Part shown: piece by piece, positions 1 to 64,000 of the stretch
Layout of the letters: every line of letters begins with the position of its first letter
Position numbering within the stretch: the stretch's first letter is position 1
Source of the DNA: an uncultured Bacteroidales bacterium
GTDB lineage: Bacteria > Bacteroidota > Bacteroidia > Bacteroidales > UBA932
Reading direction: 5' to 3'
NCBI GenBank assembly: GCA_900316955.1
Contig: ONEX01000011.1
Location: 88,665-152,664, forward strand
DNA: 64,000 nt
Position numbers and translations under genes: made by a program
Notes under the pieces: model-generated
Databases searched by the model: none
Seen by the model: the letters and a program-made list of their open reading frames with translations, nothing else
Told to the model about the DNA's origin: nothing

Positions 1-1
1 G

Positions 2-1096
2 GACCTGATCATCCACGTGACCAAGGCTGGTGACAAGTTCGGCAACGTCTCCTTCACCCAGGCCGGCCTGGTCTACTTCGACGATGCGTGGTCGGGAATT
101 ACCTATGCGGACGTCAATTCGGGCGGTAAACCCGAACAGCATATCGATGTCTGCCACCCCGCCGGTTTCAGGACGTATTCGACTGACGAGTCCAAATGGG
201 CGGGCAGCAAGGTGGTCCTGTTCCAGGACAATGGCATTCCGGCTGTCGTCGAAATCGCTCCGTACTATTATATCTCCGGACTGGGTGGTTGGGACCAGAC
301 GCAGACTCCTGCGAACATTGTCATCATTTTCCCGGGTTATGAGCCCAAGGACTATGCCGTGGAGGCCACCTATGCGGGTCTCTTCACGGAGAGTGACGGT
401 ACCGTCTACGGAGAGGCGTCTGTGACCCTCGGTGTCGATCTCGAAGGCGGTGTCGCCGTCATCGTGCCCGGCGCCGACGAGGATGCCATTGCCGCCGGTG
501 TCGAGAAGCTCGCTTCCGACGAAGCCGTCGCTTTCAGCGGTTCGACAGTCCGGGTTCCGCTTCCCAAGGATGTACAGACCGGTTTCTACACGATCGTCGT
601 CGGTGGCGTTGCCGAAGATGTGGTCCAGGCGGTCGACGCCGTGCCCTTCTATTATCAGGGCGGTCCCCTCGATTGGGATTGGCTGCTCGGCGACTGGGGC
701 GCTTACGACTACAACCTGTCCGAGCGGGTCGTGGAAGGCGATCCCTATGGGATGACCATCGCCAAGGTGGATGACACCCACATTAAGATCGGCAACCTCT
801 GGGGCACCGAAGCCGAGTTTGACGCTGTCGTCGATTTCGACGCCATGACCATCACGATTCCGGGCAACCAGTTTGCGTATCACGATTCCGGTGTCGACGG
901 AGACTGCAATTTCGTGGCCGTCGATCCGGAGAACGAGTTTGACACTTTCGAGGACCTGACGACCCCGGTGATCGTCAAGATGACGCCCGGCGGCCTCGTC
1001 ATTGACAACTACGATTTCCTCATCACGAGTGGCAAATACAAGGGTTATACCTATGACGGTGGTATCCGTACGACCATGTTCAAGCCGCTCCCCTAA
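2..1096 (+). CDS. Partial surface/secreted protein of unknown family (C-terminal 364 residues)
   Basis: The frame is open from the first bases of the window, so the start codon lies upstream and only the C-terminal part is present. The visible part is acidic, rich in Gly, Asp, Val and aromatic residues, and has no membrane segment or catalytic motif that I recognise. A stretch around residues 75-215 reads like an immunoglobulin-like beta-sandwich with alternating short strands. The last ~130 residues look like a separate beta-rich lipocalin- or DUF-type domain ending in a short Lys-Pro-Leu-Pro tail. This composition is typical of extracellular lipoproteins of Bacteroidales, but that is inference. 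It converges with the leftward gene at 1146 and is followed by a good terminator. Confidence 0.7.
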   Translation, partial: DLIIHVTKAGDKFGNVSFTQAGLVYFDDAWSGITYADVNSGGKPEQHIDVCHPAGFRTYSTDESKWAGSKVVLFQDNGIPAVVEIAPYYYISGLGGWDQTQTPANIVIIFPGYEPKDYAVEATYAGLFTESDGTVYGEASVTLGVDLEGGVAVIVPGADEDAIAAGVEKLASDEAVAFSGSTVRVPLPKDVQTGFYTIVVGGVAEDVVQAVDAVPFYYQGGPLDWDWLLGDWGAYDYNLSERVVEGDPYGMTIAKVDDTHIKIGNLWGTEAEFDAVVDFDAMTITIPGNQFAYHDSGVDGDCNFVAVDPENEFDTFEDLTTPVIVKMTPGGLVIDNYDFLITSGKYKGYTYDGGIRTTMFKPLP

Positions 1097-1115
1097 CAGG
1101 TGATGCTTACGAATT

Positions 1116-1147
1116 CAGGGCGACCCTTGCGGGCCGCCCTGTTTTTT
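1116..1147 (+). terminator. Rho-independent terminator
   Basis: A 7-bp stem CAGGGCG/CGCCCTG, extended inward by CCC/GGG across a mismatch, is followed by six T. It lies 20 nt after the stop of the partial gene and touches the stop of the converging gene. The T-run serves the plus strand only. Confidence 0.85.
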
Positions 1148-2813
1148 ATTCCACTTCGAAGGTAAACGTCTGATACACGGGCTTTCCGTCCTCCGTGAAT
1201 CCTTCCGCGACGACCTTGAAGCGGCCGGCATAGCCGGGGGCGGTGAACTCGATGCGGTAGTCGGAAGCCGCGTCCACCTGCAGGAGGGGATGCCAGTAGA
1301 GGAGCTGCCGCAGGTCCTGCCCTTCCCCTTTCGGGACGGCCCCGCCGTAGGCCACGGGATAGGCGACCCCCTGGAAGTCCAGCACGCGCACATTGGCCGG
1401 GAAATGGAGGGCGGTCACGTAGTTTTTCTTGGTGATTACGTTCACGAGCCCGAGGAAGGGCGTCTTGCCGCAGAGAATGGCTTCGTCATAGATGTCGATG
1501 TCCTCGATGAGCATCGCGTCGAAGTCCAGCAGGGGGCTCAGGTCGCTCAGGACGACACCGTCCATCATCACGATGATGTTGGCGGTCAGGTCGAAATTCT
1601 GGCCGAGGGCGTCCGAGTAGGTGAGCAGGAGGGTGGGGTTCCCCTTTTCGTTCCGCAGGCGGAGTTCCGGGATGATTTCGACAAGGATTTCACGGAAAGA
1701 GGGAAAGCGCGTATAGTCGTCCAGGTGGTATCGCTTGGGTGTGACGGAAGCGAGCAGGAGGTCCTCCCGATGCGCCATGAAAGTCGTGAGGGTGTCGATG
1801 CGGAGCGCCTTTTCGGCCCGCAAAGCGGCTTTCCGGGCGGTGAGATCGGACCGTTGCGACGGGCTCAGGCGGAGTTTCGGCAGGGGGCTCAGTTCCGGGT
1901 ACAGGAACGGACTTTCGAAGTCGATGTATCCTTCGTGCCGGTCCAGCTGGGTGACCTCGCAGACAATCTCCCGGTCGCCATAGATGTTGGACGTGAAGAA
2001 GCGGATGCGGTCGTCCTCCTCGGACCGGCCGAAATACAGGTCGCTGGGGGAGCCAGCCACCGACAGGGTGGCGAAGGAGACGTCATCCTCCCCCTTCCGG
2101 ACCGTCCCCCGGAGGCGGGCGGTGACGACTTCGCCGTCGCGCTCCACGGAGACCGGCCTTTTCAGGCTGGCCGAGGCGGGAAGGGTGCCGAGGAAGCGGC
2201 CCGGGGTCTGGGGATTGTCGGCGGGAAGAAGGTCGTCCTCGTGGAATACGGAGAGGCTGATGGAGGCGGTTTCTCCACCGTTGTGCAGGTTCAGGACCGC
2301 CGGGGTACCTTTGGGAACGCGGATGCGCGTGGAAATATCCAGGGCGCCTTCGGCCGGAAGGGGAGTGCGCCGGAGTTCTTCATAGCGCTCTTCCGGGACG
2401 ATTTCCACCCCGTCCGCCACCCGGGCCCGGGAAGTGCTGTTGAAGATGGTCAGGAGGCGGGAGCCGGCCAGCCAGGGGGTTCCCTCCTCGGCCGCATTGA
2501 CCGCCGTGTAGGCGATGAGCCGATAGGTGCCGGTGGGCGCCGTCACCGGAATCCGGAACGACCCGGCGCCCCGGCCGCCCAACAGGCCTATTTTGGCCGT
2601 ACAGGCCGTTCCGTCCTGCGAGACGAGTTCCACATAGGAAACGGCGCTTTCGTCCGAAAAACGGCCCTTTCCGTCCAGACAGGACAGGGAACACCAGACC
2701 GCGTCGCCCGCGAGATAGACCTCCCGGTCGGTGGAGACGTAGATGCGTTCCACAGGCGCCGCCTGGGCGAGCATCCCGGCGAGCGCCAGGAGCAAGGTCG
2801 ATATCTTTTTCAT
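1146..2813 (-). CDS. MG2 (macroglobulin-like) domain protein of a TonB receptor operon
   Basis: Secreted protein of 555 residues with a signal peptide (Lys-Lys start, leucine/alanine core, cut near AQAAP). Just after it the segment IYVSTDREVYLAGDAVW matches the MG2 N-terminal pattern of Bacteroidetes macroglobulin-like proteins (Tyr-X-X-Thr-Asp-Arg, then Ala-Gly-Asp-X-Val-Trp). The C-terminal third carries a plug-like NVITKK stretch and an LYWHP motif followed by a closing beta domain, as in the same family. I chose the start at 2813 because MKK opens the signal peptide and gives an ATGA overlap with the upstream DUF4249 gene. It is the last gene of the TonB receptor - DUF4249 - MG2 set, so it is probably an envelope accessory of that receptor. 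The substrate is unknown. Confidence 0.75.
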   Translation of the reverse strand: MKKISTLLLALAGMLAQAAPVERIYVSTDREVYLAGDAVWCSLSCLDGKGRFSDESAVSYVELVSQDGTACTAKIGLLGGRGAGSFRIPVTAPTGTYRLIAYTAVNAAEEGTPWLAGSRLLTIFNSTSRARVADGVEIVPEERYEELRRTPLPAEGALDISTRIRVPKGTPAVLNLHNGGETASISLSVFHEDDLLPADNPQTPGRFLGTLPASASLKRPVSVERDGEVVTARLRGTVRKGEDDVSFATLSVAGSPSDLYFGRSEEDDRIRFFTSNIYGDREIVCEVTQLDRHEGYIDFESPFLYPELSPLPKLRLSPSQRSDLTARKAALRAEKALRIDTLTTFMAHREDLLLASVTPKRYHLDDYTRFPSFREILVEIIPELRLRNEKGNPTLLLTYSDALGQNFDLTANIIVMMDGVVLSDLSPLLDFDAMLIEDIDIYDEAILCGKTPFLGLVNVITKKNYVTALHFPANVRVLDFQGVAYPVAYGGAVPKGEGQDLRQLLYWHPLLQVDAASDYRIEFTAPGYAGRFKVVAEGFTEDGKPVYQTFTFEVE

Positions 2814-4036
2814 TGGCTTTGGTCCCAATAGTCAGGTTTCTGTTTCGTTCCGCCGGCGGCGACGCAGTCGTAACAGCGCCGCGAGCCCCAGCCGTATTCC
2901 CCTTCCTCGGCCGGATCCCGGTCCCAGTTGTCGTTCAAGAACAGCGGCCGGTAGCCTTGGTAGTAGGCGGTCGAGTAATTCGCTTCTGTCGGGAAGGCGA
3001 TTCCCGCCCGGCTGGGTGCGTGGTCCTGGTAATAGCGATTATCCAGGAACGCCCGTTTCCAGACGGTCCTGCCGATGGTCACGTAGCCGAGGACCATCCG
3101 CTCGGGATCGCTTTCGCAACGGAGGTTACCGGCGATTTCCCCGGGCGTGGGCGTGAAGAGGTTGTCTCCCCCATCCGTGTTTTCCTCCAGGTTCTTCAGG
3201 AACCGGTAGCTGGCTTCGTCGAGGGTCTTTGCCTTGACCCGGATGCAATACATCCGGTGATTGCGGTTGTCGGTCCGCGGAAAGCGCGTCAGCGGCCAGG
3301 CCGAGACGCCCTTTTTGGCCATTCTGGTATAATCCACCGGATAGACGGCGTGGTTGTCCGCCGACATCCAGCACCAATAGAACCAAGATTCCTCGAATCC
3401 CGCCGGCGTCCCGGGCTGGATGGACCAGGAATTCGTGTCGACAATATACGAGGGAAAATACTCCGCATGGAACTCCCAGGTCTCGTCGAAGGAGAGTTGC
3501 AGATAGCCGGTTCCGGCGTCCCCGCCTTCCACGGTGACGGCCACGGTGACCTGGGTGTCGTTCTTCTTGCACACGAAATCGATCTTCCGGATGACGGGGG
3601 CCGGGGCGATTTCGCTCCATTCGCTGGCATACGTCGCCCCCAGCACTTCGATGCACAGGCGGTATTTCCGGTCCGCCGGCGCGTCCTCCGTATGGATGAT
3701 GAACGAGGGAGATGGATTGTAAAGGTCGCCATACCCGGGGCCGACGACGTCGGAATGGGCGGCCGATCCGGACAGGTCCAGGGTTCCCGGATATTGGGAG
3801 CCTGCATTATCTTCCACCCAAACTTTCGCTTTCCCCAGGTCCGGGCTATAGGGCGTTTTTTCGGACGTCCACAGCGGCCTGAGCGACCCGAGGCGGACGG
3901 TGGATACGTCGCCGATGGAGATGTTGCCGTCCACGGTCAGGACTCCTTCCGGCGCCTCTTCCAGTTCCGGCGTATAAGGATAGATGCAGGCCGCCGCGCA
4001 CAGGGTAACAGCGAGCAAGGTCAGAATCTTTCTCAT
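2810..4036 (-). CDS. DUF4249 family lipoprotein
   Basis: 408-residue protein with a lipoprotein signal peptide ending in AAAC-Ile (modified Cys17). After it comes the DUF4249 opening: a Pro/Glu-rich linker, then VLTVDGNISIGD followed by the 'tVrLgsl' strand. The rest is a beta-rich domain. DUF4249 lipoproteins are nearly always encoded just after a TonB-dependent receptor and are thought to act with it at the cell surface; the ligand is unknown. Here the gene overlaps the receptor stop by ATGA (4034-4038) and the next gene by the same arrangement, so the three are translationally coupled. Confidence 0.85.
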   Translation of the reverse strand: MRKILTLLAVTLCAAACIYPYTPELEEAPEGVLTVDGNISIGDVSTVRLGSLRPLWTSEKTPYSPDLGKAKVWVEDNAGSQYPGTLDLSGSAAHSDVVGPGYGDLYNPSPSFIIHTEDAPADRKYRLCIEVLGATYASEWSEIAPAPVIRKIDFVCKKNDTQVTVAVTVEGGDAGTGYLQLSFDETWEFHAEYFPSYIVDTNSWSIQPGTPAGFEESWFYWCWMSADNHAVYPVDYTRMAKKGVSAWPLTRFPRTDNRNHRMYCIRVKAKTLDEASYRFLKNLEENTDGGDNLFTPTPGEIAGNLRCESDPERMVLGYVTIGRTVWKRAFLDNRYYQDHAPSRAGIAFPTEANYSTAYYQGYRPLFLNDNWDRDPAEEGEYGWGSRRCYDCVAAGGTKQKPDYWDQSQ

Positions 4037-7000
4037 CAGAACAGGAGGTTGAGGTTCACGTACGGGATCTGGGTGGCGAAGACGGAGAGCATATAGCCTT
4101 TCGTCTCTCCGGCGGGAGTCGTCTTGAAGAAGACGGAATAAGGGTTTTTCCGGCCGGTGACGTTGTACACGCCGATGGTGATGACCGTGTGGGCGATCGC
4201 CTTCAGGTAGTGGCCGGGGTCGATGTTGAACGCCACGTCGGTGCGGAAATAATCCGGGATCCGGAAGGCGTTGCGCGTGGAATAGGCCATCCGGTAGGTG
4301 CCGCCGAAGTAGTACATGCCGTAGGGGACCGTGACCGGACGGCCGGTGGAGTAGTCCACATTGACCGAGAAACTGTACCGGTGCGTAAGGGCGAAGTTGG
4401 ACACGAGCTTGAGCTCGTGCGGCTTGTCATAGGGGGCGTTGTACCACTCGCCGTGGGCGATGGCCTCGTAGCCCCGGTCCCCCATCTCCTGCTGGCGCGC
4501 CCGGGAATAGCTGTAAGACACCCAGCCCGTGATCTTGCCGGTGGTCTTCCGGGCCATCAGTTCCACGCCGTAGGCGCGGCCCCGGACCGGCACGAGGTCG
4601 TCGGCGAGGTTCGGGTTCATCGTCAGCGTCGCTCCCGGCAGGTAGTCCAGGGCCCGGTAGGTGTTCTTGTAATAGGCCTCCAGGGTGAAGTCGATGCCGG
4701 TGTTCAGTTCGGTCCAATAGGCGCCGGCCGCGGCCTGCCAGCCCCAGGTGGGCTTGATGCGGTCGTCGCTGAGTTTCCAGGTGTCCATCGGCGAGACGGC
4801 CGAGGTGTTGGAAATCAGGTGGATGTTCTGGGAAAGCGAGTTGACGCCGGCCTTGAACGAGAGGTTCTCCGCCGGGGAATACTTGAGCGCGAGCCGGAGG
4901 TCGGGCATCCCGTAGAGCGCATGTCCCTTTTCGGCGTTGAAGCCGGAAAGACGGACGCCCCCTTCCAACGAGAACTCGTCCGTCGGCTTCCAGGTGTCGG
5001 AAATGTAGAGCGCCGGCTCGAACGCGATTTCCCGGTCCAGCGAGCGCGCGGCGACTTGTGAATCGTTCCCGAACGGGGTCATCGCGCCGGGATCCAGCGC
5101 GTAGCCGGTCAGGTGGACGCCCCAGGTGAGTTCGTGCGCATCGGTCAGCCTCCGGGTCCGGTCCGCCCGCAGGAAGGCCTGCCGGATCCGGGTGTCCAGG
5201 TCATAGGCTCCGGCCCCCCATTCGTGGGCCGAAATCCGGTTCTGGTATTGGTCATAGCCCCCGCTCACTTGCAGGCGGCCCTCGGCGGTCCGGTGTTTCC
5301 AGACCAGGGAGGCGTTGAGGTTGCCGTAATTGAACGTCGTGTCGCCGCCGAAGGAGAAGCGGTCGGTCGCGTAGTAGGCGTAGGCCTGCAGGGTGTTGTT
5401 TTCGTCGAACCGGTGGGTAATCCCGAGGTTGGCGTCCGTGAAGCCCGCCGAGCCGCCGGCGTAGGCGCTCTCCTTCGGAAGCCGCTTCAGCAGCCAGTCG
5501 GAATAGGTGGTCCGCGCCCCGGCGATGACGGAGGTCTTTCCCTTGACCAGCGGTCCTTCCATGTGCAAGCGGCTGGTCAGCAGGCCGATACCCGCCGATC
5601 CCTGCCATTTCTCCGGGTTTCCGTCCTTGCTTTGCACGTCCAGGACCGAGGACACGCGTCCGCCGTAGGACGCCGGGATGGAGCTCTTGTAGAGTTCGAT
5701 GTTGTTGACAATGTCCGGGTTGAAGGCGGAGAAGATGCCGAACAGGTGGGAAGGGTTGTAGATGGTGCTTCCGTTGAACAGGATGAGGTTCTGGTCGGCG
5801 CTGCCGCCGCGGACGTTGAAGCCGCCGGAGGCCTCGCCCACGCTCTTGACGCCCGGGAGGGTGAGGACCGCCTTGATGACGTCCCCTTCCCCGAAGGCCG
5901 ACGGGATCTTGTTCAAGGTCTTCACGCTCACCTTTTCCACGCCCATCTCGGTGTTCCGGTGCTGGGCCATGCTCTCGGCCGACACGACGGCCTCCTTGAG
6001 CATCGTCACCTTGTCGGTCATCATCACGTTCAGGGTGCCGTCGGAGTGGACGATGATCCGAAGGTCCAGCTCTTCCTTGCCGTCGGCGCTGAAGTGCAGG
6101 ACATTTTCCCCGGCCGGCAGCGAGATCCGGTACTGACCGTTCCGGTCGCTCCGGGTGTAGGATCGGGTGATGTCGTCGTAGATGACCACCCCGTACATCG
6201 GCTCCCCGGTCTCGGCTTCCGTCACGGCGCCGCGGACCCGGTTTGTCGAGCTCCCTTTGTTCTGGCTCGGGACACCTATGGTGTAAACCTTGTTCCGGTA
6301 GGTCGCGAGAAGGGGAGAGTCCGCATATTGGACGGTGACGGTATCCTTTTGTATTTCAGTAAAATAGCCATCGGGAAGCCCCACCCCGGACCCCGGGAGG
6401 TTCGCCGCCGCCACCTGCCCTGCGGGAGCCTTGTCCGAATGGGGGTGCCAGGAGACGCGGTCCACACCGAGAACCGGGTTTCCGGCCGGCGTTTTCAGCC
6501 GCCGGAGCAGGTTCCTCTTGCCGATTCTCTTCAGTTTCCCCTGCTCCAGGGCGTAGAAGGTTTCCTGGAAGCGGAAATAGCTGTTGACCGTATAGTCGTA
6601 ATCGGGGTCGTCGTAGCCGATGGCGTATCCCGAGCCGTTGGTGTCGTTGCGCAGGGTTTTCGTCACGCGGCGCAGGAGCGGCGTCTGCCCGTCCCGGACC
6701 ACCTCGAAAAATCCTTCCGGCGCCTCGGGCCAGCCCAGGTAACGGAGGTTGACGAAGGGTTTGTTGCCCATCGTGAACCAGGCCACCTGGTCGGTGACCA
6801 GGACGACGCCGACCACCCCGTCCACCGGTCGGACCTGGAGTTCCCCGCGGGCGGCATCCACGTTGAGGGAAATGTCCCGGTACAACCGTCCGTTATACCA
6901 GACGTCGCCCTGCTGGAACTCTTTCCGGTCCCAGTAGTAGGTTCCGTTGTGCCGGTAGGGGTAGGCGGCGGGTAGCTTTCCGCGAAAGATAGTCGCCAAG

Positions 7001-7083
7001 TCGCTTTCCGGGTCCTCCTGGGCAAAGGCGGACGCGGCCAGGGAGAGCAGCGCCAGCGCGACGAGAATAGTTCGTTTTACCAT
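4036..7083 (-). CDS. TonB-dependent outer-membrane receptor with extra N-terminal domain
   Basis: 1015-residue outer-membrane transporter. The order is: signal peptide cut after AFAQ; an extra beta-rich domain (about residues 30-230); a carboxypeptidase-regulatory-like domain (about 285-360, RVRGAVTEAETGEPMYGV); a plug domain with GGFNVRGGSADQNLILFNG (about 420-440); and a 22-strand-type barrel ending in Phe. The extra domain has the pattern seen in stand-alone Bacteroidetes periplasmic proteins (GDVWYNGRLYRDISLNVD). The start ATG lies inside the last codons of hflX (7-nt overlap), so translation is probably coupled to it, an odd pairing of a housekeeping GTPase with a receptor. Followed by DUF4249 and MG2-like genes, which is the usual context of this receptor subclass. 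The substrate cannot be inferred. Confidence 0.9.
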   Translation of the reverse strand: MVKRTILVALALLSLAASAFAQEDPESDLATIFRGKLPAAYPYRHNGTYYWDRKEFQQGDVWYNGRLYRDISLNVDAARGELQVRPVDGVVGVVLVTDQVAWFTMGNKPFVNLRYLGWPEAPEGFFEVVRDGQTPLLRRVTKTLRNDTNGSGYAIGYDDPDYDYTVNSYFRFQETFYALEQGKLKRIGKRNLLRRLKTPAGNPVLGVDRVSWHPHSDKAPAGQVAAANLPGSGVGLPDGYFTEIQKDTVTVQYADSPLLATYRNKVYTIGVPSQNKGSSTNRVRGAVTEAETGEPMYGVVIYDDITRSYTRSDRNGQYRISLPAGENVLHFSADGKEELDLRIIVHSDGTLNVMMTDKVTMLKEAVVSAESMAQHRNTEMGVEKVSVKTLNKIPSAFGEGDVIKAVLTLPGVKSVGEASGGFNVRGGSADQNLILFNGSTIYNPSHLFGIFSAFNPDIVNNIELYKSSIPASYGGRVSSVLDVQSKDGNPEKWQGSAGIGLLTSRLHMEGPLVKGKTSVIAGARTTYSDWLLKRLPKESAYAGGSAGFTDANLGITHRFDENNTLQAYAYYATDRFSFGGDTTFNYGNLNASLVWKHRTAEGRLQVSGGYDQYQNRISAHEWGAGAYDLDTRIRQAFLRADRTRRLTDAHELTWGVHLTGYALDPGAMTPFGNDSQVAARSLDREIAFEPALYISDTWKPTDEFSLEGGVRLSGFNAEKGHALYGMPDLRLALKYSPAENLSFKAGVNSLSQNIHLISNTSAVSPMDTWKLSDDRIKPTWGWQAAAGAYWTELNTGIDFTLEAYYKNTYRALDYLPGATLTMNPNLADDLVPVRGRAYGVELMARKTTGKITGWVSYSYSRARQQEMGDRGYEAIAHGEWYNAPYDKPHELKLVSNFALTHRYSFSVNVDYSTGRPVTVPYGMYYFGGTYRMAYSTRNAFRIPDYFRTDVAFNIDPGHYLKAIAHTVITIGVYNVTGRKNPYSVFFKTTPAGETKGYMLSVFATQIPYVNLNLLF

Positions 7084-8261
7084 AAAAAGTTATTGAAAGG
7101 ATACCGCCCTGCGTGGATTTCCGCCACCATCTTGTACAGGTCGTTCCTCAGCTTGTCAATGCCTATCTTCTGCGTCGCGGAGATGAAGATGCAAGGGGTC
7201 TTCTCCTGGGCGATCCAGCTGTTCTTGAGTTCGTCCAGGGTGCGGTTCTTTGCCTCCTTGGGGGTGAGGGAGAACTCGTCGTAGGGCTCGTAGGAGTACG
7301 CATCGACCTTGTTGAACACCACGAATACGGGCTTGTTAGCCGCGCCGATGTCCCGGAGGGTCTGCTCCACGACCTGCATCTGTTCCTCGAAATCGGGATG
7401 GGAGATGTCCACGACGTGGACGAGGATATCGGCCTCCCGGACCTCGTCCAGGGTGCTCTTGAAGGCTTCCACCAGCTGCGTGGGCAGTTTCCGGATGAAG
7501 CCGACGGTATCCGACAGCAGGAACGGGCAGTTCTCGATGACCACCTTCCGGACGGTCGTGTCCAGGGTCGCAAAGAGCTTGTTCTCCGCGAACACATCGG
7601 ACTTCGCCAGGATGTTCATCAGGGTGCTCTTACCGACGTTCGTGTAGCCGACGAGCGCGAGGCGCACCAGGGAGCCGCGGTTGCTGCGCTGGGTGGCCAT
7701 CTGCCGGTCCACCTTCTTCAGGTCCTCCTTGAGCTTCGAAATCCGCTGCTTGACGATACGGCGGTCCACCTCGATCTGGGTTTCACCCATACCGCCGCGG
7801 GTGCCCATGCCACCGCGCTGCCGCTCCAGGTGGGTCCACATACCGGCGAGACGGGGCAACATGTATTGATAATGAGCCAGTTCCACCTGCATCTTCGCGT
7901 AAGACGTCTTGGCCCGCTGGGCAAAAATCTCGAGGATCAGGCTCGTACGGTCGATGACGTCGGAGCACTCGATGATCTTCTCGATATTGCGCTGCTGGGT
8001 GCCGGTGAGCTCGTCGTCGAAGATGACGTACTGGATTTCGTTCTCTTCGCAATAGGCCTTGATTTCCTGGAGCTTGCCCGTGCCGATGTACGTGGCCTTG
8101 TCGGGCCGGTCCATCCGCTGCATATACATCTTGTCGCCGATGGCGCCGGCAGTCTCGGCCAGGAACTGGAGCTCGTCCAGATATTCCTGCACCTTGCGCT
8201 CCCCTCCCTTTTCCAGGACAACGCCTACGAAAACTGCTTTTTCTGTCTTGAATTGACTCAT
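7077..8261 (-). CDS. hflX: Ribosome-associated GTPase HflX
   Basis: 394-residue GTPase that binds 50S/70S ribosomes and splits stalled ribosomes. The N-terminal HflX domain (GTGKLQEI, DDELTGTQQRNIE) is followed by the signature RGGMGTRGGMGETQIEVDRR. The G domain has G1 GYTNVGKSTL, G3 DTVGF and G4 NKVD, and ends in a short tail. I chose the ATG at 8261 because the conserved MSQFKTEKAVFVG begins there; an upstream in-frame extension has no family match and runs through the promoter region. The gene shares a divergent promoter region with ybeY and overlaps the TonB receptor gene by 7 nt at its end. Confidence 0.95.
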   Translation of the reverse strand: MSQFKTEKAVFVGVVLEKGGERKVQEYLDELQFLAETAGAIGDKMYMQRMDRPDKATYIGTGKLQEIKAYCEENEIQYVIFDDELTGTQQRNIEKIIECSDVIDRTSLILEIFAQRAKTSYAKMQVELAHYQYMLPRLAGMWTHLERQRGGMGTRGGMGETQIEVDRRIVKQRISKLKEDLKKVDRQMATQRSNRGSLVRLALVGYTNVGKSTLMNILAKSDVFAENKLFATLDTTVRKVVIENCPFLLSDTVGFIRKLPTQLVEAFKSTLDEVREADILVHVVDISHPDFEEQMQVVEQTLRDIGAANKPVFVVFNKVDAYSYEPYDEFSLTPKEAKNRTLDELKNSWIAQEKTPCIFISATQKIGIDKLRNDLYKMVAEIHAGRYPFNNFLW

Positions 8262-8296
8262 TCTTTCTTCTAATACACGAACATTGACATATCTTG

Positions 8297-8304
8297 CAAA
8301 GATA
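8297..8304 (-). promoter_or_regulatory. hflX -7 box
   Basis: Reads TATCTTTG on the minus strand, a perfect Bacteroidetes -7 box, about 35 nt before the hflX ATG. No good -33 box is seen at the standard spacing. Confidence 0.6.
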
Positions 8305-8317
8305 TTTATTTTATTTG

Positions 8318-8325
8318 TAGATTTG
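8318..8325 (+). promoter_or_regulatory. ybeY-mnmG -7 box
   Basis: TAGATTTG fits TAnnTTTG and lies 15 nt before the ybeY ATG. A TTG at 8294-8296 is a possible -33 element about 21 nt upstream. Together with the hflX box it makes a compact divergent promoter. Confidence 0.6.
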
Positions 8326-8340
8326 CACAAAATTCCCGCT

Positions 8341-8760
8341 ATGGTCTCTTACTTTACAGAAGATACGAAGTTCGCGTTCAAGGAGAAACGGCTCACAAAC
8401 CGCTGGCTCAAGCTTGTTGCCGAGAGCGAAATCCGCCGCCTGGGCGACATCTCGATCATTTTCTGTTCGGACAACTACATCCTGGACGTGAACATGAAGT
8501 ATCTCCAGCACGATTACTTCACAGATATCATCACTTTCGACTACTGCGAAGGCGACCGCCTGAACGGCGACCTCTTCATCAGTGTCGATTCCGTCCGGGA
8601 GAATGCGCAGTTCTACGGGACTGAGTTCGAGAACGAGCTCAACCGGGTGATTGTCCATGGCGTCCTCCACCTGATCGGCTATGACGACCATACCGAGGAA
8701 GACATCGCCGTGATGCGTTCCAAGGAGAACTACTATCTTTCCCTCCGGGAGCTCGTATGA
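8341..8760 (+). CDS. ybeY: Endoribonuclease YbeY (rRNA maturation factor)
   Basis: 139-residue zinc endoribonuclease for 16S rRNA 3' processing and ribosome quality control. The family motif HGVLHLIGYDDH begins at residue 106; His106, His110 and the final His form the metal site. I chose ATG 8341 because the -7 box lies just upstream and an earlier in-frame ATG would start before it. The stop overlaps the mnmG ATG (ATGA at 8757-8760), so the two RNA-modification/maturation genes form an operon. Confidence 0.93.
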   Translation: MVSYFTEDTKFAFKEKRLTNRWLKLVAESEIRRLGDISIIFCSDNYILDVNMKYLQHDYFTDIITFDYCEGDRLNGDLFISVDSVRENAQFYGTEFENELNRVIVHGVLHLIGYDDHTEEDIAVMRSKENYYLSLRELV

Positions 8761-10616
8761 CCTCCTGCTTCGACATCATCGTCGTCGGCGGCGGTCACGC
8801 CGGCTGCGAAGCCGCGATGGCCGCGGCTACGCTCGGCTCGTCCGTCCTCCTGGTCTCCCCCGACCTGAACGGCTTCGCGAAGATGTCGTGCAACCCGGCC
8901 GTGGGCGGAATCGCCAAAGGACAGATCGTCCGGGAGATCGACGCGCTCGGCGGATGGACCGGCGTGGTCACGGATGCGGCGACGCTCCAGTTCCGGATGC
9001 TCAACCGCTCCAAGGGCCCGGCGATGTGGAGTCCGCGCGCGCAGTGCGACAAACTCGCTTTTTCGCTGAAATGGCGTGAGGTCTTGTTAAGTTGCTCTAA
9101 CTTAAGCATTTACGCGGATTTTGTCGAAAATCTTCTCTTTGAGAATGGCGTTTTGGCGGGCGTCCGTACGATTACCGGGGCAATTTTCAAATCTCAGGCG
9201 GTTATTTTGACCGCCGGGACCTTCCTGAACGGGAAGATGTTCATCGGCCCGCACTCTTTCGAAGGCGGCCGCATTGGCGAGCTCTCGGCGTATCACGTCT
9301 CCGACCAGCTCGCCGCCCTCGGCATTCCGACCGCCCGGATGAAGACAGGCACTCCCCCGCGGATCGATGTCCGCTCGGTGGATCTTACGAAACTTCCTGT
9401 CCAGGTCGGCGACCCCGACCCCGCCCGTTTCTCTTTCCTGGACATTCCCTCGGCGATTCAAGGCGGTGCCCCGCAAATGGACTGCTATATCCTCCATACG
9501 AACGAGGCCGTCCATGACATCCTCCGCTCCGGCTTCGACCGCTCTCCCCTGTTCACGGGTCTGATTCACGGTCGCGGCCCGCGCTATTGTCCGAGCATCG
9601 AGGATAAGCTCCGTACCTTCGCCGACAAGGATTCCCACCAGCTATTCCTGGAGCCGGAAGGTCGGAATAATGACGAGTATTACCTGCAAGGATTCTCATC
9701 CTCGCTGCCGCTGGACGTGCAGCTGGATGCCTTGCATGCCATTCCTGGGCTGCAGAAATGCGTGGTCTTCAAGCCGGCCTACGCGGTGGAATACGACTAC
9801 TTTGATCCGCAGTATCTTCATTATTCGCTCGAGTCCCGTGTGGTTGACCGGCTTTTCCTTGCTGGCCAGGTCAATGGTACGACGGGTTACGAGGAGGCAG
9901 CTGCGCAAGGTTTGATGGCGGGTATCAATGCCCATCGGAAACTGAAAGGGGAAGAACCTTTCATCCTTCGCCGGGACCAGGCCTATATTGGCGTGCTGAT
10001 CGACGACCTTATTAATAAGGGAGTGGATGAGCCTTACCGGATGTTTACCTCCCGGGCAGAATATCGCATTCTGTTGCGTCAGGACAATGCGGACTTCCGT
10101 TTGACTGAGCTTTCGCACGAGATCGGTTTGGCCTCTGAGGAGCGCTACGCGGCCGTTTGTCGCAAGAAAGAGCAGGTCGCCGAGCTTCAGGAATACTGTG
10201 AATCCAAGAAGGTTCGCGCCGATGTCGTGAATGACTATCTTGAATCAGTGGGCTCCGCTCCCCTATCCGATTCTCGCAAGTTGGCTGAGCTTGTGGCTCG
10301 CCCTGAACTCTCTTTGGCCGACCTGATGAAAATTGTTCCACATGGAACATTTTCTCCAGAAGTCGTGGAATCAGTCGAGATTGGGATCAAGTATGCGGGT
10401 TACATTGAGCGCGAAAAACAGCAGGCCGAAAAGAACAATCGGCTGGAATACATCAAGATTCCCGCCGATTTCGACTTTGACAAAGTCCAGAGTCTTTCCA
10501 TCGAATGCCGCCAGAAACTGAAGCGCTACCGCCCCGCCACCATCGCCCAAGCCTCCCGCATTTCTGGCATCTCCCCCGCTGACATCTCCGTCCTTCTGGT
10601 TTACTTCGGCCGCTAA
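8757..10616 (+). CDS. mnmG: tRNA uridine-34 5-carboxymethylaminomethyl modification enzyme MnmG
   Basis: 619-residue FAD protein that works with MnmE to modify U34 of certain tRNAs. The FAD-binding GxGxxG appears as VVGGGHAGCEAA at residues ~9-20, followed by the family signatures CNPAVGGIAKG and GTPPRID, and a C-terminal helical GidA-associated domain ending in the ISPADISVLLVYFGR region. Length is normal. Base use changes inside the gene: parts of 9085-9230 and 9660-10480 use visibly more A/T-ending codons than the rest. A near-parS palindrome lies inside the coding sequence at 10334 and a perfect one just after the stop. Confidence 0.97.
   Translation: MTSCFDIIVVGGGHAGCEAAMAAATLGSSVLLVSPDLNGFAKMSCNPAVGGIAKGQIVREIDALGGWTGVVTDAATLQFRMLNRSKGPAMWSPRAQCDKLAFSLKWREVLLSCSNLSIYADFVENLLFENGVLAGVRTITGAIFKSQAVILTAGTFLNGKMFIGPHSFEGGRIGELSAYHVSDQLAALGIPTARMKTGTPPRIDVRSVDLTKLPVQVGDPDPARFSFLDIPSAIQGGAPQMDCYILHTNEAVHDILRSGFDRSPLFTGLIHGRGPRYCPSIEDKLRTFADKDSHQLFLEPEGRNNDEYYLQGFSSSLPLDVQLDALHAIPGLQKCVVFKPAYAVEYDYFDPQYLHYSLESRVVDRLFLAGQVNGTTGYEEAAAQGLMAGINAHRKLKGEEPFILRRDQAYIGVLIDDLINKGVDEPYRMFTSRAEYRILLRQDNADFRLTELSHEIGLASEERYAAVCRKKEQVAELQEYCESKKVRADVVNDYLESVGSAPLSDSRKLAELVARPELSLADLMKIVPHGTFSPEVVESVEIGIKYAGYIEREKQQAEKNNRLEYIKIPADFDFDKVQSLSIECRQKLKRYRPATIAQASRISGISPADISVLLVYFGR
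10334..10349. other. parS-like site, one mismatch (inside mnmG)
   Basis: TGTTCCACATGGAACA differs at one position from the perfect palindrome TGTTCCACGTGGAACA found 286 nt downstream. It lies within the mnmG coding sequence. Confidence 0.55.
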
Positions 10617-10618
10617 TC

Positions 10619-10636
10619 TTGTTCCACGTGGAACAA
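10619..10636. other. Perfect parS-like palindrome
   Basis: TTGTTCCACGTGGAACAA is a perfect 18-bp palindrome. Its core fits the ParB target pattern TGTTnCACGTGnAACA known across bacterial phyla. It lies directly after the mnmG stop, a neighbourhood that carries chromosomal parS sites in many bacteria. ParB binding is inferred. Confidence 0.75.
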
Positions 10637-10641
10637 ACCTC

Positions 10642-10667
10642 GTCATGCCCGACCTGATCGGGCATCT
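10642..10667. repeat. Dispersed palindromic element (GTCATGCCCGA type)
   Basis: Copy of the dispersed palindrome family: GTC, then ATGCCCGA / TCGGGCAT arms around a 5-nt loop, then CT. It sits between the parS-like site and the ruvA stop. The following CTTTT could let it work as a terminator for mnmG. Confidence 0.7.
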
Positions 10668-10676
10668 CTTTTAAGC

Positions 10677-11264
10677 TTACAGCTTCTTGAGGGCGGCTTT
10701 GATGAGGTCTTCGACGCGAGGGTTGGGGTTGTCCTTGAGGAGGGAGGGCATGACTTTGGAGATGGCCGCCTTGCTGAAGCCGAGCATCACCAGGGCCGTG
10801 GTGGCCTCGTCGACAATGGCGTTGTTGTCGGACTTGAAGATAGCGGTGTTGTCGGTGCCGGCGCCCTTGACGATCTTGTCCTTGAGTTCCAAAACCAGGC
10901 GCTGGGCGCTCTTGAGGCCGATTCCCTTGACACTTTTGATCCGGGCGATGTTCTCGGAAAGGATGGCCTGGCGGATTTCGTCGGAGGTCAGGGAGGACAA
11001 CATCATGCGGGCGGAGGCGACGCCGATGCCGGAGACGCCGATCAGGAGACGGAAGAGTTCCCGCTCGTCCTTGGTGGCGAAGCCGAAGAAGAGTTCTTCG
11101 TCCTCGCGGATATAGTGGTGGATATAGGCGACGGCCTGGGTTTGGAGCTGCAGGGCTTCGTAGGTCTGCAGGGAGATGAGGATGCTGTAGCCGATGCCGC
11201 CGCATTCGAGGATGAGCTCGGCGGGCGTCAGCTCAATGATTTGTCCTTTAATATAATCAATCAT
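10677..11264 (-). CDS. ruvA: Holliday junction branch migration protein RuvA
   Basis: 195-residue RuvA, the tetrameric DNA-binding partner of the RuvB motor. Domain I is an OB fold (MIDYIKGQI...), domain II has two helix-hairpin-helix motifs (GVSGIGVASA and VKGIGLKSAQ, about residues 75-85 and 112-122), and domain III is the short C-terminal RuvB-binding helix bundle. Its -7 box abuts the ATG, so the mRNA is probably leaderless. It diverges from sufS and converges on mnmG. Confidence 0.96.
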   Translation of the reverse strand: MIDYIKGQIIELTPAELILECGGIGYSILISLQTYEALQLQTQAVAYIHHYIREDEELFFGFATKDERELFRLLIGVSGIGVASARMMLSSLTSDEIRQAILSENIARIKSVKGIGLKSAQRLVLELKDKIVKGAGTDNTAIFKSDNNAIVDEATTALVMLGFSKAAISKVMPSLLKDNPNPRVEDLIKAALKKL

Positions 11265-11268
11265 AACG

Positions 11269-11299
11269 CAAAAATATGTAAATTTGCAGACTTATCAAA
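11269..11299 (-). promoter_or_regulatory. ruvA promoter (TTTG-N19-TATTTTTG)
   Basis: On the minus strand a -33 TTTG (11296-11299) and a -7 TATTTTTG (11269-11276) are spaced 19 nt. The ATG begins 4 nt after the -7 box. Confidence 0.75.
11279..11286 (+). promoter_or_regulatory. sufS -7 box
   Basis: TAAATTTG on the plus strand, 18 nt before the sufS ATG. It lies within the spacer of the divergent ruvA promoter, so the two promoters physically overlap. Confidence 0.6.
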
Positions 11300-11304
11300 G
11301 AAGT

Positions 11305-12531
11305 ATGACGGTACATGAAATCAGAAGCCAGTTCCCCGCCCTGGCGCAGCAGGTGTACGGAAAGCCGCTTGTCTATCTGGACAATGCGGCGACCGCGCAG
11401 CGGCCCTTGGCCGTGCTCGAGAAGGAGCGCACGCTGGCATCGACGCTGAACGCGAACATCCATCGTGCCGTGCATAAGCTGGCGGCCGATGCGACGGAGG
11501 AGTACGAGCGGACGCGGGAGATCGTGGCCGATTTCCTGAATGCCGAAAGCCCGAAGGAGATCGTGTTCACCTCGGGCACGACGATGTCCATCAACCTCGT
11601 CGCGTCCTGCTTCGGGGAGGCGTTCGTCGGGGAAGGAGACGAAATCATCGTGTCCGTCGCCGAGCACCATTCGAACATCGTTCCCTGGCAGCTCCTCTGC
11701 CAGCGGAAAAAGGCGGTGCTCAAAGTCCTTGAGATTGACGAATTCGGCGGCCTGATGGTCGAGTCCCTCCAAAAATTGATTTCTCAGCGCACCAAAATTA
11801 TAGCCATCTCTCACATTTCCAATGTGTTAGGGCTTGTAAATCCGGTGCAGGAAATCATCCGGATTGCGCATCATAACGGGATTCCGGTCCTTGTGGACGG
11901 CGCGCAGGGGAGCATTCACGCAAAAGTCGACGTCCGGGAGCTGGACTGCGACTTCTACGCGTTCTCCGGACACAAGGTGTATGGCGCGACCGGCACCGGC
12001 GTGCTGTACGGAAAGAAAAAGTGGCTCGAGGCGATGCCGCCTTACATGGGCGGGGGAGAGATGATCGAGACGGTCCGGTTCTCCGGAACCACCTATGCGC
12101 CGGTCCCCGGCAAGTTCGAGGCGGGCACCCAGAATTTCAATGCCGTCCCGACCTTGCAGGAGGCGCTCCGGCTCGCCCGGCAGTTCCAGGAGGACCCCGA
12201 GGTTGCGCAGCGCGAATGGGCCATCACCCATTATCTGCTGGAAGCCTTGACGGCCGATCTCCGCATCCATCTGTACGGTGTTCCTCGTGGAACGCAGGTG
12301 AAAGTGCCGCTCTTTTCCTTCACGGTCGAGGGCGCGCACCACGAGGACCTGGCGCTGATCCTGGACAAGATGGGCATCGCCGCCCGTTCCGGCCAGATGT
12401 GCGCCGAGCCGCTGATGGACCACTTCGGCGTCACCGGCATGCTCCGCGTCTCCTTCGCCCCGTACAACACGATGGAGGAGGCGGAATACTTCGTGAAGTG
12501 TTTGAATAAAGCGATTTCGATGTTGATATGA
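11305..12531 (+). CDS. sufS: Cysteine desulfurase SufS
   Basis: 408-residue PLP enzyme that takes sulfur from cysteine for Fe-S cluster assembly. The PLP lysine lies in SGHKVYGATGTG (about residue 223) and the persulfide cysteine in RSGQMCAEP near residue 372, the SufS (group II) arrangement. I chose ATG 11305 because MTVHEIRSQFPAL is the family start and the -7 box lies before it. A degenerate parS-like palindrome is embedded at 12279-12294. It overlaps the next gene by ATGA, which matches its function with SufE as sulfur acceptor. Confidence 0.95.
   Translation: MTVHEIRSQFPALAQQVYGKPLVYLDNAATAQRPLAVLEKERTLASTLNANIHRAVHKLAADATEEYERTREIVADFLNAESPKEIVFTSGTTMSINLVASCFGEAFVGEGDEIIVSVAEHHSNIVPWQLLCQRKKAVLKVLEIDEFGGLMVESLQKLISQRTKIIAISHISNVLGLVNPVQEIIRIAHHNGIPVLVDGAQGSIHAKVDVRELDCDFYAFSGHKVYGATGTGVLYGKKKWLEAMPPYMGGGEMIETVRFSGTTYAPVPGKFEAGTQNFNAVPTLQEALRLARQFQEDPEVAQREWAITHYLLEALTADLRIHLYGVPRGTQVKVPLFSFTVEGAHHEDLALILDKMGIAARSGQMCAEPLMDHFGVTGMLRVSFAPYNTMEEAEYFVKCLNKAISMLI
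12279..12294. other. Degenerate parS-like site (inside sufS)
   Basis: TGTTCCTCGTGGAACG has two differences from the perfect site at 10620. It is the third such sequence within 2 kb and is the weakest. Confidence 0.35.
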
Positions 12532-13343
12532 CATTAGAAGAGAAAAAACAGGCGGTCATCGAGGAGTTCTCGATGTACGACGAGTGGCTGGACAAGTACG
12601 AGTACCTGATCGAGCTCGGAAAGGCCCTGGAGGCCTATCCGGAGGAGCAGAAGACGGAGGAAAAGCTCATCAAGGGCTGCCAGTCGCGCGTGTGGCTGGA
12701 CTATGAACTGAAGGACGGGAAGCTGTATTTCCGGGCCGACAGCGACGCCATCATCACCAAGGGCATCATCTCGCTGCTGATCAGCGTCTATTCTGGCCGC
12801 ACCCCGGCGGAGATCGCCGCAGACGATTTCGGCTTCATCGACCGGATCGGCCTCAAGGAAAACCTGTCCCCGACCCGCGCCAACGGGCTTGTGTCGATGA
12901 TCGACACGATCAAGAAAGCGGCAAACGAAATGGCCGCCCAGGAAAAGATGGCCGATCAGGTCGGCCATGACGATAAAAATGTCCTCACCGCGGAGGACGT
13001 GGCGGCGCTGCAGCCGCTGTATGCCGATGTGATCCTGGCCCTGAAGCAGGTGTACGACCCGGAGATCCCGGTCAACATCTACGACCTTGGACTCATCTAC
13101 GAGCTGAACATCGACAAGGACCGCAAGGTGTCCATCGTGATGACCTTCACGGCCCCGAACTGCCCGATGGCGGACGAGGTGATGCACGAGGTGGAGGACA
13201 GCGTGAAGCGGGTGCCCGGCGTGACGGGCTGCTCGATCGAGCTGACCTTCGAGCCGGTCTGGGACCGCAGCATGCTGTCCGAGGAGGCCCGCGTGGACCT
13301 GGGCCTCGACTACGAAGAGGACGATTACGGGAAGCTGAGCTAG
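12528..13343 (+). CDS. sufE: SufE-DUF59 (SufT/MIP18-like) fusion protein
   Basis: 271-residue fusion. Residues 1-~135 are SufE, which accepts the persulfide from SufS; the catalytic cysteine lies in LIKGCQSRVWL (about residue 49). Residues ~160-271 are a DUF59/MIP18 domain (VYDPEIPVNIYDLGLIYEL and the conserved Cys in TAPNCPMAD), a family linked to Fe-S carrier and target maturation. In other Bacteroidales these are usually two neighbouring genes. The joint contains the peptide MADQVGHDD, encoded by a dispersed palindromic element (12946-12971), so the element may have bridged two genes. I see no in-frame start at the joint that would restore a separate DUF59 gene. Overlaps sufS; folK follows after 3 nt. 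Confidence 0.9.
   Translation: MTLEEKKQAVIEEFSMYDEWLDKYEYLIELGKALEAYPEEQKTEEKLIKGCQSRVWLDYELKDGKLYFRADSDAIITKGIISLLISVYSGRTPAEIAADDFGFIDRIGLKENLSPTRANGLVSMIDTIKKAANEMAAQEKMADQVGHDDKNVLTAEDVAALQPLYADVILALKQVYDPEIPVNIYDLGLIYELNIDKDRKVSIVMTFTAPNCPMADEVMHEVEDSVKRVPGVTGCSIELTFEPVWDRSMLSEEARVDLGLDYEEDDYGKLS
12946..12971. repeat. Dispersed palindromic element inside the sufE-DUF59 gene
   Basis: Same family in inverse orientation: AGATGGCCGA ... TCGGCCATGAC around a short centre. It is translated in frame as KMADQVGHD at the linker of the fusion protein. A near-identical copy lies at 13842. Confidence 0.85.
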
Positions 13344-13346
13344 CCG

Positions 13347-13829
13347 ATGGCGTTCGTGAGCGTATATCTGGGCCTCGGCTCCAACCAGGGGAACCGCCTG
13401 CAGAATCTGACGCAGGCGCTGGACCTGCTGGACGCCGCGTTCGGATGCCACTACACGGCGCTGTCCCGGATCATCGAGACCAAAGCGTGGGGGTTCAAGG
13501 GCGATAAGTTCCTGAATGCCTGCGTGTTATACCGGATTTTCAAGAAGGGGACACCCGAGGAGCACGGCCACGAAATCCTGGCTGTCTGCAAGGACATCGA
13601 GCGCAAGCTCGGCCGGGACGACGCCCCCGAATACGATGCCGACGGCCGCCGCGTGTACCACAACCGCGCGATCGACATCGACATCCTTTTTTACGGCAAG
13701 GAGCGCATCGACTGCGAGGACCTGCAGGTCCCGCATCCGCTCATCGCGGAGCGCGATTTCGTGAAGATCCCCCTCGCCGAAATCGCGAAACCCTCGCTGA
13801 AAGCGACGTTTCCCGAATATTTTATGTAA
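13347..13829 (+). CDS. folK: 6-hydroxymethyl-7,8-dihydropterin pyrophosphokinase
   Basis: 160-residue HPPK, which transfers pyrophosphate from ATP to hydroxymethyldihydropterin in folate synthesis. The N-terminal YLGLGSNQGNR and the signature RAIDIDILFYG (near residue 112) are present, followed by VPHPLIAERDFVKIPLAEI. The ATG lies 3 nt after the preceding stop, so it is co-transcribed with the suf genes. Confidence 0.93.
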   Translation: MAFVSVYLGLGSNQGNRLQNLTQALDLLDAAFGCHYTALSRIIETKAWGFKGDKFLNACVLYRIFKKGTPEEHGHEILAVCKDIERKLGRDDAPEYDADGRRVYHNRAIDIDILFYGKERIDCEDLQVPHPLIAERDFVKIPLAEIAKPSLKATFPEYFM

Positions 13830-13834
13830 TTTTG
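13827..13834 (+). promoter_or_regulatory. glyS -7 box
   Basis: TAATTTTG fits TAnnTTTG and overlaps the last codon and stop of folK. The transcript would carry an ~85-nt leader containing two palindromic elements. Confidence 0.5.
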
Positions 13835-13841
13835 CAGGCTT

Positions 13842-13868
13842 AGATGGCCGATCAGGTCGGCCATGACG
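13842..13868. repeat. Dispersed palindromic element, glyS leader copy 1
   Basis: AGATGGCCGA ... TCGGCCATGACGA, nearly identical to the copy inside the sufE-DUF59 gene about 900 nt upstream. Confidence 0.8.
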
Positions 13869-13877
13869 AAAGAGAAC

Positions 13878-13903
13878 GTCATTCCCGGCTTGACCGGGAA
13901 TCT
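13878..13903. repeat. Dispersed palindromic element, glyS leader copy 2
   Basis: GTCATTCCCGG ... CCGGGAATCT, the opposite orientation to the copy 10 nt upstream and of a different sequence subtype. The pair forms two successive hairpins before the glyS ATG. Confidence 0.8.
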
Positions 13904-13929
13904 GGAAAGAAAACAAATGTTTTAGTGAT

Positions 13930-15468
13930 ATGACACAGGATGAACTTTTCAAAGTGCTGGTAGCCCACTGCAAGGAGTACGGCTTCGTTTTCCCCTCCAG
14001 CGAGATTTATGACGGCCTCGCCGCCGTGTATGATTACGGCCAGATGGGCGTCCAGCTCAAGAACAACATCAAGAACTATTGGTGGGAAGCGATGACCCGC
14101 CTGCACGAGAACATCGTGGGCATCGACTCCGCCATCTTCATGCATCCCCGCATCTGGGAGGCTTCCGGCCACGTGGGCGCCTTCAACGACCCGCTCATCG
14201 ACAACAAGGACTCCAAGAAGCGCTATCGCGCCGACGTCCTGATCGAGGATTTCCTCGGCAAGATCGAAGAGAAGATCAACAAGGAGGTCGCCAAGGGCCG
14301 CAAGCGCTTCGGCGATTCCTTCGACGAGGCCCAGTTCCGCGCGACGAACCCCAACGTCCTGCGCGAGCAGGCCAAGTGGGATGAGGTCCACAACCGGTAC
14401 GTGGCCGCCGAGAAGGCCAACGACCTCGCCGAGTATCGGCAGATCATCATCGACAACAACATCGTCTGCCCCATCAGCGGCACCTGCAACTGGACGGATG
14501 TCCGCCAGTTCAACCTGATGTTCCAGACGTCCATGGGCTCCACCGCCGACGGCGCGAACATCATCTACCTGCGTCCGGAGACCGCCCAGGGCATTTTCGT
14601 CAACTACCTGAACGTCCAGAAGACCGGCCGCATGAAGATTCCGTTCGGCATCGCGCAGATCGGCAAGGCCTTCCGCAACGAGATCGTCGCCAGGCAGTTC
14701 ATCTTCCGCATGCGCGAGTTCGAACAGATGGAGATGCAGTTCTTCATCAAGCCCGGCACGGAGCTCGACTGGTTCGCCAAGTGGAAGGAGGCCCGCATGA
14801 AGTGGCACGTGAACCTCGGCATGGGCGCGGAGAACTACCGCTTCCACGACCACGAGAAGCTGGCCCACTACGCCAACGCCGCTACCGACATCGAGTTCAA
14901 CTTCCCGTTCGGCTTCAAGGAGCTCGAGGGCATCCACAGCCGCACGGACTTCGACCTCGGGAACCACCAGAAGTTCTCCGGCAAGAAGATCGAATACTTC
15001 GATCCGGAGGAGAACGTGTCCTACACCCCGTACGTCATCGAGACGTCCATCGGCGTGGACCGCATGTGCCTCGCCGTCATGGCCCATTCCTACACCGTCG
15101 AGAAGCTCGAGAACGGCGAGGAGCGCGTCGTGATGAAGATTCCCGCCCCGCTCGCCCCGATCAAGGTGGCCGTGATGCCGCTCGTGAAGAAGGACGGCCT
15201 GCCCGAGGTGGCCCAGAAGGTGGTCGACGAGCTCAAGTACGACTTCTCCTACCAGTACGACGAGAAGGATTCCATCGGCAAGCGCTATCGTCGCCAGGAT
15301 GCCATCGGCACCCCGTTCTGCGTGACCGTGGACCACGACACCCTCGTCGATGGCTGCGTCACCGTCCGCGACCGCGACACGATGACCCAGGAGCGCGTGA
15401 AGATCGAAGATCTCCGCGCGATGATCGATAAGAAAGTCTCCCTGACGAATCTCCTGCGGAATCTGTAA
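13930..15468 (+). CDS. glyS: Glycine--tRNA ligase (alpha2 type)
   Basis: 512-residue class II synthetase of the dimeric, eukaryote-like kind. Visible parts are YDYGQMGVQLKNNI near the N terminus, motif 2 around FRNEIVARQFIFRMREFEQ (about residues 251-269), the glycine-pocket region IGVDR (about 374) and the C-terminal anticodon-binding domain from about residue 400. The leader carries two palindromic elements. Its terminator overlaps the promoter of the next gene. Confidence 0.95.
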   Translation: MTQDELFKVLVAHCKEYGFVFPSSEIYDGLAAVYDYGQMGVQLKNNIKNYWWEAMTRLHENIVGIDSAIFMHPRIWEASGHVGAFNDPLIDNKDSKKRYRADVLIEDFLGKIEEKINKEVAKGRKRFGDSFDEAQFRATNPNVLREQAKWDEVHNRYVAAEKANDLAEYRQIIIDNNIVCPISGTCNWTDVRQFNLMFQTSMGSTADGANIIYLRPETAQGIFVNYLNVQKTGRMKIPFGIAQIGKAFRNEIVARQFIFRMREFEQMEMQFFIKPGTELDWFAKWKEARMKWHVNLGMGAENYRFHDHEKLAHYANAATDIEFNFPFGFKELEGIHSRTDFDLGNHQKFSGKKIEYFDPEENVSYTPYVIETSIGVDRMCLAVMAHSYTVEKLENGEERVVMKIPAPLAPIKVAVMPLVKKDGLPEVAQKVVDELKYDFSYQYDEKDSIGKRYRRQDAIGTPFCVTVDHDTLVDGCVTVRDRDTMTQERVKIEDLRAMIDKKVSLTNLLRNL

Positions 15469-15491
15469 GTTTCCGAAAACCTCGAAATACG

Positions 15492-15544
15492 CTCCCGCTC
15501 AGCGCATTCCTCATAAATGGGGATTGCAAAGGGCGGGAGTTTTG
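15492..15544 (+). terminator. Likely glyS terminator, overlapping the next promoter
   Basis: CTCCCGC (15492-15498) pairs with GCGGGAG (15533-15539), followed by TTTT. The long loop can partly pair internally. The -33 region of the next gene lies inside the hairpin. Confidence 0.55.
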
Positions 15545-15554
15545 TGTATCTTTG
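15524..15554 (+). promoter_or_regulatory. Promoter of the TonB/DUF4876/DUF6850 operon (TTG-N20-TATCTTTG)
   Basis: -33 TTG at 15524-15526 and -7 TATCTTTG at 15547-15554. The ATG follows 7 nt after the box, so the leader is almost absent. Confidence 0.75.
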
Positions 15555-15561
15555 CGTTTGC

Positions 15562-18333
15562 ATGAGGCGAATTCTGTCCATATGGGTCTTGTTGTTTGTC
15601 GGCGTCACTTTGTCCGCGGCCGGTTTTCGCGTTCGCGGGCGCGTGACGGACGCGCAGGGGGAACCGCTCCCTGGCGCCGTCGTGCACCTGGACGAGAACT
15701 ACCTGTGGGCCGTCACGGACGCCCAGGGCGGTTTCGTCCTGGCTTCCGTCGAGGCCGGCACCTACCGGATGGAAACCGAATGCCTGGGTTTCGCGACGGA
15801 CGTGCGGACGCTCCGCGTGAGCAAGGCGGTCGATGACCTGGTCATCGTCCTGCAGGAGCAGACATTGGCCTTGAACGAGGTCGTAGTAACGGCCGAACAG
15901 TCCAAGGAGAACCTGAATACCACCCGCCGGATCGAACGGACGGCCCTGGAGCATCTCCAGGTGTCCGGCCTTTCCAACATCGCGGCCCTGATGCCCGGCG
16001 GCAAGACCGTCAATCCGGACCTGACGGCCGCGACGGAGCTGACCGTCCGCGGGGGCGGGTCCGCCGCCGGCAACGCCGCCTTCGGCACGGCGGTGGAGGT
16101 GAACGGCGTCCGCCTGGGCGACAACGCCGCGTTCGGCGGCCTCGCCGGCGTGGACACGCGCAGCCTCCAGGTGGAGAACATCGAGTCCGTGGAGGTCGTT
16201 TCCGGCGTCCCTTCGGCGGAATACGGCGACCTCGGCAGCGGCATGGTGCGGGTGACCACCCGCAAGGGCCGCACGCCCGTCCAGGCCACGTTTTCGGTCA
16301 ATCCCCGCACCTACGACGTCTCGGTTTCCAAGGGCGTCGCCGTGGGGGAGGGCGTCCTGAACGTGAGCGGCCAATGGACCCGCGCCACGCAGAAGCTTAC
16401 CTCGCCCTATACCTCCTACACCCGCCGCGGCCTCACGATGGAATACAGCCGGACCTTTGCCCGCGTGCTGCGGCTGGAGGCCGGCGTGACGGGCAATCTC
16501 GGCGGCATGGACAGCAAGGACGACCCCGACGCCTTCTCCGAGGAGTTCGCGAAGGCCCATGACAACCTCCTGACCCCGCACGCGAAGCTTACCTGGATGC
16601 TCAACCGCTCCTGGATCACGAACCTGAGCCTGGAAGGGTCGGTCTATTACCACGACAACCGGACGCACGAACACCTGTACAACTCCTACGGCTCTTCGCA
16701 GCCGGCGGTCCATGCGGAGGAGCAGGGCTATTTCCTGGCCACGGCCCTCCCGCCCACCTTCTATGCGGACCGCATCACCGACTCCCGCGAACTCGACTAC
16801 GCCGCGTCGCTCAAGTATGACTGGCTGCACCATTTCGGCGCCGTGAAAAGCGTGCTGAAGGCCGGTGTGCAATGGAAGGCGGACGGCAACGTGGGCGCCG
16901 GCGAGTACTACGAGAACCCGGACCTGGCGGCGAACGGTTACCGCCCGCGGCCGTACACGGACTACCCGTACATGCACAATCTCGCCGTCTATGTGGAGGA
17001 GAAACTCTCCTGGAAGGGCCTCGAAGGAAGCTTCGGCCTGCGGGGAGAAAGGACCTTCATCGAGGGGACGCAGTACAAGAATCTCCAGACGCTGTCACCC
17101 CGCCTGAACCTCCGCTGGCACGTGACGGACCAGCTGTCGGTCCGCGGCGGCTGGGGCGTCACCCGGAAGCTTCCGGGCTTCTACATCCTGTTCCCCCGGC
17201 AGGAGTACCGCGACATCCAGACCTTCGGCTTCTCGCACGGCTCCGGCGCCTCGTATATCTACTACACCATCCCCTACACGATGGCCTACAATCCGGACCT
17301 GCGCTGGCAGTCCAACCGGAATGCGGAGGTGGGCGTGGACTATGAGCGCGGCGGCTGGAAGTTCTCCCTCGCCGGCTTCCGAAACGTGACGAAGGACCCG
17401 TACGAGCTCGTGAACCGATACGTCCCGTTCTCGTACAACGCTCTGCAGGTCCCGACCGGCTTTGTGATGCCTTCCAACCCCGAAATGGTCGTTGACCACC
17501 AAACCGGTGACGTTTACCTCCGAGATAACCGGGACGAATACTTCATGCCGATGGACCTTCGCGTGGCCGACAGGACCTTCGTCGGCAACCGGATGCAGCG
17601 CGGCGGGGCGGATATCGTCCGCGCCGGCCTCGAGTTCACGGCGGACTTCCCGGAGATCGCCGTCCTGCGGACGCACCTCCGCCTGGACGCCGCCTATACG
17701 CACACCGAGACCCTGGACGAGAACGAAGCGGCCTACTACCAGGCGGGCTGGTCGCATACCGAACTGCCCGGCCGCTCCTACCAGTACGCGGGCATCTACG
17801 CCGGCGGAACGTCCCTCGCCAACGGCCGCAAGACCGACTGGCTGGACGCGAACCTGACGGCCATCACCCACATCCCGGAAGTCCGGCTCATCGTCACCTG
17901 CCGCGTGGAAGCCACGCTTCTGCGCAACGCGCGGAACGTCTCCACCCACGCGTTCACCGTCTCCGGAAACAGCCTTGCGCCCACCGGCGGCGACATCTAC
18001 GCCGGCAACAGCTACACGGCCGTCTATCCGGTCGCTTACATCGACCTGGACGGCGCGCGGCACGCCTGGACGGACGCATCGGCCGGTGACCCGGCCCTCC
18101 AGCGGCTCATCCTCCGCTCCGGGAACATCTACACGTTCGCCAGGGACGGCTATGACCCGTACCTGAGCGCGAACCTGAGCCTCACGAAGGAAATCGGCGA
18201 CCACGTGTCCCTGTCCTTCTTCGCCAACAATTTCACGAACGCCCGTCCGTACCGGAAGAGCTGGGCCACCGGCGTCAGCGCGATCTTCACGCCGGCCTTC
18301 TACTACGGACTTACCTGCCGGATCAAGCTATGA
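15562..18333 (+). CDS. TonB-dependent outer-membrane receptor (DUF4876-associated)
   Basis: 923-residue TonB-dependent receptor. The order is: signal peptide (MRRILSIWVLLFVGVTLSAAG), carboxypeptidase-regulatory-like domain (about residues 23-105, RVRGRVTDAQGEPLPGAVV), plug domain (about 130-240) with ELTVRGGGSA and the closing VEVVSGVPSAEYGDLGSGMV, then a long beta-barrel. I chose ATG 15562 because the -7 box ends 7 nt upstream and an earlier in-frame start lies before the promoter. It leads a six-gene operon and overlaps the DUF4876 gene by ATGA. No SusD homologue is present, so it is not a classic glycan Sus pair. The ligand is unknown; the S46 peptidase at the operon end hints at peptides. 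Confidence 0.93.
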   Translation: MRRILSIWVLLFVGVTLSAAGFRVRGRVTDAQGEPLPGAVVHLDENYLWAVTDAQGGFVLASVEAGTYRMETECLGFATDVRTLRVSKAVDDLVIVLQEQTLALNEVVVTAEQSKENLNTTRRIERTALEHLQVSGLSNIAALMPGGKTVNPDLTAATELTVRGGGSAAGNAAFGTAVEVNGVRLGDNAAFGGLAGVDTRSLQVENIESVEVVSGVPSAEYGDLGSGMVRVTTRKGRTPVQATFSVNPRTYDVSVSKGVAVGEGVLNVSGQWTRATQKLTSPYTSYTRRGLTMEYSRTFARVLRLEAGVTGNLGGMDSKDDPDAFSEEFAKAHDNLLTPHAKLTWMLNRSWITNLSLEGSVYYHDNRTHEHLYNSYGSSQPAVHAEEQGYFLATALPPTFYADRITDSRELDYAASLKYDWLHHFGAVKSVLKAGVQWKADGNVGAGEYYENPDLAANGYRPRPYTDYPYMHNLAVYVEEKLSWKGLEGSFGLRGERTFIEGTQYKNLQTLSPRLNLRWHVTDQLSVRGGWGVTRKLPGFYILFPRQEYRDIQTFGFSHGSGASYIYYTIPYTMAYNPDLRWQSNRNAEVGVDYERGGWKFSLAGFRNVTKDPYELVNRYVPFSYNALQVPTGFVMPSNPEMVVDHQTGDVYLRDNRDEYFMPMDLRVADRTFVGNRMQRGGADIVRAGLEFTADFPEIAVLRTHLRLDAAYTHTETLDENEAAYYQAGWSHTELPGRSYQYAGIYAGGTSLANGRKTDWLDANLTAITHIPEVRLIVTCRVEATLLRNARNVSTHAFTVSGNSLAPTGGDIYAGNSYTAVYPVAYIDLDGARHAWTDASAGDPALQRLILRSGNIYTFARDGYDPYLSANLSLTKEIGDHVSLSFFANNFTNARPYRKSWATGVSAIFTPAFYYGLTCRIKL

Positions 18334-19544
18334 AACGGTTCTTTCTCATAGGATTGGCCTTGCTCGTGGCGGCCTGCGTCGAGGACTACAAGAGTCCCTG
18401 GCCGGACGCCTTGCAGCTGCTGTCGGTGAATGCCGTCTATCCGGCCGGCTATGCGCACGCGGTGCACGAGGGCGCGGTCATCCGCATCGAAGAGATCTCC
18501 TCCGGCACCGTCTATGTCGCCAGGACGGACCGCCGCGGCCTGGCGGAAATCTCGGTCCCCCCGGGCATCTACCGCATCACCTGCAGCGACCGCGCCGGGA
18601 AGGACCTGTTCAACGGCGCGGCGGACAAGGTGGTGGTCACGGAACGGCGCATCGTGGACCTCCAGCTGTCGCATTCCACGGCCGGCGGCCTCGTGGTCAA
18701 GGAAATCTACTGCGGCGGCTGCAGCAAGGCCCCGCAGGAAGGCACCTACCAGAGCGACCAGTACTTCATCATCCACAACAACGACTTCGAGACGGCGTAC
18801 CTGGACAGCCTCTGTTTCGGCACCCTGTCGCCGTACAACAGCACTTCGGTCAACAACTGGACGGAGCGCGACCCGGTGACGGGGGAGACCGTCTTCCCGG
18901 ATTTCGCGCCGGTCGTGACCGTGGTCTGGCAGCTGCCCGGAAGCGGGAAGGACTTCCCGCTGGCCCCGGGCGCCGATGCCGTCGTGGCCCTCCGCGGCGC
19001 CATCGACCATACCCTCCAGTACCCCCTGTCCGTGAACCTGAACCGGCCGGACCTGTTCGCCTGCTACAATCCCACCTATTTCCCGAACCCGACCTACCAT
19101 CCGGCGCCGGGGGACCAGGTGAAGCCCGAACGCTATGCGCAGGTGGTCATCAAGACCGGCCAGTCCAACGCCAACACCTTCTCCATCTCCTCGCCCACGG
19201 TCGTCCTGTTCCGGACGCCGATGCCGGCCGGGGAATACGTCCTGCAGCCCGATGTGGTCCGGGTCACGCCCGGCAACAGCGCGGACCGCGTGGTCGTGGT
19301 CCCGTACGAGTGGATCGTGGACGCGGTGGAGGTGTTCGACGGCCGGTCCTCCAGCAACGGGAAGCGGGTCGCCCCGGCCGCCGATGCGGGATTCGTCCTC
19401 CAGAGCGATATCTTCAAGGGGCACACCCTCCGCCGGAAGGTGGACGAGAAGGTCTCGGCGGAGAACGGGTACGAAGTCCTCGTGGACACGAACAATTCAA
19501 GCAATGACTTCTATGAGAGCGAGATACAGAGCCTGCATCCTTAG
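18330..19544 (+). CDS. DUF4876 family lipoprotein
   Basis: 404-residue lipoprotein with a signal peptide ending in VAAC (Cys16). An N-terminal beta-sandwich that resembles a carboxypeptidase-regulatory fold (about residues 30-115) is followed by the DUF4876 domain with LVVKEIYCGGCSKAP and DQYFIIHNNDFETAYLDSL. DUF4876 proteins are encoded beside TonB receptors and DUF6850 barrels in Bacteroidetes and are thought to be surface partners of the receptor. It overlaps both neighbours (4 nt upstream, ~32 nt downstream). Confidence 0.85.
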   Translation: MKRFFLIGLALLVAACVEDYKSPWPDALQLLSVNAVYPAGYAHAVHEGAVIRIEEISSGTVYVARTDRRGLAEISVPPGIYRITCSDRAGKDLFNGAADKVVVTERRIVDLQLSHSTAGGLVVKEIYCGGCSKAPQEGTYQSDQYFIIHNNDFETAYLDSLCFGTLSPYNSTSVNNWTERDPVTGETVFPDFAPVVTVVWQLPGSGKDFPLAPGADAVVALRGAIDHTLQYPLSVNLNRPDLFACYNPTYFPNPTYHPAPGDQVKPERYAQVVIKTGQSNANTFSISSPTVVLFRTPMPAGEYVLQPDVVRVTPGNSADRVVVVPYEWIVDAVEVFDGRSSSNGKRVAPAADAGFVLQSDIFKGHTLRRKVDEKVSAENGYEVLVDTNNSSNDFYESEIQSLHP

Positions 19545-20988
19545 CCTGCTGCTGGTGCCGCTGGCCCTTCAGGGCCAGGACATCGGCCTGCTGCGGCTGG
19601 ACCCGGTGACGGGCAGCCGGGGCAAGGCCGGCATGTACGGCGGCTACGAGGCGGGCGGCTACCATCCCGCTTTCGCCCCGGCCTCGCTCTGGAAAGCCGG
19701 CGCCTCGGCGCAGGGTACCCGTCACGGGGAAACCACCTCCTTCACGGGCTCCTTCTCCTTCGAGCAGGTCGACGGGAAAGAGCAGCTCACGTCGATGTTC
19801 CTGGAACCGGGTTACTTCCCGGTCGATGTGCTCGAATTCACCCCCGGCGACAAGACGCGCCAGACCTACAAGCTCGGCGGCGGCTTCGCCACCACGTTCG
19901 CGGAGGAGTTCGCTTTCGGTGTCAAGGCCGATTATACCGCCGCCAACTACGCCAAGCGCAAGGATATCCGCCATACGACCTACGGGATGGACCTGGAGGT
20001 GGAGCCCACCTTCGCTGTCATCGGGGACAATGGCATCGGGCTCTCCGCCGCCTACATCTTCCGCAAGCGGACGGAAACGATTGACGCCGAGCAGGTAGGC
20101 GCCGCGACGGACCAGTCCTATTTCGCGTTCCTGGACAAAGGGATGCGGTATGGCACCTACCAGGTGTGGGACGGCGACGGCATCCACCTGGACGAGGCCG
20201 GCGTGGGGGTGTTTCCCGTGAAGGAATTCTCCCACGGATTCGCCTACGCCATGGAAGCGCCCTTGTTCTCGACCGGAATGAGCGTGCTGTGGAAGCACGG
20301 CTCCGTGGGCGAGAAGGGATACGACTGGTTCCGGTATCCGGGCTTTTCCTGGAAGGTCTTCCTGGAAGGTCGATTCCAGGGCGGACATTCCCTCCGGGTG
20401 GACTTGGACCTGCAGAACGACCAGCTGGAGGAATCCGTGCTGGACAAGGTCAGCGCGGGCGGCATCACGACGCCGGCCGTATATGCCTGGAACGCCGTTT
20501 CCGACCGGGCCTGGGCGAGCGTGGACCTGACCTATGCCGTCCGGTTCCGAAACGGGCCTCTCAAGCGCCTGCAGGCCGTCTTGCACGGCGGTCTGTGGGA
20601 GGAGAAATCCTACCTGATGTATCCTTACGAGGACCAGACGCAGCGCTACAACGGTATGGCCACCCTCGTCGCGGCCTTCGGCTTCGGCCCCGTGGACCTG
20701 AACCTGCGGGTGAACGGCGGCGCCGGCGCCTGGAAGGACCGGGGCCTGACCGGCGGCACGGACGCGGTCGACTCCGTCCCCTTCCGCCTGACCCCCGACT
20801 GGCTGCGGAAGATGGAGTATTTCTCCACGACGAAGGCCGGCGCGGGGTTGACTATGACCTATCACCTGCGGTCCGTCCAGGGCCTTTCCCTCCAGGCGGA
20901 GGGAACCTGGCTCCACGGCTTCGGCATCGACCTCCTCCCGGGGGCCGACCGCTGGAGCTCGACGATGCGGATCGGTTATGACTTTTGA
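19513..20988 (+). CDS. DUF6850 family outer-membrane beta-barrel protein (copy 1)
   Basis: About 491 residues with a signal peptide (MRARYRACILSLLLVPLALQGQ). An N-terminal GMYGGYEAGGYHPAF motif is followed by many alternating amphipathic strands and a C-terminal strand ending in Phe, typical of outer-membrane barrels. The start is 19513 or an ATG three codons earlier at 19504; both overlap the DUF4876 end, and 19513 gives the better signal peptide. A paralogue follows immediately. The function is unknown; by context it belongs to the receptor complex. Confidence 0.8.
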   Translation: MRARYRACILSLLLVPLALQGQDIGLLRLDPVTGSRGKAGMYGGYEAGGYHPAFAPASLWKAGASAQGTRHGETTSFTGSFSFEQVDGKEQLTSMFLEPGYFPVDVLEFTPGDKTRQTYKLGGGFATTFAEEFAFGVKADYTAANYAKRKDIRHTTYGMDLEVEPTFAVIGDNGIGLSAAYIFRKRTETIDAEQVGAATDQSYFAFLDKGMRYGTYQVWDGDGIHLDEAGVGVFPVKEFSHGFAYAMEAPLFSTGMSVLWKHGSVGEKGYDWFRYPGFSWKVFLEGRFQGGHSLRVDLDLQNDQLEESVLDKVSAGGITTPAVYAWNAVSDRAWASVDLTYAVRFRNGPLKRLQAVLHGGLWEEKSYLMYPYEDQTQRYNGMATLVAAFGFGPVDLNLRVNGGAGAWKDRGLTGGTDAVDSVPFRLTPDWLRKMEYFSTTKAGAGLTMTYHLRSVQGLSLQAEGTWLHGFGIDLLPGADRWSSTMRIGYDF

Positions 20989-21008
20989 CAGATAACGCTT
21001 TATAAGCC

Positions 21009-22403
21009 ATGAAAAGACTTCTCAGATTCGTAGGAATCTTGCTCTTCCTGCTTCCCCCGGCCCTCGCAAAGGGCCAGGACACGGGTCAGCTCCGCATGAA
21101 AAAAGACTTGCCCCCCGAGAATGACATCGCCCTCTGGGGCGGGGTGGAGGAAGGACGCTTCAAGCCGACGCAGGCCGCCGTGTTCCAATGGTCGGCCGGC
21201 GCGGATGCGAGCGTCGCCCGCCACGGGATCCATACCTCCTGGACGGGAGCCATCTCCCTGGGGCAGACCATGGGCAAACACGCCGGTTCGTCCTCCTTGT
21301 TCCTGGAACCGGAGTACTTCCCGCTGGACCTGGTGGACCAGGCGGCAGGGATGACCTCCCGGCAGACCGGCCGGGTGGAGATCGGCCTGCTGAGCGACCT
21401 CTCGGACCTGTGGGCGGCCGGTTTCAAGGCTTCCGTCCAGGCAGCCAACGAGACGAAGAAGGTGGCGCTCCGCCCGACGACCTTCGGCCTGGATGCGCAG
21501 TTCGAGCCCACGCTCACTTTCGTGGTGGACGACGATGCCTGCTTTGTCTCGTCTTACCTCGTCCGCCTTCGGACGGAGCGTGTGAAGATGGGCCAGCCCG
21601 GAGAAGGCGTTACGCCGGTCTTCCTGGACGAGGGCATGCGCTACGGCCTGTACGAGCCCGGTCTGGACCTTTTCCCCGTCATGGAACTCACCCACGGTTT
21701 CTACGAGCGGTATCTCAGTCCCGGCGTTTCGGGCGGGTTCGGGATTACCTGGAAGCGCGGTCGGGCGGGAGGCTCGGATTACAGCCGGTTCAAATTTCCC
21801 GGCAGCACCCTGAAAGGCTTCTTCGAGGCGGAACGCGAGGGCTTTGAGATCGATCAGATTTACCGTGTGGCCTATCAGCGCGACCGGGACCAACTGCGGG
21901 AAGCCAACGAAGGCGGTTATACCACGCGGTCGAACCGCGTGACGCGGAATGCGACGTTCGGTTTCGCGCTCCGTCCCCACGAGGGCGTCCTGAAGCGCGT
22001 CGGCATCGACCTGGACGGGAACCTGTGGGACCACCGCGGTTTCGTCTCCACCCAGGACAAGACGCGGATGCTCGGCGGCATGGCGACGGCCTATGCCTCC
22101 CTGGCCTTCGGGCGGGTCGACCTGGACGTCCGCGTCTCGGGCGGCGGCGGAAGATGGATGGACAGCGGTCATACGTACGGACCGAACGACGAGTCCGTCC
22201 GGCTGGCGGAAGACTGGGCGCGGAACATGGATTACCGTATGCTTCCCCGCGTGGGAGGCGGCGGAACCGTCACCTACCGGGCCGCCTTCCTGGAGGGACT
22301 TTCCATCCAGCTTTGCGGCGACCTGACGCACGCCTTCAAGATGGTCCATCTGGGCGGTAAGAACCGGGAAACCGCGACCCTCCGGGTCGGCTATCATTTT
22401 TGA
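21009..22403 (+). CDS. DUF6850 family outer-membrane beta-barrel protein (copy 2)
   Basis: 464 residues, a tandem paralogue of the preceding protein. Both share the signal peptide type, the N-terminal 'gGyEeGr-F-PaqaavfqwsAGA' layout, the SLFLEPEYFPLD strand (SMFLEPGYFPVD in copy 1), the FLDEGMRYG/FLDKGMRYG segment and a C-terminal Phe. It starts 20 nt after copy 1. Tandem copies may supply two barrels for one complex or two specificities; neither can be decided from sequence. Confidence 0.8.
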   Translation: MKRLLRFVGILLFLLPPALAKGQDTGQLRMKKDLPPENDIALWGGVEEGRFKPTQAAVFQWSAGADASVARHGIHTSWTGAISLGQTMGKHAGSSSLFLEPEYFPLDLVDQAAGMTSRQTGRVEIGLLSDLSDLWAAGFKASVQAANETKKVALRPTTFGLDAQFEPTLTFVVDDDACFVSSYLVRLRTERVKMGQPGEGVTPVFLDEGMRYGLYEPGLDLFPVMELTHGFYERYLSPGVSGGFGITWKRGRAGGSDYSRFKFPGSTLKGFFEAEREGFEIDQIYRVAYQRDRDQLREANEGGYTTRSNRVTRNATFGFALRPHEGVLKRVGIDLDGNLWDHRGFVSTQDKTRMLGGMATAYASLAFGRVDLDVRVSGGGGRWMDSGHTYGPNDESVRLAEDWARNMDYRMLPRVGGGGTVTYRAAFLEGLSIQLCGDLTHAFKMVHLGGKNRETATLRVGYHF

Positions 22404-22424
22404 CAATCTTAACAAGTAGATACC

Positions 22425-24020
22425 ATGAAGAATGCTTTCTGGATGGCCGCCGCGGCCCTGCTGGCCCTGGCCGCCTGCAACAAGAATTCGAAGCCGGACA
22501 CCCCGCCGGTCGATTTTTCCCAGTACAAGCTCCGCGTGGAGCCCGTGATCACCCGCGTGACCGAGACGAATTTCGAGAGCGGCGACGCGATCGGCCTGTC
22601 CGTCGCCAAGCCGTCCGGCGACTATGCCGCCAACGTGAAGCTGGCCTACGACGGAACCGCCTTCTCCGGCGACCTCAACTGGTATGAGGAAGGCGAGGTG
22701 ACGAGCACCCTCAAGGCCTATTATCCGTACAAGGAAGGCGATGGGCTTCCCACGTCGTTCACGGTCCAGCACGACCAGTCCAAGGGAACGGCCGCTTCCG
22801 ACTTCGTTTCGGCCGTCAAGGAGAACGTCCTTCCGAGCGCCAATGCGGTCCCGGTGGTGTTCAAGCACCGGCTGAGCCGCCTGGTCACCACGGTGAAGAA
22901 CAATACCGGCGCCGACATCGAAAGTATCGTGTTCGAGGAGTTCGTCCCTCAGGCCCACATCGCCGCGGACCTGACGGCGACCGTCGTCGACGGCGCGAAA
23001 TGGCAGCCGCTGACGCCTTTCTTCAAGGATGACAAGTACTATCTCATCGTCCCCGCCCAGACCGTGAAGCCGGTCGTGAAGGTGACCGCGGGCGGCAAGA
23101 CGCTGACGCAGCAGCTCACTGAGGTCTCCCTGGAGCCCGGCAAGCAGTACAGCCTGTCGATGGTCGTGAACAAGGAGGAGATCAAGGTCGTCCTCGCGGG
23201 CGAGATCGAGAACTGGAACGACGGCGGCGAAATCGGCGGTGGCGGCACTTCCTTCACGGAGAACCTCGAGGAAGGCTATTTCACCTATGACGGCGTCAAG
23301 TACAACGTGGTCAAGATGAAGGACGGCAAGTGGTGGATGGCCCAGAACCTGGCCTATCTGCCGGAAGGCTGCACCCCGGCCACCGACCTCACGGCCGTCA
23401 CCGCGGGCATCTTCGCGCCGATCCAGGTCAATGCGGGCCAGACCGCGGCCGAATTCACCACGGACCCGGCGGTCGTGACCAGGAACGGCTACCTGTACCA
23501 GGCCGAGGTCGCCCTGGGCCTGAAGGTCGGCGACCTCATGTCCGTCGCGGACGCGCAGAAACTGGAAGCCGCGCAGGGCATCTGCCCGAAGGGCTGGCAC
23601 ATTCCGACGCTGCAGGACATCAAGGGCCTGGTCGGCAAGTGCGCCGGCGAGACGACGAATGCCGACGCTCCGTATTATAGCAACGGGGATGGTTTGATCA
23701 AGCTGCTGAACGCGGACGGCTTCAACATGGAGGCGGTGGGTGCCGTTTCCATCCAGGACAATACCAAGACCAGCGGCTCCTTCATGGGCTTTTTGTCCGC
23801 CTATAAGGACCGCCTCTCCTCCGGAATGTTCTGCGGTTCCACCTATGCCGGCGTCACCTACAACACCAGCGGCGACGAAGCCTCCGGCGTGAAGAACCTC
23901 CAGTTCTACGGCCTGATGCCGATGACCAACAAGGCTTCCGAGGACCTGTACACCTGCAACGGCACCAAGGTCAGCTACCGCATCGCCGCCCCGGTCCGTT
24001 GCGTGAGAAACGTCAACTGA
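22425..24020 (+). CDS. Fimbrillin-like and FISUMP-domain lipoprotein
   Basis: 531-residue lipoprotein (signal peptide ending LAAC-Asn, Cys18). Residues ~25-275 resemble the fimbrillin/Mfa-like family: RVTETNFESGDAIGLSV, then paired beta domains and a closing VVLAGEIENWNDGGEIGGGG linker. Residues ~285-531 are a FISUMP (Fibrobacter succinogenes major paralogous) domain with GKWWMAQNLAYLP, GICPKGWHIPT and APVRCV at the end. It is probably surface-exposed, an adhesin or substrate-binding part of the operon. Its stop overlaps the S46 peptidase start (TGATG). Confidence 0.85.
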   Translation: MKNAFWMAAAALLALAACNKNSKPDTPPVDFSQYKLRVEPVITRVTETNFESGDAIGLSVAKPSGDYAANVKLAYDGTAFSGDLNWYEEGEVTSTLKAYYPYKEGDGLPTSFTVQHDQSKGTAASDFVSAVKENVLPSANAVPVVFKHRLSRLVTTVKNNTGADIESIVFEEFVPQAHIAADLTATVVDGAKWQPLTPFFKDDKYYLIVPAQTVKPVVKVTAGGKTLTQQLTEVSLEPGKQYSLSMVVNKEEIKVVLAGEIENWNDGGEIGGGGTSFTENLEEGYFTYDGVKYNVVKMKDGKWWMAQNLAYLPEGCTPATDLTAVTAGIFAPIQVNAGQTAAEFTTDPAVVTRNGYLYQAEVALGLKVGDLMSVADAQKLEAAQGICPKGWHIPTLQDIKGLVGKCAGETTNADAPYYSNGDGLIKLLNADGFNMEAVGAVSIQDNTKTSGSFMGFLSAYKDRLSSGMFCGSTYAGVTYNTSGDEASGVKNLQFYGLMPMTNKASEDLYTCNGTKVSYRIAAPVRCVRNVN

Positions 24021-25948
24021 TGAAACGATTCATGCTCCTGGCCGCCCTGGCGCTCCTGCCGGTGGCGTCCTTTGCCGATGAAGGGATGTGGATGATCCAC
24101 GCCCTGAACCAGGCGCTGGAAAAGAAGATGCAGGAGCGGGGGCTGCAGCTCTCCGCCGGAGAGATCTACAACGCAGACGCGCCCGGGACCACGGTCGCCG
24201 ACGCCGTCGTGTCGCTCGGCTTCTACTGCACCGCCAGCGTGATTTCCGACGAGGGGCTCCTCATCACCAACCACCACTGCGCCTACAGCGACCTGTTCGA
24301 CCTGTCCACCCCGGAGAAAAACTACCTGGAGGACGGCTACTGGGCGTTTTATCGCCAGGACGAGATTCCGCTCCAGGGGAAGGAAGTGTACTTCCTGAAG
24401 CGGGTGCTGGACGTGACGGACGAGGTGGCGGCCGTGTCGGATTCGCTGACCGCCCGGGGCGAGCGCTTCGGCTCGCGGAAGCTCACCTCCATCCTGGAGC
24501 GCCGCTACGCGGCCCGGACCGGCCTGGAGGCCTCGCTGAACTCGATGTGGGCGGGGGAGAAATACTACCTGGCCCTCTACACCACCTACAAGGACATCCG
24601 CCTGGTAGGCGCCCCGCCGGTGTCCATCGCGGCCTTCGGCGGCGACGAGGACAACTGGGAATGGCCGCAGCACAAGGGCGATTTCGCCCTGTACCGGATC
24701 TATGACCACGGCGAGCCGCTCCATTCCCCCTGGCACCTGCGCATCTCGCGGGCCGGCTATCGGGAAGGGGACTATGCGATGGTCATCGGCTATCCCGGCC
24801 GCACGGACCGCTACAGCAGCTCCTACAAGGTCGATTACCTCACGCGGGTGGAGCGCCCGGTGACGAACCGGCTTCGCGGCAACCAGATGGAGATCGTCCG
24901 GAAATGGATGGACGCCGATCCCGCCATCCGCGCCAAATACTCCGACTGGTTCTTCTCCCTGTCCAACGTGCAGGAGATGCAGGAAGGGGAAGTGCAGTGC
25001 GTGAAGCGCTTCGGCGTGGTGGACGAGAAGCGGGCCCAGGAGAAGGATCTGCCGCAGGACATCCTGAAGGGCCTGGCCGACGAGTACGCCGCCATCGAGG
25101 ACATCGAACGCGAGAAGGCGTACTACCGCGAGACCATCGTCCGCGGCATGCGCATCACGCCCACGATGCTCCGGATGTCCAACGCCAAGACGCCCGAGGC
25201 CCGCGACGAGATCTACCGCCGGGACATCGGCGCCCTGGATCCGCGCGTGGAGAAAGACCTCATCGCCTATTCGCTGGAAGAGTATTTCGGCCATCTGCCG
25301 GCCGAGGTCGTCGGCCATCGGCAGGATTCCCTGCGGAAGGCCTTCGGCGGCGACTGGAAGGCGATGGCGGAGCACCTGTGGGACCATCCGCTGGAGCTCA
25401 TGGACTTCATCACGGAGGTCAAGATCACGGCCTTCAACGAGCGGGAGAAGCACACGGGCGACCTGACGGACCTGCAGCACCGCTATACCCGGGCCCTGTA
25501 TCACGACCGCGAGGCGAAGGGCCTGGTCCAGTATCCGGATGCGAACTCCACGATGCGCCTGACCTACGGCGTCGTGTCTTCTCTGGAGCCTTGGGACGCG
25601 GTCTATACCTCCTGGTACTCTTCCCCGCGCGGCCTTCGCGAGAAATACGACCCGGCGCAGTACGATTACGCCCTTCCGGCGGACTTCGTCGCGGCGCTGG
25701 ACCGCTATGACGGCCCCGTCAATTTCCTCACGGACAACGACATCACGGGCGGCAACTCCGGCTCCCCGGTGCTGAACGCCCGGGGCGAGGTCATCGGCCT
25801 TGCCTTCGACGGGAACAAGGAATCCCTCGCCTCCGACGTCTCTTTCACGCCGGACTACAACAAGTGCGTGTGCGTGGACATCCGGTATGTCCTGTGGATC
25901 CTGGAGGATTACGTGGGGCTGGAGCGGATCGCCAAGGAAATCGAGTAG
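24020..25948 (+). CDS. S46 family dipeptidyl-peptidase (DPP7/DPP11-like)
   Basis: 642-residue secreted serine peptidase that releases dipeptides from peptide N termini in the periplasm. Signal peptide MKRFMLLAALALLPVASFA. The catalytic His lies in LITNHHC (about residue 86), the Asp in the AAFGGDEDNWEWPQHKGDF region (about 205-220) and the Ser in TGGNSGSPV (about 580). It is roughly 70 residues shorter than the Porphyromonas DPP7/DPP11 enzymes. Whether it prefers acidic or hydrophobic P1 residues cannot be decided. The start at 24020 overlaps the preceding stop and removes a 7-residue extension without a signal. As the last gene of the TonB operon it could feed dipeptides to the cell. Confidence 0.9.
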   Translation: MKRFMLLAALALLPVASFADEGMWMIHALNQALEKKMQERGLQLSAGEIYNADAPGTTVADAVVSLGFYCTASVISDEGLLITNHHCAYSDLFDLSTPEKNYLEDGYWAFYRQDEIPLQGKEVYFLKRVLDVTDEVAAVSDSLTARGERFGSRKLTSILERRYAARTGLEASLNSMWAGEKYYLALYTTYKDIRLVGAPPVSIAAFGGDEDNWEWPQHKGDFALYRIYDHGEPLHSPWHLRISRAGYREGDYAMVIGYPGRTDRYSSSYKVDYLTRVERPVTNRLRGNQMEIVRKWMDADPAIRAKYSDWFFSLSNVQEMQEGEVQCVKRFGVVDEKRAQEKDLPQDILKGLADEYAAIEDIEREKAYYRETIVRGMRITPTMLRMSNAKTPEARDEIYRRDIGALDPRVEKDLIAYSLEEYFGHLPAEVVGHRQDSLRKAFGGDWKAMAEHLWDHPLELMDFITEVKITAFNEREKHTGDLTDLQHRYTRALYHDREAKGLVQYPDANSTMRLTYGVVSSLEPWDAVYTSWYSSPRGLREKYDPAQYDYALPADFVAALDRYDGPVNFLTDNDITGGNSGSPVLNARGEVIGLAFDGNKESLASDVSFTPDYNKCVCVDIRYVLWILEDYVGLERIAKEIE

Positions 25949-25973
25949 ATTCCGGGTCAAGCCCGGAATGACA
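25947..25973. repeat. Dispersed palindromic element between convergent genes
   Basis: AGATTCCGGG ... CCCGGAATGAC. It begins within the TAG stop of the S46 gene and ends 2 nt before the stop of the opposite gene, so it fills the whole 26-nt intergenic space. It probably forms a hairpin in both transcripts. Confidence 0.8.
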
Positions 25974-25974
25974 G

Positions 25975-27555
25975 CTATTCGCTGCGCCGCGCGAGCGACA
26001 CGGCGACGGGCTTGCCGTCCAGCCAGGCCGTGATTTCCGCGTCCGGGAAGCCGAGGGCGCGGACGGGATTGAGTTGCAGGAGGGCCTCGTTGAAGGAGCG
26101 GAACACGCCCACGGAGTAGGTGTAGCGCAGGGCATTCGTCAGGCGCTCATACACCGGGTCCAGGCCCTTGATCTCGTCCAGCGTCGCGTGGCGGGGCGAC
26201 GTGAACAACTGAATCTGATACACGATGCCTTCCGGCAGGGAGGTGTCCTGGGCGAAGCGGCCGACGGGCCCCACCTGGAAGGTGGCGGGGGCGGCCGGCG
26301 GCGCCGGGGCCACCTTGAGGCTGAGCTTCGCGCCGGGCGCGTTCTTCGAGAAAGTGTAGCTGCGGCGGGCGCCCACGAATTCGCGGTCGGCCCGGTCGGA
26401 ATCCGTCACCGCCCCGCGCTGGAGGAAGGACTGTTCGATGGTCCGGACGGCGCGGGTGGTCTCTTCGAGGCGGCGGCGGAGCGGCGCGAGGGCCGCCTCG
26501 CGGTCGGCGATGGCCGACGTCAGGGCCGTGCGGTCCTCCACTCCCGTCGTGAGCCGCAGCCGCAGGGTGTCCAGCTGCCGCTCGTGCCGATAGATGGAGT
26601 CGCGCAGGACGCGGACCTCGGCGGTCATCTGCATGTAGCGGCGGGTGTCGTCGTTGCCCGGGGCGTCATCGGCGACGGCGGAGCCGTGGTCCTGGCGCGT
26701 AGGGTCGTCCAGCGGGTACAGGGCGGCCGTCCGGGCGAGCGCCACGGGGTCGCGCATGGGCATCCGGGCGATCACCGGCTGTTTTTCCGTCACATAGATA
26801 TAGACACTGTCCGGGGCGCAGTCCCGGTTGGAGGCGAAGAGCGTGTAGCGCCCGTCCGGGGAGTCCACGAGCAGGAAATCGTCGCCCGGGGAAGAATAGG
26901 GGAAGCCCAGGTTCACGGGTTCGCCCCAGGCGCCCGTCTCCTCGTTCCAGGTGGACCGGTACAGGTCGTAGCCGCCCATCCCGTGGAGGCCGTCCGAGGA
27001 GAAGGTCAGGACCTTCCCGTCTTCCGACAGCATCGGGAACACCTCGTTGCCCGGGGACAGCAGGGATTCGCCCATCAGGGCGGGATGGGACCAGACTGAG
27101 CCGTCGGACGAGGACATGTACAGGTTGCGGGAGCCGGTGGCATCCGGCGCGGAGAAGCAGAGGGACTGGCCGCCGCGCGGGGCGTAGGTCGGGATGCCGT
27201 CGTCGGACGGGTCCAGCGCGTGCGGCGGCAGGCGCCAGGTCTGGTTCTTCAGGGGATAGAACAGGAAGAAATCCTTGCGGGAGAAGCGCTCGCGGGCGAT
27301 GACCACCGGATCGGCGCAGAAATCCGTCATGTTCAGGGCGTTCTGGGACCGGTCCATGCGGTCGCGGAGCAGCCGGACGGTGTCCGCATCGGCCGTCAGG
27401 GCCGCTGCGCGGGCGTACAGGTCCATCGCTTCCTCGAACCGGTACTGGCGGTGCAGGCGGTCGCCCTCCGTGAGGAGAGAATCCGTCTGCGCCCGGAGGC
27501 CGAAAGCCGCCGAGAGAAGTACCAGCAGGATGGAAAAACCCCTTCTAAACACCAC
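25975..27555 (-). CDS. PD40/TPR envelope protein with SPOR-like C terminus
   Basis: About 526 residues, secreted (signal peptide FRRGFSILLVLLSAAFGLRA). A short TPR-like helix pair follows (about residues 25-60), then PD40-type beta-propeller blades (FPMLSEDGKVLTFSSDGLHGMGGYDLYRS), a coiled-coil region (about 310-390) and a C-terminal segment YQIQLFT...YTYSVGVFRSFNEALLQL that resembles a SPOR domain. This layout recalls gliding/OmpA-linked envelope proteins of Bacteroidetes. I place the start at a GTG (27555, or 27552) because the only upstream candidate, a TTG, lies inside the -7 box TAATTTTG. Confidence 0.75.
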   Translation of the reverse strand: MVFRRGFSILLVLLSAAFGLRAQTDSLLTEGDRLHRQYRFEEAMDLYARAAALTADADTVRLLRDRMDRSQNALNMTDFCADPVVIARERFSRKDFFLFYPLKNQTWRLPPHALDPSDDGIPTYAPRGGQSLCFSAPDATGSRNLYMSSSDGSVWSHPALMGESLLSPGNEVFPMLSEDGKVLTFSSDGLHGMGGYDLYRSTWNEETGAWGEPVNLGFPYSSPGDDFLLVDSPDGRYTLFASNRDCAPDSVYIYVTEKQPVIARMPMRDPVALARTAALYPLDDPTRQDHGSAVADDAPGNDDTRRYMQMTAEVRVLRDSIYRHERQLDTLRLRLTTGVEDRTALTSAIADREAALAPLRRRLEETTRAVRTIEQSFLQRGAVTDSDRADREFVGARRSYTFSKNAPGAKLSLKVAPAPPAAPATFQVGPVGRFAQDTSLPEGIVYQIQLFTSPRHATLDEIKGLDPVYERLTNALRYTYSVGVFRSFNEALLQLNPVRALGFPDAEITAWLDGKPVAVSLARRSE

Positions 27556-27576
27556 AGATTGTTCGTTTTGCGAGCA

Positions 27577-27584
27577 CAAAATTA
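27577..27584 (-). promoter_or_regulatory. -7 box of the PD40/SPOR gene
   Basis: TAATTTTG on the minus strand. It covers the TTG that could otherwise be read as a start codon and so helps place the start at the downstream GTG. Confidence 0.55.
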
Positions 27585-27625
27585 AGAAATAGTTGCGAGA
27601 ATCTTCTTATATCAGAAAAAATTCG

Positions 27626-27633
27626 TATTTTTG
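27626..27633 (+). promoter_or_regulatory. secDF -7 box
   Basis: TATTTTTG, about 87 nt before the secDF ATG. The leader ends in an A/T-rich stretch without a clear Shine-Dalgarno sequence, as is common in Bacteroidetes. Confidence 0.5.
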
Positions 27634-27720
27634 TGCCCTTATTTTGCCGAAGTCTGCTTGGTTCGGCCCGAGCGGGCACGGCCTAATGGGAAAAAAACTA
27701 ATATTATAATAAGTACTACA

Positions 27721-30675
27721 ATGCAAAGCAAAGGCTTAATCAGACTGTTCGCCATCCTGCTTGCCTTGGCCAGCCTCTGGCAGCTCTCCTTCACCGCGGT
27801 CACCCGCATCCAGGAGAAGAAAGCTGCCAAAGTCGCCGCCGAAAGAGCCCAGCAGTTCGTTGACGCGAACAACGTCGCCGCCGAAGTCCGCGAGTTCGTC
27901 CTGGACTCGGTGGCCAACATCCGGAACCGTGCCTACATCGACTCCATCAGCGCTGAGAAGGTTTATCTCGGATACACCTACCAGTCCGCCAAGGAGAAGG
28001 AGATCAACCTCGGCCTCGACCTCAAGGGCGGCATGAACGTCATGCTGCAGGTCCAGCTCCAGGATCTCGTGAAGGCCCTCGCCGGCAACAGCACCGATCC
28101 CGACTTCCAGAAAGCGCTCGATCTGGCGAAGAAGAACAACGTGAACTCCAGCCAGGATTTCATCGGCCTGTTCGAAAGCGCCTGGGCCGAGACCGCGAAC
28201 GGCCGCCGGCTCGCCGAGATCTTCGGCACCTACGAGCTCCGCGACAAGGTGAAGCCGGAATCCACCGACAAGGAAGTCATCGAGGTCATCCGCAACGAAG
28301 CGAAGAGCGCCATCGACAACTCCTTCAACGTGCTCCGCAACCGTATCGACCGTTTCGGCGTCACCCAGCCGAACATCCAGCGCATCGAGAACAGCGGCAA
28401 GATCCTCATCGAGCTCCCGGGCGTCAAGGATCCTGAGCGTGTCCGCAAGCTCCTGCAGGGTACCGCCTCCCTCGAGTTCTGGCCCACCTTCACCGCCAAC
28501 GAGGTGAACCTCTATGCCGTCGACTCCCGCGTCGCGGAGATCCTCGCGAACCTCGGCGACAGCACCGCCGTCGCCAACCCGCTCCTCTCCGTCCTGCAGC
28601 CCAGCGGCATGAACAACGCCTGCATCGGCTTCGCCAACGGTGTCGATACCGTGATGGTGAACCGGTACCTCGCCATGGCGGAGGATGTCCTCCCGCAGGG
28701 CTTCCGCGGTCTCTGGACCGTGAAGCCGAGCGAGTATGTCCAGGGCGCGAACATCTACGAGCTCGTCGCCATCAAGGCTACCTCCCGTGACGGCAAGGCC
28801 CCGCTCGACGGCGGTGTCGTGACCGACGCCAGCGTCGAATTCGACGGCGGCCGCAACGGCGGCAGCGGCGCTCCGCACGTGTCCATGACGATGAACGCCG
28901 AAGGCGCTTCCGCCTGGGCCCACCTCACCAAGGACAACATCGGCAAGCAGATCGCCATCGTCCTCGACGGCCTCGTGTATTCCTACCCGAACGTCCTGAA
29001 CGAGATCACCGGCGGCAGCTCCCAGATCACCGGCAACTTCGACATGCAGGAGGCTGAGGACCTTGCGAACGTCCTCAAGTCCGGTAAGCTCCCGGCTCCG
29101 GCCACCATCATCCAGGAGCAGGTCGTGGGCCCGTCCCTCGGTTCCGCTTCCATCCGCGCCGGTCTCATCTCCTTCCTGATCGCCTTCGTCCTCGTGCTCC
29201 TGTACATGGTGTTCTTCTACCAGGGTGCGGGTCTCATCGCCGACGTCGCGCTGCTGTGCAACGTTCTCCTGCTCTTCGGCACCCTCGTCTCCTTCGGCGC
29301 CGTCCTTACCCTCCCGGGTATCGCCGGTCTCATCCTGACCCTGGGTATGGCCGTGGATGCGAACGTGATCATCTATGAGCGTATCAAGGAAGAGCTGGCC
29401 GCGGGCAAGGGCTTCTCCAAGGCCGTCATCGACGGTTACAAGAATGCCTACTCCGCCATCATCGACGGCCAGGTGACCACCCTCCTCACCGGTATCATCC
29501 TCTACGTCTTCGGTTCCGGTCCGGTCCAGGGCTTCGCCACGACGCTCATCATCGGTATCATCACTTCCGTGCTGACCTCCATCTTCATCACCCGCCTGAT
29601 CTTCGACGACCGCATCGCCAAGGGCAAGACCGTGAGCCTGTCCAACAAGCTTACCCGGAACTTCCTGAAGAATACGCACGTCGACTTCATCGGCCTGAAG
29701 AAGTACTCCTACATCATCTCCGGCGCCCTGATCCTCATCAGCATCGCCAGCATCGCGTTCAAGGGCTTCAGCTACGGTGTCGACTTCACCGGTGGCCGCA
29801 CCTACATCGTCCGCTTCGACCAGAGCGTCAAGGCCGAGGATGTCCGTTCCGCCGTGGAGAACACCTTCCAGGCCGCCGCTGCCGCCGCCGGCGAGGACCA
29901 GTACTCCGTCGAGGTCAAGCAGTTCGGTGGCGACGCCCAGATGAAGATCACCACCCAGTACAAGAACAAGTCCGAGGACACCGCCGTCGACGCCGAGATC
30001 GAGAGCCTGCTCTTCGACGCCCTCAAGGGCTTCTATGCCGAGCAGACTTCCCTCGACCAGTTCACCTCCACGCTGGAGAACCCGAACGGTATCGTCTCCT
30101 CCGACAAGGTGGGTCCGACCATCGCCCGCGACATCACCCGCAGCGCGTTCATCGCCGTGTTCCTCGCCCTCCTCATGATCTTCGCCTACATCGCCTGGCG
30201 GTTCAAGGGCTGGACCTGGGGTCTCGGCGGCGTGGTCTCCCTCGCCCACACGGCCCTCATCGTGATCGGCTTCTTCTCCCTGTTCAACGGAATCCTGCCG
30301 TTCAACCTGGATGTGGACCAGACGTTCATCGCGGCCATCCTGACCATCATCGGTTACGCCATCAACGATAACGTGGTTATCTTTGACCGTATCCGTGAGC
30401 AGAAGGGCCTGCACCCGAACGCCGACTTCCGCGAGACTGTCAATACGGCTCTGAACGCCACCCTCACCCGTACCGTGAACACTTCCGTGTCCACCCTCCT
30501 CCCGATGCTCGCCATCGCGATCTTCGGCGGTGAGTCCATCCGCGGTCTGGCCGTGGCCCTCTGCCTCGGTATCCTCATCGGTACCTACGCCTCCATCCTG
30601 ATCGGTACCCCGATCATGTACGACGCCACCATGAAGGGTGCCTCCAAGAAGGCCGCCGAACCCAAGAAGAAATAA
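27721..30675 (+). CDS. secDF: Protein translocase subunit SecDF (fused)
   Basis: 984-residue inner-membrane protein that uses the proton gradient to complete Sec-dependent export. The N-terminal helix is followed by the SecD periplasmic region with NLGLDLKGGMNVMLQV. The SecD membrane half (about residues 475-640) has GMAVDANVIIYERIKEE, and the SecF half (about 660-970) has VDFTGGRTY and a final helix bundle with YAINDNVVIFDRIREQ. Both conserved Asp residues of the membrane halves are present. I chose ATG 27721 because the family sequence starts with MQSKGLIRLFA; the upstream extension is leader. A strong terminator follows. Confidence 0.96.
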   Translation: MQSKGLIRLFAILLALASLWQLSFTAVTRIQEKKAAKVAAERAQQFVDANNVAAEVREFVLDSVANIRNRAYIDSISAEKVYLGYTYQSAKEKEINLGLDLKGGMNVMLQVQLQDLVKALAGNSTDPDFQKALDLAKKNNVNSSQDFIGLFESAWAETANGRRLAEIFGTYELRDKVKPESTDKEVIEVIRNEAKSAIDNSFNVLRNRIDRFGVTQPNIQRIENSGKILIELPGVKDPERVRKLLQGTASLEFWPTFTANEVNLYAVDSRVAEILANLGDSTAVANPLLSVLQPSGMNNACIGFANGVDTVMVNRYLAMAEDVLPQGFRGLWTVKPSEYVQGANIYELVAIKATSRDGKAPLDGGVVTDASVEFDGGRNGGSGAPHVSMTMNAEGASAWAHLTKDNIGKQIAIVLDGLVYSYPNVLNEITGGSSQITGNFDMQEAEDLANVLKSGKLPAPATIIQEQVVGPSLGSASIRAGLISFLIAFVLVLLYMVFFYQGAGLIADVALLCNVLLLFGTLVSFGAVLTLPGIAGLILTLGMAVDANVIIYERIKEELAAGKGFSKAVIDGYKNAYSAIIDGQVTTLLTGIILYVFGSGPVQGFATTLIIGIITSVLTSIFITRLIFDDRIAKGKTVSLSNKLTRNFLKNTHVDFIGLKKYSYIISGALILISIASIAFKGFSYGVDFTGGRTYIVRFDQSVKAEDVRSAVENTFQAAAAAAGEDQYSVEVKQFGGDAQMKITTQYKNKSEDTAVDAEIESLLFDALKGFYAEQTSLDQFTSTLENPNGIVSSDKVGPTIARDITRSAFIAVFLALLMIFAYIAWRFKGWTWGLGGVVSLAHTALIVIGFFSLFNGILPFNLDVDQTFIAAILTIIGYAINDNVVIFDRIREQKGLHPNADFRETVNTALNATLTRTVNTSVSTLLPMLAIAIFGGESIRGLAVALCLGILIGTYASILIGTPIMYDATMKGASKKAAEPKKK

Positions 30676-30694
30676 ATCCTTCTCGGTTTGAACC

Positions 30695-30727
30695 AAAGGA
30701 CCGGCTCCCTCGAGCCGGTCCTTTTTT
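30695..30727 (+). terminator. secDF terminator
   Basis: A 13-bp perfect stem (30695-30707 with 30712-30724), 4-nt loop and T-tract to 30727. A strong intrinsic terminator. Confidence 0.9.
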
Positions 30728-30754
30728 CTGTCTTAGGCGATTAGGAGAGATGTA

Positions 30755-30960
30755 AGGGGAGGGTGGCGCGACGGCTCCATGCGTCTTTCAGCGGCTACGC
30801 CCAGGTCGGGAAGGCGCTTGACGGCGAACTCGCTCAGTTAGTCCCGCAAGCGGGCCTAACTAGCGCTCAAACAGACGCCGTCATCCCTCACGGGACCGCT
30901 GCCTTCCCTCCCGCTCGCTGGCGCTGAAAGCCGAATTCCGCCGTCGCGCCACCCTCCCCT
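30755..30960. repeat. Nested long inverted-repeat element, left of helicase gene
   Basis: A 206-nt stretch of five nested complementary segments. The outer arms 30755-30775/30940-30960 are 21 bp and perfect. Inside them come CTTTCAGCG/CGCTGAAAG (30785/30922), GGGAAGGC/GCCTTCCC (30808/30901), GACGGCG/CGCCGTC (30820/30876), and a terminal hairpin GTTAGtCCCG/CGGGcCTAAC (30837-30860). The whole folds into one long branched or bulged stem. No protein is plausible. It occupies most of the gap between secDF and the helicase gene; the rest (30961-31162) is A/T-richer and shows no gene. Confidence 0.85.
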
Positions 30961-31162
30961 CTGAACACCACCGTCCTGCTCTCGGAGTAGGGCTGGTTGA
31001 GTAAAAAGCGTTATGTCGTACGCAAAAGGGGGCCAAACAAAAAGGGGGGCGTCGTTTCTTTCAGATTGATCAATGAAAAAAATGTATTCTCTCTCGGCTC
31101 TTCAAGGAGAAAGAGGTTACCAAATTCTGTTCTTTGAGGGCGAAGTCGTTTTGTGGGCAATG

Positions 31163-31193
31163 TTGTATAATTATCGCGGTTTTCGTATTTTAG
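31163..31193 (+). promoter_or_regulatory. Helicase gene promoter candidate
   Basis: TTG (31163-31165), 20-nt spacer, TATTTTAG (31186-31193), one base off the -7 consensus. The ATG follows after 4 nt, which would make the mRNA leaderless. Confidence 0.5.
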
Positions 31194-31197
31194 CAAT

Positions 31198-33921
31198 ATG
31201 TTAGAGGGACAAATCAGGAGTATTCCTGAATCATTGTATATCGTCAAGGGAAAGCTGTATTCAAATGTTGTGGCTGTCCGCGGGACGACGTATTATGGAA
31301 ATCCGGTCTTATGTGTAACGTTTAGGGGGCGGTCTGGAAACTATTGCCGGAATTATAATCAAGAGGACGTGAAGCATTTGCCGTTCAAGAAGTCCATAGA
31401 CGGCAACTTCCGCTTTAAGGATCAGAATGGAAAGTTTTGTCTAGCGGTTCGTCTTCACCTGTATGTGCCGGATGTCGTTTGTGCGGAATCCAAATCCGGT
31501 TTCCTTTCTTTTGGCTACTTGAAGGATATGGAGATAGAGGAGTCGCTTCTAGACAAGCGTCCGGTTCCGGTATACGAGTACCTCAAATCCCTCTCGGTTC
31601 TTAGTTCGATGACCGGAGAGGATGGCAAGACGGCCTCACTTAGGGACAAGTATGACAACAATCGGTTCGTTTTCCGAAAGGCGTTGTTGTATGATTACTG
31701 CGAGCCTGGCGGTTTTAAAAACCTGCAGGCGGAATGCCCCTCGTTAGTATTTCCGTTCGGCTTTAATGCGAGTCAGTATAACGCAGTTAGGAATGCTTTT
31801 CAAAATCGATTGTCTGTCATTGAAGGGCCTCCTGGAACGGGGAAGACACAAACAATTCTAAACCTTCTGGTTAACCTCATTATACGGGGAAAAACATGCC
31901 TCGTTGTGTCGAATAATAATTCGGCCGTTGAGAATGTGGTCGAGAAACTGTCGAAACCCGAATACGGTTTTGGGTTTCTCGTTGCTGTGCTGGGTAAATC
32001 TGCAAATCGTCATGACTTTCTGGAAAGCCAGACTGGGTTTTTGCCGGAGTTGTCTTCTTGGAAAGTGACGGAGGCAGAGTTCCACAGGATGAAGGAGAAC
32101 CTCCATTATGTTTCGGCAAAACTACCGACATATTTCGAATCCCTTGAAAGGTTGGCCATCCTAAAAGAACGCGTGGCTGATCTGGGACATCAGTTGTCTA
32201 TGACGGGAGAGGATTTGCCGGTCAAGCGCCCGAAGTCTCCAGGAATTACGAGGCTCTCGTCTAAATCGATATACTCCCTCCTTGTCAGGATGGATGCCGA
32301 AAGGGAGCGAAATGGGGCATTGGGGCTGATAACGAAGTTTTTGTGCCTTCTTAATGGATTTGGCAAGAATCCGGACAGGGATGTAATGGAGCGTCTTGCC
32401 AGAAGGCTTGATTACTATGAAGCGGAAACAGAGTGCTATCGTCTACAAAGGGAGACGGACGCTTTTAAGCCTTCGTATGATTCGTTTACGAAGGATTCCC
32501 TGGCATTTTTCAAGGGCGTCCTTTATAAACGTTATAATGGTGGCGGGAGGAGGGTTTTTTCGTCGGAAGACCTTTTATTCAAGAACGCACAGGGCTTTCT
32601 CAAGGAGTATCCGGTCGTTACCAGTACGACATTCTCGGCCACTGCCTGCATAGATCAGGCAGTTCCGTTTGATTACCTGATTATGGACGAGGCTTCCCAG
32701 GTAGATATTGTTTCCGGCGCCCTTGCATTGAACACGGCGCTTTCAGCCGTGATCGTTGGCGACAGAAGACAATTGCCGAATGTCGTGACCGAGGAGGACG
32801 CCGCGTTCGCCAGGAACGCCCATCAGCGTAGCGGCCTTCCGGGCGCATATAGTTATGTTGAGAATAGCTTTTTGGACTCAGTCCTTTCCTTGTTTCCGTC
32901 AACACCGACGGTTCTTTTGAGGGAGCATTACCGTTGTGCCCCCGACATAATCGGGTTCTGTAACCGTCAGTTCTATGGAGGCGAGTTGCTTGTCATGACC
33001 GAAAGAAATGTCGGAGCGCCTTCGGTTTCGGTGGTTAGATCGGTTGTCGGCAACCACGCTTTCGGTTTTGAGAATCGTCGTCAGGGGGAAGAGGTTGTGG
33101 AGGCTGTTAGAGAAATCCATAAAGACTGCCAAGACATCGGCATTATCACTCCTTATAAGGATCAAGTGGTACTTATCCACCGATTGCTGGTTGACGCAGG
33201 ATTCAATGATGTTCAAGTGGCGACGGTCCACAAGTTCCAAGGACGGGAAAATGATGCCATCATTCTTTCGACGGTATCGAATTCGGTGAATGATTTCATC
33301 GATGATCCACATCTTGTCAACGTCGCAGTTTCCAGGGCGAAAAAGCGATTTGTGTTAATCATTACAGGGAACGATCTCGGTGAAGGAAATCTAAAGGATC
33401 TTGTTGGCTATATTACCTATTGCGGTGGCGCTGTTCGCGAGAGCGGAATTCGGTCCATTTTTGATCGTCTCTATTCGCAGTATGCTGAAGAAAGAAAAGC
33501 ATATGCGGCATCTCATCAACATCGAATGATCTCGCAGTATGCAACAGAGAACTATATGAATGACCTTCTTTCCGAGATGATCTCAGAAGACCCGTGGAAT
33601 CGTCTCGGCGTCTTGTTTCAGTATCCTTTGACGCTGCTAGTTGCCGCAGGTGCGAAACTGACTGACGAGGAGGCCATTTATGCCGGTAATAGTTGGACGA
33701 AGGTGGATTTCCTTTTGTATGATAAGGTCACTCGTCTGCCTGTGCTAGCTATTGAGGTTGATGGTATGTCGTTTCACCAAGAGGGAAGTGAACAACACAG
33801 GAGGGACCTTTTGAAGAATACTATTCTAGAGAAATCGGGAGTCAAGCTTTTGCGATTATCTACGAGAGGTAGCCGAGAGCGAGAACAGATAAAAAACGCA
33901 TTGGCTTCGTGTGGATATTAG
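31198..33921 (+). CDS. SF1 (Upf1/DNA2-type) helicase with C-terminal DUF2726 nuclease-like domain
   Basis: 907 residues. The N-terminal ~195 residues match nothing I recognise. The helicase core shows motif I GPPGTGKTQT (~210-219), motif II MDEAS (~495), motif III GDRRQLPN (~522), motif V VHKFQGRE (~678) and motif VI VNVAVSRAKKR (~713), the AAA_11/AAA_12 pattern. The C terminus (~825-907) is DUF2726-like: KVDFLLYD ... LAIEVDG, a possible PD-(D/E)XK metal site, then KSGVKLLRLSTR. The gene is clearly AT-richer than its neighbours and is flanked by structured repeats, which points to acquisition. Helicase-nuclease single genes often act in antiviral defence; that role is inferred here. Host repair is the alternative. 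Confidence 0.8.
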   Translation: MLEGQIRSIPESLYIVKGKLYSNVVAVRGTTYYGNPVLCVTFRGRSGNYCRNYNQEDVKHLPFKKSIDGNFRFKDQNGKFCLAVRLHLYVPDVVCAESKSGFLSFGYLKDMEIEESLLDKRPVPVYEYLKSLSVLSSMTGEDGKTASLRDKYDNNRFVFRKALLYDYCEPGGFKNLQAECPSLVFPFGFNASQYNAVRNAFQNRLSVIEGPPGTGKTQTILNLLVNLIIRGKTCLVVSNNNSAVENVVEKLSKPEYGFGFLVAVLGKSANRHDFLESQTGFLPELSSWKVTEAEFHRMKENLHYVSAKLPTYFESLERLAILKERVADLGHQLSMTGEDLPVKRPKSPGITRLSSKSIYSLLVRMDAERERNGALGLITKFLCLLNGFGKNPDRDVMERLARRLDYYEAETECYRLQRETDAFKPSYDSFTKDSLAFFKGVLYKRYNGGGRRVFSSEDLLFKNAQGFLKEYPVVTSTTFSATACIDQAVPFDYLIMDEASQVDIVSGALALNTALSAVIVGDRRQLPNVVTEEDAAFARNAHQRSGLPGAYSYVENSFLDSVLSLFPSTPTVLLREHYRCAPDIIGFCNRQFYGGELLVMTERNVGAPSVSVVRSVVGNHAFGFENRRQGEEVVEAVREIHKDCQDIGIITPYKDQVVLIHRLLVDAGFNDVQVATVHKFQGRENDAIILSTVSNSVNDFIDDPHLVNVAVSRAKKRFVLIITGNDLGEGNLKDLVGYITYCGGAVRESGIRSIFDRLYSQYAEERKAYAASHQHRMISQYATENYMNDLLSEMISEDPWNRLGVLFQYPLTLLVAAGAKLTDEEAIYAGNSWTKVDFLLYDKVTRLPVLAIEVDGMSFHQEGSEQHRRDLLKNTILEKSGVKLLRLSTRGSREREQIKNALASCGY

Positions 33922-33986
33922 TTCCTTAGCATCACCACCGCTACATGTCTGTTCCGCGTTGTCTAATCTTGGTAAACCGATTCCCG

Positions 33987-34018
33987 TTGCGTACAAAAAC
34001 CATTGGAACCGTACGCAA
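33987..34018. repeat. Hairpin TTGCGTAC/GTACGCAA after the helicase gene
   Basis: 8-bp arms (33987-33994, 34011-34018) with a 16-nt loop, 65 nt after the stop. There is no T-tract, so termination is unsure. The 3' arm lies in CGTACGCAAA (34010-34019), which also occurs at 31017-31026 on the other side of the gene. Confidence 0.5.
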
Positions 34019-34107
34019 AGAAAGACCTAAGGTTTAGGGTCGCGAACATCATCGCATCAAAACGTACGCGAATAGTAACCATATAGGATGGTCGGATTGT
34101 GATTGTA

Positions 34108-34293
34108 GGAGGAAGGGAGTACCCTCCCGAAGGCGTGTCCACCCTCGGACACGGGTAGGGGGAGGGGCCCGTTGGATACAAGTTCCCGCCTGGCGGGGAC
34201 GCAGGAGACAATGGGAGGGGCCGGAGCGCAGAGCGGGGTCCCCGCGCGCGGGGTGCTCAAGCGGAGTCCTTCGGGAGGGTACTCCCTTCCTCC
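34108..34293. repeat. Nested inverted-repeat element, right of helicase gene
   Basis: Outer arms 34108-34133 and 34268-34293 are a perfect 26-bp inverted repeat. The 134-nt interior holds a hairpin CGTGTCC/GGACACG (34134-34153) and GC-only palindromes such as CCCGCCTGGCGGG and CCCCGCGCGCGGGG. No gene is seen in 33922-34310. It ends close to the stop of the transporter gene and could end that transcript, but there is no T-tract beyond ordinary length. Confidence 0.85.
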
Positions 34294-34310
34294 CCCTTTC
34301 CTTTGTCCAA

Positions 34311-35642
34311 TTACTTGTTCCGGCGGATGAGGAGGGTGAGGCCGAGGAAGGTGAGGGCGGCGTTGAGGAGGAGGAGTTCGTAGCTGAACTTGTAGCCGCC
34401 GAACCAGCGTTCGGAGTTGAGCTGGAGGACGAGGCAGATGGCCGGGGCGAGGATCGCCACGAGGGGCACGTACTTGTCCTTGACCTGCTTTTTCGTGAGG
34501 ATGCCGAAGGCGAAGAGGCCCAGGATGGGGCCGTAGGTGTAGCTGGCGAGCTTGTAGACGGCGTCGATGGCGCTGGTGCTGTTGAGGGCGTTGAAGACGA
34601 CGATGGTCACGGCCATGAGGGCGGCCATCGCGAGGTGGACGCGCTTGCGGACCTGGACCTCGTCGGCCTTGCCCAGGATGTCCACGGTGAAGGAGGTCGT
34701 GAGGGAGGTGAGGGCCGAGCCGCCCGCGCCGTAGGCGCTGATCATGAGGCCGACGACGAAGAAGACGCCCACTACGGCCGGCAGGAGGCCGCCGGTGGCG
34801 ACGGCGGGGAAGAGGCTGTCGCCGGTTTCGGGGATGCCGTGCGCGGCTGCGAACTGGTACAGGAGCGACCCGAGGCACAGGAAGCCGGCGATGACGACCG
34901 TCTGGAGGAGGCTGCTCACGACGAGGTTCTTCTGCGAGTCCCGGTAGTTCTTGCAGGCCAGCGTCCGCTGCATCATGTCCTGGTCCAGGCCGGTCATGGC
35001 GATGACCGTGAAGAGGCCGCCCAGGAGCTGTTTCCAGAAGTATTGCGGGTGGTTCACGTCGTCGAAGAAGAACACCCGCTCGTGGATCCGGATGCCGCCG
35101 AGGTCCCGGCCGATGAAGAAGATCGCGAGGGCGACCGCCACGATCATGCAGGCCGTCCGGACGACGTCCACGCCGATGACGGATTTCACGCCGTGGCGGA
35201 AGGTGAGCGCCAGGCAGACGGCCACGTTGCAGACCACGTTCAGCCAGAAGGGGAGGCCCAGAGGGGTGAATACGAGCAGCTGCAGGGTCAGGCAGACGAG
35301 GAACAGCCGGACCGATGCGCCCAGCATCTTGGAGAGGAAGAAGAACCAGGCGCCCGTCTTGTAGGAGGCCAGGCCGAACCGGTTCTCCAGGTACTGGTAG
35401 ATGGAGACGACGTTCAACTTGAAATACAGCGGCGTGAGCACGAAGGCGATCACGAGGTAGCCCAGGAAGAAGCCCAGGCACATCTGCAGGTAGCCGAAAC
35501 CGCTCGTTCCCACCATGCCCGGGACGGAGACGAACGTCACGCCGGACATGCAGGAGCCGATCATCGCGAAGGCGACGACGGCCCAGTGCGTCTTGCGGCC
35601 GCCGTTGTAGAACGAGGCGTCGGGACTCTCTTTCGGCTTCAT
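34311..35642 (-). CDS. Sodium:solute symporter (SSS) family transporter lacking the first helix
   Basis: 443-residue inner-membrane transporter with about 12 membrane helices. The sequence enters the family in the loop before the usual second helix: FYNGGRKTHWAVVAFAMIGSCMSGVTFVSVPGMVG, where SGVTFxSVPG is the SSS core motif. Usual members have one more N-terminal helix. An in-frame stop lies just upstream of the ATG and AAGGAG sits at a good ribosome-binding distance, so the short start seems real. In vSGLT the first helix lies outside the ten-helix core, so transport could survive. The ATG overlaps the stop of the LytTR gene (ATGA), which ties the two. The substrate is unknown. Confidence 0.85.
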   Translation of the reverse strand: MKPKESPDASFYNGGRKTHWAVVAFAMIGSCMSGVTFVSVPGMVGTSGFGYLQMCLGFFLGYLVIAFVLTPLYFKLNVVSIYQYLENRFGLASYKTGAWFFFLSKMLGASVRLFLVCLTLQLLVFTPLGLPFWLNVVCNVAVCLALTFRHGVKSVIGVDVVRTACMIVAVALAIFFIGRDLGGIRIHERVFFFDDVNHPQYFWKQLLGGLFTVIAMTGLDQDMMQRTLACKNYRDSQKNLVVSSLLQTVVIAGFLCLGSLLYQFAAAHGIPETGDSLFPAVATGGLLPAVVGVFFVVGLMISAYGAGGSALTSLTTSFTVDILGKADEVQVRKRVHLAMAALMAVTIVVFNALNSTSAIDAVYKLASYTYGPILGLFAFGILTKKQVKDKYVPLVAILAPAICLVLQLNSERWFGGYKFSYELLLLNAALTFLGLTLLIRRNK

Positions 35643-36436
35643 TTCAGGTTCTCCTTATGGGCGCGGCCCACCGGCAGGGGCGTGTCCACGCCGACGAGTT
35701 TCACGGAGGTGGCCTTCTTGCTCTCGATGCGGTGCACCGGGACGATGTAGGACCGGTGGATGCGGACGAATTTCCCTTCCGGAAGCAGCTCCAGCAGGGC
35801 TTTCATCGTGATCTGGGAGACGACGTCCTCCTGGTGGTCCAGGTGCAGGCAGGCGTAGTTGTTCCGCGCTTCGATGTACTGGATGGCTGCGAGCGGGACC
35901 GTGACGTCCTTGTAGTCCGCCTTCACCGTCACCGTCTCGCCGGCGACGGCGTGGGCGGCCAGGACTTCCACGGCGGACTGCACGGCCTGCGCCGCCGTCC
36001 GCTCGTCCTTCGCCTGCTCCAGGCGCTTGGTCTTCAGGGCGAGGAAGCCGGTGGCAAGGCCCGCGCCCATCGCACAGATATAGAGGGTCCAGACCGCCTG
36101 CTGGTACATGTACAGCCGCGGCGGCCGGTCCGCAATCATCTCGCGGGGGAAGGACACCTGCTTCAGGCTCATCAGATAGGTGAGCACCGTGGCGATGAAC
36201 ACGACCGCCAGCGCGGTCCACCACTTGCCCGAGGCGGCCAGCGCCGGAATCGCGTGCCGGCCCAGATACCAGCACAGATAGGTCCACATCAGATAGACGA
36301 TCACGTCCGACGCCCGCCAGAGGATCCATTCCTCGACCGGGAACACCGACACGAGACAGGGAATCAGGAGCAGGCAGACCCCGAGGTCTACCCAGGTCTC
36401 CATCTTCGTCCGGAAAATCTTGCCTTTCGCTTTCAT
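35639..36436 (-). CDS. Membrane-anchored LytTR-domain transcriptional regulator
   Basis: 265 residues. Four predicted membrane helices fill residues ~15-140, then a short coiled segment (KRLEQAKDERTAAQAVQ), then a LytTR DNA-binding domain (~165-262) with VTVPLAAIQYIEARNNYACLHL and GKFVRIHRSYIVPVHRI. There is no receiver domain, so the signal is probably sensed by the membrane part. It is coupled by overlap to the SSS transporter gene, suggesting that it controls, or is controlled by, that transport. The start at 36436 follows the -7 box directly. Confidence 0.9.
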   Translation of the reverse strand: MKAKGKIFRTKMETWVDLGVCLLLIPCLVSVFPVEEWILWRASDVIVYLMWTYLCWYLGRHAIPALAASGKWWTALAVVFIATVLTYLMSLKQVSFPREMIADRPPRLYMYQQAVWTLYICAMGAGLATGFLALKTKRLEQAKDERTAAQAVQSAVEVLAAHAVAGETVTVKADYKDVTVPLAAIQYIEARNNYACLHLDHQEDVVSQITMKALLELLPEGKFVRIHRSYIVPVHRIESKKATSVKLVGVDTPLPVGRAHKENLK

Positions 36437-36443
36437 GGTAGCA

Positions 36444-36451
36444 CAAAGGTA
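36444..36451 (-). promoter_or_regulatory. LytTR gene -7 box
   Basis: TACCTTTG on the minus strand, 7 nt before the ATG; the transcript is nearly leaderless. Confidence 0.6.
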
Positions 36452-36495
36452 CGGATTTTCGGGGAATCCGTCGTTAAAACGCGAAAAAATGTCGT

Positions 36496-37260
36496 TTACC
36501 CGTTTATCGCCTGCACGATTTCGGCGACCCGGCCCGCGTCCGTCACCTTTTTCCCGGCGAGGGTTACCGAGGCGGAGGCGTGGATTTCGGCGCAGCCGGT
36601 CTCGGCGAGGATGCGCGCGGCGTTGCCGGGCGTGACGCCGCCCCCGGGAAGGATCCCGATCCTTCCGCGGGCGCGCCGCCGCAGCTCCCGCAGCATCGCC
36701 GCCCCCGCCTCGGACGTCGCCGCCTGGCCGGACGTCAGGATGCGGTCGCACCCCAGGCCGATAATCTGCTCGAGTGCCTCGAACGGCCGGCGGCACCGGT
36801 CGAAGGCCCGGTGGAAAGTGAGGCTTACCCGATGTCCCGGGCCCGGGAAGAAATGGCTGTCGTTCGCCGCGTGGCAGAGGTCGGAGCGCAGCAGTTCGGA
36901 AGCCAGATTAAACGACTCCACAAGCGAAACCAGCCGTTCCATCAGCGGCAGGTCCACGTCTCCATCCGGGGTCAATGCGCCGATGACAATCCCGTCCGCG
37001 CCGGCCTCCAGGGCCTCTTCGACCTGCGCGGCCATCGCATCGGCCTCCGCCGGCGAATAGACGAAATCGCCCGCCCGCGGGCGGACGAGTACGTGGACGG
37101 TCAGGGCGGGGTAGCGGGCCTTGGCATCCCGGATCCAGGCCGTGGGCGGCGTAAGTCCGTCGGCCTCGAGGTCCGCGCAGAGTTCGATGCGCCGCGCTCC
37201 TCCGAGCACGGCGGCATCGACACTTTCCGGATTGCCGCAGCAGACTTCCAGGAGGGCCAT
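36496..37260 (-). CDS. cutC: CutC family protein
   Basis: 254-residue TIM-barrel protein. Family motifs are LLEVCCGNPESVDAAVLGGARRIELCA at the N terminus, VLVRPRAGDFVYS (~70), DGIVIGALTPDGDVD (~92), VSLTFHRAFDR (~150) and RILTSGQ (~175). CutC was linked to copper homeostasis in E. coli, but its true activity is disputed. Compared with E. coli CutC, ~25 residues are inserted before TFHRAFD (~115-142, with FNLASELLRSDLCHAAND). The insert's DNA holds the 14-bp palindrome TCCCGGGCCCGGGA (36835-36848). It is the last gene of the long leftward run. Confidence 0.92.
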   Translation of the reverse strand: MALLEVCCGNPESVDAAVLGGARRIELCADLEADGLTPPTAWIRDAKARYPALTVHVLVRPRAGDFVYSPAEADAMAAQVEEALEAGADGIVIGALTPDGDVDLPLMERLVSLVESFNLASELLRSDLCHAANDSHFFPGPGHRVSLTFHRAFDRCRRPFEALEQIIGLGCDRILTSGQAATSEAGAAMLRELRRRARGRIGILPGGGVTPGNAARILAETGCAEIHASASVTLAGKKVTDAGRVAEIVQAING

Positions 37261-37263
37261 CCC

Positions 37264-37797
37264 TTACCGCTTCAGATGGCGCTTGATGAGCTCCCGCTTG
37301 GTTTCGGGCCCATAGGCGTATTCCCCCACGTCGATGCTGTCCAGGAGGTACAGGTCGCTGCCCTTGAAGAGGGTGGATTCGGCGACGGCGCGGATGTCGC
37401 GCGCCTTGTCCATCGACTCTTTCGGGATGATCAGGTGGCAGGGGAAGATATAGGCGACGGGGTTGATGGCGACGGCGTGCGCGACGGAACGGACGCCCTG
37501 CGGGTTGCCGCAGAGGGCGGCGAACTCGGAGTAGCTGTACAGGCGGGGCTCCAGTTCGAAGAGCGTCTTCCACACGCCGAGCTGGAACTTGGTGCCGAAC
37601 AGGCGGAAATCCTCCCATGTGAGCGTTCCCGCCATCGCGATCAGTTCGTCCGTCGAGACTTTCTGGGTCGTGATGACATCGACGCTAGTCGGGGGAAGCT
37701 GGGCCACTTTCGCCGCAATCTCGGCGAAATGCCGGTAATCGGCGGCGATGGACGCGATCTTGCCGTCGATTTCCGTGATAATCCATTCGGTAACCAT
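37264..37797 (-). CDS. Methylated-DNA--cysteine methyltransferase-like protein
   Basis: 177 residues. The C-terminal half is the Ogt/MGMT domain: FQLGVWKTLFELEPRLYSYSEFAALCGNPQGVRSVAHAVAINPVAYIFPCHLII. The acceptor Cys of the PCH motif is kept, but the usual Arg after it is Leu (PCHLII instead of PCHRVI). Glu and Tyr follow the expected order, so alkyl-guanine repair is likely, although the substitution near the active site is unusual. Three nt before cutC and 12 nt after codB. Confidence 0.85.
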   Translation of the reverse strand: MVTEWIITEIDGKIASIAADYRHFAEIAAKVAQLPPTSVDVITTQKVSTDELIAMAGTLTWEDFRLFGTKFQLGVWKTLFELEPRLYSYSEFAALCGNPQGVRSVAHAVAINPVAYIFPCHLIIPKESMDKARDIRAVAESTLFKGSDLYLLDSIDVGEYAYGPETKRELIKRHLKR

Positions 37798-37809
37798 ACG
37801 CGCGGGCAG

Positions 37810-39057
37810 TTACTTGCGCTTGAAGATCAGCTGGCCGAGGCCCCAGCAGCAGGCGGCGACGACCATGCCGTTGATGGAGGCGAAGCCCCAGTGCACGAGG
37901 TTCGCGACCACGGCGCCGGCGATCACGCCGATGACCGCGCTCCAGTCCACGACGGGTTCCTTGACCTCCTTCCCGCGGTTGCAGAAATAGTGGAGGATGA
38001 GGATGATGCCCACCGGCGGCAGGGTGCAGTTCAGCACGTTCAGCCAGTCGCAGAAGTTCCAGTACAGCCACACGGCAGCGACGGTGCCGATGATGCCCGA
38101 GATGATGACCCAGGTCTTCTTCGACAGGCCGAAGATGTTCGACAGGCCGAGGCCCGCGGTGTACAGGGCGTTGTCGTTGGTGGTCCAGATGTTCAGGCCC
38201 AGGACGAGGACGGCGAGGTAGAACAGGTTGAGGTTCAGCATGACCTCGAAGATGTCGTTGCCGCCCACATAGATGCTGGACACGGCGCCGAAGAGGAACA
38301 TCAGCGAGTTGCCGATGAAGAAGGCCACGACGGTGATCCACAGGCCCACCTTGCCGCTCTTGGCAAAGCGGGTGAAGTTCGGTGTGGCCGTGCCGCCCGA
38401 GACGAAACTACCGACGACGAGGCCTGCGCCCGCGATGATGCCGAGGTCCTTCGAGCCCTTCGCGAACTGCTCGATCAGGCCGGCGTCACCGTGACGGACA
38501 GCCATGATCATCGCGACGGTGCCCAGGATGGCGACGGCCGGGACGGCGATGTAGCTGATGATCGTCAGGCTCTTGATGCCGAAATAGGCGCTGGCGGTCA
38601 TCAGGATGCCGGCGATGGCGACGAGCAGATATCCCTGCCAGGGCATCGAATCGGGCGTCACCTCCAGGCCCATGAGCTCCTTCGCCACGGGGATGGCGAA
38701 CATCGCGAGGCCCACGCCGAACCAGCCGGTCTGCGTGAAGCTGATCATCGCGCTGGGGAGCCAGCTGCCCTTGGTGCCGAAGCTCCGGCGGGCGAGCATG
38801 TCCAGCGACAGGCCGCTTTCCGCGCCGATCCAGCCCAGGGTGCCCGTGTAGGCCGCGAGGATGATGCCGCCCAGGATGAGGGCCCAGACGAAGCCCCACC
38901 AGTCCAGGCCGGCGGCCAGCTGCTGGCCCACCCACATGCTGGCGGAGAAGAAGGTGAATCCGAGCATCACCATGAACATGCTCAGGTTGCTCTTGCGTCC
39001 GGCCGCATCGACCGGCGACGTCGTGTAGTCGACATCGGTGATCTTCTTGTTACTCAT
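37810..39057 (-). CDS. codB: Cytosine permease-like transporter (NCS1 family)
   Basis: 415 residues with 12 predicted membrane helices, nearly the length of E. coli CodB. Family signatures are MLGFTFFSASMWVGQQLAAGL in helix 1, IGAESGLSLDMLARRSFGTKGSW and TPNFTRFAKSGK, and NIWTTNDNALYTAGLGLSN. It should import cytosine or a related base with sodium. It overlaps the preceding PRTase gene by 8 nt, so a nucleobase is probably taken up and converted to a nucleotide. No cytosine deaminase (codA) is in the window. Confidence 0.87.
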   Translation of the reverse strand: MSNKKITDVDYTTSPVDAAGRKSNLSMFMVMLGFTFFSASMWVGQQLAAGLDWWGFVWALILGGIILAAYTGTLGWIGAESGLSLDMLARRSFGTKGSWLPSAMISFTQTGWFGVGLAMFAIPVAKELMGLEVTPDSMPWQGYLLVAIAGILMTASAYFGIKSLTIISYIAVPAVAILGTVAMIMAVRHGDAGLIEQFAKGSKDLGIIAGAGLVVGSFVSGGTATPNFTRFAKSGKVGLWITVVAFFIGNSLMFLFGAVSSIYVGGNDIFEVMLNLNLFYLAVLVLGLNIWTTNDNALYTAGLGLSNIFGLSKKTWVIISGIIGTVAAVWLYWNFCDWLNVLNCTLPPVGIILILHYFCNRGKEVKEPVVDWSAVIGVIAGAVVANLVHWGFASINGMVVAACCWGLGQLIFKRK

Positions 39058-40138
39058 ATTGCTTCAGGATTGCGTTGATGGCGTTGACGCGCTGGAGGGC
39101 GATGGCTTCCAGCGAGAGGGCGGCGGCGTTCTCCAGGAGCGCCATTTCCTCGTTCCAAAGGTCCAGGAGGCCGGTTTCCGGGAGCTCCGTGAAATGATTG
39201 ACTTCCAGCCACTCCTCGTAGGAGAGCGGGTGGTCGTAGCCCAGTTTTTCCGCGACGAAGGCGACCGGGTCGATCTGCGCGGCCCGGCCCCAGATGCCTT
39301 CCCAGTACTCCAGCGCCTCGTGGAAATGGACCGGGATCTCATACCGGCGCGCGCCGCCGTCGTAGATGATGCACTTCTCGAGCAGGGAATAGGGGTGGCC
39401 CAGCACGAAGCGGCGGAATTCCGGCGAGACGCAGCCGCCCTTCCAGCCGAAGTCGATGTCCGGCACGTTGATGCCCGAGGCGCCCGGGTTCTCATAGACC
39501 GTGAACACGCCCTCGTAGAAGAAGCATTCGAAGCCCTCGAACGCCGGGAAGACGGCGCGGATGTCCTCGGCCATCTTCTCCATCAGGGTGATGGCGCGGG
39601 TGCCGCCGATGGTGAAGAAGATGATCTTGCGGATGCTGCCGCCGCGGCGGCGGAAGCGGTCCACCACCTGCGACAGGCACAGCCGGAGGGTGTCGCCCGT
39701 CGCGATGATGTCGCCGATGACCAGGACGCGGTCCTTGGCGACGCGGATCTTCTCGTACTTGATGTCCAGCCCGGTGATGATGTGGTTCTCGATGATGCGC
39801 TCGCAGGAGACGAAGTGGATGTCCCGCACGCGGATGCCGTTGCGGGCGCACGCCTCCTCCACCGGGTAGTTCAGGCCGCCACGGAGGATGGTCAGGATAT
39901 CGACGTCGCCGCCCGCGCCGGGGAACAGGAGGCGGAGGGCGGCGACGGTGGCGGGCAGCATGGCCTGGTAGGAGTCGAAGCCGACGACTTCCGGGAAAGC
40001 CATCAGCTGCCGGGTCCCCGCCCCGCTCAGGATGTAGTACCGGTTGGTGAACTGCGGGCCGTGCAACTCGTACAGGCTCGTTTCATAGTGCAGGCCGACG
40101 AACCGGAGGCTTGCACCCTGCAGACAGTCGGCCGCCAT
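39050..40138 (-). CDS. Phosphoribosyltransferase-domain protein coupled to CodB
   Basis: 362 residues, much longer than a simple uracil or adenine PRTase (~180-210). The PRPP-binding motif is VLVIGDIIATGDTL (~139-152), with an upstream ILRGGLNYPVEEA (~85) that matches the flexible-loop region of type I PRTases. Residues ~210-362 form an extra domain (DIDFGWKGGCVSPEFRRFVLGH, YEIPVHFHEALEYWEGIWG) that I do not recognise. Its overlap with the cytosine permease suggests nucleobase salvage; the accepted base is unknown. Starts by TAATG overlap with the stop of the DUF3298 gene. Confidence 0.75.
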   Translation of the reverse strand: MAADCLQGASLRFVGLHYETSLYELHGPQFTNRYYILSGAGTRQLMAFPEVVGFDSYQAMLPATVAALRLLFPGAGGDVDILTILRGGLNYPVEEACARNGIRVRDIHFVSCERIIENHIITGLDIKYEKIRVAKDRVLVIGDIIATGDTLRLCLSQVVDRFRRRGGSIRKIIFFTIGGTRAITLMEKMAEDIRAVFPAFEGFECFFYEGVFTVYENPGASGINVPDIDFGWKGGCVSPEFRRFVLGHPYSLLEKCIIYDGGARRYEIPVHFHEALEYWEGIWGRAAQIDPVAFVAEKLGYDHPLSYEEWLEVNHFTELPETGLLDLWNEEMALLENAAALSLEAIALQRVNAINAILKQYE

Positions 40139-40872
40139 TACCGGACGTAGGGTTTCAGTTCCTTCCAGGGGACGGAGACGGAGATCACGCCCACGGAGAA
40201 GGGCGCGATGTCGTAGGGCAAGTAGTACCAGGTGACGCCGTCTTTCGTGACCTCATAAACCCCGTTCGGGCCCACAGTATTGGGATCGGAGACGGCCGCA
40301 AGGGCCTCCTCGTCGCCTTCCAGGGCCTCCGGGAGGTGCGCCCGGATCAGCGCGGCGACCGGCTCGCGGTAGCCGTCGGCGAAGAAGGCCTCTTCCGGGA
40401 CGATGTCGCCGGTTTTCCGGTCGAACACCAGGGGAGTCATCGTGCTGTAGCCGTGGACGCCGCCGCGGTCGCTGTAGATCTCCACCATGTAGGACAGGAA
40501 CTGCTTGTAGCGGCCGGAGAAATACCCGTTCACATGGTCCTCCCAGGTCCGTGCACCGGAGATTCCGTCCTTGCCTTCATTCTCGTTGAAATACTCGTCC
40601 TTGAGGTTGTCCTCGTAGCGGAGGGCGGTCTCCTCCACGGAGCCCGGGAGCTCCTCCAGGTCGAAGGCGGTGGTCAGGATGCCCCTTTCGATCTTGGCCA
40701 GGACCTCCTCCTGGGCGCCCTTCACGGGATACTCGATGGAGATGGTCTGGAGCAGGGAGTCCGTCTGTCCTTCGCCGAGGGGAATCGCCTGCTCGTCGGA
40801 GTAGGTGGTGGTCCTCAGGTTGCAGCCGGCCACGAGAAGGAGGGCCGCCGCGCAGGGTAAGAAGCGTTTCAT
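40138..40872 (-). CDS. DUF3298/RsiV-like lipoprotein
   Basis: 244 residues, lipoprotein signal peptide ending VAGC (Cys17). An N-terminal DUF4163-like part is followed by the DUF3298 domain with GGVHGYSTMTPLVFDRKTGDIV (~135-156) and a closing LPYDIAPFSVGVISVSVPWKEL. DUF3298 is found in RsiV, which binds lysozyme, but also in many Bacteroidetes lipoproteins of unknown role. Without a sigma factor beside it an anti-sigma role is not supported. Starts 4 nt after the S9 peptidase gene. Confidence 0.85.
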   Translation of the reverse strand: MKRFLPCAAALLLVAGCNLRTTTYSDEQAIPLGEGQTDSLLQTISIEYPVKGAQEEVLAKIERGILTTAFDLEELPGSVEETALRYEDNLKDEYFNENEGKDGISGARTWEDHVNGYFSGRYKQFLSYMVEIYSDRGGVHGYSTMTPLVFDRKTGDIVPEEAFFADGYREPVAALIRAHLPEALEGDEEALAAVSDPNTVGPNGVYEVTKDGVTWYYLPYDIAPFSVGVISVSVPWKELKPYVR

Positions 40873-40876
40873 ATCG

Positions 40877-43303
40877 TCAGTCGTTGTTCATTTCACCGAT
40901 ATCGACGGGCCGCGGGGTCTTGTCCCCCATCAGCCAGCGGGAGTAGTGGTCCGCCATCTTCCAGAAGAACCACTCGTTCATGTCGCCGAAGCCGTGGCGC
41001 TGGCCCGGCATGATCACGTACTCGAAGCGCTTGTTCGCCCGGATCAGGGCGTTCGCCACGCGGATGGAGTTCGCCGGGTTCACGTTGTTGTCCGTGTCGC
41101 CGTGGACCAGCATCAGGTGGCCCTTCAGGCGCGCGGCGATCTGAGGGTTCGTCTCGATCTTGTACACGAAGGTGGTGTCGCTCTTCTCGATCTTCTCGGC
41201 GATGCCGTGGTGCTGCTCGCTCCACCAGCGGTTGTAGATGCGGTTGTCGTGGTTGCCGGCGCAGGAGACGGCTACCTTGAAGAAGTCGTTGTACTGGAGG
41301 AGGGCCGCCGTGGACATGAAGCCGCCGCCGGAATGGCCGTGGATGCCCACGCGGTCCAGGTCGATGTACTTGTGCCGCATCCCGAGCTGCTGGATGGCGT
41401 ACTTCTGGTCCTCGAGGCCGTAGTCGCGCAGGTTGCCGTAGCCGTAGTTGTGGTACCACTTGGAGCGGTTCGGGTGGCCGCCGCGGTTGCCCACGGTGAT
41501 GACGATCATCCCGATCTGGGCGAGCCGGTCGATGCGGGTCATGCCGCTGGACCAGGAGACGTTGTTCGCCTCCACCTGCGGGCCGGGATACACGTAGTCC
41601 GCGAGGGCATAGACCTTCGTGGAGTCGAAGTCGAAGGGCTTGTAGATGGCGCCGTGGAGGTCCGTGATCCCGTCGGCCGCCTTCACCACGAAGCGCTCCG
41701 GGAACTTGTAGCCCGCCGCGAGGAGCTGGCTGAAGTCGGCCTCTTCCAGTTCGGTGCGCTTGCCGAGGGCCGAGATGAGGGCCGACGCCGGCTTGCAGTC
41801 CACGCGGGAGTAATTGGCGATGAAGTACTTGGCATCGTCCGGGGCCACGGCCTTCACATCCATGTCGTCCATGTCCAGCTGCTGCATCGCGCCGCCCGCG
41901 AGCGGGACGCGGAAGGTGTGCATCTGGTAGGGGTTCTCCGTCTTGTTCACGCCGCAGGCCGACACGAGGACGTACCCGTCGCCCACCGCCAGGACGTCTT
42001 CCACGTGGAAGGCGCCCTCGGTGAGGTTGCGCTTGAGCGTGCCGTCAGGCCCGTAGAGGTAGAGGTTCGCCCAGCCGTTGCGCTCGGACCACCAGACGAA
42101 GCTGCCGTCAGGCAGGAAACGCGGGCTGCGGGACTCCACGTAGGTGTTCATCCGCTCGGTGACGACGGTCTTCGTGCTGTCGGCGCCCACGTCCACGCGG
42201 CACAGGTCCAGCCGCTTGAGGTCGCGGCTCAGACGCGTGACCCAGAAGTGCTTCTCATCGCCCATCCATTTGCTGCCGCGGAACTCCTTGTAGGCGTCCT
42301 TCTGCGTCCGCGGGGCGTCCAGGATGTTGAAGTCCTGATCCTTGAAGGCGATGATCTTCACGGCCTGCCTGTTCCCCTCGGTGTCCATCACATACAGGTA
42401 CGGGACGGGGCCCGGCTCGCCCGGCATCTGGTACTTGTAGGTTTCCAGCGTGGGGCGCGGCTCGGTGACGGAGTTGATCACCCAGAGGGGCTTGATCTTG
42501 GACATGTCCCAGCGGACGATGGCGAACTTCTTCCCGTCCGGCGACCAGGAGATGGCCGCGGATCCCCGTTTCGTGGAGTCCTTCTGCGTGTCGCCGGTGT
42601 AGCTGTTCCCGTTCCAGGAGAAGTCGGCCGTGCCGTCCTTCGTCAGGGCGATTTCCACGATCGTGCTGTCCTTCTCGTCCTTCGCCGCCTTGCGGAGCGA
42701 GGTGGAGTCCATCAGGTACAGGTTGTGGTTCTTCACGTACACGCCTTTCGTGCCGTCGGGGGAGACGTTGGCCCAGGTGGGATACTTCCGCGGGTGCTCG
42801 TCGGTGTCCCAGGTGAGCTTCTTCGTGGCGATGTCATAGTAGAACCGGTACTTGACGTACTCGGTCTTGCCTTTCTTCTTCGCCGACGTGTCCTTCTTCT
42901 CGGTCTTGGACGTGATGTCGAACTGGAAGTACTTGTCTTCCTTGAGCGTCAGCGACAGCGGGAGGTGCTGGGCGTCGTACGGGTCGCGCGTGATCTCGGT
43001 GATCTGCATGGCCAACTTGTCCATGTCGAAGATCTCGGACTTCTTGCCCGTGGCCGGGTCCACGAGGTAGTACTTCGTGCCCTGGGCGGTCTTCCAGCTG
43101 TACCAGAAGCGGTCGCTTTCCGCGAACCAGTTCGGGGTGATCCGGGTGGAGTACACCAGCTGGCCCACGCGCTTCTGGGAGAAGCGGGAGGCGAGTTCAT
43201 AATTGGCCTTCGTGACCTTCTTGGGGGCCTGGGGCTTCCGGGGCTGCTGGGCGGCCGCGGAAAGGGTCAATGCGAGGGCGAGGATGGTGAGTATTTTCTT
43301 CAT
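40877..43303 (-). CDS. S9 family (DPP IV-like) prolyl peptidase
   Basis: 808-residue secreted serine peptidase. Signal peptide MKKILTILALALTLSAAAQ, then a beta-propeller domain (~60-540) and an alpha/beta-hydrolase domain (~560-795). The nucleophile lies in GHSGGGF (~653), the Asp in HGDTDNNVNPANS (~733) and the His in GQRHGF (~765). It probably removes dipeptides, often X-Pro, in the periplasm. Its ATG overlaps the GH2 stop (ATGA). Confidence 0.92.
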   Translation of the reverse strand: MKKILTILALALTLSAAAQQPRKPQAPKKVTKANYELASRFSQKRVGQLVYSTRITPNWFAESDRFWYSWKTAQGTKYYLVDPATGKKSEIFDMDKLAMQITEITRDPYDAQHLPLSLTLKEDKYFQFDITSKTEKKDTSAKKKGKTEYVKYRFYYDIATKKLTWDTDEHPRKYPTWANVSPDGTKGVYVKNHNLYLMDSTSLRKAAKDEKDSTIVEIALTKDGTADFSWNGNSYTGDTQKDSTKRGSAAISWSPDGKKFAIVRWDMSKIKPLWVINSVTEPRPTLETYKYQMPGEPGPVPYLYVMDTEGNRQAVKIIAFKDQDFNILDAPRTQKDAYKEFRGSKWMGDEKHFWVTRLSRDLKRLDLCRVDVGADSTKTVVTERMNTYVESRSPRFLPDGSFVWWSERNGWANLYLYGPDGTLKRNLTEGAFHVEDVLAVGDGYVLVSACGVNKTENPYQMHTFRVPLAGGAMQQLDMDDMDVKAVAPDDAKYFIANYSRVDCKPASALISALGKRTELEEADFSQLLAAGYKFPERFVVKAADGITDLHGAIYKPFDFDSTKVYALADYVYPGPQVEANNVSWSSGMTRIDRLAQIGMIVITVGNRGGHPNRSKWYHNYGYGNLRDYGLEDQKYAIQQLGMRHKYIDLDRVGIHGHSGGGFMSTAALLQYNDFFKVAVSCAGNHDNRIYNRWWSEQHHGIAEKIEKSDTTFVYKIETNPQIAARLKGHLMLVHGDTDNNVNPANSIRVANALIRANKRFEYVIMPGQRHGFGDMNEWFFWKMADHYSRWLMGDKTPRPVDIGEMNND

Positions 43304-45753
43304 GGCAGGATGATTTTCGAGGAGTCGATGCCCTTGGCGGACACGGAAACGGTGATTTCACCGGGCCCCGTCCGCCGGACGATGGCGGAGCAGAGGCCGT
43401 GGAAGGCCTGGATCTCCGGGCTGTGGAAGGGCGTGTGGCAGGTGGGGTCGCCGGCATCGGTCGCGACCAGCGCGCCCGGGCCCTTCACCTTGAATTCGAG
43501 CAGGTTGTCCGCATCCGGGACCACGACGCCGGCCTTGTCCTGGATGCTGGCGGTGACGAAGGTCAGGTCGTCGCCGGCGAAATCGACCGAGAGGGCCGTC
43601 TGCGCGGCCTTTCCGGCCGTGACGGTCTCGGCTTCCGCCCACGGCGCGCCGTCCTTGTAGGCGACCACCTTCAAGGAGCCCGGCTGATAGACGACCTCGT
43701 CCCAGACGATGCGGTAGCCTTCCTTGGCCTTCCGGCCCATGGACTTGCCGTTCACGAAGAGTTCCGCCTCGTCGCCGGAGGTGTACACATGGACCGGGGT
43801 CACTTCCCCTTCACGGCCGGGCCAGGTCCAGTGCGGAAGGAGATGGACCATCGGCAGTTCCGGGCGCCAGCGGGCCTGGTACAGCCAGTAGCGGTCCTTC
43901 GGGAAGCCGGCCAGGTCGATGATGCCGAAGTACGAGCTCCGGGAGGGGAGGGGGACGTCGGCGATGGTCTGGCCCCAGCCCGCGACCATCTTCTTGAAGG
44001 CCTCGCGCTCTTCCTCGGTGTGGAAGTTCGTCAGTACGGACGGGTCCATGTTGAAGGGCGTGGGCTCGCCCAGGTAGTCGTAGCCGGTCCAGACGAACTC
44101 GCCGGCGCACTCGGGCACGACGTCCTCGAACTGCCACTCATAGTCGGGCTTGGAGGCCCATCCGGGGGCGTACAAGTCGTAGGAACTCACCTGGAAAGGC
44201 GCGTCCATCGACCATCCCTTGCCCTTTTCCTGCTCCACCGGGAAGCGGTAATACCCGCGCGTGGAGATGCAGGAGGCCGTTTCCGAGCCGAACACCGGCT
44301 GGCCGGGGTGGTCCTTCACGAACTGCGCGTATTGATGCGGCTTGTAGTTGAAGCCATAGACGTCGATGGTGCCCGCATAACCCTGGCTGGCGGCCCAGGG
44401 GTTGTCGTTGCCGGCGGAGGAGGGCCGTGTCGGGTCCTCGCGGTGGCAGATGTCCGTGAGCATCCGCGGGATCCACCACTTGGTGCTGTCGCCTTGCTCG
44501 CCGCATTCGTTGCCGATGGACCAGAGGACCACGGAGGGATGGTTCCGGTCGCGGTGGATCAGGGCCACGAGGTCCTTTTCCGCCCACTCGTCGAAGAGCT
44601 CCGCATAGCCATGCGGCTTCTTGGGCACCGTCCAGGTGTCCGTGAGCTCGTCCATCACCAGGAAGCCCATCCGGTCGCACAGGTCCAGGAATTCCGGCGC
44701 CGGAGGATTGTGGGAGGTGCGGATGGCGTTGCAGCCCATCTCCTTGAGCATTTCGAGGCGGCGGACCCAGGCGTCGTCGTTCCATACGGCGCCGAGCGCG
44801 CCCGCGTCGTGGTGCAGGCACACGCCCTTCAGGAAGGTCTTGTCGCCGTTGAGGTAGAAGCCGTCGGCCTTCCATTCCGCCTGGCGGACGCCGAAAGGCG
44901 TCTCATAGGTGTCCAGCACCTCGTCGGGGGTTTCCACGGTGGTGCGGGCGACGTACATCGTCGGGCTGTCCGGGGTCCAGAGGCGGGCGCCCGGGAGGTC
45001 GAAGGTCTGCAGGACGGTCTTCCCGTCCTCGACCCGTTCGATGCTGCGGGTTTCGGCGAGGATGCGGTCGATGACCATTTCCTCCCCGTCGCGCTTGATG
45101 CGGTCCTGGCGGATGATCCGCGTCCGGACCATGCCCACCGTCTCCTCGCCCGCGTGCTTGAGGGTGACGCGGAGGGTGACCGTGGCGTCGGCCTGGTTCA
45201 GGATGCGGTTCACCGGGCCGATTTCGGTCGTGACGTACGTGCCCCAGTGGGCGACGGAGGTCTTGTTCGTCTTCGTGAGCCAGACATTGCGGTAGATGCC
45301 GCCGCCGGGATACCAGCGGGATGATTCCTCGGGATTGTCGATATGGATGGCGATCTCGTTCTTGCCGACCTTGAGGGCCGGGTTCAGGCGGACGGCGAAG
45401 GAGGCGTAGCCGTACGGCCAGCCGCCCAGGTCGATGCCGTTCACCTCCACGGTCGCGTGCGACATGGCGCCGTCGATTTCCAGGTCGATATCCTTTTCGA
45501 GCAGCTCATTCATACCCACGTTCAGCGTCTTTTGGTAGACGGCCTTTCCCCACCAGGCCAGCTTTCCGCTTTCGCCGGGATATTCCTGCCGGAACGGCCC
45601 GTCCACGCCCCAGTCGTGGGGCAGGTCCACCACCCGGCTTTCCCCGTCCTTGACGAAGGTCCAGCCTTCGTTGAAGGACGGGCGGCCTTTCGGCTGCGCC
45701 GCGGCCGTAACGGCCGCCAGCGCCACAGCGAAACAAACGATCAGTCTTCTCAT
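43300..45753 (-). CDS. Glycoside hydrolase family 2 (beta-galactosidase-like, DUF4982 C terminus)
   Basis: 817-residue secreted hydrolase. Signal peptide MRRLIVCFAVALAAVTAAAQ, a sugar-binding jelly roll (~20-170), an Ig-like domain (~170-270) and a TIM barrel (~270-570). The acid/base Glu is in VVLWSIGNECGEQ (~410) and the nucleophile Glu in PVFGSETAS (~478). The C-terminal part (~590-817) fits DUF4982 plus a further beta domain. It probably cleaves beta-linked galactose or a related sugar. I chose ATG 45753 as the signal-peptide start; the upstream frame runs through the promoter. First gene of the leftward run. Confidence 0.9.
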   Translation of the reverse strand: MRRLIVCFAVALAAVTAAAQPKGRPSFNEGWTFVKDGESRVVDLPHDWGVDGPFRQEYPGESGKLAWWGKAVYQKTLNVGMNELLEKDIDLEIDGAMSHATVEVNGIDLGGWPYGYASFAVRLNPALKVGKNEIAIHIDNPEESSRWYPGGGIYRNVWLTKTNKTSVAHWGTYVTTEIGPVNRILNQADATVTLRVTLKHAGEETVGMVRTRIIRQDRIKRDGEEMVIDRILAETRSIERVEDGKTVLQTFDLPGARLWTPDSPTMYVARTTVETPDEVLDTYETPFGVRQAEWKADGFYLNGDKTFLKGVCLHHDAGALGAVWNDDAWVRRLEMLKEMGCNAIRTSHNPPAPEFLDLCDRMGFLVMDELTDTWTVPKKPHGYAELFDEWAEKDLVALIHRDRNHPSVVLWSIGNECGEQGDSTKWWIPRMLTDICHREDPTRPSSAGNDNPWAASQGYAGTIDVYGFNYKPHQYAQFVKDHPGQPVFGSETASCISTRGYYRFPVEQEKGKGWSMDAPFQVSSYDLYAPGWASKPDYEWQFEDVVPECAGEFVWTGYDYLGEPTPFNMDPSVLTNFHTEEEREAFKKMVAGWGQTIADVPLPSRSSYFGIIDLAGFPKDRYWLYQARWRPELPMVHLLPHWTWPGREGEVTPVHVYTSGDEAELFVNGKSMGRKAKEGYRIVWDEVVYQPGSLKVVAYKDGAPWAEAETVTAGKAAQTALSVDFAGDDLTFVTASIQDKAGVVVPDADNLLEFKVKGPGALVATDAGDPTCHTPFHSPEIQAFHGLCSAIVRRTGPGEITVSVSAKGIDSSKIILP

Positions 45754-45775
45754 ACGCTCGTTCAAGTCTATTATG

Positions 45776-45806
45776 CGAATATAGCAATTCTTTGACACAT
45801 CGGCAA
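45776..45806 (-). promoter_or_regulatory. GH2 operon promoter candidate
   Basis: On the minus strand TTG (45804-45806), 20-nt spacer, TATATTCG (45776-45783), one base off the -7 consensus. It lies 22 nt before the ATG. Confidence 0.5.
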
Positions 45807-45828
45807 CCGCCCGGAAAGGAAAAATATG

Positions 45829-45836
45829 TATCTTTG
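45829..45836 (+). promoter_or_regulatory. Nitroreductase gene -7 box
   Basis: Perfect TATCTTTG, 21 nt before ATG 45858. No clear -33 box is seen. Confidence 0.6.
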
Positions 45837-45857
45837 CGGCATTAAATGCTTGACAAA

Positions 45858-46484
45858 ATGAGAATTGCAAAGTTTTTCCTTCTGGCCTCCCTTTTGGTAG
45901 CGGCCGCCGCGTGCGCGCCGAAGCAGCAGGAGGCCGCCTGCCCTTCCGCCCTTGACGTCATTTTCTCCCGCAAGAGCGTCCGCTCCTATACCGACCAGCC
46001 TGTCTCCGACGAGCAGGTGGAGACGATGCTCCGCGCCGCGATGGCCGCCCCGACGGGCATGAACGTCCAGCCCTGGCGCTTCGTCGTCATCCGCGACCAG
46101 GCCGTGAAGGACAAGCTCGCCGGCCCCCGCGGCGGCATGATCGCCCAGGCCCCCGTCGTCTTCGTCATCTGCGGCGAGACCACCCTGATGCGCAAGCCTT
46201 TCGGCCAGCCCGATGCGGAGGCTGTGGAAGTGCCGAACGGCAACTGGACGCAGGACTGTTCCGCCGCGACGGAGAACCTGCTCCTCGCCGCCGAAGCCCT
46301 GGGCCTCGGCGCGGTCTGGACCGCCGCCCATCCCTATGAGGACCGGGTGAACCCCATCCGCGAAGCCCTGGGCCTTCCGGAGAACGTCACCCCGCTCTGC
46401 GTCGTCCCCTGCGGCTACCCCGCCGGTGACGACCAGCCCAAGGACAAGTGGAAGCCCGAGAACATCCACTACGACAAGTGGTAG
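45858..46484 (+). CDS. Nitroreductase-family lipoprotein
   Basis: 208 residues. A lipoprotein signal peptide (MRIAKFFLLASLLVAAAAC, Cys19) precedes a nitroreductase fold: FSRKSVRSYTDQPVSDEQVETMLRAAMAAPTGMNVQPWRFVVI with the FMN-phosphate-contacting RSxR region, then GLGAVWTAAHPYEDR and a C-terminal GYPAGDDQPKDKW. FMN enzymes are normally cytoplasmic, so a lipid-anchored form is noteworthy. I preferred ATG 45858 to 45846 because it starts the signal peptide cleanly. The end overlaps the likely start of the next gene. Confidence 0.88.
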   Translation: MRIAKFFLLASLLVAAAACAPKQQEAACPSALDVIFSRKSVRSYTDQPVSDEQVETMLRAAMAAPTGMNVQPWRFVVIRDQAVKDKLAGPRGGMIAQAPVVFVICGETTLMRKPFGQPDAEAVEVPNGNWTQDCSAATENLLLAAEALGLGAVWTAAHPYEDRVNPIREALGLPENVTPLCVVPCGYPAGDDQPKDKWKPENIHYDKW

Positions 46485-47149
46485 GGGATTGTCATTCCGA
46501 GCCCCGCTCTTGTCATTCCGAGCGTAGCGAAGGAATCTCCCCCTCCGCCTCATTCGTCGTTCGTCCCGCCGTTCCGGCGGACCTCCCCGCCCTGCGGCCC
46601 GTTTTCGAGGCCGCCAAGGGCATCATGCGCGCCGACGGCAACCTCTCCCAGTGGTCCGCCCCCGGCTTTCCCGACGACTCCCTCCTCCTCCGCGACATCG
46701 CCCGCGGAGGAGGTTTTGTCATCGAAAACAGATGGCCGGTCGGAGCCGGCCATGACGAAGGAAACACCGTCATGCCCGGCCGTGTCGCAACCGCCGAACC
46801 CCATCATGATTCCACCGTCATGCCCGGCTTGACCGGGCATCTCGCCGCCCCGCGTATCGTCGCGTACTTCGCCCTCCTCCCGTCCCCCGAACCCACCTAC
46901 GACGTCATCGACGGCGCGTGGCTCACCGACGAGCCGTACGGCGTCATCCACCGGATGGCGAGCTACCCGGAAGTGCATGGAATCTTTTCAACGATCATCG
47001 ATTACGCCGCATCGCGCTATGCGCACCTGCGCATCGACACGCACCGCGACAACCGCATCATGCAGCACCTCATCGAGAAGCACGGCTTCACCTACTGCGG
47101 CATCATCTGGCTCGAAGACGGCACCGAGCGCCTCGCCTACGAGCGCTAA
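46448..47149 (+). CDS. GNAT-family N-acetyltransferase invaded by palindromic elements
   Basis: 233 residues if ATG 46448 is used; a GTG at 46478 is an alternative. The real domain starts near FVVRPAVPADLPALRPVFEAA (~36) and ends with HRDNRIMQHLIEKHGFTYCGIIW, where the acetyl-CoA loop and final strands lie. The N-terminal extension CHSEPRSCHSERSEGIS is encoded by a palindromic element. Between FVIEN (~94) and RIVAYFALL (~138), where related proteins have a short turn, ~40 residues come from three more elements (VGAGHD, TVMPGR, VMPGLTGHL). All keep the frame open. It may still fold, because the insert lies in a beta-hairpin loop, or it may be decaying. Confidence 0.8.
   Translation: MEAREHPLRQVVGDCHSEPRSCHSERSEGISPSASFVVRPAVPADLPALRPVFEAAKGIMRADGNLSQWSAPGFPDDSLLLRDIARGGGFVIENRWPVGAGHDEGNTVMPGRVATAEPHHDSTVMPGLTGHLAAPRIVAYFALLPSPEPTYDVIDGAWLTDEPYGVIHRMASYPEVHGIFSTIIDYAASRYAHLRIDTHRDNRIMQHLIEKHGFTYCGIIWLEDGTERLAYER
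46491..46540. repeat. Dispersed palindromic elements, GNAT 5' copies
   Basis: A truncated copy GTCATTCCGAG (46491-46501) and a full-length copy (46512-46540; GTCATTCCGAG ... CGAAGGAATCT). Both are translated within the N terminus of the GNAT frame. Confidence 0.8.
46732..46759. repeat. Dispersed palindromic element inside GNAT gene (copy A)
   Basis: AGATGGCCGG ... CCGGCCATGACGA, translated in frame as RWPVGAGHDE. Confidence 0.85.
46771..46790. repeat. Half palindromic element inside GNAT gene (copy B)
   Basis: GTCATGCCCGGCCGTGTCGC keeps the left half of the element; the right arm has decayed. Translated VMPGRVA. Confidence 0.55.
46817..46843. repeat. Dispersed palindromic element inside GNAT gene (copy C)
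   Basis: GTCATGCCCGG ... CCGGGCATCTC, translated in frame as VMPGLTGHL. Confidence 0.85.
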
Positions 47150-47177
47150 GGGTTAGGGTTTCAACCTCCTCCCTCGT

Positions 47178-47384
47178 TTGTACAAGTCTCGTTTGTACAA
47201 CCAAACGACCATAGAAAGGGTTTTTTGTGTACAAGTCTCCTGCAAAGAGGCCCAAATTCCCCATTTTTCAAAAGACTTGAACATGAAATACGGTCTGGAG
47301 GGCAATTCTCGTGTACAAGCGAGACTTGTACACGGACAGGACACGTTCACGGACAGGACATGTACACGGACAAGACTTGTACAA
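47178..47384. repeat. TGTACA motif array with tandem and inverted repeats
   Basis: Seven TGTACA hexamers lie in 207 nt (47179, 47194, 47228, 47312, 47327, 47361, 47378), three of them within TTGTACAA. The longer word TGTACAAGTCTC occurs at 47179 and 47228, and its reverse complement at 47321. CGTGTACAAG/CTTGTACACG (47310-47334) is a perfect 10-bp hairpin. Three 17-nt tandem copies (TGTACACGGACAGGACA and variants) run from 47327 to 47377. The array lies between the convergent GNAT and heparinase genes and holds no gene. Confidence 0.85.
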
Positions 47385-47404
47385 GGGAAGGGGTGCTTTT
47401 GGGA

Positions 47405-49321
47405 TTACAGGTCCTTTGACAACCTCACGTGCAGCACGACCTGCTGGTGCGGTTGCAGTGTGAAGGTGAAACCTACGAGCGAGGTGCCGGGATTGGCGAC
47501 GTCGGTCTCGTGCAAATACTGCATCCCATCGACAGCCAACGCCTCCGGGTCGTAGGTCGTGGGCCAGCGGTGTGGGGTGAGGACGGGCGTGTCCGCCTCG
47601 CCGGATTTCGGGGCGTTCGGGAAGAACCGCGAGAGGTAGGGGGCCAGGAATTCGGCCGTCAGTTCGCGTCGATGCGGACCGCTTTGCAGCAGGATGGCGG
47701 ATTCGGCGGGCTCGTGCGGCAGGGAGGCATCGGCCTCGGACGCCATTGCCCAGCGGATGACGCAAGTGGAATCCCCGGCTTGGAGGTGCTCCACGATGTG
47801 GAGGTCCCGGCCGTCGAAGAGCACTTCCCGGAGGTAGTAGGCGAGGTCGTCGTCATACATCGGCCGCAGGTACAGCTCCGCGCCGGCAGGATCCGCGGCG
47901 GACGGCGTGTCCGGCCTCCGCGTGCCGAGGAAGTCTATGACCTGGTTCACCTTGGGGACTTTCCCATTGACAGTCAGGATATTATGGGAGAACGGGCCGA
48001 TGCGGAAGACGGTCCAGCGCTCGCTGTCCTGGAGCATGTCCCAGAGGTCCACGCCCTTCGATTCCAGCGAGTTGTAGTCCTGCATCCCGAGGTCCGTCGC
48101 CCAGGTGACGCCGTCGGATTCGAAGTAGAAGGAGCCCTGGTCCAGGTGCGAATGGCTGGACATCGCGAGGCCGCCCTTGACGCCCAGGTAGTCGTCATCC
48201 TTGGACTCCCAGCCGCTCCGGTACACGAAGACGGGCGTCGTGCCGCCGCACTGGTAATAGCGCCCGGCCGGCGGGTCGATGTGCGCGGGCGCGTCGCCGC
48301 CCAGCGCGATGAGGAACATCGGGAACAGGCGGTCTTCGCACAGCCTGCGGTATCCGGAAGCCTCCATATATCGCAGCTCCGGATAAAGGAAGGAGGCGTC
48401 GCCCGTGTGCCGGAAGATCCAGGCCTGCATGTACTGCCCGTCCGCCCGGCGGTAGGAATCTGAGAAGCTGTAGGAATGGTCGGCCGGGGTCCGGGTGAAG
48501 CGGATGAAGTCGGCCGAGGCGACGAGGGCGGCGAGCCCGGCCTCCGCTTCCGGAGAACGGACGTACCCGTCCTTGAAGGCGCGGTCCAGGGCCGCTTCCA
48601 GCATGATCTGGAACGATGCGCCGTAGCCCCAGTAATTGTAACCTTCGGGATAGCCCCCGCCCGCATAGGCCTTATAGGCCAATTTGTTGGATTCCAGGGA
48701 TTTCTCCAGCATGGACTGACAGAATTCCGGATCCTCCTCCCACACGGCGAGGGCGCCGTACACCATGCCGGCGTTGCACACGGAGTTCCAGTTGTTCTCG
48801 TTGCGGTAGAACCAGGCGTCGGCCTTGTTCCCGGCGGGTTTGAGGCCTTTGTCGATGATCGCCCGGGCGACGGTCTCCCGTTCGGCCGGCGTCATCCGGT
48901 CGTACAGCCAGTCGTAGCCGATGGCGAGGGCCATCGTCATCTCGCCCACGTCCAGGAAATGCGACGGGTTCCAGTCCGGGAACGCGCTGGCGGCCAGCAT
49001 CTCGTCGATGGCCCGCCGCGCATACGCCTCCCCGCCATGGACCCGGTACGTGTATCCGAGCCAGAATGTGCGTTTCAGGACGGTCCGGGAGGTGTGCAGG
49101 AGCCGGCGGCCGATCATGGTCCGTTCCACGGGCGGCTGCTTCAGCGTCTTCCGGCTGAACGAGACGATCACGCTGTCGGCCGCCTTGAACAGGCCTTCCG
49201 TCACCCCCTTCGGCTCTTCCCCCGCCCGCATCAGCAGCCGCGGGTGCGCCCCGGGCTCCTGCGCCCGGACGAGGGTCATCATCCCGAGCAACACCCAGGA
49301 CAGTACGAGTATCCGTCTCAC
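47405..49321 (-). CDS. Heparinase II/III family polysaccharide lyase
   Basis: 638-residue secreted protein. Signal peptide MRRILVLSWVLLGMMTLVRAQ after a GTG start. Residues ~40-350 form the alpha/alpha toroid with NENNWNSVCNAGMVYGAL, and the C-terminal half is the beta-sandwich with SHSHLDQGSFYFES (~414), the conserved His region of Hepar_II_III proteins. Such enzymes cleave uronic-acid-containing polysaccharides by beta-elimination. The neighbouring GH88 would take the unsaturated product. The exact substrate (heparin-like, alginate-like or other) cannot be read. Confidence 0.87.
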   Translation of the reverse strand: MRRILVLSWVLLGMMTLVRAQEPGAHPRLLMRAGEEPKGVTEGLFKAADSVIVSFSRKTLKQPPVERTMIGRRLLHTSRTVLKRTFWLGYTYRVHGGEAYARRAIDEMLAASAFPDWNPSHFLDVGEMTMALAIGYDWLYDRMTPAERETVARAIIDKGLKPAGNKADAWFYRNENNWNSVCNAGMVYGALAVWEEDPEFCQSMLEKSLESNKLAYKAYAGGGYPEGYNYWGYGASFQIMLEAALDRAFKDGYVRSPEAEAGLAALVASADFIRFTRTPADHSYSFSDSYRRADGQYMQAWIFRHTGDASFLYPELRYMEASGYRRLCEDRLFPMFLIALGGDAPAHIDPPAGRYYQCGGTTPVFVYRSGWESKDDDYLGVKGGLAMSSHSHLDQGSFYFESDGVTWATDLGMQDYNSLESKGVDLWDMLQDSERWTVFRIGPFSHNILTVNGKVPKVNQVIDFLGTRRPDTPSAADPAGAELYLRPMYDDDLAYYLREVLFDGRDLHIVEHLQAGDSTCVIRWAMASEADASLPHEPAESAILLQSGPHRRELTAEFLAPYLSRFFPNAPKSGEADTPVLTPHRWPTTYDPEALAVDGMQYLHETDVANPGTSLVGFTFTLQPHQQVVLHVRLSKDL

Positions 49322-49355
49322 TTATCTGCTTGGTTATCAGGTGGTTATTAAAAGT

Positions 49356-49379
49356 TCCCTGGTGCAAATGTACCAGGGA
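49356..49379. promoter_or_regulatory. Inverted repeat over the heparinase -7 box (operator or terminator)
   Basis: TCCCTGGT/ACCAGGGA 8-bp arms around an 8-nt centre. The minus-strand -7 box TACATTTG (49365-49372) lies across the centre and right arm. In the GH88 transcript the same repeat would form a hairpin, so it may end that transcript, or act as an operator for the lyase gene, or both. Confidence 0.6.
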
Positions 49380-49405
49380 GTTTTGCGTAAACGATTGATG
49401 TTTAA

Positions 49406-50602
49406 TCAGTTGGCCGAGACGGGGTACAGCGTCAGCGCCTCGAGGAAATAGTAGTCGGCGTAGGTGAGGGGGACATCGACCTCGGATTTGTTGGGGAGAT
49501 GGCCCACGCTGTGCTTGAGGAGGAAGCCGCCGTTGGTGCGGGGTTCGGCGAGGTATTCCGGCGAGGCGAGGGTGCGAAGGATCCGCTCCGCCGCCCGGAG
49601 CCCCTTGCCGTCATCCTTGGCGCCGCGGTACTCCCGGAGTTTCAGCAGGCCACCGGCGATGATCGCCCCGGCCGAGGCGTCCCGGTAGTCCGTCTGCGAG
49701 AAGTCCCAGAACGGGACGCCGTCCTCGGGAAGGCGGGGCAGCAGCCAGTCTTCCAGCTTCGCGGCGACGCCGTAGAAGGTGTCCGCCAGGTCCATGTGGC
49801 CGGCCTCCTTCTCCTTCAGCGCCATCATCGCGTACCCGTACAGGGCCCATGCCTGGCCGCGCGCCCAGGCCGATTCGTCGGCGAACCCCTGGACCGTCTG
49901 CTTGCCGAGGACCGTGCCGTCATCGGCATAATTGACCAGGTGGTAGCACGTTCCGTCCTCGCGGAAATGGTTCTTCATCGTGGTGAGGGCGTGTTTCTCC
50001 GCCACTTCGCGGTCGCCGTAGTCCATCAGCAGCTCCAGGTTCATCATGTTGTCGATGATGACGGGGAAGTTCCACTTGCCGTGGTCCCAGCTGCGGATGA
50101 CCCCGGCCGTTGGCAGGAACCGGGACGCGAGGGCGGCGGCGCCGCGGGTGAGGACGGAGTCGGGGGAGATTCCTTCACCCCCGAGGAATTCCGGATCGCA
50201 GTCCTGCGCCATCTTGCCGAAGGAGGACATCAGCTGGAAGCCGATGTCATGGTCGGTCTTGTGGTTCAGGAGTTCGGCGAGGGGCAGGGTGTGCTTCACG
50301 GCCAGGTCGCGGAACGCTTCGTCGCCCGTCTGCTCGTACACCATCCAGAGTACGCCCGGGTAGAACCCGCTGCACCACCAGTCGATGTCCGACGTGACCA
50401 GTTTCCCGTCCCGGAAGTTCCGGGGGCAGAGAGAGGGCCGGTCGGGGCCGGCCATGACGGTAAGGAGGCTGTCCATATAAACGGCCTGCGCCTGCGCATC
50501 CGCGAACACGCGCTCGCGTACCTGCGCCATCGTTTCTTCCTTGGGGGCGCGCGCTCCGCACGCGACGGCCGCGAGGGCGGCCAGCAAAAGCAATCTTCTC
50601 AT
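49406..50602 (-). CDS. GH88 unsaturated glucuronyl hydrolase lipoprotein
   Basis: 398 residues, lipoprotein signal peptide ending AVAC (Cys16). The alpha/alpha toroid of GH88 is seen from WWCSGFYPGVLWMVYEQTGDEA (~75). The two catalytic-region Asp residues lie in HDIGFQLMSS (~120) and IIDNMMNLELL (~187), followed by WARGQAWALYGYAMMAL (~250). It hydrates and removes the unsaturated uronic acid made by polysaccharide lyases. Residues ~50-60 (VMAGPDRPSL) are encoded by a palindromic element (50432-50460) placed just before the conserved domain start. A -7 box abuts the ATG. Transcribed toward the heparinase gene. Confidence 0.9.
   Translation of the reverse strand: MRRLLLLAALAAVACGARAPKEETMAQVRERVFADAQAQAVYMDSLLTVMAGPDRPSLCPRNFRDGKLVTSDIDWWCSGFYPGVLWMVYEQTGDEAFRDLAVKHTLPLAELLNHKTDHDIGFQLMSSFGKMAQDCDPEFLGGEGISPDSVLTRGAAALASRFLPTAGVIRSWDHGKWNFPVIIDNMMNLELLMDYGDREVAEKHALTTMKNHFREDGTCYHLVNYADDGTVLGKQTVQGFADESAWARGQAWALYGYAMMALKEKEAGHMDLADTFYGVAAKLEDWLLPRLPEDGVPFWDFSQTDYRDASAGAIIAGGLLKLREYRGAKDDGKGLRAAERILRTLASPEYLAEPRTNGGFLLKHSVGHLPNKSEVDVPLTYADYYFLEALTLYPVSAN
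50432..50460. repeat. Dispersed palindromic element inside the GH88 gene
   Basis: AGAGGGCCGG ... CCGGCCATGACGG, close to the GNAT copy at 46732. On the coding (minus) strand it reads in frame as TVMAGPDRPSL. Confidence 0.8.
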
Positions 50603-50606
50603 ACCC

Positions 50607-50614
50607 CAAATATA
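50607..50614 (-). promoter_or_regulatory. GH88 gene -7 box
   Basis: TATATTTG on the minus strand, only 4 nt before the ATG; the mRNA is probably leaderless. Confidence 0.65.
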
Positions 50615-50667
50615 CGAAATAATCGGTAAAATCCGCACATTACATCGGGATGTAGCCTGTTGAAAAC

Positions 50668-50698
50668 TTTGTTAATTAAATTTTTTTACGTATCTTTG
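50668..50698 (+). promoter_or_regulatory. str operon promoter (TTTG-N19-TATCTTTG)
   Basis: Perfect -33 TTTG (50668-50671) and -7 TATCTTTG (50691-50698) at 19-nt spacing. The ~70-nt leader has a small CGGGA/TCCCG hairpin (50713-50729) and an A/T-rich stretch before the rpsL ATG. This is one of the two best promoters in the window. Confidence 0.85.
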
Positions 50699-50771
50699 CA
50701 CCCCCAAAATAGCGGGAAGGAGACTCCCGAAGCATTGGGACAAAACCTAATTTATTTATTTACAAACATTT

Positions 50772-51155
<384 letters not shown>

Positions 51156-51192
51156 TCACCTAATCACCTATCACCTTTAATTCTTTTTCAAA

Positions 51193-51669
51193 ATGAGAAA
51201 AGCGAAGCCTAAAAAGAGGATTCTACTTCCTGATCCTAAGTTTCACGACGTGGAGGTTACCCGTTTCGTGAACAATCTTATGCTGCAGGGGAAGAAGAGT
51301 ATCGCGTATTCGATCTTTTATGATGCCATCGACATGGTGGGCGAGAAGATGAAAGATTCTGACAAGGCTCCTCTCGATATTTGGAAGAAAGCGCTCGAGA
51401 ACGTGACCCCTCAGATCGAGGTCAAGTCCCGTCGTATCGGCGGCGCGAACTTCCAGGTGCCGACCGAGTTGCGTCCGGAACGGAAAGTCTCCGTGGCCAT
51501 GAAGAACATGATCTCGTTCGCCCGCAAGCGTTCCGGTCACTCGATGGCAGAAAAGCTGTGCGCCGAAATCGTCGCCGCGTTCAACAACGAGGGTGGCGCC
51601 TTCAAGCGCAAGGAAGACATGCACAGAATGGCTGAGGCCAACAAGGCCTTTGCACACTTCCGTTTCTAA
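51193..51669 (+). CDS. rpsG: 30S ribosomal protein S7
   Basis: 158-residue S7, which binds the 3' major domain of 16S rRNA and starts head assembly. The [16 protein letters not shown] start and the [25 protein letters not shown] region match the family. 37 nt after rpsL. Confidence 0.98.
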
Positions 51670-51690
51670 ACAAACAACACTGCGTGCTGA

Positions 51691-53805
51691 ATGGCAAAGA
51701 GAGATCTTAAATACACCCGTAACATCGGCATCATGGCCCACATCGATGCCGGTAAGACCACCACGTCCGAGCGCATCCTCTACTACACCGGAAAGACCCA
51801 CAAGATCGGTGAGGTCCACGAAGGTGCGGCCACGATGGACTGGATGGTCCAGGAACAGGAGCGGGGCATCACCATCACCTCGGCCGCGACGACGGCGTTC
51901 TGGCACTACAACGGAGATACCTATCAGATCAACCTGATCGACACTCCCGGCCACGTCGACTTCACGGTGGAAGTGGAACGCTCCCTGCGCGTCCTGGACG
52001 GCACGGTGGCCACTTTCTGCGCGGTCGGACGCGTCCAGCCCCAGAGCGAGACCGTCTGGCGTCAGGCAGACAAGTACGGCGTGCCTAAGATCGCCTACGT
52101 GAACAAGATGGACCGGGTCGGCGCCGACTTCCTCGCCTGTGTCGAGGAAATCAAGCAGAAGCTCGGTGCCACCGCCGTTCCCGTCTGTCTCCCGATCGGT
52201 GCCGAAGACAAGTTCGAAGGCATCGTCGACCTCATCGACATGAAGGCCATCTTCTACGACTCCTCGGAGGAGCTGGTCAACTACAAGGAAGGCGAAATCC
52301 CCGCCGACCTGAAGGGCGAGGCCGCCCGCTGGAGGGACATCCTCCTGGAGGCCGCCGCCGAGTGCGATGAGACCCTGATGGAGAAGTACTTCGAGGATCC
52401 CGACTCCCTCACCCGCGACGAGATCATCGCCGCCATCCGCAAGGGAACGATCTCCATGCAGATCGTCCCGGCGTGCTGCGGCTCCTCGTTCAAGAACAAG
52501 GGCGTCCAGTTCCTCCTGGACAACGTCATGCGTTACCTGCCTTCTCCGCTGGACAAGGGAGCCGTCTCGGGAACGAACCCCAAGACCGGAGCCGAAGTCA
52601 CCCGCAAGCCCTCCGCCGACGAGCCGTTCGCGGCTCTCGTGTTCAAGATTGCCACCGACCCGTTCGTGGGCCGTCTGGCCTTCCTGAGGGCCTATTCCGG
52701 ACACCTCGACGCCGGTTCCTACGTGTTCAACACCCGCACTGGCAAGAAAGAGAGGGTGGCCCGCCTGTACCAGATGCACTCCAACCACCAGAACCCGATC
52801 GAGTTCGTGGAGGCCGGCGACATCTGCGCAGCCGTGGGCTTCAAGGACCTCCGCACCGGCGACACCGTCTGTGACGAGGACCACCAGATCACCCTCGAGT
52901 CGATGGAATTCCCGGATCCGGTGATCGGCATCGCCGTCGAACCGAAGACCCAGAAAGACCTCGACAAGCTCGGCATCGCCCTCGGCAAGCTCGCCGAGGA
53001 GGACCCGACCTTCACGGTCAAGTCCGACGTCGAGACCGGCCAGACCGTCATCAGCGGTATGGGTGAGCTCCACCTCGACATCATCGTGGACCGTCTCCGC
53101 CGCGAGTTCGGAGTGGACATCAACCAGGGCGCCCCGCAGGTCAACTACAAGGAATCCATCACCGGCAGCTACCAGCTCCGGGAGGTGTTCAAGAAGCAGA
53201 CCGGCGGCCGCGGCAAGTTCGCGGACATCATTGTCAACATCTCTCCTGCCGACGAAGGCGTCACGGGCCTTCAGTTCATCAATTCGGTCAAGGGCGGCAA
53301 CGTCCCGAAGGAATTCATCCCGAGCGTCGAGAAGGGCTTCCAGTCCGCGATGCTGAACGGCGTGCTCGCCGGTTACGAGGTGCCTTCCCTGAAGGTCGAA
53401 CTGCTCGACGGCAGCTTCCACCCGGTGGACTCCGACCAGCTCTCCTTCGAGCTGGCGGCCCGGATGGCCTTCCGTCACGCCTGCCCCAAGTGCCACCCGG
53501 TCCTCCTCGAGCCCATCATGAGCCTCGAGGTGGTCACCCCGGAAGAGTACATGGGCGACATCGTGGGCGACCTGAACCGCCGCCGCGGCCAGATTGTTGC
53601 GATGGACTCCACCGCCAACGGCGCACGCATCGTCAAGGCTTACGTTCCGCTTGCGGAGCAGTTCGGTTACGTCACCGTCCTGCGCACCCTTTCTTCGGGT
53701 CGCGCGACCAGCACGATGACGTTCGACCACTACGCCGAGGTCCCGGCCACCCTGGCCAAGACCATCGTCGAAAAGAGCGGATACCGTCCCCTTGACGAAG
53801 AGTAA
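51691..53805 (+). CDS. fusA: Elongation factor G
   Basis: 704-residue translocase. G1 [12 protein letters not shown] (~17-28), G3 DTPGHVDF (~87), G4 NKMD (~141), then domains II-V with the C-terminal signature [28 protein letters not shown]. At residue ~113 the motif [15 protein letters not shown] reads AVGRVQPQ here: the second Gly is Arg (CGC codon). Second-to-last gene of the str operon. Confidence 0.98.
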
Positions 53806-53831
53806 TTAGACAAATCAAAAAGTTTATAGAA

Positions 53832-54137
53832 ATGAGCCAGAAAATCAGAATCAAACTCAAGTCGTACGACCACATGCTCGTGGACAAGTCCGCCAGCAAG
53901 ATCGTCGATACAGTGAAGGCTACCGGTGCAAAGGTCAATGGTCCCATTCCTCTTCCTACCAGCAAGAAGATCTTCACTGTGAACCGCTCCACCTTCGTGA
54001 ACAAGAAGTCCCGCGAGCAGTTCGAACTCGACTCCTATGTCCGTCTTCTGGACATCGACGATTCCAACGCGAAGACCGTCGACGCTCTCATGAAGCTCGA
54101 ACTCCCTTCGGGTGTCGAAGTCGAGATCAAGGTCTGA
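53832..54137 (+). CDS. rpsJ: 30S ribosomal protein S10
   Basis: 101-residue S10 ([28 protein letters not shown], then [32 protein letters not shown]). In many Bacteroidales rpsJ links the str operon to rplC and the S10 operon. Here a terminator follows within 26 nt and no rplC is present. Confidence 0.98.
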
Positions 54138-54162
54138 GGTCCTAATCGATCTTAAACGCGAC

Positions 54163-54196
54163 AACCCCGCCGTACTGAGGTACAGCGGGGTTTTTT
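54163..54196 (+). terminator. rpsJ terminator, probably bidirectional
   Basis: AACCCCGC/GCGGGGTT with inner GTAC/GTAC and a TGAG loop, followed by T up to 54196. The opposite strand also presents a stem before its A/T-rich flank, so it may serve the antiporter gene too. Confidence 0.9.
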
Positions 54197-54215
54197 CGTG
54201 TATTTCGGGTCGGGG

Positions 54216-55715
54216 TCAGTCGTCCGAATCGCCCATGATGATGACGAGGCGGTCGCCGGCTTCCAGGGGCATGCTGCCGTGGGGGACCAGGTAGGAATCG
54301 CCCCGGCGTACCATCATCACGCGGATTCCGTGGGGGAGTCCGAGGTCGCGGAGCGTCGGGCCCTTCTTCAGGTCTTCCTCCGTCACCGTATGGTCGCGGA
54401 GCATGCCCATCTCCTCCGGGATCTCCATGCCGAACGTCTCCACCTGGGGATCCTCGTTGTAGCTGAGGCGGAGCAGGCGGGCGACCGGGCTCAGGGTCAT
54501 CCCCTGCAGCAGGAGCGAGATCAGGGTGATCAGGAAGACGATGTTGAACATGTCGGACGCCCCTTCCAGCCCGGCGACCACGGGGCACAGGGCGAAGAGA
54601 ATGGGGCCGGCGCCCTTGAGGCCCACCCAGGAGGTGAACGCCTTGGCCCGGACGGACAGGTCGCGGAAGGGCAGCAGGCACAGGAACACGCTGGCGGGCC
54701 GGGACACGAAAATCATGAAGAGGCCGATCACGAGGGCCGGGACCAGCATCGGCAGCATCTTGGACGGGCGCGCCAGGAGGCCGAGCATCAGGAACATCAC
54801 CAGCTGCATCAGCCAGGTCATGCCGTCGAAGAAATGGAGGATTTCCTTCCGGTGCGGGACGTACGTCCGGTTGCCGATCATGAGGGCGGTGACATACAGC
54901 GCGAGCAGGCCGTTCCCCATCAGGAGGCCGGCGATGCCGTTGGCGAAATAGCCCAGGCTGAGGATGAGGATGGCATAGAGGGGGCTGCTCGCGAGCTGCA
55001 GCCGGCCCAGGATCCACCGGCCGGCGTAACCGACGCCGAAGCCGATGGCCGCGCCGATGAACACCTGCAGGAATACGAGGCCGAAGCCGGTCATCACCAG
55101 CTTCCCGACGCCCATGGACCCCGGAGACTCGGTCATCAGCTGCGTGAGGACGATGGTGAGGATGTAGGCCATCGGGTCGTTGCTGCCGGATTCCAGCTCC
55201 AGCATCGACCCCAGGTTCTCCCGCAGGTGCAGTTTCTTGCTGCGCAGGACCGAGAAGACGGAGGCCGAATCGGTGGAGCCCATCACGGCCGCCAGCAGGA
55301 AACAGCCGGTCAGCGACATGCTGACGGGGATGGCCGCGTCGGACACCAGCCAGATGAAGACGCCGGAGAACAGGATGGTGAGCAGCACGCCCGCGGTGGA
55401 GAGCAGCACCCCCTGGCGGAGGACGGGGCGCGCTTCGTGGATGGGCGTTTCAAGTCCGGCCGTGAACAGGATGATGGTCATCGCGAAATGGCCGATGTTC
55501 TCCGCGAGCTCGAAGTCGTCGAAATGGACGCCCAGCACGTCCTCGCCGGCCACCATGCCCAGCAGGAGGAACAGCAGCAGGGAAGGGACGCCGTAGCGGG
55601 AGCCGACCTTCGTCACCAGGACGGCGGCGAAGATCAGGATGGAGAACAGGAGGAGCAGATGCTCCGACACGAGGTTCACCACAAGCGGGGGCGGAGAAAA
55701 GATCATCGTTTCCAT
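54216..55715 (-). CDS. CPA1 monovalent cation/H+ antiporter with TrkA-C domain (NhaP2-like)
   Basis: 499 residues. About 12 membrane helices to residue ~400 with the ion-site helix ILFTAGLETP, then GSTDSASVFSVLR and LESGSNDPMAY. A cytoplasmic TrkA_C domain (~420-495, LPHGIRVMMVRRGDSYLVPHGSMPLEAGDRLVIIMG) follows. This is the layout of NhaP2/CvrA potassium-proton antiporters. The preceding anti-sigma-like gene ends 3 nt upstream, so they are co-transcribed. Confidence 0.9.
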   Translation of the reverse strand: METMIFSPPPLVVNLVSEHLLLLFSILIFAAVLVTKVGSRYGVPSLLLFLLLGMVAGEDVLGVHFDDFELAENIGHFAMTIILFTAGLETPIHEARPVLRQGVLLSTAGVLLTILFSGVFIWLVSDAAIPVSMSLTGCFLLAAVMGSTDSASVFSVLRSKKLHLRENLGSMLELESGSNDPMAYILTIVLTQLMTESPGSMGVGKLVMTGFGLVFLQVFIGAAIGFGVGYAGRWILGRLQLASSPLYAILILSLGYFANGIAGLLMGNGLLALYVTALMIGNRTYVPHRKEILHFFDGMTWLMQLVMFLMLGLLARPSKMLPMLVPALVIGLFMIFVSRPASVFLCLLPFRDLSVRAKAFTSWVGLKGAGPILFALCPVVAGLEGASDMFNIVFLITLISLLLQGMTLSPVARLLRLSYNEDPQVETFGMEIPEEMGMLRDHTVTEEDLKKGPTLRDLGLPHGIRVMMVRRGDSYLVPHGSMPLEAGDRLVIIMGDSDD

Positions 55716-55718
55716 GGC

Positions 55719-56153
55719 TCAGAGATAGATAATCATGGTCAGCACGTTCATCCCGTCCAGGCGTTTATAGCGGATGCTGTCCATGATGGAGCGGACCAGG
55801 TGGATGCCGAGTCCCCCGATGGGGCGGTCTTCCACGCGCGTCGTAAGGTCCGCCTCGGGGACGGCGGTGGGGTCGAAGGCCTTCCCCCGGTCGCTCAGGG
55901 TGAATTGCAGCCGGTTCCCCTCCCGGACGGCGTCCAGGTCCAGGGTGCCGGCGGTACCTTCGGGGTAAGCATACATGATGACGTTGCAGACGGCCTCCTC
56001 GAGCGCCAGGTTGATTCTCGAGGCCAGCGCGGGCGCCAGGTTGTACTCCTCCCGGACCCGGTCCACGAATCCGGTCAGGAGGGAGACCTGCCGAAGATCG
56101 TTGACCAGCGTCAGACGCCGGTGCGCGCCGTGCGTATCCGGGATTTTTACCAT
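55719..56153 (-). CDS. Anti-sigma-factor-like ATP-binding protein (RsbW/SpoIIAB type)
   Basis: 144-residue single HATPase_c_2 domain. N box NLALEEAVCNVIMYAYP (~47-63), G1 SDRGKAFDP (~87) and G2 GGLGIHLVRSIMDS (~113). Such proteins phosphorylate STAS-domain partners or bind sigma factors in partner switching. No STAS antagonist or PP2C phosphatase is in the window. Coupled to the antiporter gene downstream. Confidence 0.85.
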   Translation of the reverse strand: MVKIPDTHGAHRRLTLVNDLRQVSLLTGFVDRVREEYNLAPALASRINLALEEAVCNVIMYAYPEGTAGTLDLDAVREGNRLQFTLSDRGKAFDPTAVPEADLTTRVEDRPIGGLGIHLVRSIMDSIRYKRLDGMNVLTMIIYL

Positions 56154-56170
56154 AGGGATGCCGTTCCATG

Positions 56171-56178
56171 CAAAGATA
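56171..56178 (-). promoter_or_regulatory. -7 box of the anti-sigma/antiporter operon
   Basis: Perfect TATCTTTG on the minus strand, 17 nt before the ATG. No -33 TTTG is seen at normal spacing. Confidence 0.6.
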
Positions 56179-56204
56179 CAAAAACTATTTTTTGCCGACA
56201 GGCA

Positions 56205-56234
56205 TTGTCAGAAAAGGTTTTTTTCGTAACTTGG
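56205..56234 (+). promoter_or_regulatory. glnN promoter candidate
   Basis: TTG (56205-56207), 19-nt spacer, TAACTTGG (56227-56234; one base off the -7 consensus), 30 nt before the ATG. Confidence 0.45.
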
Positions 56235-56264
56235 TTTCTTAAACATAAAACGAACTGGATAGGT

Positions 56265-58439
56265 ATGGACAGATTCAACCTGGTGCGGGAATCCTTCATG
56301 AAGAAGGCGCGGCCCGTGGACACTCCCGAGGGGAGGCCGTCCGAGTATTTCGGCGAATTGACCTTCGACCGGAACAAGATGCAGAAGTATCTGGACGCCA
56401 AGACGTTCTATGCCCTGCTCGAGTGCATCGAGGGCGGCAAGCCGCTGGATCGGAAGACGGCCGACGGCGTCGCGAAGGGCATGAAGGAATGGGCCCTGGA
56501 GCATCACGTGACGCATGTCACGCACTGGTTCCAGCCCCTGACCGAAGGCACGGCCGAAAAGCACGACTCCCTGATCGACTATGACGGCCAGGGCGGCGTG
56601 ATCGAGACCTTCGACGGAAAAGCGCTCGCGCAGCAGGAGCCGGATGCGTCGTCGTTCCCCAGCGGCGGCCTCCGCGCCACCTTCGAGGCGCGCGGCTACA
56701 CCGCTTGGGACCCCACCTCCCCGGTCTTCATCCAGGACGACACCCTCTGCATCCCCACGGTGTTCATCTCCTACACCGGCGAGGCGCTGGACTACAAGAC
56801 CCCTTTGAAGAAGGCCCTGAAGGCCGTCACGGACGCGGCGCTCCCCATCTGCCGCCTGTTCGACCCGTCCGTGGGCAAGGTCTTCTCCTACCTGGGCTGG
56901 GAACAGGAGTACTTCCTCGTGGACGAGGGCCTGTTCGCCGCCCGCACAGACCTGATGATCACCGGCCGCACCCTGTTCGGCCACAACTCCTCCAAGGACC
57001 AGCAGCTGGACGACCACTATTTCGGCGCCATCCCTTCCCGCGTCGCGGCCTTCATGCGCGACCTGGAAATCGCCGGCCACAAGCTGGGCATCCCCATCAA
57101 GACGAGACATAACGAGGTGGCTCCCAACCAGTTCGAGCTCGCGCCCATCTACGGCGAGACGAACCTCGCGAACGACCAGAACCAGCTCCTGATGAACCTG
57201 ATGCACACCCTCGCGCGGAAGCACGGATTCGTCGTGCTGCTGCACGAGAAGCCCTTCGAGGGGGTGAACGGCTCGGGCAAGCACAACAACTGGTCGCTGG
57301 GCACGGACACCGGCACGCCGCTCCTGGCTCCGGGCAAGGACGCCCTCGGCAACCTCCAGTTCATCACGTTCTTCGTCAATGTCCTGGCGGCCGTCCAGAA
57401 GCACAACGCCCTGCTGAAGGCCTCCATCGCCAGCGCGACGAACGCGCACCGGCTGGGCGCGAACGAGGCGCCGCCGGCTATCGTGTCCGCCTTCCTGGGC
57501 CGGACGATGACCCAGGTGCTCCGCAAGCTCCTCGAGGTCCCGTCCGACACCCCCATCGAAATCGCCGGCAAGAAGGGCTCCCGCATGGGCCTGGTCGAGA
57601 TCCCGGAAATCTTCATCGACAATACGGACCGCAACCGCACCTCGCCGTTCGCCTTCACCGGCAACCGCTTCGAGTTCCGCGCGGTGGGCTCCAGCGCCAA
57701 CTGCGCCGGCGCGATGACCACCCTGAACGCCGCCGTGGCCGAGCAGCTGCTCGACTTCAAGGCGGCCGTGGACCAGGAGCTCGCCACGGGCAAGTCCCTG
57801 CAGGTGGCCGTGATGGACACCCTGAAGCCTATCATCGCCAGCGTCATCGACACCATCTGCTTCGACGGAAACGGCTACACGGACGAGTGGAAGGCCGAAG
57901 CCGCGCGCCGCGGCCTGGACACCGAGGCCTGCGTCCCGGAGATGTTCAAGGCCTTCCTGACACCTTCCTCCCTGGAGATGTTCGCCCGCACCGGCGTCTA
58001 CTCCGAGAAGGAGCTGGAGGCCCGCAACGAAGTCAAATGGGAAACCTACGCGAAGAAGGTCCAGATCGAGGCCCGCGTGATGGTCCGCATGGCCATCAAC
58101 CACATCATCCCCGCCGCCATCGCCTACAAGGCCTCCCTCCTCAAGGAAGTCTCCCTGTACGACGAGGTCTATGACGACACGGACGGCTGCGCCACCGAGC
58201 TCGCCATCCTGGACGACATCACCCGCTACGTGGAGGAAGTCCGCCAGCGCGCCCGCCAGGTCGAGGACGCCCGCGTGGAGGCCGACGCCATCGAGGACGC
58301 CTACGAGCGCGCCCGCGCCTTCGCCGACATCGCGAACATGCTCTTCGCCCTCCGCAAGCCCATCGACGCCCTCGAGGAAGTGGTGGATGACAAGCTCTGG
58401 CCGCTCCCGAAGTACCGCGAGCTGCTGTTCATTTCGTAA
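56265..58439 (+). CDS. glnN: Glutamine synthetase type III
   Basis: 724 residues, the normal length of GSIII. It makes glutamine from glutamate, ammonia and ATP. Visible parts are the N-terminal type III region (FGELTFDRNKMQKYL), GWEQEYFLVDEG (metal-binding Glu, ~210), KTRHNEVAPNQFELAPI (~280), VNGSGKHNNWSLGT (~330) and FRAVGSSANCAGAMTTLN (~470). I chose ATG 56265 because upstream codons in the same frame are non-coding antisense of the antiporter gene. tRNA-Ile2 follows. Confidence 0.96.
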   Translation: MDRFNLVRESFMKKARPVDTPEGRPSEYFGELTFDRNKMQKYLDAKTFYALLECIEGGKPLDRKTADGVAKGMKEWALEHHVTHVTHWFQPLTEGTAEKHDSLIDYDGQGGVIETFDGKALAQQEPDASSFPSGGLRATFEARGYTAWDPTSPVFIQDDTLCIPTVFISYTGEALDYKTPLKKALKAVTDAALPICRLFDPSVGKVFSYLGWEQEYFLVDEGLFAARTDLMITGRTLFGHNSSKDQQLDDHYFGAIPSRVAAFMRDLEIAGHKLGIPIKTRHNEVAPNQFELAPIYGETNLANDQNQLLMNLMHTLARKHGFVVLLHEKPFEGVNGSGKHNNWSLGTDTGTPLLAPGKDALGNLQFITFFVNVLAAVQKHNALLKASIASATNAHRLGANEAPPAIVSAFLGRTMTQVLRKLLEVPSDTPIEIAGKKGSRMGLVEIPEIFIDNTDRNRTSPFAFTGNRFEFRAVGSSANCAGAMTTLNAAVAEQLLDFKAAVDQELATGKSLQVAVMDTLKPIIASVIDTICFDGNGYTDEWKAEAARRGLDTEACVPEMFKAFLTPSSLEMFARTGVYSEKELEARNEVKWETYAKKVQIEARVMVRMAINHIIPAAIAYKASLLKEVSLYDEVYDDTDGCATELAILDDITRYVEEVRQRARQVEDARVEADAIEDAYERARAFADIANMLFALRKPIDALEEVVDDKLWPLPKYRELLFIS

Positions 58440-58455
58440 TTTGGCGAAAGTTTGC

Positions 58456-58463
58456 TATTTTTG
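58456..58463 (+). promoter_or_regulatory. tRNA-Ile2 -7 box
   Basis: TATTTTTG, 53 nt before the tRNA. Confidence 0.5.
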
Positions 58464-58516
58464 CAGCGCAAAACGGGCTTTTCTGCGGCCCTCCGCTGCA
58501 GACCCGCCCGCCCGCC

Positions 58517-58590
<74 letters not shown>

Positions 58591-58627
58591 CGCAAAAGGA
58601 GACAGCATCGCGCTGTCTCCTTTTGCG
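58591..58627. terminator. Perfect 16-bp hairpin terminator after tRNA-Ile2
   Basis: Arms 58591-58606 and 58612-58627 pair without mismatch around a 5-nt loop. The stem itself carries AAAA and TTTT, so it can act on both strands. Confidence 0.85.
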
Positions 58628-58630
58628 TGC

Positions 58631-58903
58631 CCCCATTCTCCCCCTGCTGCTTCGCAGCTGCCCCCCAGGGGGTCTGATGAAGGGGCTGCGCCCCCTCAAA
58701 CACCCCCAAGTCGGCCGCTCCGCGGCCTCCGAATGGCGCTTCTCCGGCAGTCTTTTTCTGTGTGGCCCCATCTTCCCCCTGCTGCTTCGCGACTTGCGGC
58801 CTCCGAAGCGCTCTGGTTTGCCCGTAGGTCCAGTTGCGGGACCAACGGGAAGGTTTTCACGGGGTTTTCATTCCCGTAGGTACTGCACGTGGACCTACGG
58901 GAA
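58631..58903. repeat. Gene-poor stretch with direct repeats and hairpins
   Basis: A 25-nt word ending CCTGCTGCTTCGC occurs at 58631-58655 and 58766-58790 with two differences. Two CCCGTAGGT-type hairpins follow: 58821-58849 (CCCGT/ACGGG and GGTCC/GGACC) and 58871-58903 (TTCCCGTAGGT/ACCTACGGGAA, perfect 11 bp). The region from 58628 to about 59138 is over 500 nt and shows no gene I can support: frames are open in several phases only because stops are rare, and none has a start with promoter or a known family. It may be the remains of a mobile element. Confidence 0.7.
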
Positions 58904-59138
58904 AGAAAGCGTGGCTTGAGGTCCACGAGCTGGGACGATGGGCGTGAAAAACCCGTGAAATCATGTCTTGCCCTCCACGAAATGGACCTGAAGCCATTTT
59001 CCCGCAATTGCGGCCATGCTCCGCCCAAACGCGCCCGTCGGTCCATCAATGGACGGGGAAGTAATCCTTCAACTAACCCAAAATAGACATATCGATACAA
59101 AGACGTTTTCTTGAGAGCACATATATAGCGTGTTTTTG

Positions 59139-59146
59139 TACTTTTG
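59139..59146 (+). promoter_or_regulatory. -7 box of small lipoprotein gene
   Basis: TACTTTTG fits TAnnTTTG and lies 46 nt before the ATG. Confidence 0.5.
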
Positions 59147-59192
59147 TGGCAAGACCGGGTGCAAGATTCTCAACAATCTGGATTCATTGAAT

Positions 59193-59645
59193 ATGAGAAA
59201 GATAGTATTCGTTTTTATGGCCATGCTCCTTCTTTGCTCTTGCACAAGAGACATAGAAGCGTTTGATGATGTATATGTAAAGCTCACCAACCTGACCGGT
59301 TATACGCTTAACTTCTCGGAGATTAAATGTCGAAAAGGGCCTGACGCCCAAGATTTGCGGTTTTATCCTGTACGCAGCTTCTCCTTGGCACCCAAGGAAG
59401 CCTATACTCAAATGCAAAGGCATATCGAGGCACATGAAGGTATCATTATTGCCCCTACGTCAATGGTCTTGGAGTGCGGTGGCCGTTCTATTCAGATAGA
59501 TAGTGACCACGATCTGTACCGGAACCCTTGCCGATTTGAGAACTGGCATCATTTTCACACAAAAGGGAAAAACCAAGCTGGGGAACATTGGGAATTTGAT
59601 ATCACTAATGATGATATTGACAAGTGGTTTGGTGCGGGAGAGTAG
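59193..59645 (+). CDS. Small lipoprotein of unknown function
   Basis: 150 residues. The signal peptide MRKIVFVFMAMLLLCSC gives a lipobox LCSC (Cys17). The mature part is a short beta-rich domain (VYVKLTNLTGYTLNFSEIKCRKG, then GIIIAPTSMVLECGGRSIQI) with a C-terminal WHHFHTKGKNQAGEHWEFDI strand. I do not recognise a family. The gene and its flanks are visibly AT-richer than the neighbours, which suggests recent arrival or relaxed selection. Confidence 0.7.
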   Translation: MRKIVFVFMAMLLLCSCTRDIEAFDDVYVKLTNLTGYTLNFSEIKCRKGPDAQDLRFYPVRSFSLAPKEAYTQMQRHIEAHEGIIIAPTSMVLECGGRSIQIDSDHDLYRNPCRFENWHHFHTKGKNQAGEHWEFDITNDDIDKWFGAGE

Positions 59646-59821
59646 GTCGATTAACTCCCGGAAACAGACCGTTTGAGGGGGGGGCACTTTGTCCAAAACC
59701 TTCCAATTATTCTAACTGATTGATTTATAGTGGTTTGATTTTCCGCTGGTGCACCGCCAGGTGCACCAAAGGAAGGCTTTTGCGCTGATAGTCAGGGAGA
59801 TAGAAATACAAGGGAAACACG
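59646..59821. other. Intergenic stretch with G8 tract and GGTGCACC hairpin
   Basis: A run of eight G lies at 59677-59684. TGGTGCAC/GTGCACCA (59747-59754, 59761-59768) is a perfect 8-bp hairpin. No gene is seen. The stretch is AT-rich outside these features. Confidence 0.6.
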
Positions 59822-59850
59822 GGATTATTTGGAAATAATCCTTATCTTTA
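59822..59850 (+). promoter_or_regulatory. Palindrome upstream of the DUF3784 gene, next to a -7-like box
   Basis: GGATTATTTGGAAATAATCC (59822-59841) is a perfect 20-nt inverted repeat with a 2-nt centre. TATCTTTA (59843-59850) follows after one base and is one base off the -7 consensus. The position fits an operator over the -33 region. Confidence 0.55.
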
Positions 59851-59873
59851 GACCAATCAATCAATGAATTGCC

Positions 59874-60176
59874 ATGGTCGTTCTTATTATTGTGGCGCTG
59901 GTGTGCGCCGTGATGGGTATTTTGGTTCTGATCGGGAAGGGGGACAACCTTATCGCCGGTTACAACACCGCTTCCAAGGAGGAGCGGGAGCGGTACGACA
60001 TCAAGCGCCTCCGGGGTTTGATCGGCGGCCTGATGATCGTTCTGGCTCCGCTTCTCCTCCTCATGATCGGGAAGGAGTCGATGGCTTCCATCTGGTCTTT
60101 CTGCGGTATCTCCCTCGTCCTGTGCATCGTCGTGCTTGTCCTGGCGAACACATGGGCGAAGAAGAAGTCGCAATAA
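59874..60176 (+). CDS. DUF3784-like small membrane protein
   Basis: 100 residues with three predicted membrane helices (residues ~2-20, ~47-66, ~72-92). Between the first two lies the cytoplasmic motif GKGDNLIAGYNTASKEERERYD, typical of DUF3784 proteins. The function is unknown. It ends in a basic AKKKSQ tail. The DUF4421 gene starts 53 nt downstream with its own -7 box. Confidence 0.8.
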   Translation: MVVLIIVALVCAVMGILVLIGKGDNLIAGYNTASKEERERYDIKRLRGLIGGLMIVLAPLLLLMIGKESMASIWSFCGISLVLCIVVLVLANTWAKKKSQ

Positions 60177-60201
60177 TGACCGTCCTTTGGGAAAGAATCC
60201 G

Positions 60202-60209
60202 TATATTTG
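60202..60209 (+). promoter_or_regulatory. -7 box of the DUF4421 gene
   Basis: Perfect TATATTTG, 20 nt before ATG 60230. Confidence 0.6.
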
Positions 60210-60229
60210 TCTTTCCCAATACTTGCAAG

Positions 60230-61378
60230 ATGAAGCTTAACCGAATCTTACTCACCTTGGCGGCGGTCACGCTCCTCTTTCCTGCGCGGGCGCAGGAGAG
60301 CGGATTCCGTGCTTTCATCGACCGGATCGCCGGTCCTTCCCCCGAACTGGACCCGGAGGCCATCTATCAGCCCCAGCCCCGTTTCCATTTTGCGCTGACG
60401 GGAGATATCCGGAAGGCCAACATGGACGAAGAAAAGCAATTCCAAGTCGGTGTCGGCTATTTCGACGGGTATAATGTGGTCTTTGAGGAGATCCCGGCCC
60501 GGATTTCTTCTTCCATGTCCAGCGACCTGGACAAGGCCGTGGGCTTCCAGGCCGGCTACGGGAACCTGGGCCTGGCCCTCAGCAAGAAAATCAAGGGACA
60601 AGGGAAGGACGATTACTTCTCCTTCGATTACCTCTCCGCCGGCTTTGCCGTCCAGGTGCAATACTTCAACCTGCTCCAGCCGGTCACCTACCGGTATACG
60701 ATGGGAGAAGAGGGGCACTGGGCCTATTCGGACCAGGAGGGTACGACCGAGAACCCCGGCAATCTTCGCACGTTCATCGTGGACGCCTTCTATGCGTTCA
60801 ACCGCCGGACGTTCGCCTATTCCGCGGCCTACAAGGGGAATCTGTTCCAGCGCCGCAGCGCCGGCAGCTGGATGTTCGGCAGCAAGCTGATCCTGGGGGA
60901 CTACGGCATCGACCCGGCGGAGAACATCGCCACCTGGGCCGGCCAGCAGTCCCTGCAGACTTCCGCGCAGGTGGCTTTCGGCGGCGGCTACTCCTTCAAC
61001 CTCGTTCCGTACCACCGGCAGCCGACGGGAGACCGCGACAAAGGCCTCCGCAACTTGACCATCAACGCAACGGTCCTGCCGATGGTGACCCTGTTCAACC
61101 AGTTCACCTCCAAGGCGTTCCGCCAGGAAGAAGACGGCAAGTACTCCGAATTCCACAAGAGCGTGATGAACGGCAAGCTGCTGGTCAACTACGTCGCCCG
61201 TGTCGGCATCGGATGGTCATACAACCTGTTCACGGCCAACCTTTCGGCCAGCATGGACAGCTTCTCCTACAAGGGAAACTCGGAGATGTCCGTCGAGGGC
61301 TTGATTGCCGACAACGTGGCCACCTCCGGCCGGTTCGCGCGGTATACCGTCGCTTTGCGGCTGGGTATGCGCTTCTAG
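60230..61378 (+). CDS. DUF4421-like outer-membrane barrel protein
   Basis: 382 residues, signal peptide MKLNRILLTLAAVTLLFPARAQ. Repeated amphipathic strands with Tyr/Phe/Gly (GYGNLGLALSKKIKGQGKDDYFSFDYLS, YFNLLQPVTYRY) and a final strand ending MRF suggest an outer-membrane barrel, and the layout resembles DUF4421. ATG 60230 follows the -7 box. Its stop overlaps the stop of the opposite patatin gene by 4 nt. Confidence 0.75.
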   Translation: MKLNRILLTLAAVTLLFPARAQESGFRAFIDRIAGPSPELDPEAIYQPQPRFHFALTGDIRKANMDEEKQFQVGVGYFDGYNVVFEEIPARISSSMSSDLDKAVGFQAGYGNLGLALSKKIKGQGKDDYFSFDYLSAGFAVQVQYFNLLQPVTYRYTMGEEGHWAYSDQEGTTENPGNLRTFIVDAFYAFNRRTFAYSAAYKGNLFQRRSAGSWMFGSKLILGDYGIDPAENIATWAGQQSLQTSAQVAFGGGYSFNLVPYHRQPTGDRDKGLRNLTINATVLPMVTLFNQFTSKAFRQEEDGKYSEFHKSVMNGKLLVNYVARVGIGWSYNLFTANLSASMDSFSYKGNSEMSVEGLIADNVATSGRFARYTVALRLGMRF

Positions 61379-63852
61379 AAATCGAATCCTACTGACAGGG
61401 CGACGGAGAATCCGGTCTTGTCGCACCACTGCGCCCCGAGCTTCATCGGGCCGATGATGGTCTTCTGTCCGATCTCCGCGCCGAAGGCATAGGCCGAAAG
61501 CGGAGACTTGACCAGGTCCGCCAGCTTGCTCTTGTCCTGAAACACGCCGCCGCGCACCGTGAGGAAGTTCTTGTGGTTCAGGCGGAAGCGGACGTCCAGC
61601 TGGGCGGTGGCGGCGAAATTGTCGCACACGAAGAATCCCTGGCTGAATCCGAAGAACGGAATCTGGTTGTCGACATACCGGCTTGCCAGCGTGCCGCCCG
61701 CGGCCAGCGTGTGGACAAAATTCATGTGTCCGGGCTGCTCAGTCTGCCAGCCGAAATACATGGAGGGCTGCAGGACGACGAAGCGGCCGATGGGCAGCGC
61801 GGCGGAAGCGTGGAACATTCCGACACTGTAGGGAGGAACCTCCCCTTCATAGTGCTCGCCAGCTTCCATCTCCTCGTCTTCCAGATAGATGGAGTATCCG
61901 TCGAACACGTAGCGGGTGTCCAGTTTGAGCCGGAAGCCGCTGGTCGGGAAATAGCTTTCGTTGAACGTGTCGTAGCGGAGGGAGGCGAAGGTGGAGAACC
62001 AGCGGCTCCGGAAATCCCAGCCTTCCCAGTGCATCTCGTTGTCCAGGTAGTTCTCATACGGTTCCATCTCGTAGGCGGCGCCGAAACGGACGTTCCCATA
62101 GACCAGCCGCGCGTCTTCGGCATACAGTTCCACGCGGGAGTTCACCCCGTTGTAGCGGGCCTTCGAGAACACCCGGGTCTGGGCGATGTCGTCGTCGATC
62201 CGGTACGTGAAGTTCCGGTAGGAGTTCTTCCAGGCGATACCGAGGACGGGCAGCGGCGCAAGCGCCTTGTAGGAGAGGTCCAGGTCCAGCTGCGAGACCT
62301 GGCCGAACTTGAGCTCCGAAACGAAGCGGAGCCCGCTCAGCCGCCGGGTGCCGATGCCCAGGTGGGCGCCCAGGTAGATCGCTTCGTCCAGGTCCACGTG
62401 CAGGCCGATGCCGGCCTCGTTGGTCTGGCCCTTCTGGCAGTCGAAAATGAGCGTGTAGGGCTCTTCCTCGCCGCTGACCCGGTAGGTGACCGACTCGAAA
62501 GCCTTCGTGCCGTACAGGGCGGAGAGGACCTGTTCGATCTCTTTCCGGCCGTACAGGCCGTCCCGCGGCAGCAGGGCGGGGCTGATGATGTAGTCGGACT
62601 CTTTTTCGGTGACGCCCTCGTACCGGATTTCTCCGATCCGGACCTTGTGTTTCGAGAGGTCGATGGCCTGGCGACGTTCCGGCGCCGGGGCCGGCTCGCC
62701 CGGCTTGGCGCCGACGCGCTTCGCGATCCTTTCGAAGGCCTCCTTGTTCTCCACCGCCTTGGCATAGCCCTGGGCGATGATGTCATCCACGCTCGCGGAG
62801 TCGAAGGACAGCATCGTGTAGCCCTTCAGCTCGTGCTGGAGCAGGATGTCCGTATTCTTCCGGTTGGCTTCGCAGATATCGACGGACATCAGGGTGATGT
62901 TCTGCAGGATGAGGTTCGCGAGGCCGCCGAGGTCGGCCAGGGTGCGGGGTGTGGGCATTTCCGAGCCGATCACGATGTCCGCGCCCATCGCTTTCGCGAG
63001 GTCCACCGGGAAATTGTTCCGCGTACCGCCGTCCACGAGCACCATGCCTTCGATGCGCACGGGCCGGAAATAGCCGGGGATGGCCATCGTGGACCGCATG
63101 GCATCCACCAGGCTGCCCGCGGTCCAGTTCTTCTCGTTCATGCTGAGCATGTCCGTGGCGACGCAGAAGAAGGGAACCGGGAGCTTGTCAAAAGCCACGG
63201 AATCCTGGTAGCCGACGGTGACGGAGCTGAGGGTGTTCCGGACGTTGTATCCGAACAGGAAGCCGTCCGGCAGGCCCATGCCGACCTTGGCCATCATTTC
63301 CTGGCCCATGTCACCGGTACGGGTGTCGCTCTGCTCGTAATTCTTGTTGTAGCGGGTTTGCCGGTCGATCCGGGACAGGATGTCCTCGTCGTCATAGTGG
63401 AACGGGACCGTGAGGGCGAAACGCTCCTTGTTGCGGCGGACCTTGTAAGTCTGGAAGCTGTCCGGAATCTTGTCGGACATCATCACGGTCCAGTCGATGG
63501 CGCGCACCAGCGAATCCAGGTACTGCGCCCCGAAACCCAGCGAGTAGAGGCCCGAGACCAGGCCGCCCATGCTGGTGCCGCCCACCATGTCCACCGGGAT
63601 GCCCATTTCTTCCAGATACCGCAGGACGCCCAGATGGGCCATGCCGCGGGCGCCGCCGCCACCCAGCACGACGGCCACGGTGGGACGGTGACAGGTCCGG
63701 CGGATCGAGTCCATCTTCGCCCGGACGCGGACGATGGCGAGCGAGTCGCCTTCCGGATCGACGCTGGGGGCGGAGAATCGGGTTTGCGCCGTCGCGAGGA
63801 CGGCAGTCAGGCTGGCGCAGGAAAGGACCAGGATGCGTTTGAGAAGATTCAT
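61375..63852 (-). CDS. Patatin-like phospholipase with POTRA and BamA-type barrel
   Basis: 825 residues. Signal peptide MNLLKRILVLSCASLTAVLATAQ. Patatin domain (~55-310): oxyanion GGGGARGMAHLG, nucleophile GTSMG (~95) and Asp in VLVDGGTRNNFP (~250). A POTRA-like segment follows (~385-470, IGEIRYEGVTEKESDYI), then a surface-antigen beta-barrel ending in DF. Bacteroidetes proteins of this layout are thought to place or release a phospholipase at the outer membrane, as type Vd-like secretion. ATG 63852 lies 20 nt after the -7 box. Confidence 0.92.
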   Translation of the reverse strand: MNLLKRILVLSCASLTAVLATAQTRFSAPSVDPEGDSLAIVRVRAKMDSIRRTCHRPTVAVVLGGGGARGMAHLGVLRYLEEMGIPVDMVGGTSMGGLVSGLYSLGFGAQYLDSLVRAIDWTVMMSDKIPDSFQTYKVRRNKERFALTVPFHYDDEDILSRIDRQTRYNKNYEQSDTRTGDMGQEMMAKVGMGLPDGFLFGYNVRNTLSSVTVGYQDSVAFDKLPVPFFCVATDMLSMNEKNWTAGSLVDAMRSTMAIPGYFRPVRIEGMVLVDGGTRNNFPVDLAKAMGADIVIGSEMPTPRTLADLGGLANLILQNITLMSVDICEANRKNTDILLQHELKGYTMLSFDSASVDDIIAQGYAKAVENKEAFERIAKRVGAKPGEPAPAPERRQAIDLSKHKVRIGEIRYEGVTEKESDYIISPALLPRDGLYGRKEIEQVLSALYGTKAFESVTYRVSGEEEPYTLIFDCQKGQTNEAGIGLHVDLDEAIYLGAHLGIGTRRLSGLRFVSELKFGQVSQLDLDLSYKALAPLPVLGIAWKNSYRNFTYRIDDDIAQTRVFSKARYNGVNSRVELYAEDARLVYGNVRFGAAYEMEPYENYLDNEMHWEGWDFRSRWFSTFASLRYDTFNESYFPTSGFRLKLDTRYVFDGYSIYLEDEEMEAGEHYEGEVPPYSVGMFHASAALPIGRFVVLQPSMYFGWQTEQPGHMNFVHTLAAGGTLASRYVDNQIPFFGFSQGFFVCDNFAATAQLDVRFRLNHKNFLTVRGGVFQDKSKLADLVKSPLSAYAFGAEIGQKTIIGPMKLGAQWCDKTGFSVALSVGFDF

Positions 63853-63872
63853 AGCAAGAATATCAACATCCA

Positions 63873-63903
63873 CAAAGATACGAAGAATCTTGACGGCCAC
63901 AAA
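63873..63903 (-). promoter_or_regulatory. Patatin gene promoter (TTTG-N19-TATCTTTG)
   Basis: On the minus strand -33 TTTG (63900-63903) and -7 TATCTTTG (63873-63880) at 19-nt spacing, a perfect match to the Bacteroidetes pattern. Confidence 0.8.
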
Positions 63904-63905
63904 AA

Positions 63906-63946
63906 GAAGGTGACTAATAAGTGATTATTGGTCACCTTCCTTTTTT
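63906..63946. terminator. Bidirectional terminator at the window edge
   Basis: A 15-bp stem (63906-63920 with 63925-63939, one G-T pair) has six T after it on the plus strand and five T on the minus strand. It probably ends a leftward gene lying beyond the window. No gene is seen from 63947 to 64000. Confidence 0.8.
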
Positions 63947-64000
63947 CCTCGCCGACCATGTCGTTTTTTCGAGCGAGTTTTAGTCAAAGCAATATCCACC

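What the first reader, a model, noticed from the sequence alone, without database searches (positions are those of the whole stretch)
10642..50460. Family of roughly 26-29 bp palindromes that enters both intergenic space and protein genes
At least nine copies or part copies share the frame GTCAT ... ATCT with GC-rich self-complementary arms (10642, 12946, 13842, 13878, 25947, 46512, 46732, 46817, 50432; partial at 46491 and 46771). Arm sequences differ between subtypes, while each copy stays palindromic. Several copies are translated in frame in three unrelated proteins. Palindromic elements that insert in frame into proteins are established for Rickettsia. A comparable family in a GC-rich Bacteroidales would be a notable parallel, with unknown mobility and partner enzyme.
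Basis: partly seen in the sequence, partly recalled or inferred. Interest (0 to 1): 0.85.

Follow-up and report, generated by a model that had tools for sequence, protein, structure and literature searches.

The report
Protein-invading palindromic repeats in rumen Bacteroidales
A family of about 27-base DNA palindromes is scattered through this gut bacterium's genome and, unusually, more than half of the copies found sit in frame inside enzyme genes; it belongs to a known repeat superfamily, but here copies differ between sister species, so how such repeats get into proteins can be studied.

Summary
The window holds seven perfect hairpins (8-bp stem, 5-6 nt loop) in a GTCAT...ATCT frame, one imperfect copy, one copy of a second class and two half copies. 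The genome holds at least 145. They are CGTC-tagged REPs, a superfamily described in 2013 that already includes Bacteroidetes, Neisseria dRS3 and Rickettsia RPE-4/RPE-6. The Rickettsia 'parallel' is therefore kinship, not convergence.

New here: 82 of 145 copies lie in frame inside 51 called ORFs, among them DHFR, MurB, IspG, MetG, UvrA and ATP synthase gamma. In a sister species 40 of 62 do. Between the two species all 17 non-zero in-gene length differences at these sites are multiples of three, against 3 of 10 between genes. Tandem half copies are spaced by multiples of three in 28 of 28 in-gene and 4 of 14 intergenic cases.

Sites occupied in one species are empty in another, once as a clean 24-nt insertion (DHFR). 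A SufE-DUF59 linker carries 0 to 3 palindromes in near relatives. The family has been recently active, filtered by selection for frame and position.

The enzyme is unidentified. Y1 transposase genes are present and co-vary loosely with copy number, but the nearest repeat to any of nine such genes is 772 bp away.

The parts
10642..10667 (+). CGTC-REP between mnmG and ruvA (convergent gene ends)
   Evidence: perfect 8-bp stem, 5-nt loop; of 11 named relatives tried, 8 gave a readable gap and none had the hairpin, 2 gave a zero gap, 1 lacked the flanks
12946..12971 (-). CGTC-REP in frame, linker of the SufE-DUF59 fusion
   Evidence: translated KMADQVGHD; present, absent or multiplied in near relatives
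13842..13867 (-). left half of a head-to-head REP dimer between folK and glyS
   Evidence: among L314-L324 seen only in L314 (= G003)
13878..13903 (+). right half of the same dimer
   Evidence: absent from G003/L314
25947..25972 (-). TGTC-tagged REP at the end of a peptidase-like gene; its edge supplies part of the TAG stop codon
46491..46511 (+). half copy (tag and 5' arm) of the second class
46512..46538 (+). second-class palindrome GTCATTCCGAGC..GAAGGAATCT
46730..46756 (-). CGTC-REP (6-nt loop) in frame in the GNAT-like gene
46769..46781 (+). half copy (tag and 5' arm) in frame in the GNAT-like gene
46817..46842 (+). CGTC-REP in frame in the GNAT-like gene
50432..50458 (-). imperfect CGTC-REP in frame in the GH88-like gene
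   Evidence: (E 0.07)
12528..13343 (+). sufE-DUF59 fusion gene carrying one REP
   Evidence: Pfam SufE 11-130 and FeS_assembly_P 166-237, REP residues between them
46625..47149 (+). GNAT-like acetyltransferase gene with the palindromes between two conserved parts (reading frame open from 46448)
   Evidence: no Pfam hit; PDB 2pc1 aligns only stretches on either side of the insert, the first of them weakly
49406..50587 (-). GH88-like gene with one REP near its N-terminus
   Evidence: Pfam PF07470 below its cut-off

Best explanation
These are CGTC-tagged REPs: short non-autonomous hairpin elements, alone or as head-to-head (REPIN-like) dimers, that have been copied around the genome and have recently gained or lost sites. 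Shown here: family structure, genome-wide copies, site differences between sister species, and in-frame residence in conserved enzymes. Inferred: the hairpin is moved as single-stranded DNA by an enzyme acting in trans (best candidate a Y1/HUH transposase of the RAYT kind). Insertions land broadly; inside genes only those survive that keep the frame, avoid the frames with stops and fall in linkers or loops. Afterwards the copies evolve by palindrome-keeping arm changes and by tandem slippage of the head half, which in genes is kept only in steps of three bases.
For: Tag CGTC/CCTC/TGTC in 139 of 143 measurable copies, loop 5 in 122 and 6 in 21, tail CT in 133; best stem 8 bp in 139 of 139. 26 of 33 neighbouring pairs are head to head. 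145 copies in the genome, a lower bound because only 150 of 4717 candidates were scored. Copy number in 61 genus genomes runs from 0 to 125, the cap. 82 of 145 copies lie in 51 coding-scored ORFs, 38 sense and 44 antisense; 46 of the 50 ORFs scanned match a Pfam family at E<=0.001, a few below its cut-off, and in 17 by my reading of the tables one match runs right across an element. All 17 non-zero in-gene length differences against the sister G003 are multiples of 3, against 3 of 10 intergenic (p 1.4e-4). Half-copy spacing is a multiple of 3 in 28 of 28 in-gene and 4 of 14 intergenic cases (p 7e-7). Clean 24-nt occupied/empty pair in DHFR. The SufE-DUF59 linker holds 0 to 3 palindromes in proteins otherwise 89-96% identical to the window's. 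Whole dimers are present in one sister and absent in the other.
Against: No enzyme was shown to act on them. Nine Y1 genes lie 772 bp or more from the nearest repeat; in the five whose 450-bp flanks I scanned there are other palindromes or none. G058 has 36 model hits with no Y1 match. Insertion boundaries are not uniform: of nine occupied/empty pairs examined only DHFR is clean. Gain or loss is polarised only for the linker, with moderate tree support. Tail-only fragments (39) are nearly as common as head-only ones (52) by simple patterns, so not all fragments are head halves. The genomes are, as far as titles were seen, metagenome-assembled; there is no strain-level or laboratory data.
Confidence: 0.72

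Rival explanations
1. A resident Y1 transposase (RAYT) of this genus specifically copies these repeats in trans.
For: Within the genus, copy number co-varies with the number of Y1 genes related to L003: Spearman 0.53 in 44 genomes at least 80% complete; 14 of 31 genomes with two or more such genes have 10 or more copies, against 0 of 13 with fewer. Head-to-head dimers resemble REPINs. By the passages I read of PMC8266576, a known TnpA-REP cleaves at CT next to the hairpin, and 133 of 143 tails here begin with CT.
Against: Genomes with many Y1 genes and no copies exist (G068, G033, G081). Nine Y1 genes of the window's genome are 772 bp or more from a repeat and the five scanned have other palindromes or none at their flanks. 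G058 has 36 hits without a Y1 match.
Confidence: 0.35
2. No transposition: sites are old, and differences between species come from loss, slippage and arm correction only.
For: Many sites are shared with the sister species (8 of 25 in-gene clusters have identical length; 9 of 29 clusters from the G003 side are the same); some empty sites hold eroded remnants; in Rickettsia all orthologues were reported to keep an insert at the same sites (PMC3767692).
Against: Genomes of the same genus at 95% or more completeness have zero copies (G013, G022, G033, G065, G068, G074, G076). At sufS-sufE and folK-glyS closely related species have empty, REP, dimer or other-class states at one spot. The DHFR empty site shows no scar.
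Confidence: 0.17
3. The palindromes are transcription terminators or RNA stabilisers kept for that function.
For: Copies at 10642 and 12946 are called terminator-like by a simple scan; of 57 intergenic copies with both neighbours called, 51 lie between convergent or same-direction genes and 6 between divergent ones.
Against: 82 of 145 copies are inside genes and translated, 38 sense and 44 antisense; related species lack many of them. The scan's terminator count (6) is close to its shuffle mean (3.7, sd 2.0).
Confidence: 0.06
4. The encoded peptides are useful, so that insertion into proteins is favoured rather than tolerated.
For: Recurrent insertion at the same linker (SufE-DUF59), 6-nt loops in 20 of 80 in-gene copies against 1 of 63 outside, and more pairing in genes (51 of 80 against 14 of 63).
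Against: Dozens of unrelated enzymes are hit, peptides differ, and the sister species lacks a part of them; frame bias is what purifying selection alone would leave.
Confidence: 0.05

Closest known systems
CGTC-tagged REPs (Di Nocera, De Gregorio, Rocco 2013, PMC3733652)
   Same: CGTC/TGTC/CCTC tag, 8-bp stem beginning with AT pairs, mostly a 5-nt loop (as their family 2), 3-nt tail, head-to-head dimers, intragenic units, no transposase next to them
   Different: tail CTN instead of mostly CCA; 82 of 145 copies in genes here, whereas they state that most REPs are intergenic; occupied and empty sites resolved here between sister species
Rickettsia palindromic elements RPE-4, RPE-6 (RPE-7)
   Same: ATGAC motif (GTCAT reversed), in-frame presence in many enzymes, switch of subtype at one site, exposed loops (PMC3767692, section 12)
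   Different: in Rickettsia all orthologues aligned were reported to carry an insert at the same sites; here empty sites exist in close relatives; RPE lengths in R. japonica genes are 68-192 nt, while in-gene length differences here are 6-102 nt
GTAG REPs with RAYT/TnpA-REP (REPtrons, REPINs)
   Same: hairpin plus unpaired 5' tag, inverted dimers
   Different: GTAG tag and flanking Y1 gene are absent
Neisseria dRS3
   Same: classed as CGTC-1 by Di Nocera 2013
   Different: mostly in large clusters there; 4-nt loop in CGTC-1

Membership tests
CGTC-tagged REP superfamily | unpaired CGTC (or TGTC, CCTC) at one end | tested here: met
   139 of 143 measurable copies
CGTC-tagged REP superfamily | 8-9 bp stem with AT as first two pairs, 4-5 nt loop | tested here: met
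   A-T and T-A first pairs invariant in A3; stem 8 bp; loop 5 in 122 of 143, but 6 in 21
CGTC-tagged REP superfamily | short unpaired 3-nt tail, mostly CCA | tested here: inconclusive
   tail present, but CT-N in 133 of 143; the paper says 'most' fit CCA
CGTC-tagged REP superfamily | head-to-head dimers predominate | tested here: met
   26 of 33 neighbouring pairs, 2 tail-to-tail, 5 head-to-tail
CGTC-tagged REP superfamily | not associated with transposase genes | tested here: met
   for Y1 genes only: nearest repeat 772 bp from one of nine, 1.6 kb or more from the others; other transposases not tested
Rickettsia palindromic elements | in-frame insertion into unrelated protein genes | tested here: met
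   82 of 145 copies; frame test
Rickettsia palindromic elements | insert present in all orthologues at the same site (RPE-4/6/7 as reported) | tested here: not met
   empty sites in sister species
REPtron (GTAG REP with RAYT) | GTAG tag | tested here: not met
   tags are CGTC-type
REPtron (GTAG REP with RAYT) | Y1 gene flanked by the repeat | tested here: not met
REPtron (GTAG REP with RAYT) | enzyme cuts the hairpin as single-stranded DNA | not testable with these tools
   needs biochemistry

The most novel reading that the evidence does not exclude
One unidentified activity recognises only the shared GTCAT...ATCT ends on a folded strand, whatever the arms are, and moves several palindrome classes into the same hot spots. 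In this genus it has become a protein-invading system in which an 8-codon hairpin (24 nt) and its dimers are still entering essential enzymes, supplying them with new loops and linkers.
Probability: 0.15. Interest if true: 0.85.

Novelty: new variant of a known kind. Interest (0 to 1): 0.56.

Why it matters
CGTC REPs were found in five phyla and, by the 2013 survey, have no known transposase; in Rickettsia the in-protein copies studied were reported at the same sites in all orthologues, so the insertion event is hard to see there. Here sister species differ at many sites, inside and outside genes, and one DHFR site is a clean 24-nt insertion. That gives targets for finding the enzyme and for measuring what an inserted 8-residue peptide does to an essential protein. 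It also warns annotators that peptides such as EIPGQAGND, VIPGLTGNL or KMADQVGHD in these proteins are repeat-derived.

Tried and rejected
Chance palindromes: rejected (0.2 expected in shuffles; reversed-pattern control 0 against 52). Spurious ORFs round the in-gene copies: rejected as a general account by Pfam matches (46 of 50 ORFs scanned, of 51) and by the multiple-of-three tests. A REP creating the SufE-DUF59 fusion: rejected. In the tree the ten-member clade (support 1.0) has the REP-free fused L320 as first branch (the other nine group with 0.88), so the fusion came first; one split gene (L321) nests inside it, unexplained. A 24-nt unit selected for divisibility by three: weakened, since 20 of 80 in-gene copies have 6-nt loops (25 nt), against 1 of 63 outside. 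A fixed target site (pre-existing CGTC, or CT at the tail): no rule over nine pairs. AlphaFold of the fusion from nine rows: mean pLDDT 55, not used. Papers: searches listed none that I recognised as describing CGTC REPs in this genus or such a family mostly inside genes; the library holds open-access papers only and I read few of those listed.

What I saw of the papers. PMC3733652: abstract, background, the start of the results, sections 6, 15 and 16, the first part of 17, and passages. PMC3767692: passages and section 12. PMC8266576, PMC6006769 and PMC12306157: passages. Others: search listings only. IS200/IS605 biology beyond those passages, the sense of 'REPIN', and gene names given beyond the Pfam descriptions are recalled.
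Full report
OBSERVATION. Seven are perfect: tag (C/T)GTC, an 8-bp stem starting with A-T and T-A pairs, a loop of 5 nt (6 nt at 46730), and tail CT. One (50432) is imperfect, 46512 belongs to a second class with different arms, and 46491 and about 46769 are half copies. A scan of 20 shuffled sequences finds 0.2 on average. The stems co-vary.

GENOME. The window is contig C33:88665-152664 of a 3.13-Mb genome in 38 contigs. A covariance model built from 21 copies finds 145 copies at E<=1, the two weakest at 0.02 and 0.07. Only 150 of 4717 first-look candidates were scored, so this is a lower bound. Tags are CGTC 99, CCTC 33, TGTC 7, other 4, of 143 measurable copies; loops are 5 nt in 122 and 6 nt in 21; tails begin with CT in 133. 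Of 33 neighbouring pairs with starts closer than 120 bp, 26 are head to head, 2 tail to tail and 5 head to tail.

IDENTITY. These features are those of the CGTC-tagged REPs of Di Nocera 2013 (PMC3733652), except for the tail (CTN against mostly CCA) and the 21 copies with 6-nt loops. That paper already places Rickettsia RPE-4/RPE-6 and Neisseria dRS3 in the superfamily, lists Bacteroidetes, reports intragenic units, and states that CGTC repeats are not associated with transposase genes.

IN GENES. With a small codon-usage gene finder trained on the window (26 ORFs), 82 of 145 copies lie wholly inside 51 called ORFs, 38 sense and 44 antisense. The called coding fraction is 0.89 in 40 stretches. 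In the sister species G003, 40 of 62 hairpins found in 0.99 Mb lie in ORFs. I scanned 50 of the 51 ORFs with Pfam: 46 match a family at E<=0.001, some below the curated cut-off, and 4 match none. By my reading of those tables a single domain match runs across an element in 17 ORFs, among them DHFR, MurB, IspG/GcpE, ATP synthase gamma, a Mur ligase, a tRNA pseudouridine synthase, a RecN-like protein, M16 and M20 peptidases, and an epimerase. In others it lies between two matches (MetG, MetH, UvrA, a UvrA-like ABC ATPase, a radical-SAM methylthiotransferase, AroE, SufE-DUF59); some copies are near a terminus or in proteins without a domain call. In PDB alignments the REP residues fall in gaps (MurB, both sites) or between aligned stretches (IspG, the GNAT-like window protein); in DHFR only four residues of the segment are gapped and the rest is aligned.

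FRAME AS A TEST OF TRANSLATION. Against G003 (flanks 80-99% identical), 35 of 111 clusters could be compared. 17 in-gene clusters differ in length and all 17 differences are multiples of 3; 8 in-gene clusters have equal length; all 10 intergenic clusters differ and 3 differences are multiples of 3 (Fisher p 1.4e-4). Tandem half copies (tag plus 5' arm) are spaced by multiples of 3 in 28 of 28 in-gene and 4 of 14 intergenic cases (p 7e-7). Of 45 spacings found, 3 whose first member is a full copy, all intergenic, were left out. In ten examples printed, half copies mostly lie upstream of a full copy; simple patterns count 52 head-only and 39 tail-only matches beside 109 full ones. In-gene copies have 6-nt loops in 20 of 80 cases against 1 of 63 outside, and are paired in 51 of 80 against 14 of 63. 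So the ORFs are read, and frame-breaking forms are removed.

OCCUPIED AND EMPTY SITES. From the G003 side 29 of 44 clusters could be compared; 9 were the same and 20 differed in length or hairpin number. In 9 of the 20 the window's genome has no hairpin, one of these being a chance hairpin with no length change (L265:15973). In DHFR, G003 reads ..CGTC|GGCGG.. and G000 reads ..CGTC|24 nt|GGCGG..; the net gene difference is 21 because of a separate 3-nt change. Whole head-to-head dimers are present in one sister only, for example at C17:70793 (G000), and in G003 between sufS and sufE and in L252. Arms can differ on both sides at one shared site (C19:15359, C35:45706, C21:44007, C29:24066). Boundaries are otherwise not uniform, so the exact target rule is open.

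THE WINDOW'S OWN SITES IN NAMED RELATIVES. A search of GTDB genomes gave 50 loci; the titles are uncultured or metagenome-assembled Bacteroidales or Bacteroidia, many with ruminant gut sources; one names Candidatus Cryptobacteroides gallistercoris; RUG352 (L314) is evidently G003, because contig length and position agree. The SufE-DUF59 linker in nine fused genes has these states: none in 69 nt (L320); none recognisable, perhaps eroded, in 102 nt (L317); one REP in 99 nt (window, L314, L315, L323; L315 a variant copy); two in 132 nt (L319); three in 150 nt (L316); another class in 129 nt (L318); all in frame. L325, L326 and L327 are REP-free fusions elsewhere in the tree. Between folK and glyS the window has a dimer, L314 one half of it, L315, L318 and L321 other GTCAT..ATCT classes, and L317, L319, L320, L322 and L323 gaps of 16-17 nt. 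Between sufS and sufE the window (10 nt) and seven of eleven relatives (10-13 nt) are empty, L314 has a dimer, L316 one REP, L319 a dimer of another class and L322 a degenerate copy. Two automatic counts over all loci used different filters and each missed some: 5 of 51 and 4 of 51 at sufS-sufE, 7 of 45 and 4 of 45 at folK-glyS; two hits of the first count look like AT-rich chance.

DISTRIBUTION. Of 61 genomes of the genus, 38 have at least one copy at E<=0.001; counts run from 0 to 125, the cap. Of 26 genomes at least 90% complete and at most 5% contaminated, 17 have a match. Outside the genus 3 of 24 genomes have a match at E<=0.01, G058 with 36.

ENZYME. PF01797 finds four Y1 genes in the genome. 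Protein searches give eight matches to L003-type and three to L004-type. Their number correlates with REP number within the genus (L003-type: Spearman 0.53, n=44 at 80% completeness), uncorrected for descent and with capped counts. But of the nine Y1 genes whose places I have, the nearest repeat is 772 bp away (C35:12718), then 1.6 kb (C35:276960), and 4.5 kb or more at the other seven. Of five loci scanned over 450 bp on each side, four have other palindromes, three of them with recurring halves, and one has none. G058 shows copies without a Y1 match in two searches; the second search found nothing in any of 24 genomes, so its reach outside the genus is unproven. I therefore leave the enzyme open, with RAYT action in trans at about one in three.

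MECHANISM, shown and inferred. Shown: family, copy number, differences between species, frame constraint, and position between or outside aligned stretches in three proteins (in part in DHFR). Inferred: copying as a folded single strand, purifying selection as the filter, slippage for half copies, palindrome-keeping correction or conversion for arm changes.

LIMITS. The genomes seen by title are metagenome-assembled; the gene finder is home-made; genome counts are lower bounds; only part of the sites could be compared; no experiment.

Noticed in passing
window 46512; L319, L318, L315 gaps; G000:C38 about 17.8 kb: Further palindrome classes share the GTCAT...ATCT ends but have other arms (GTCATTCCGAGC.., GTCATTTCGAG.., GTCATTCTGAG..) and land at the same spots, also in genes.
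   Followed up: partly
G000:C36:79849 region and C12:1569 region: Another palindrome-like repeat, around GAGCCTGTCGAA with variable arms, occupies the same protein linkers as the REPs.
   Followed up: no
G000 Y1 genes: L001, L002, C36:84406, C35:12718: Y1 transposase genes have their own flanking palindromes (e.g. TGCTCGTACAGGTCC.., CGATGGTGGTCCA..), some with halves recurring in the genome.
   Followed up: partly
window 30676-34310: 3.6 kb with no called gene, with inverted repeats 30755-30960 (39 nt, 87%) and a perfect 26-nt inverted repeat at 34108-34293; no Rfam match.
   Followed up: no
window 47323-47390: Tandem units at 17-nt spacing (GGACA.GT.CACGGACA) downstream of the GNAT-like gene.
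   Followed up: no
window 58440-59873: Gene-poor stretch with tRNA-Met (58517-58591), a 44-nt direct repeat (58612, 58747) and a 34-nt inverted repeat (58818-58904).
   Followed up: no
L321, sufE-DUF59: A split sufE/DUF59 pair nests inside the fused clade (support 0.91), suggesting re-splitting or replacement.
   Followed up: no
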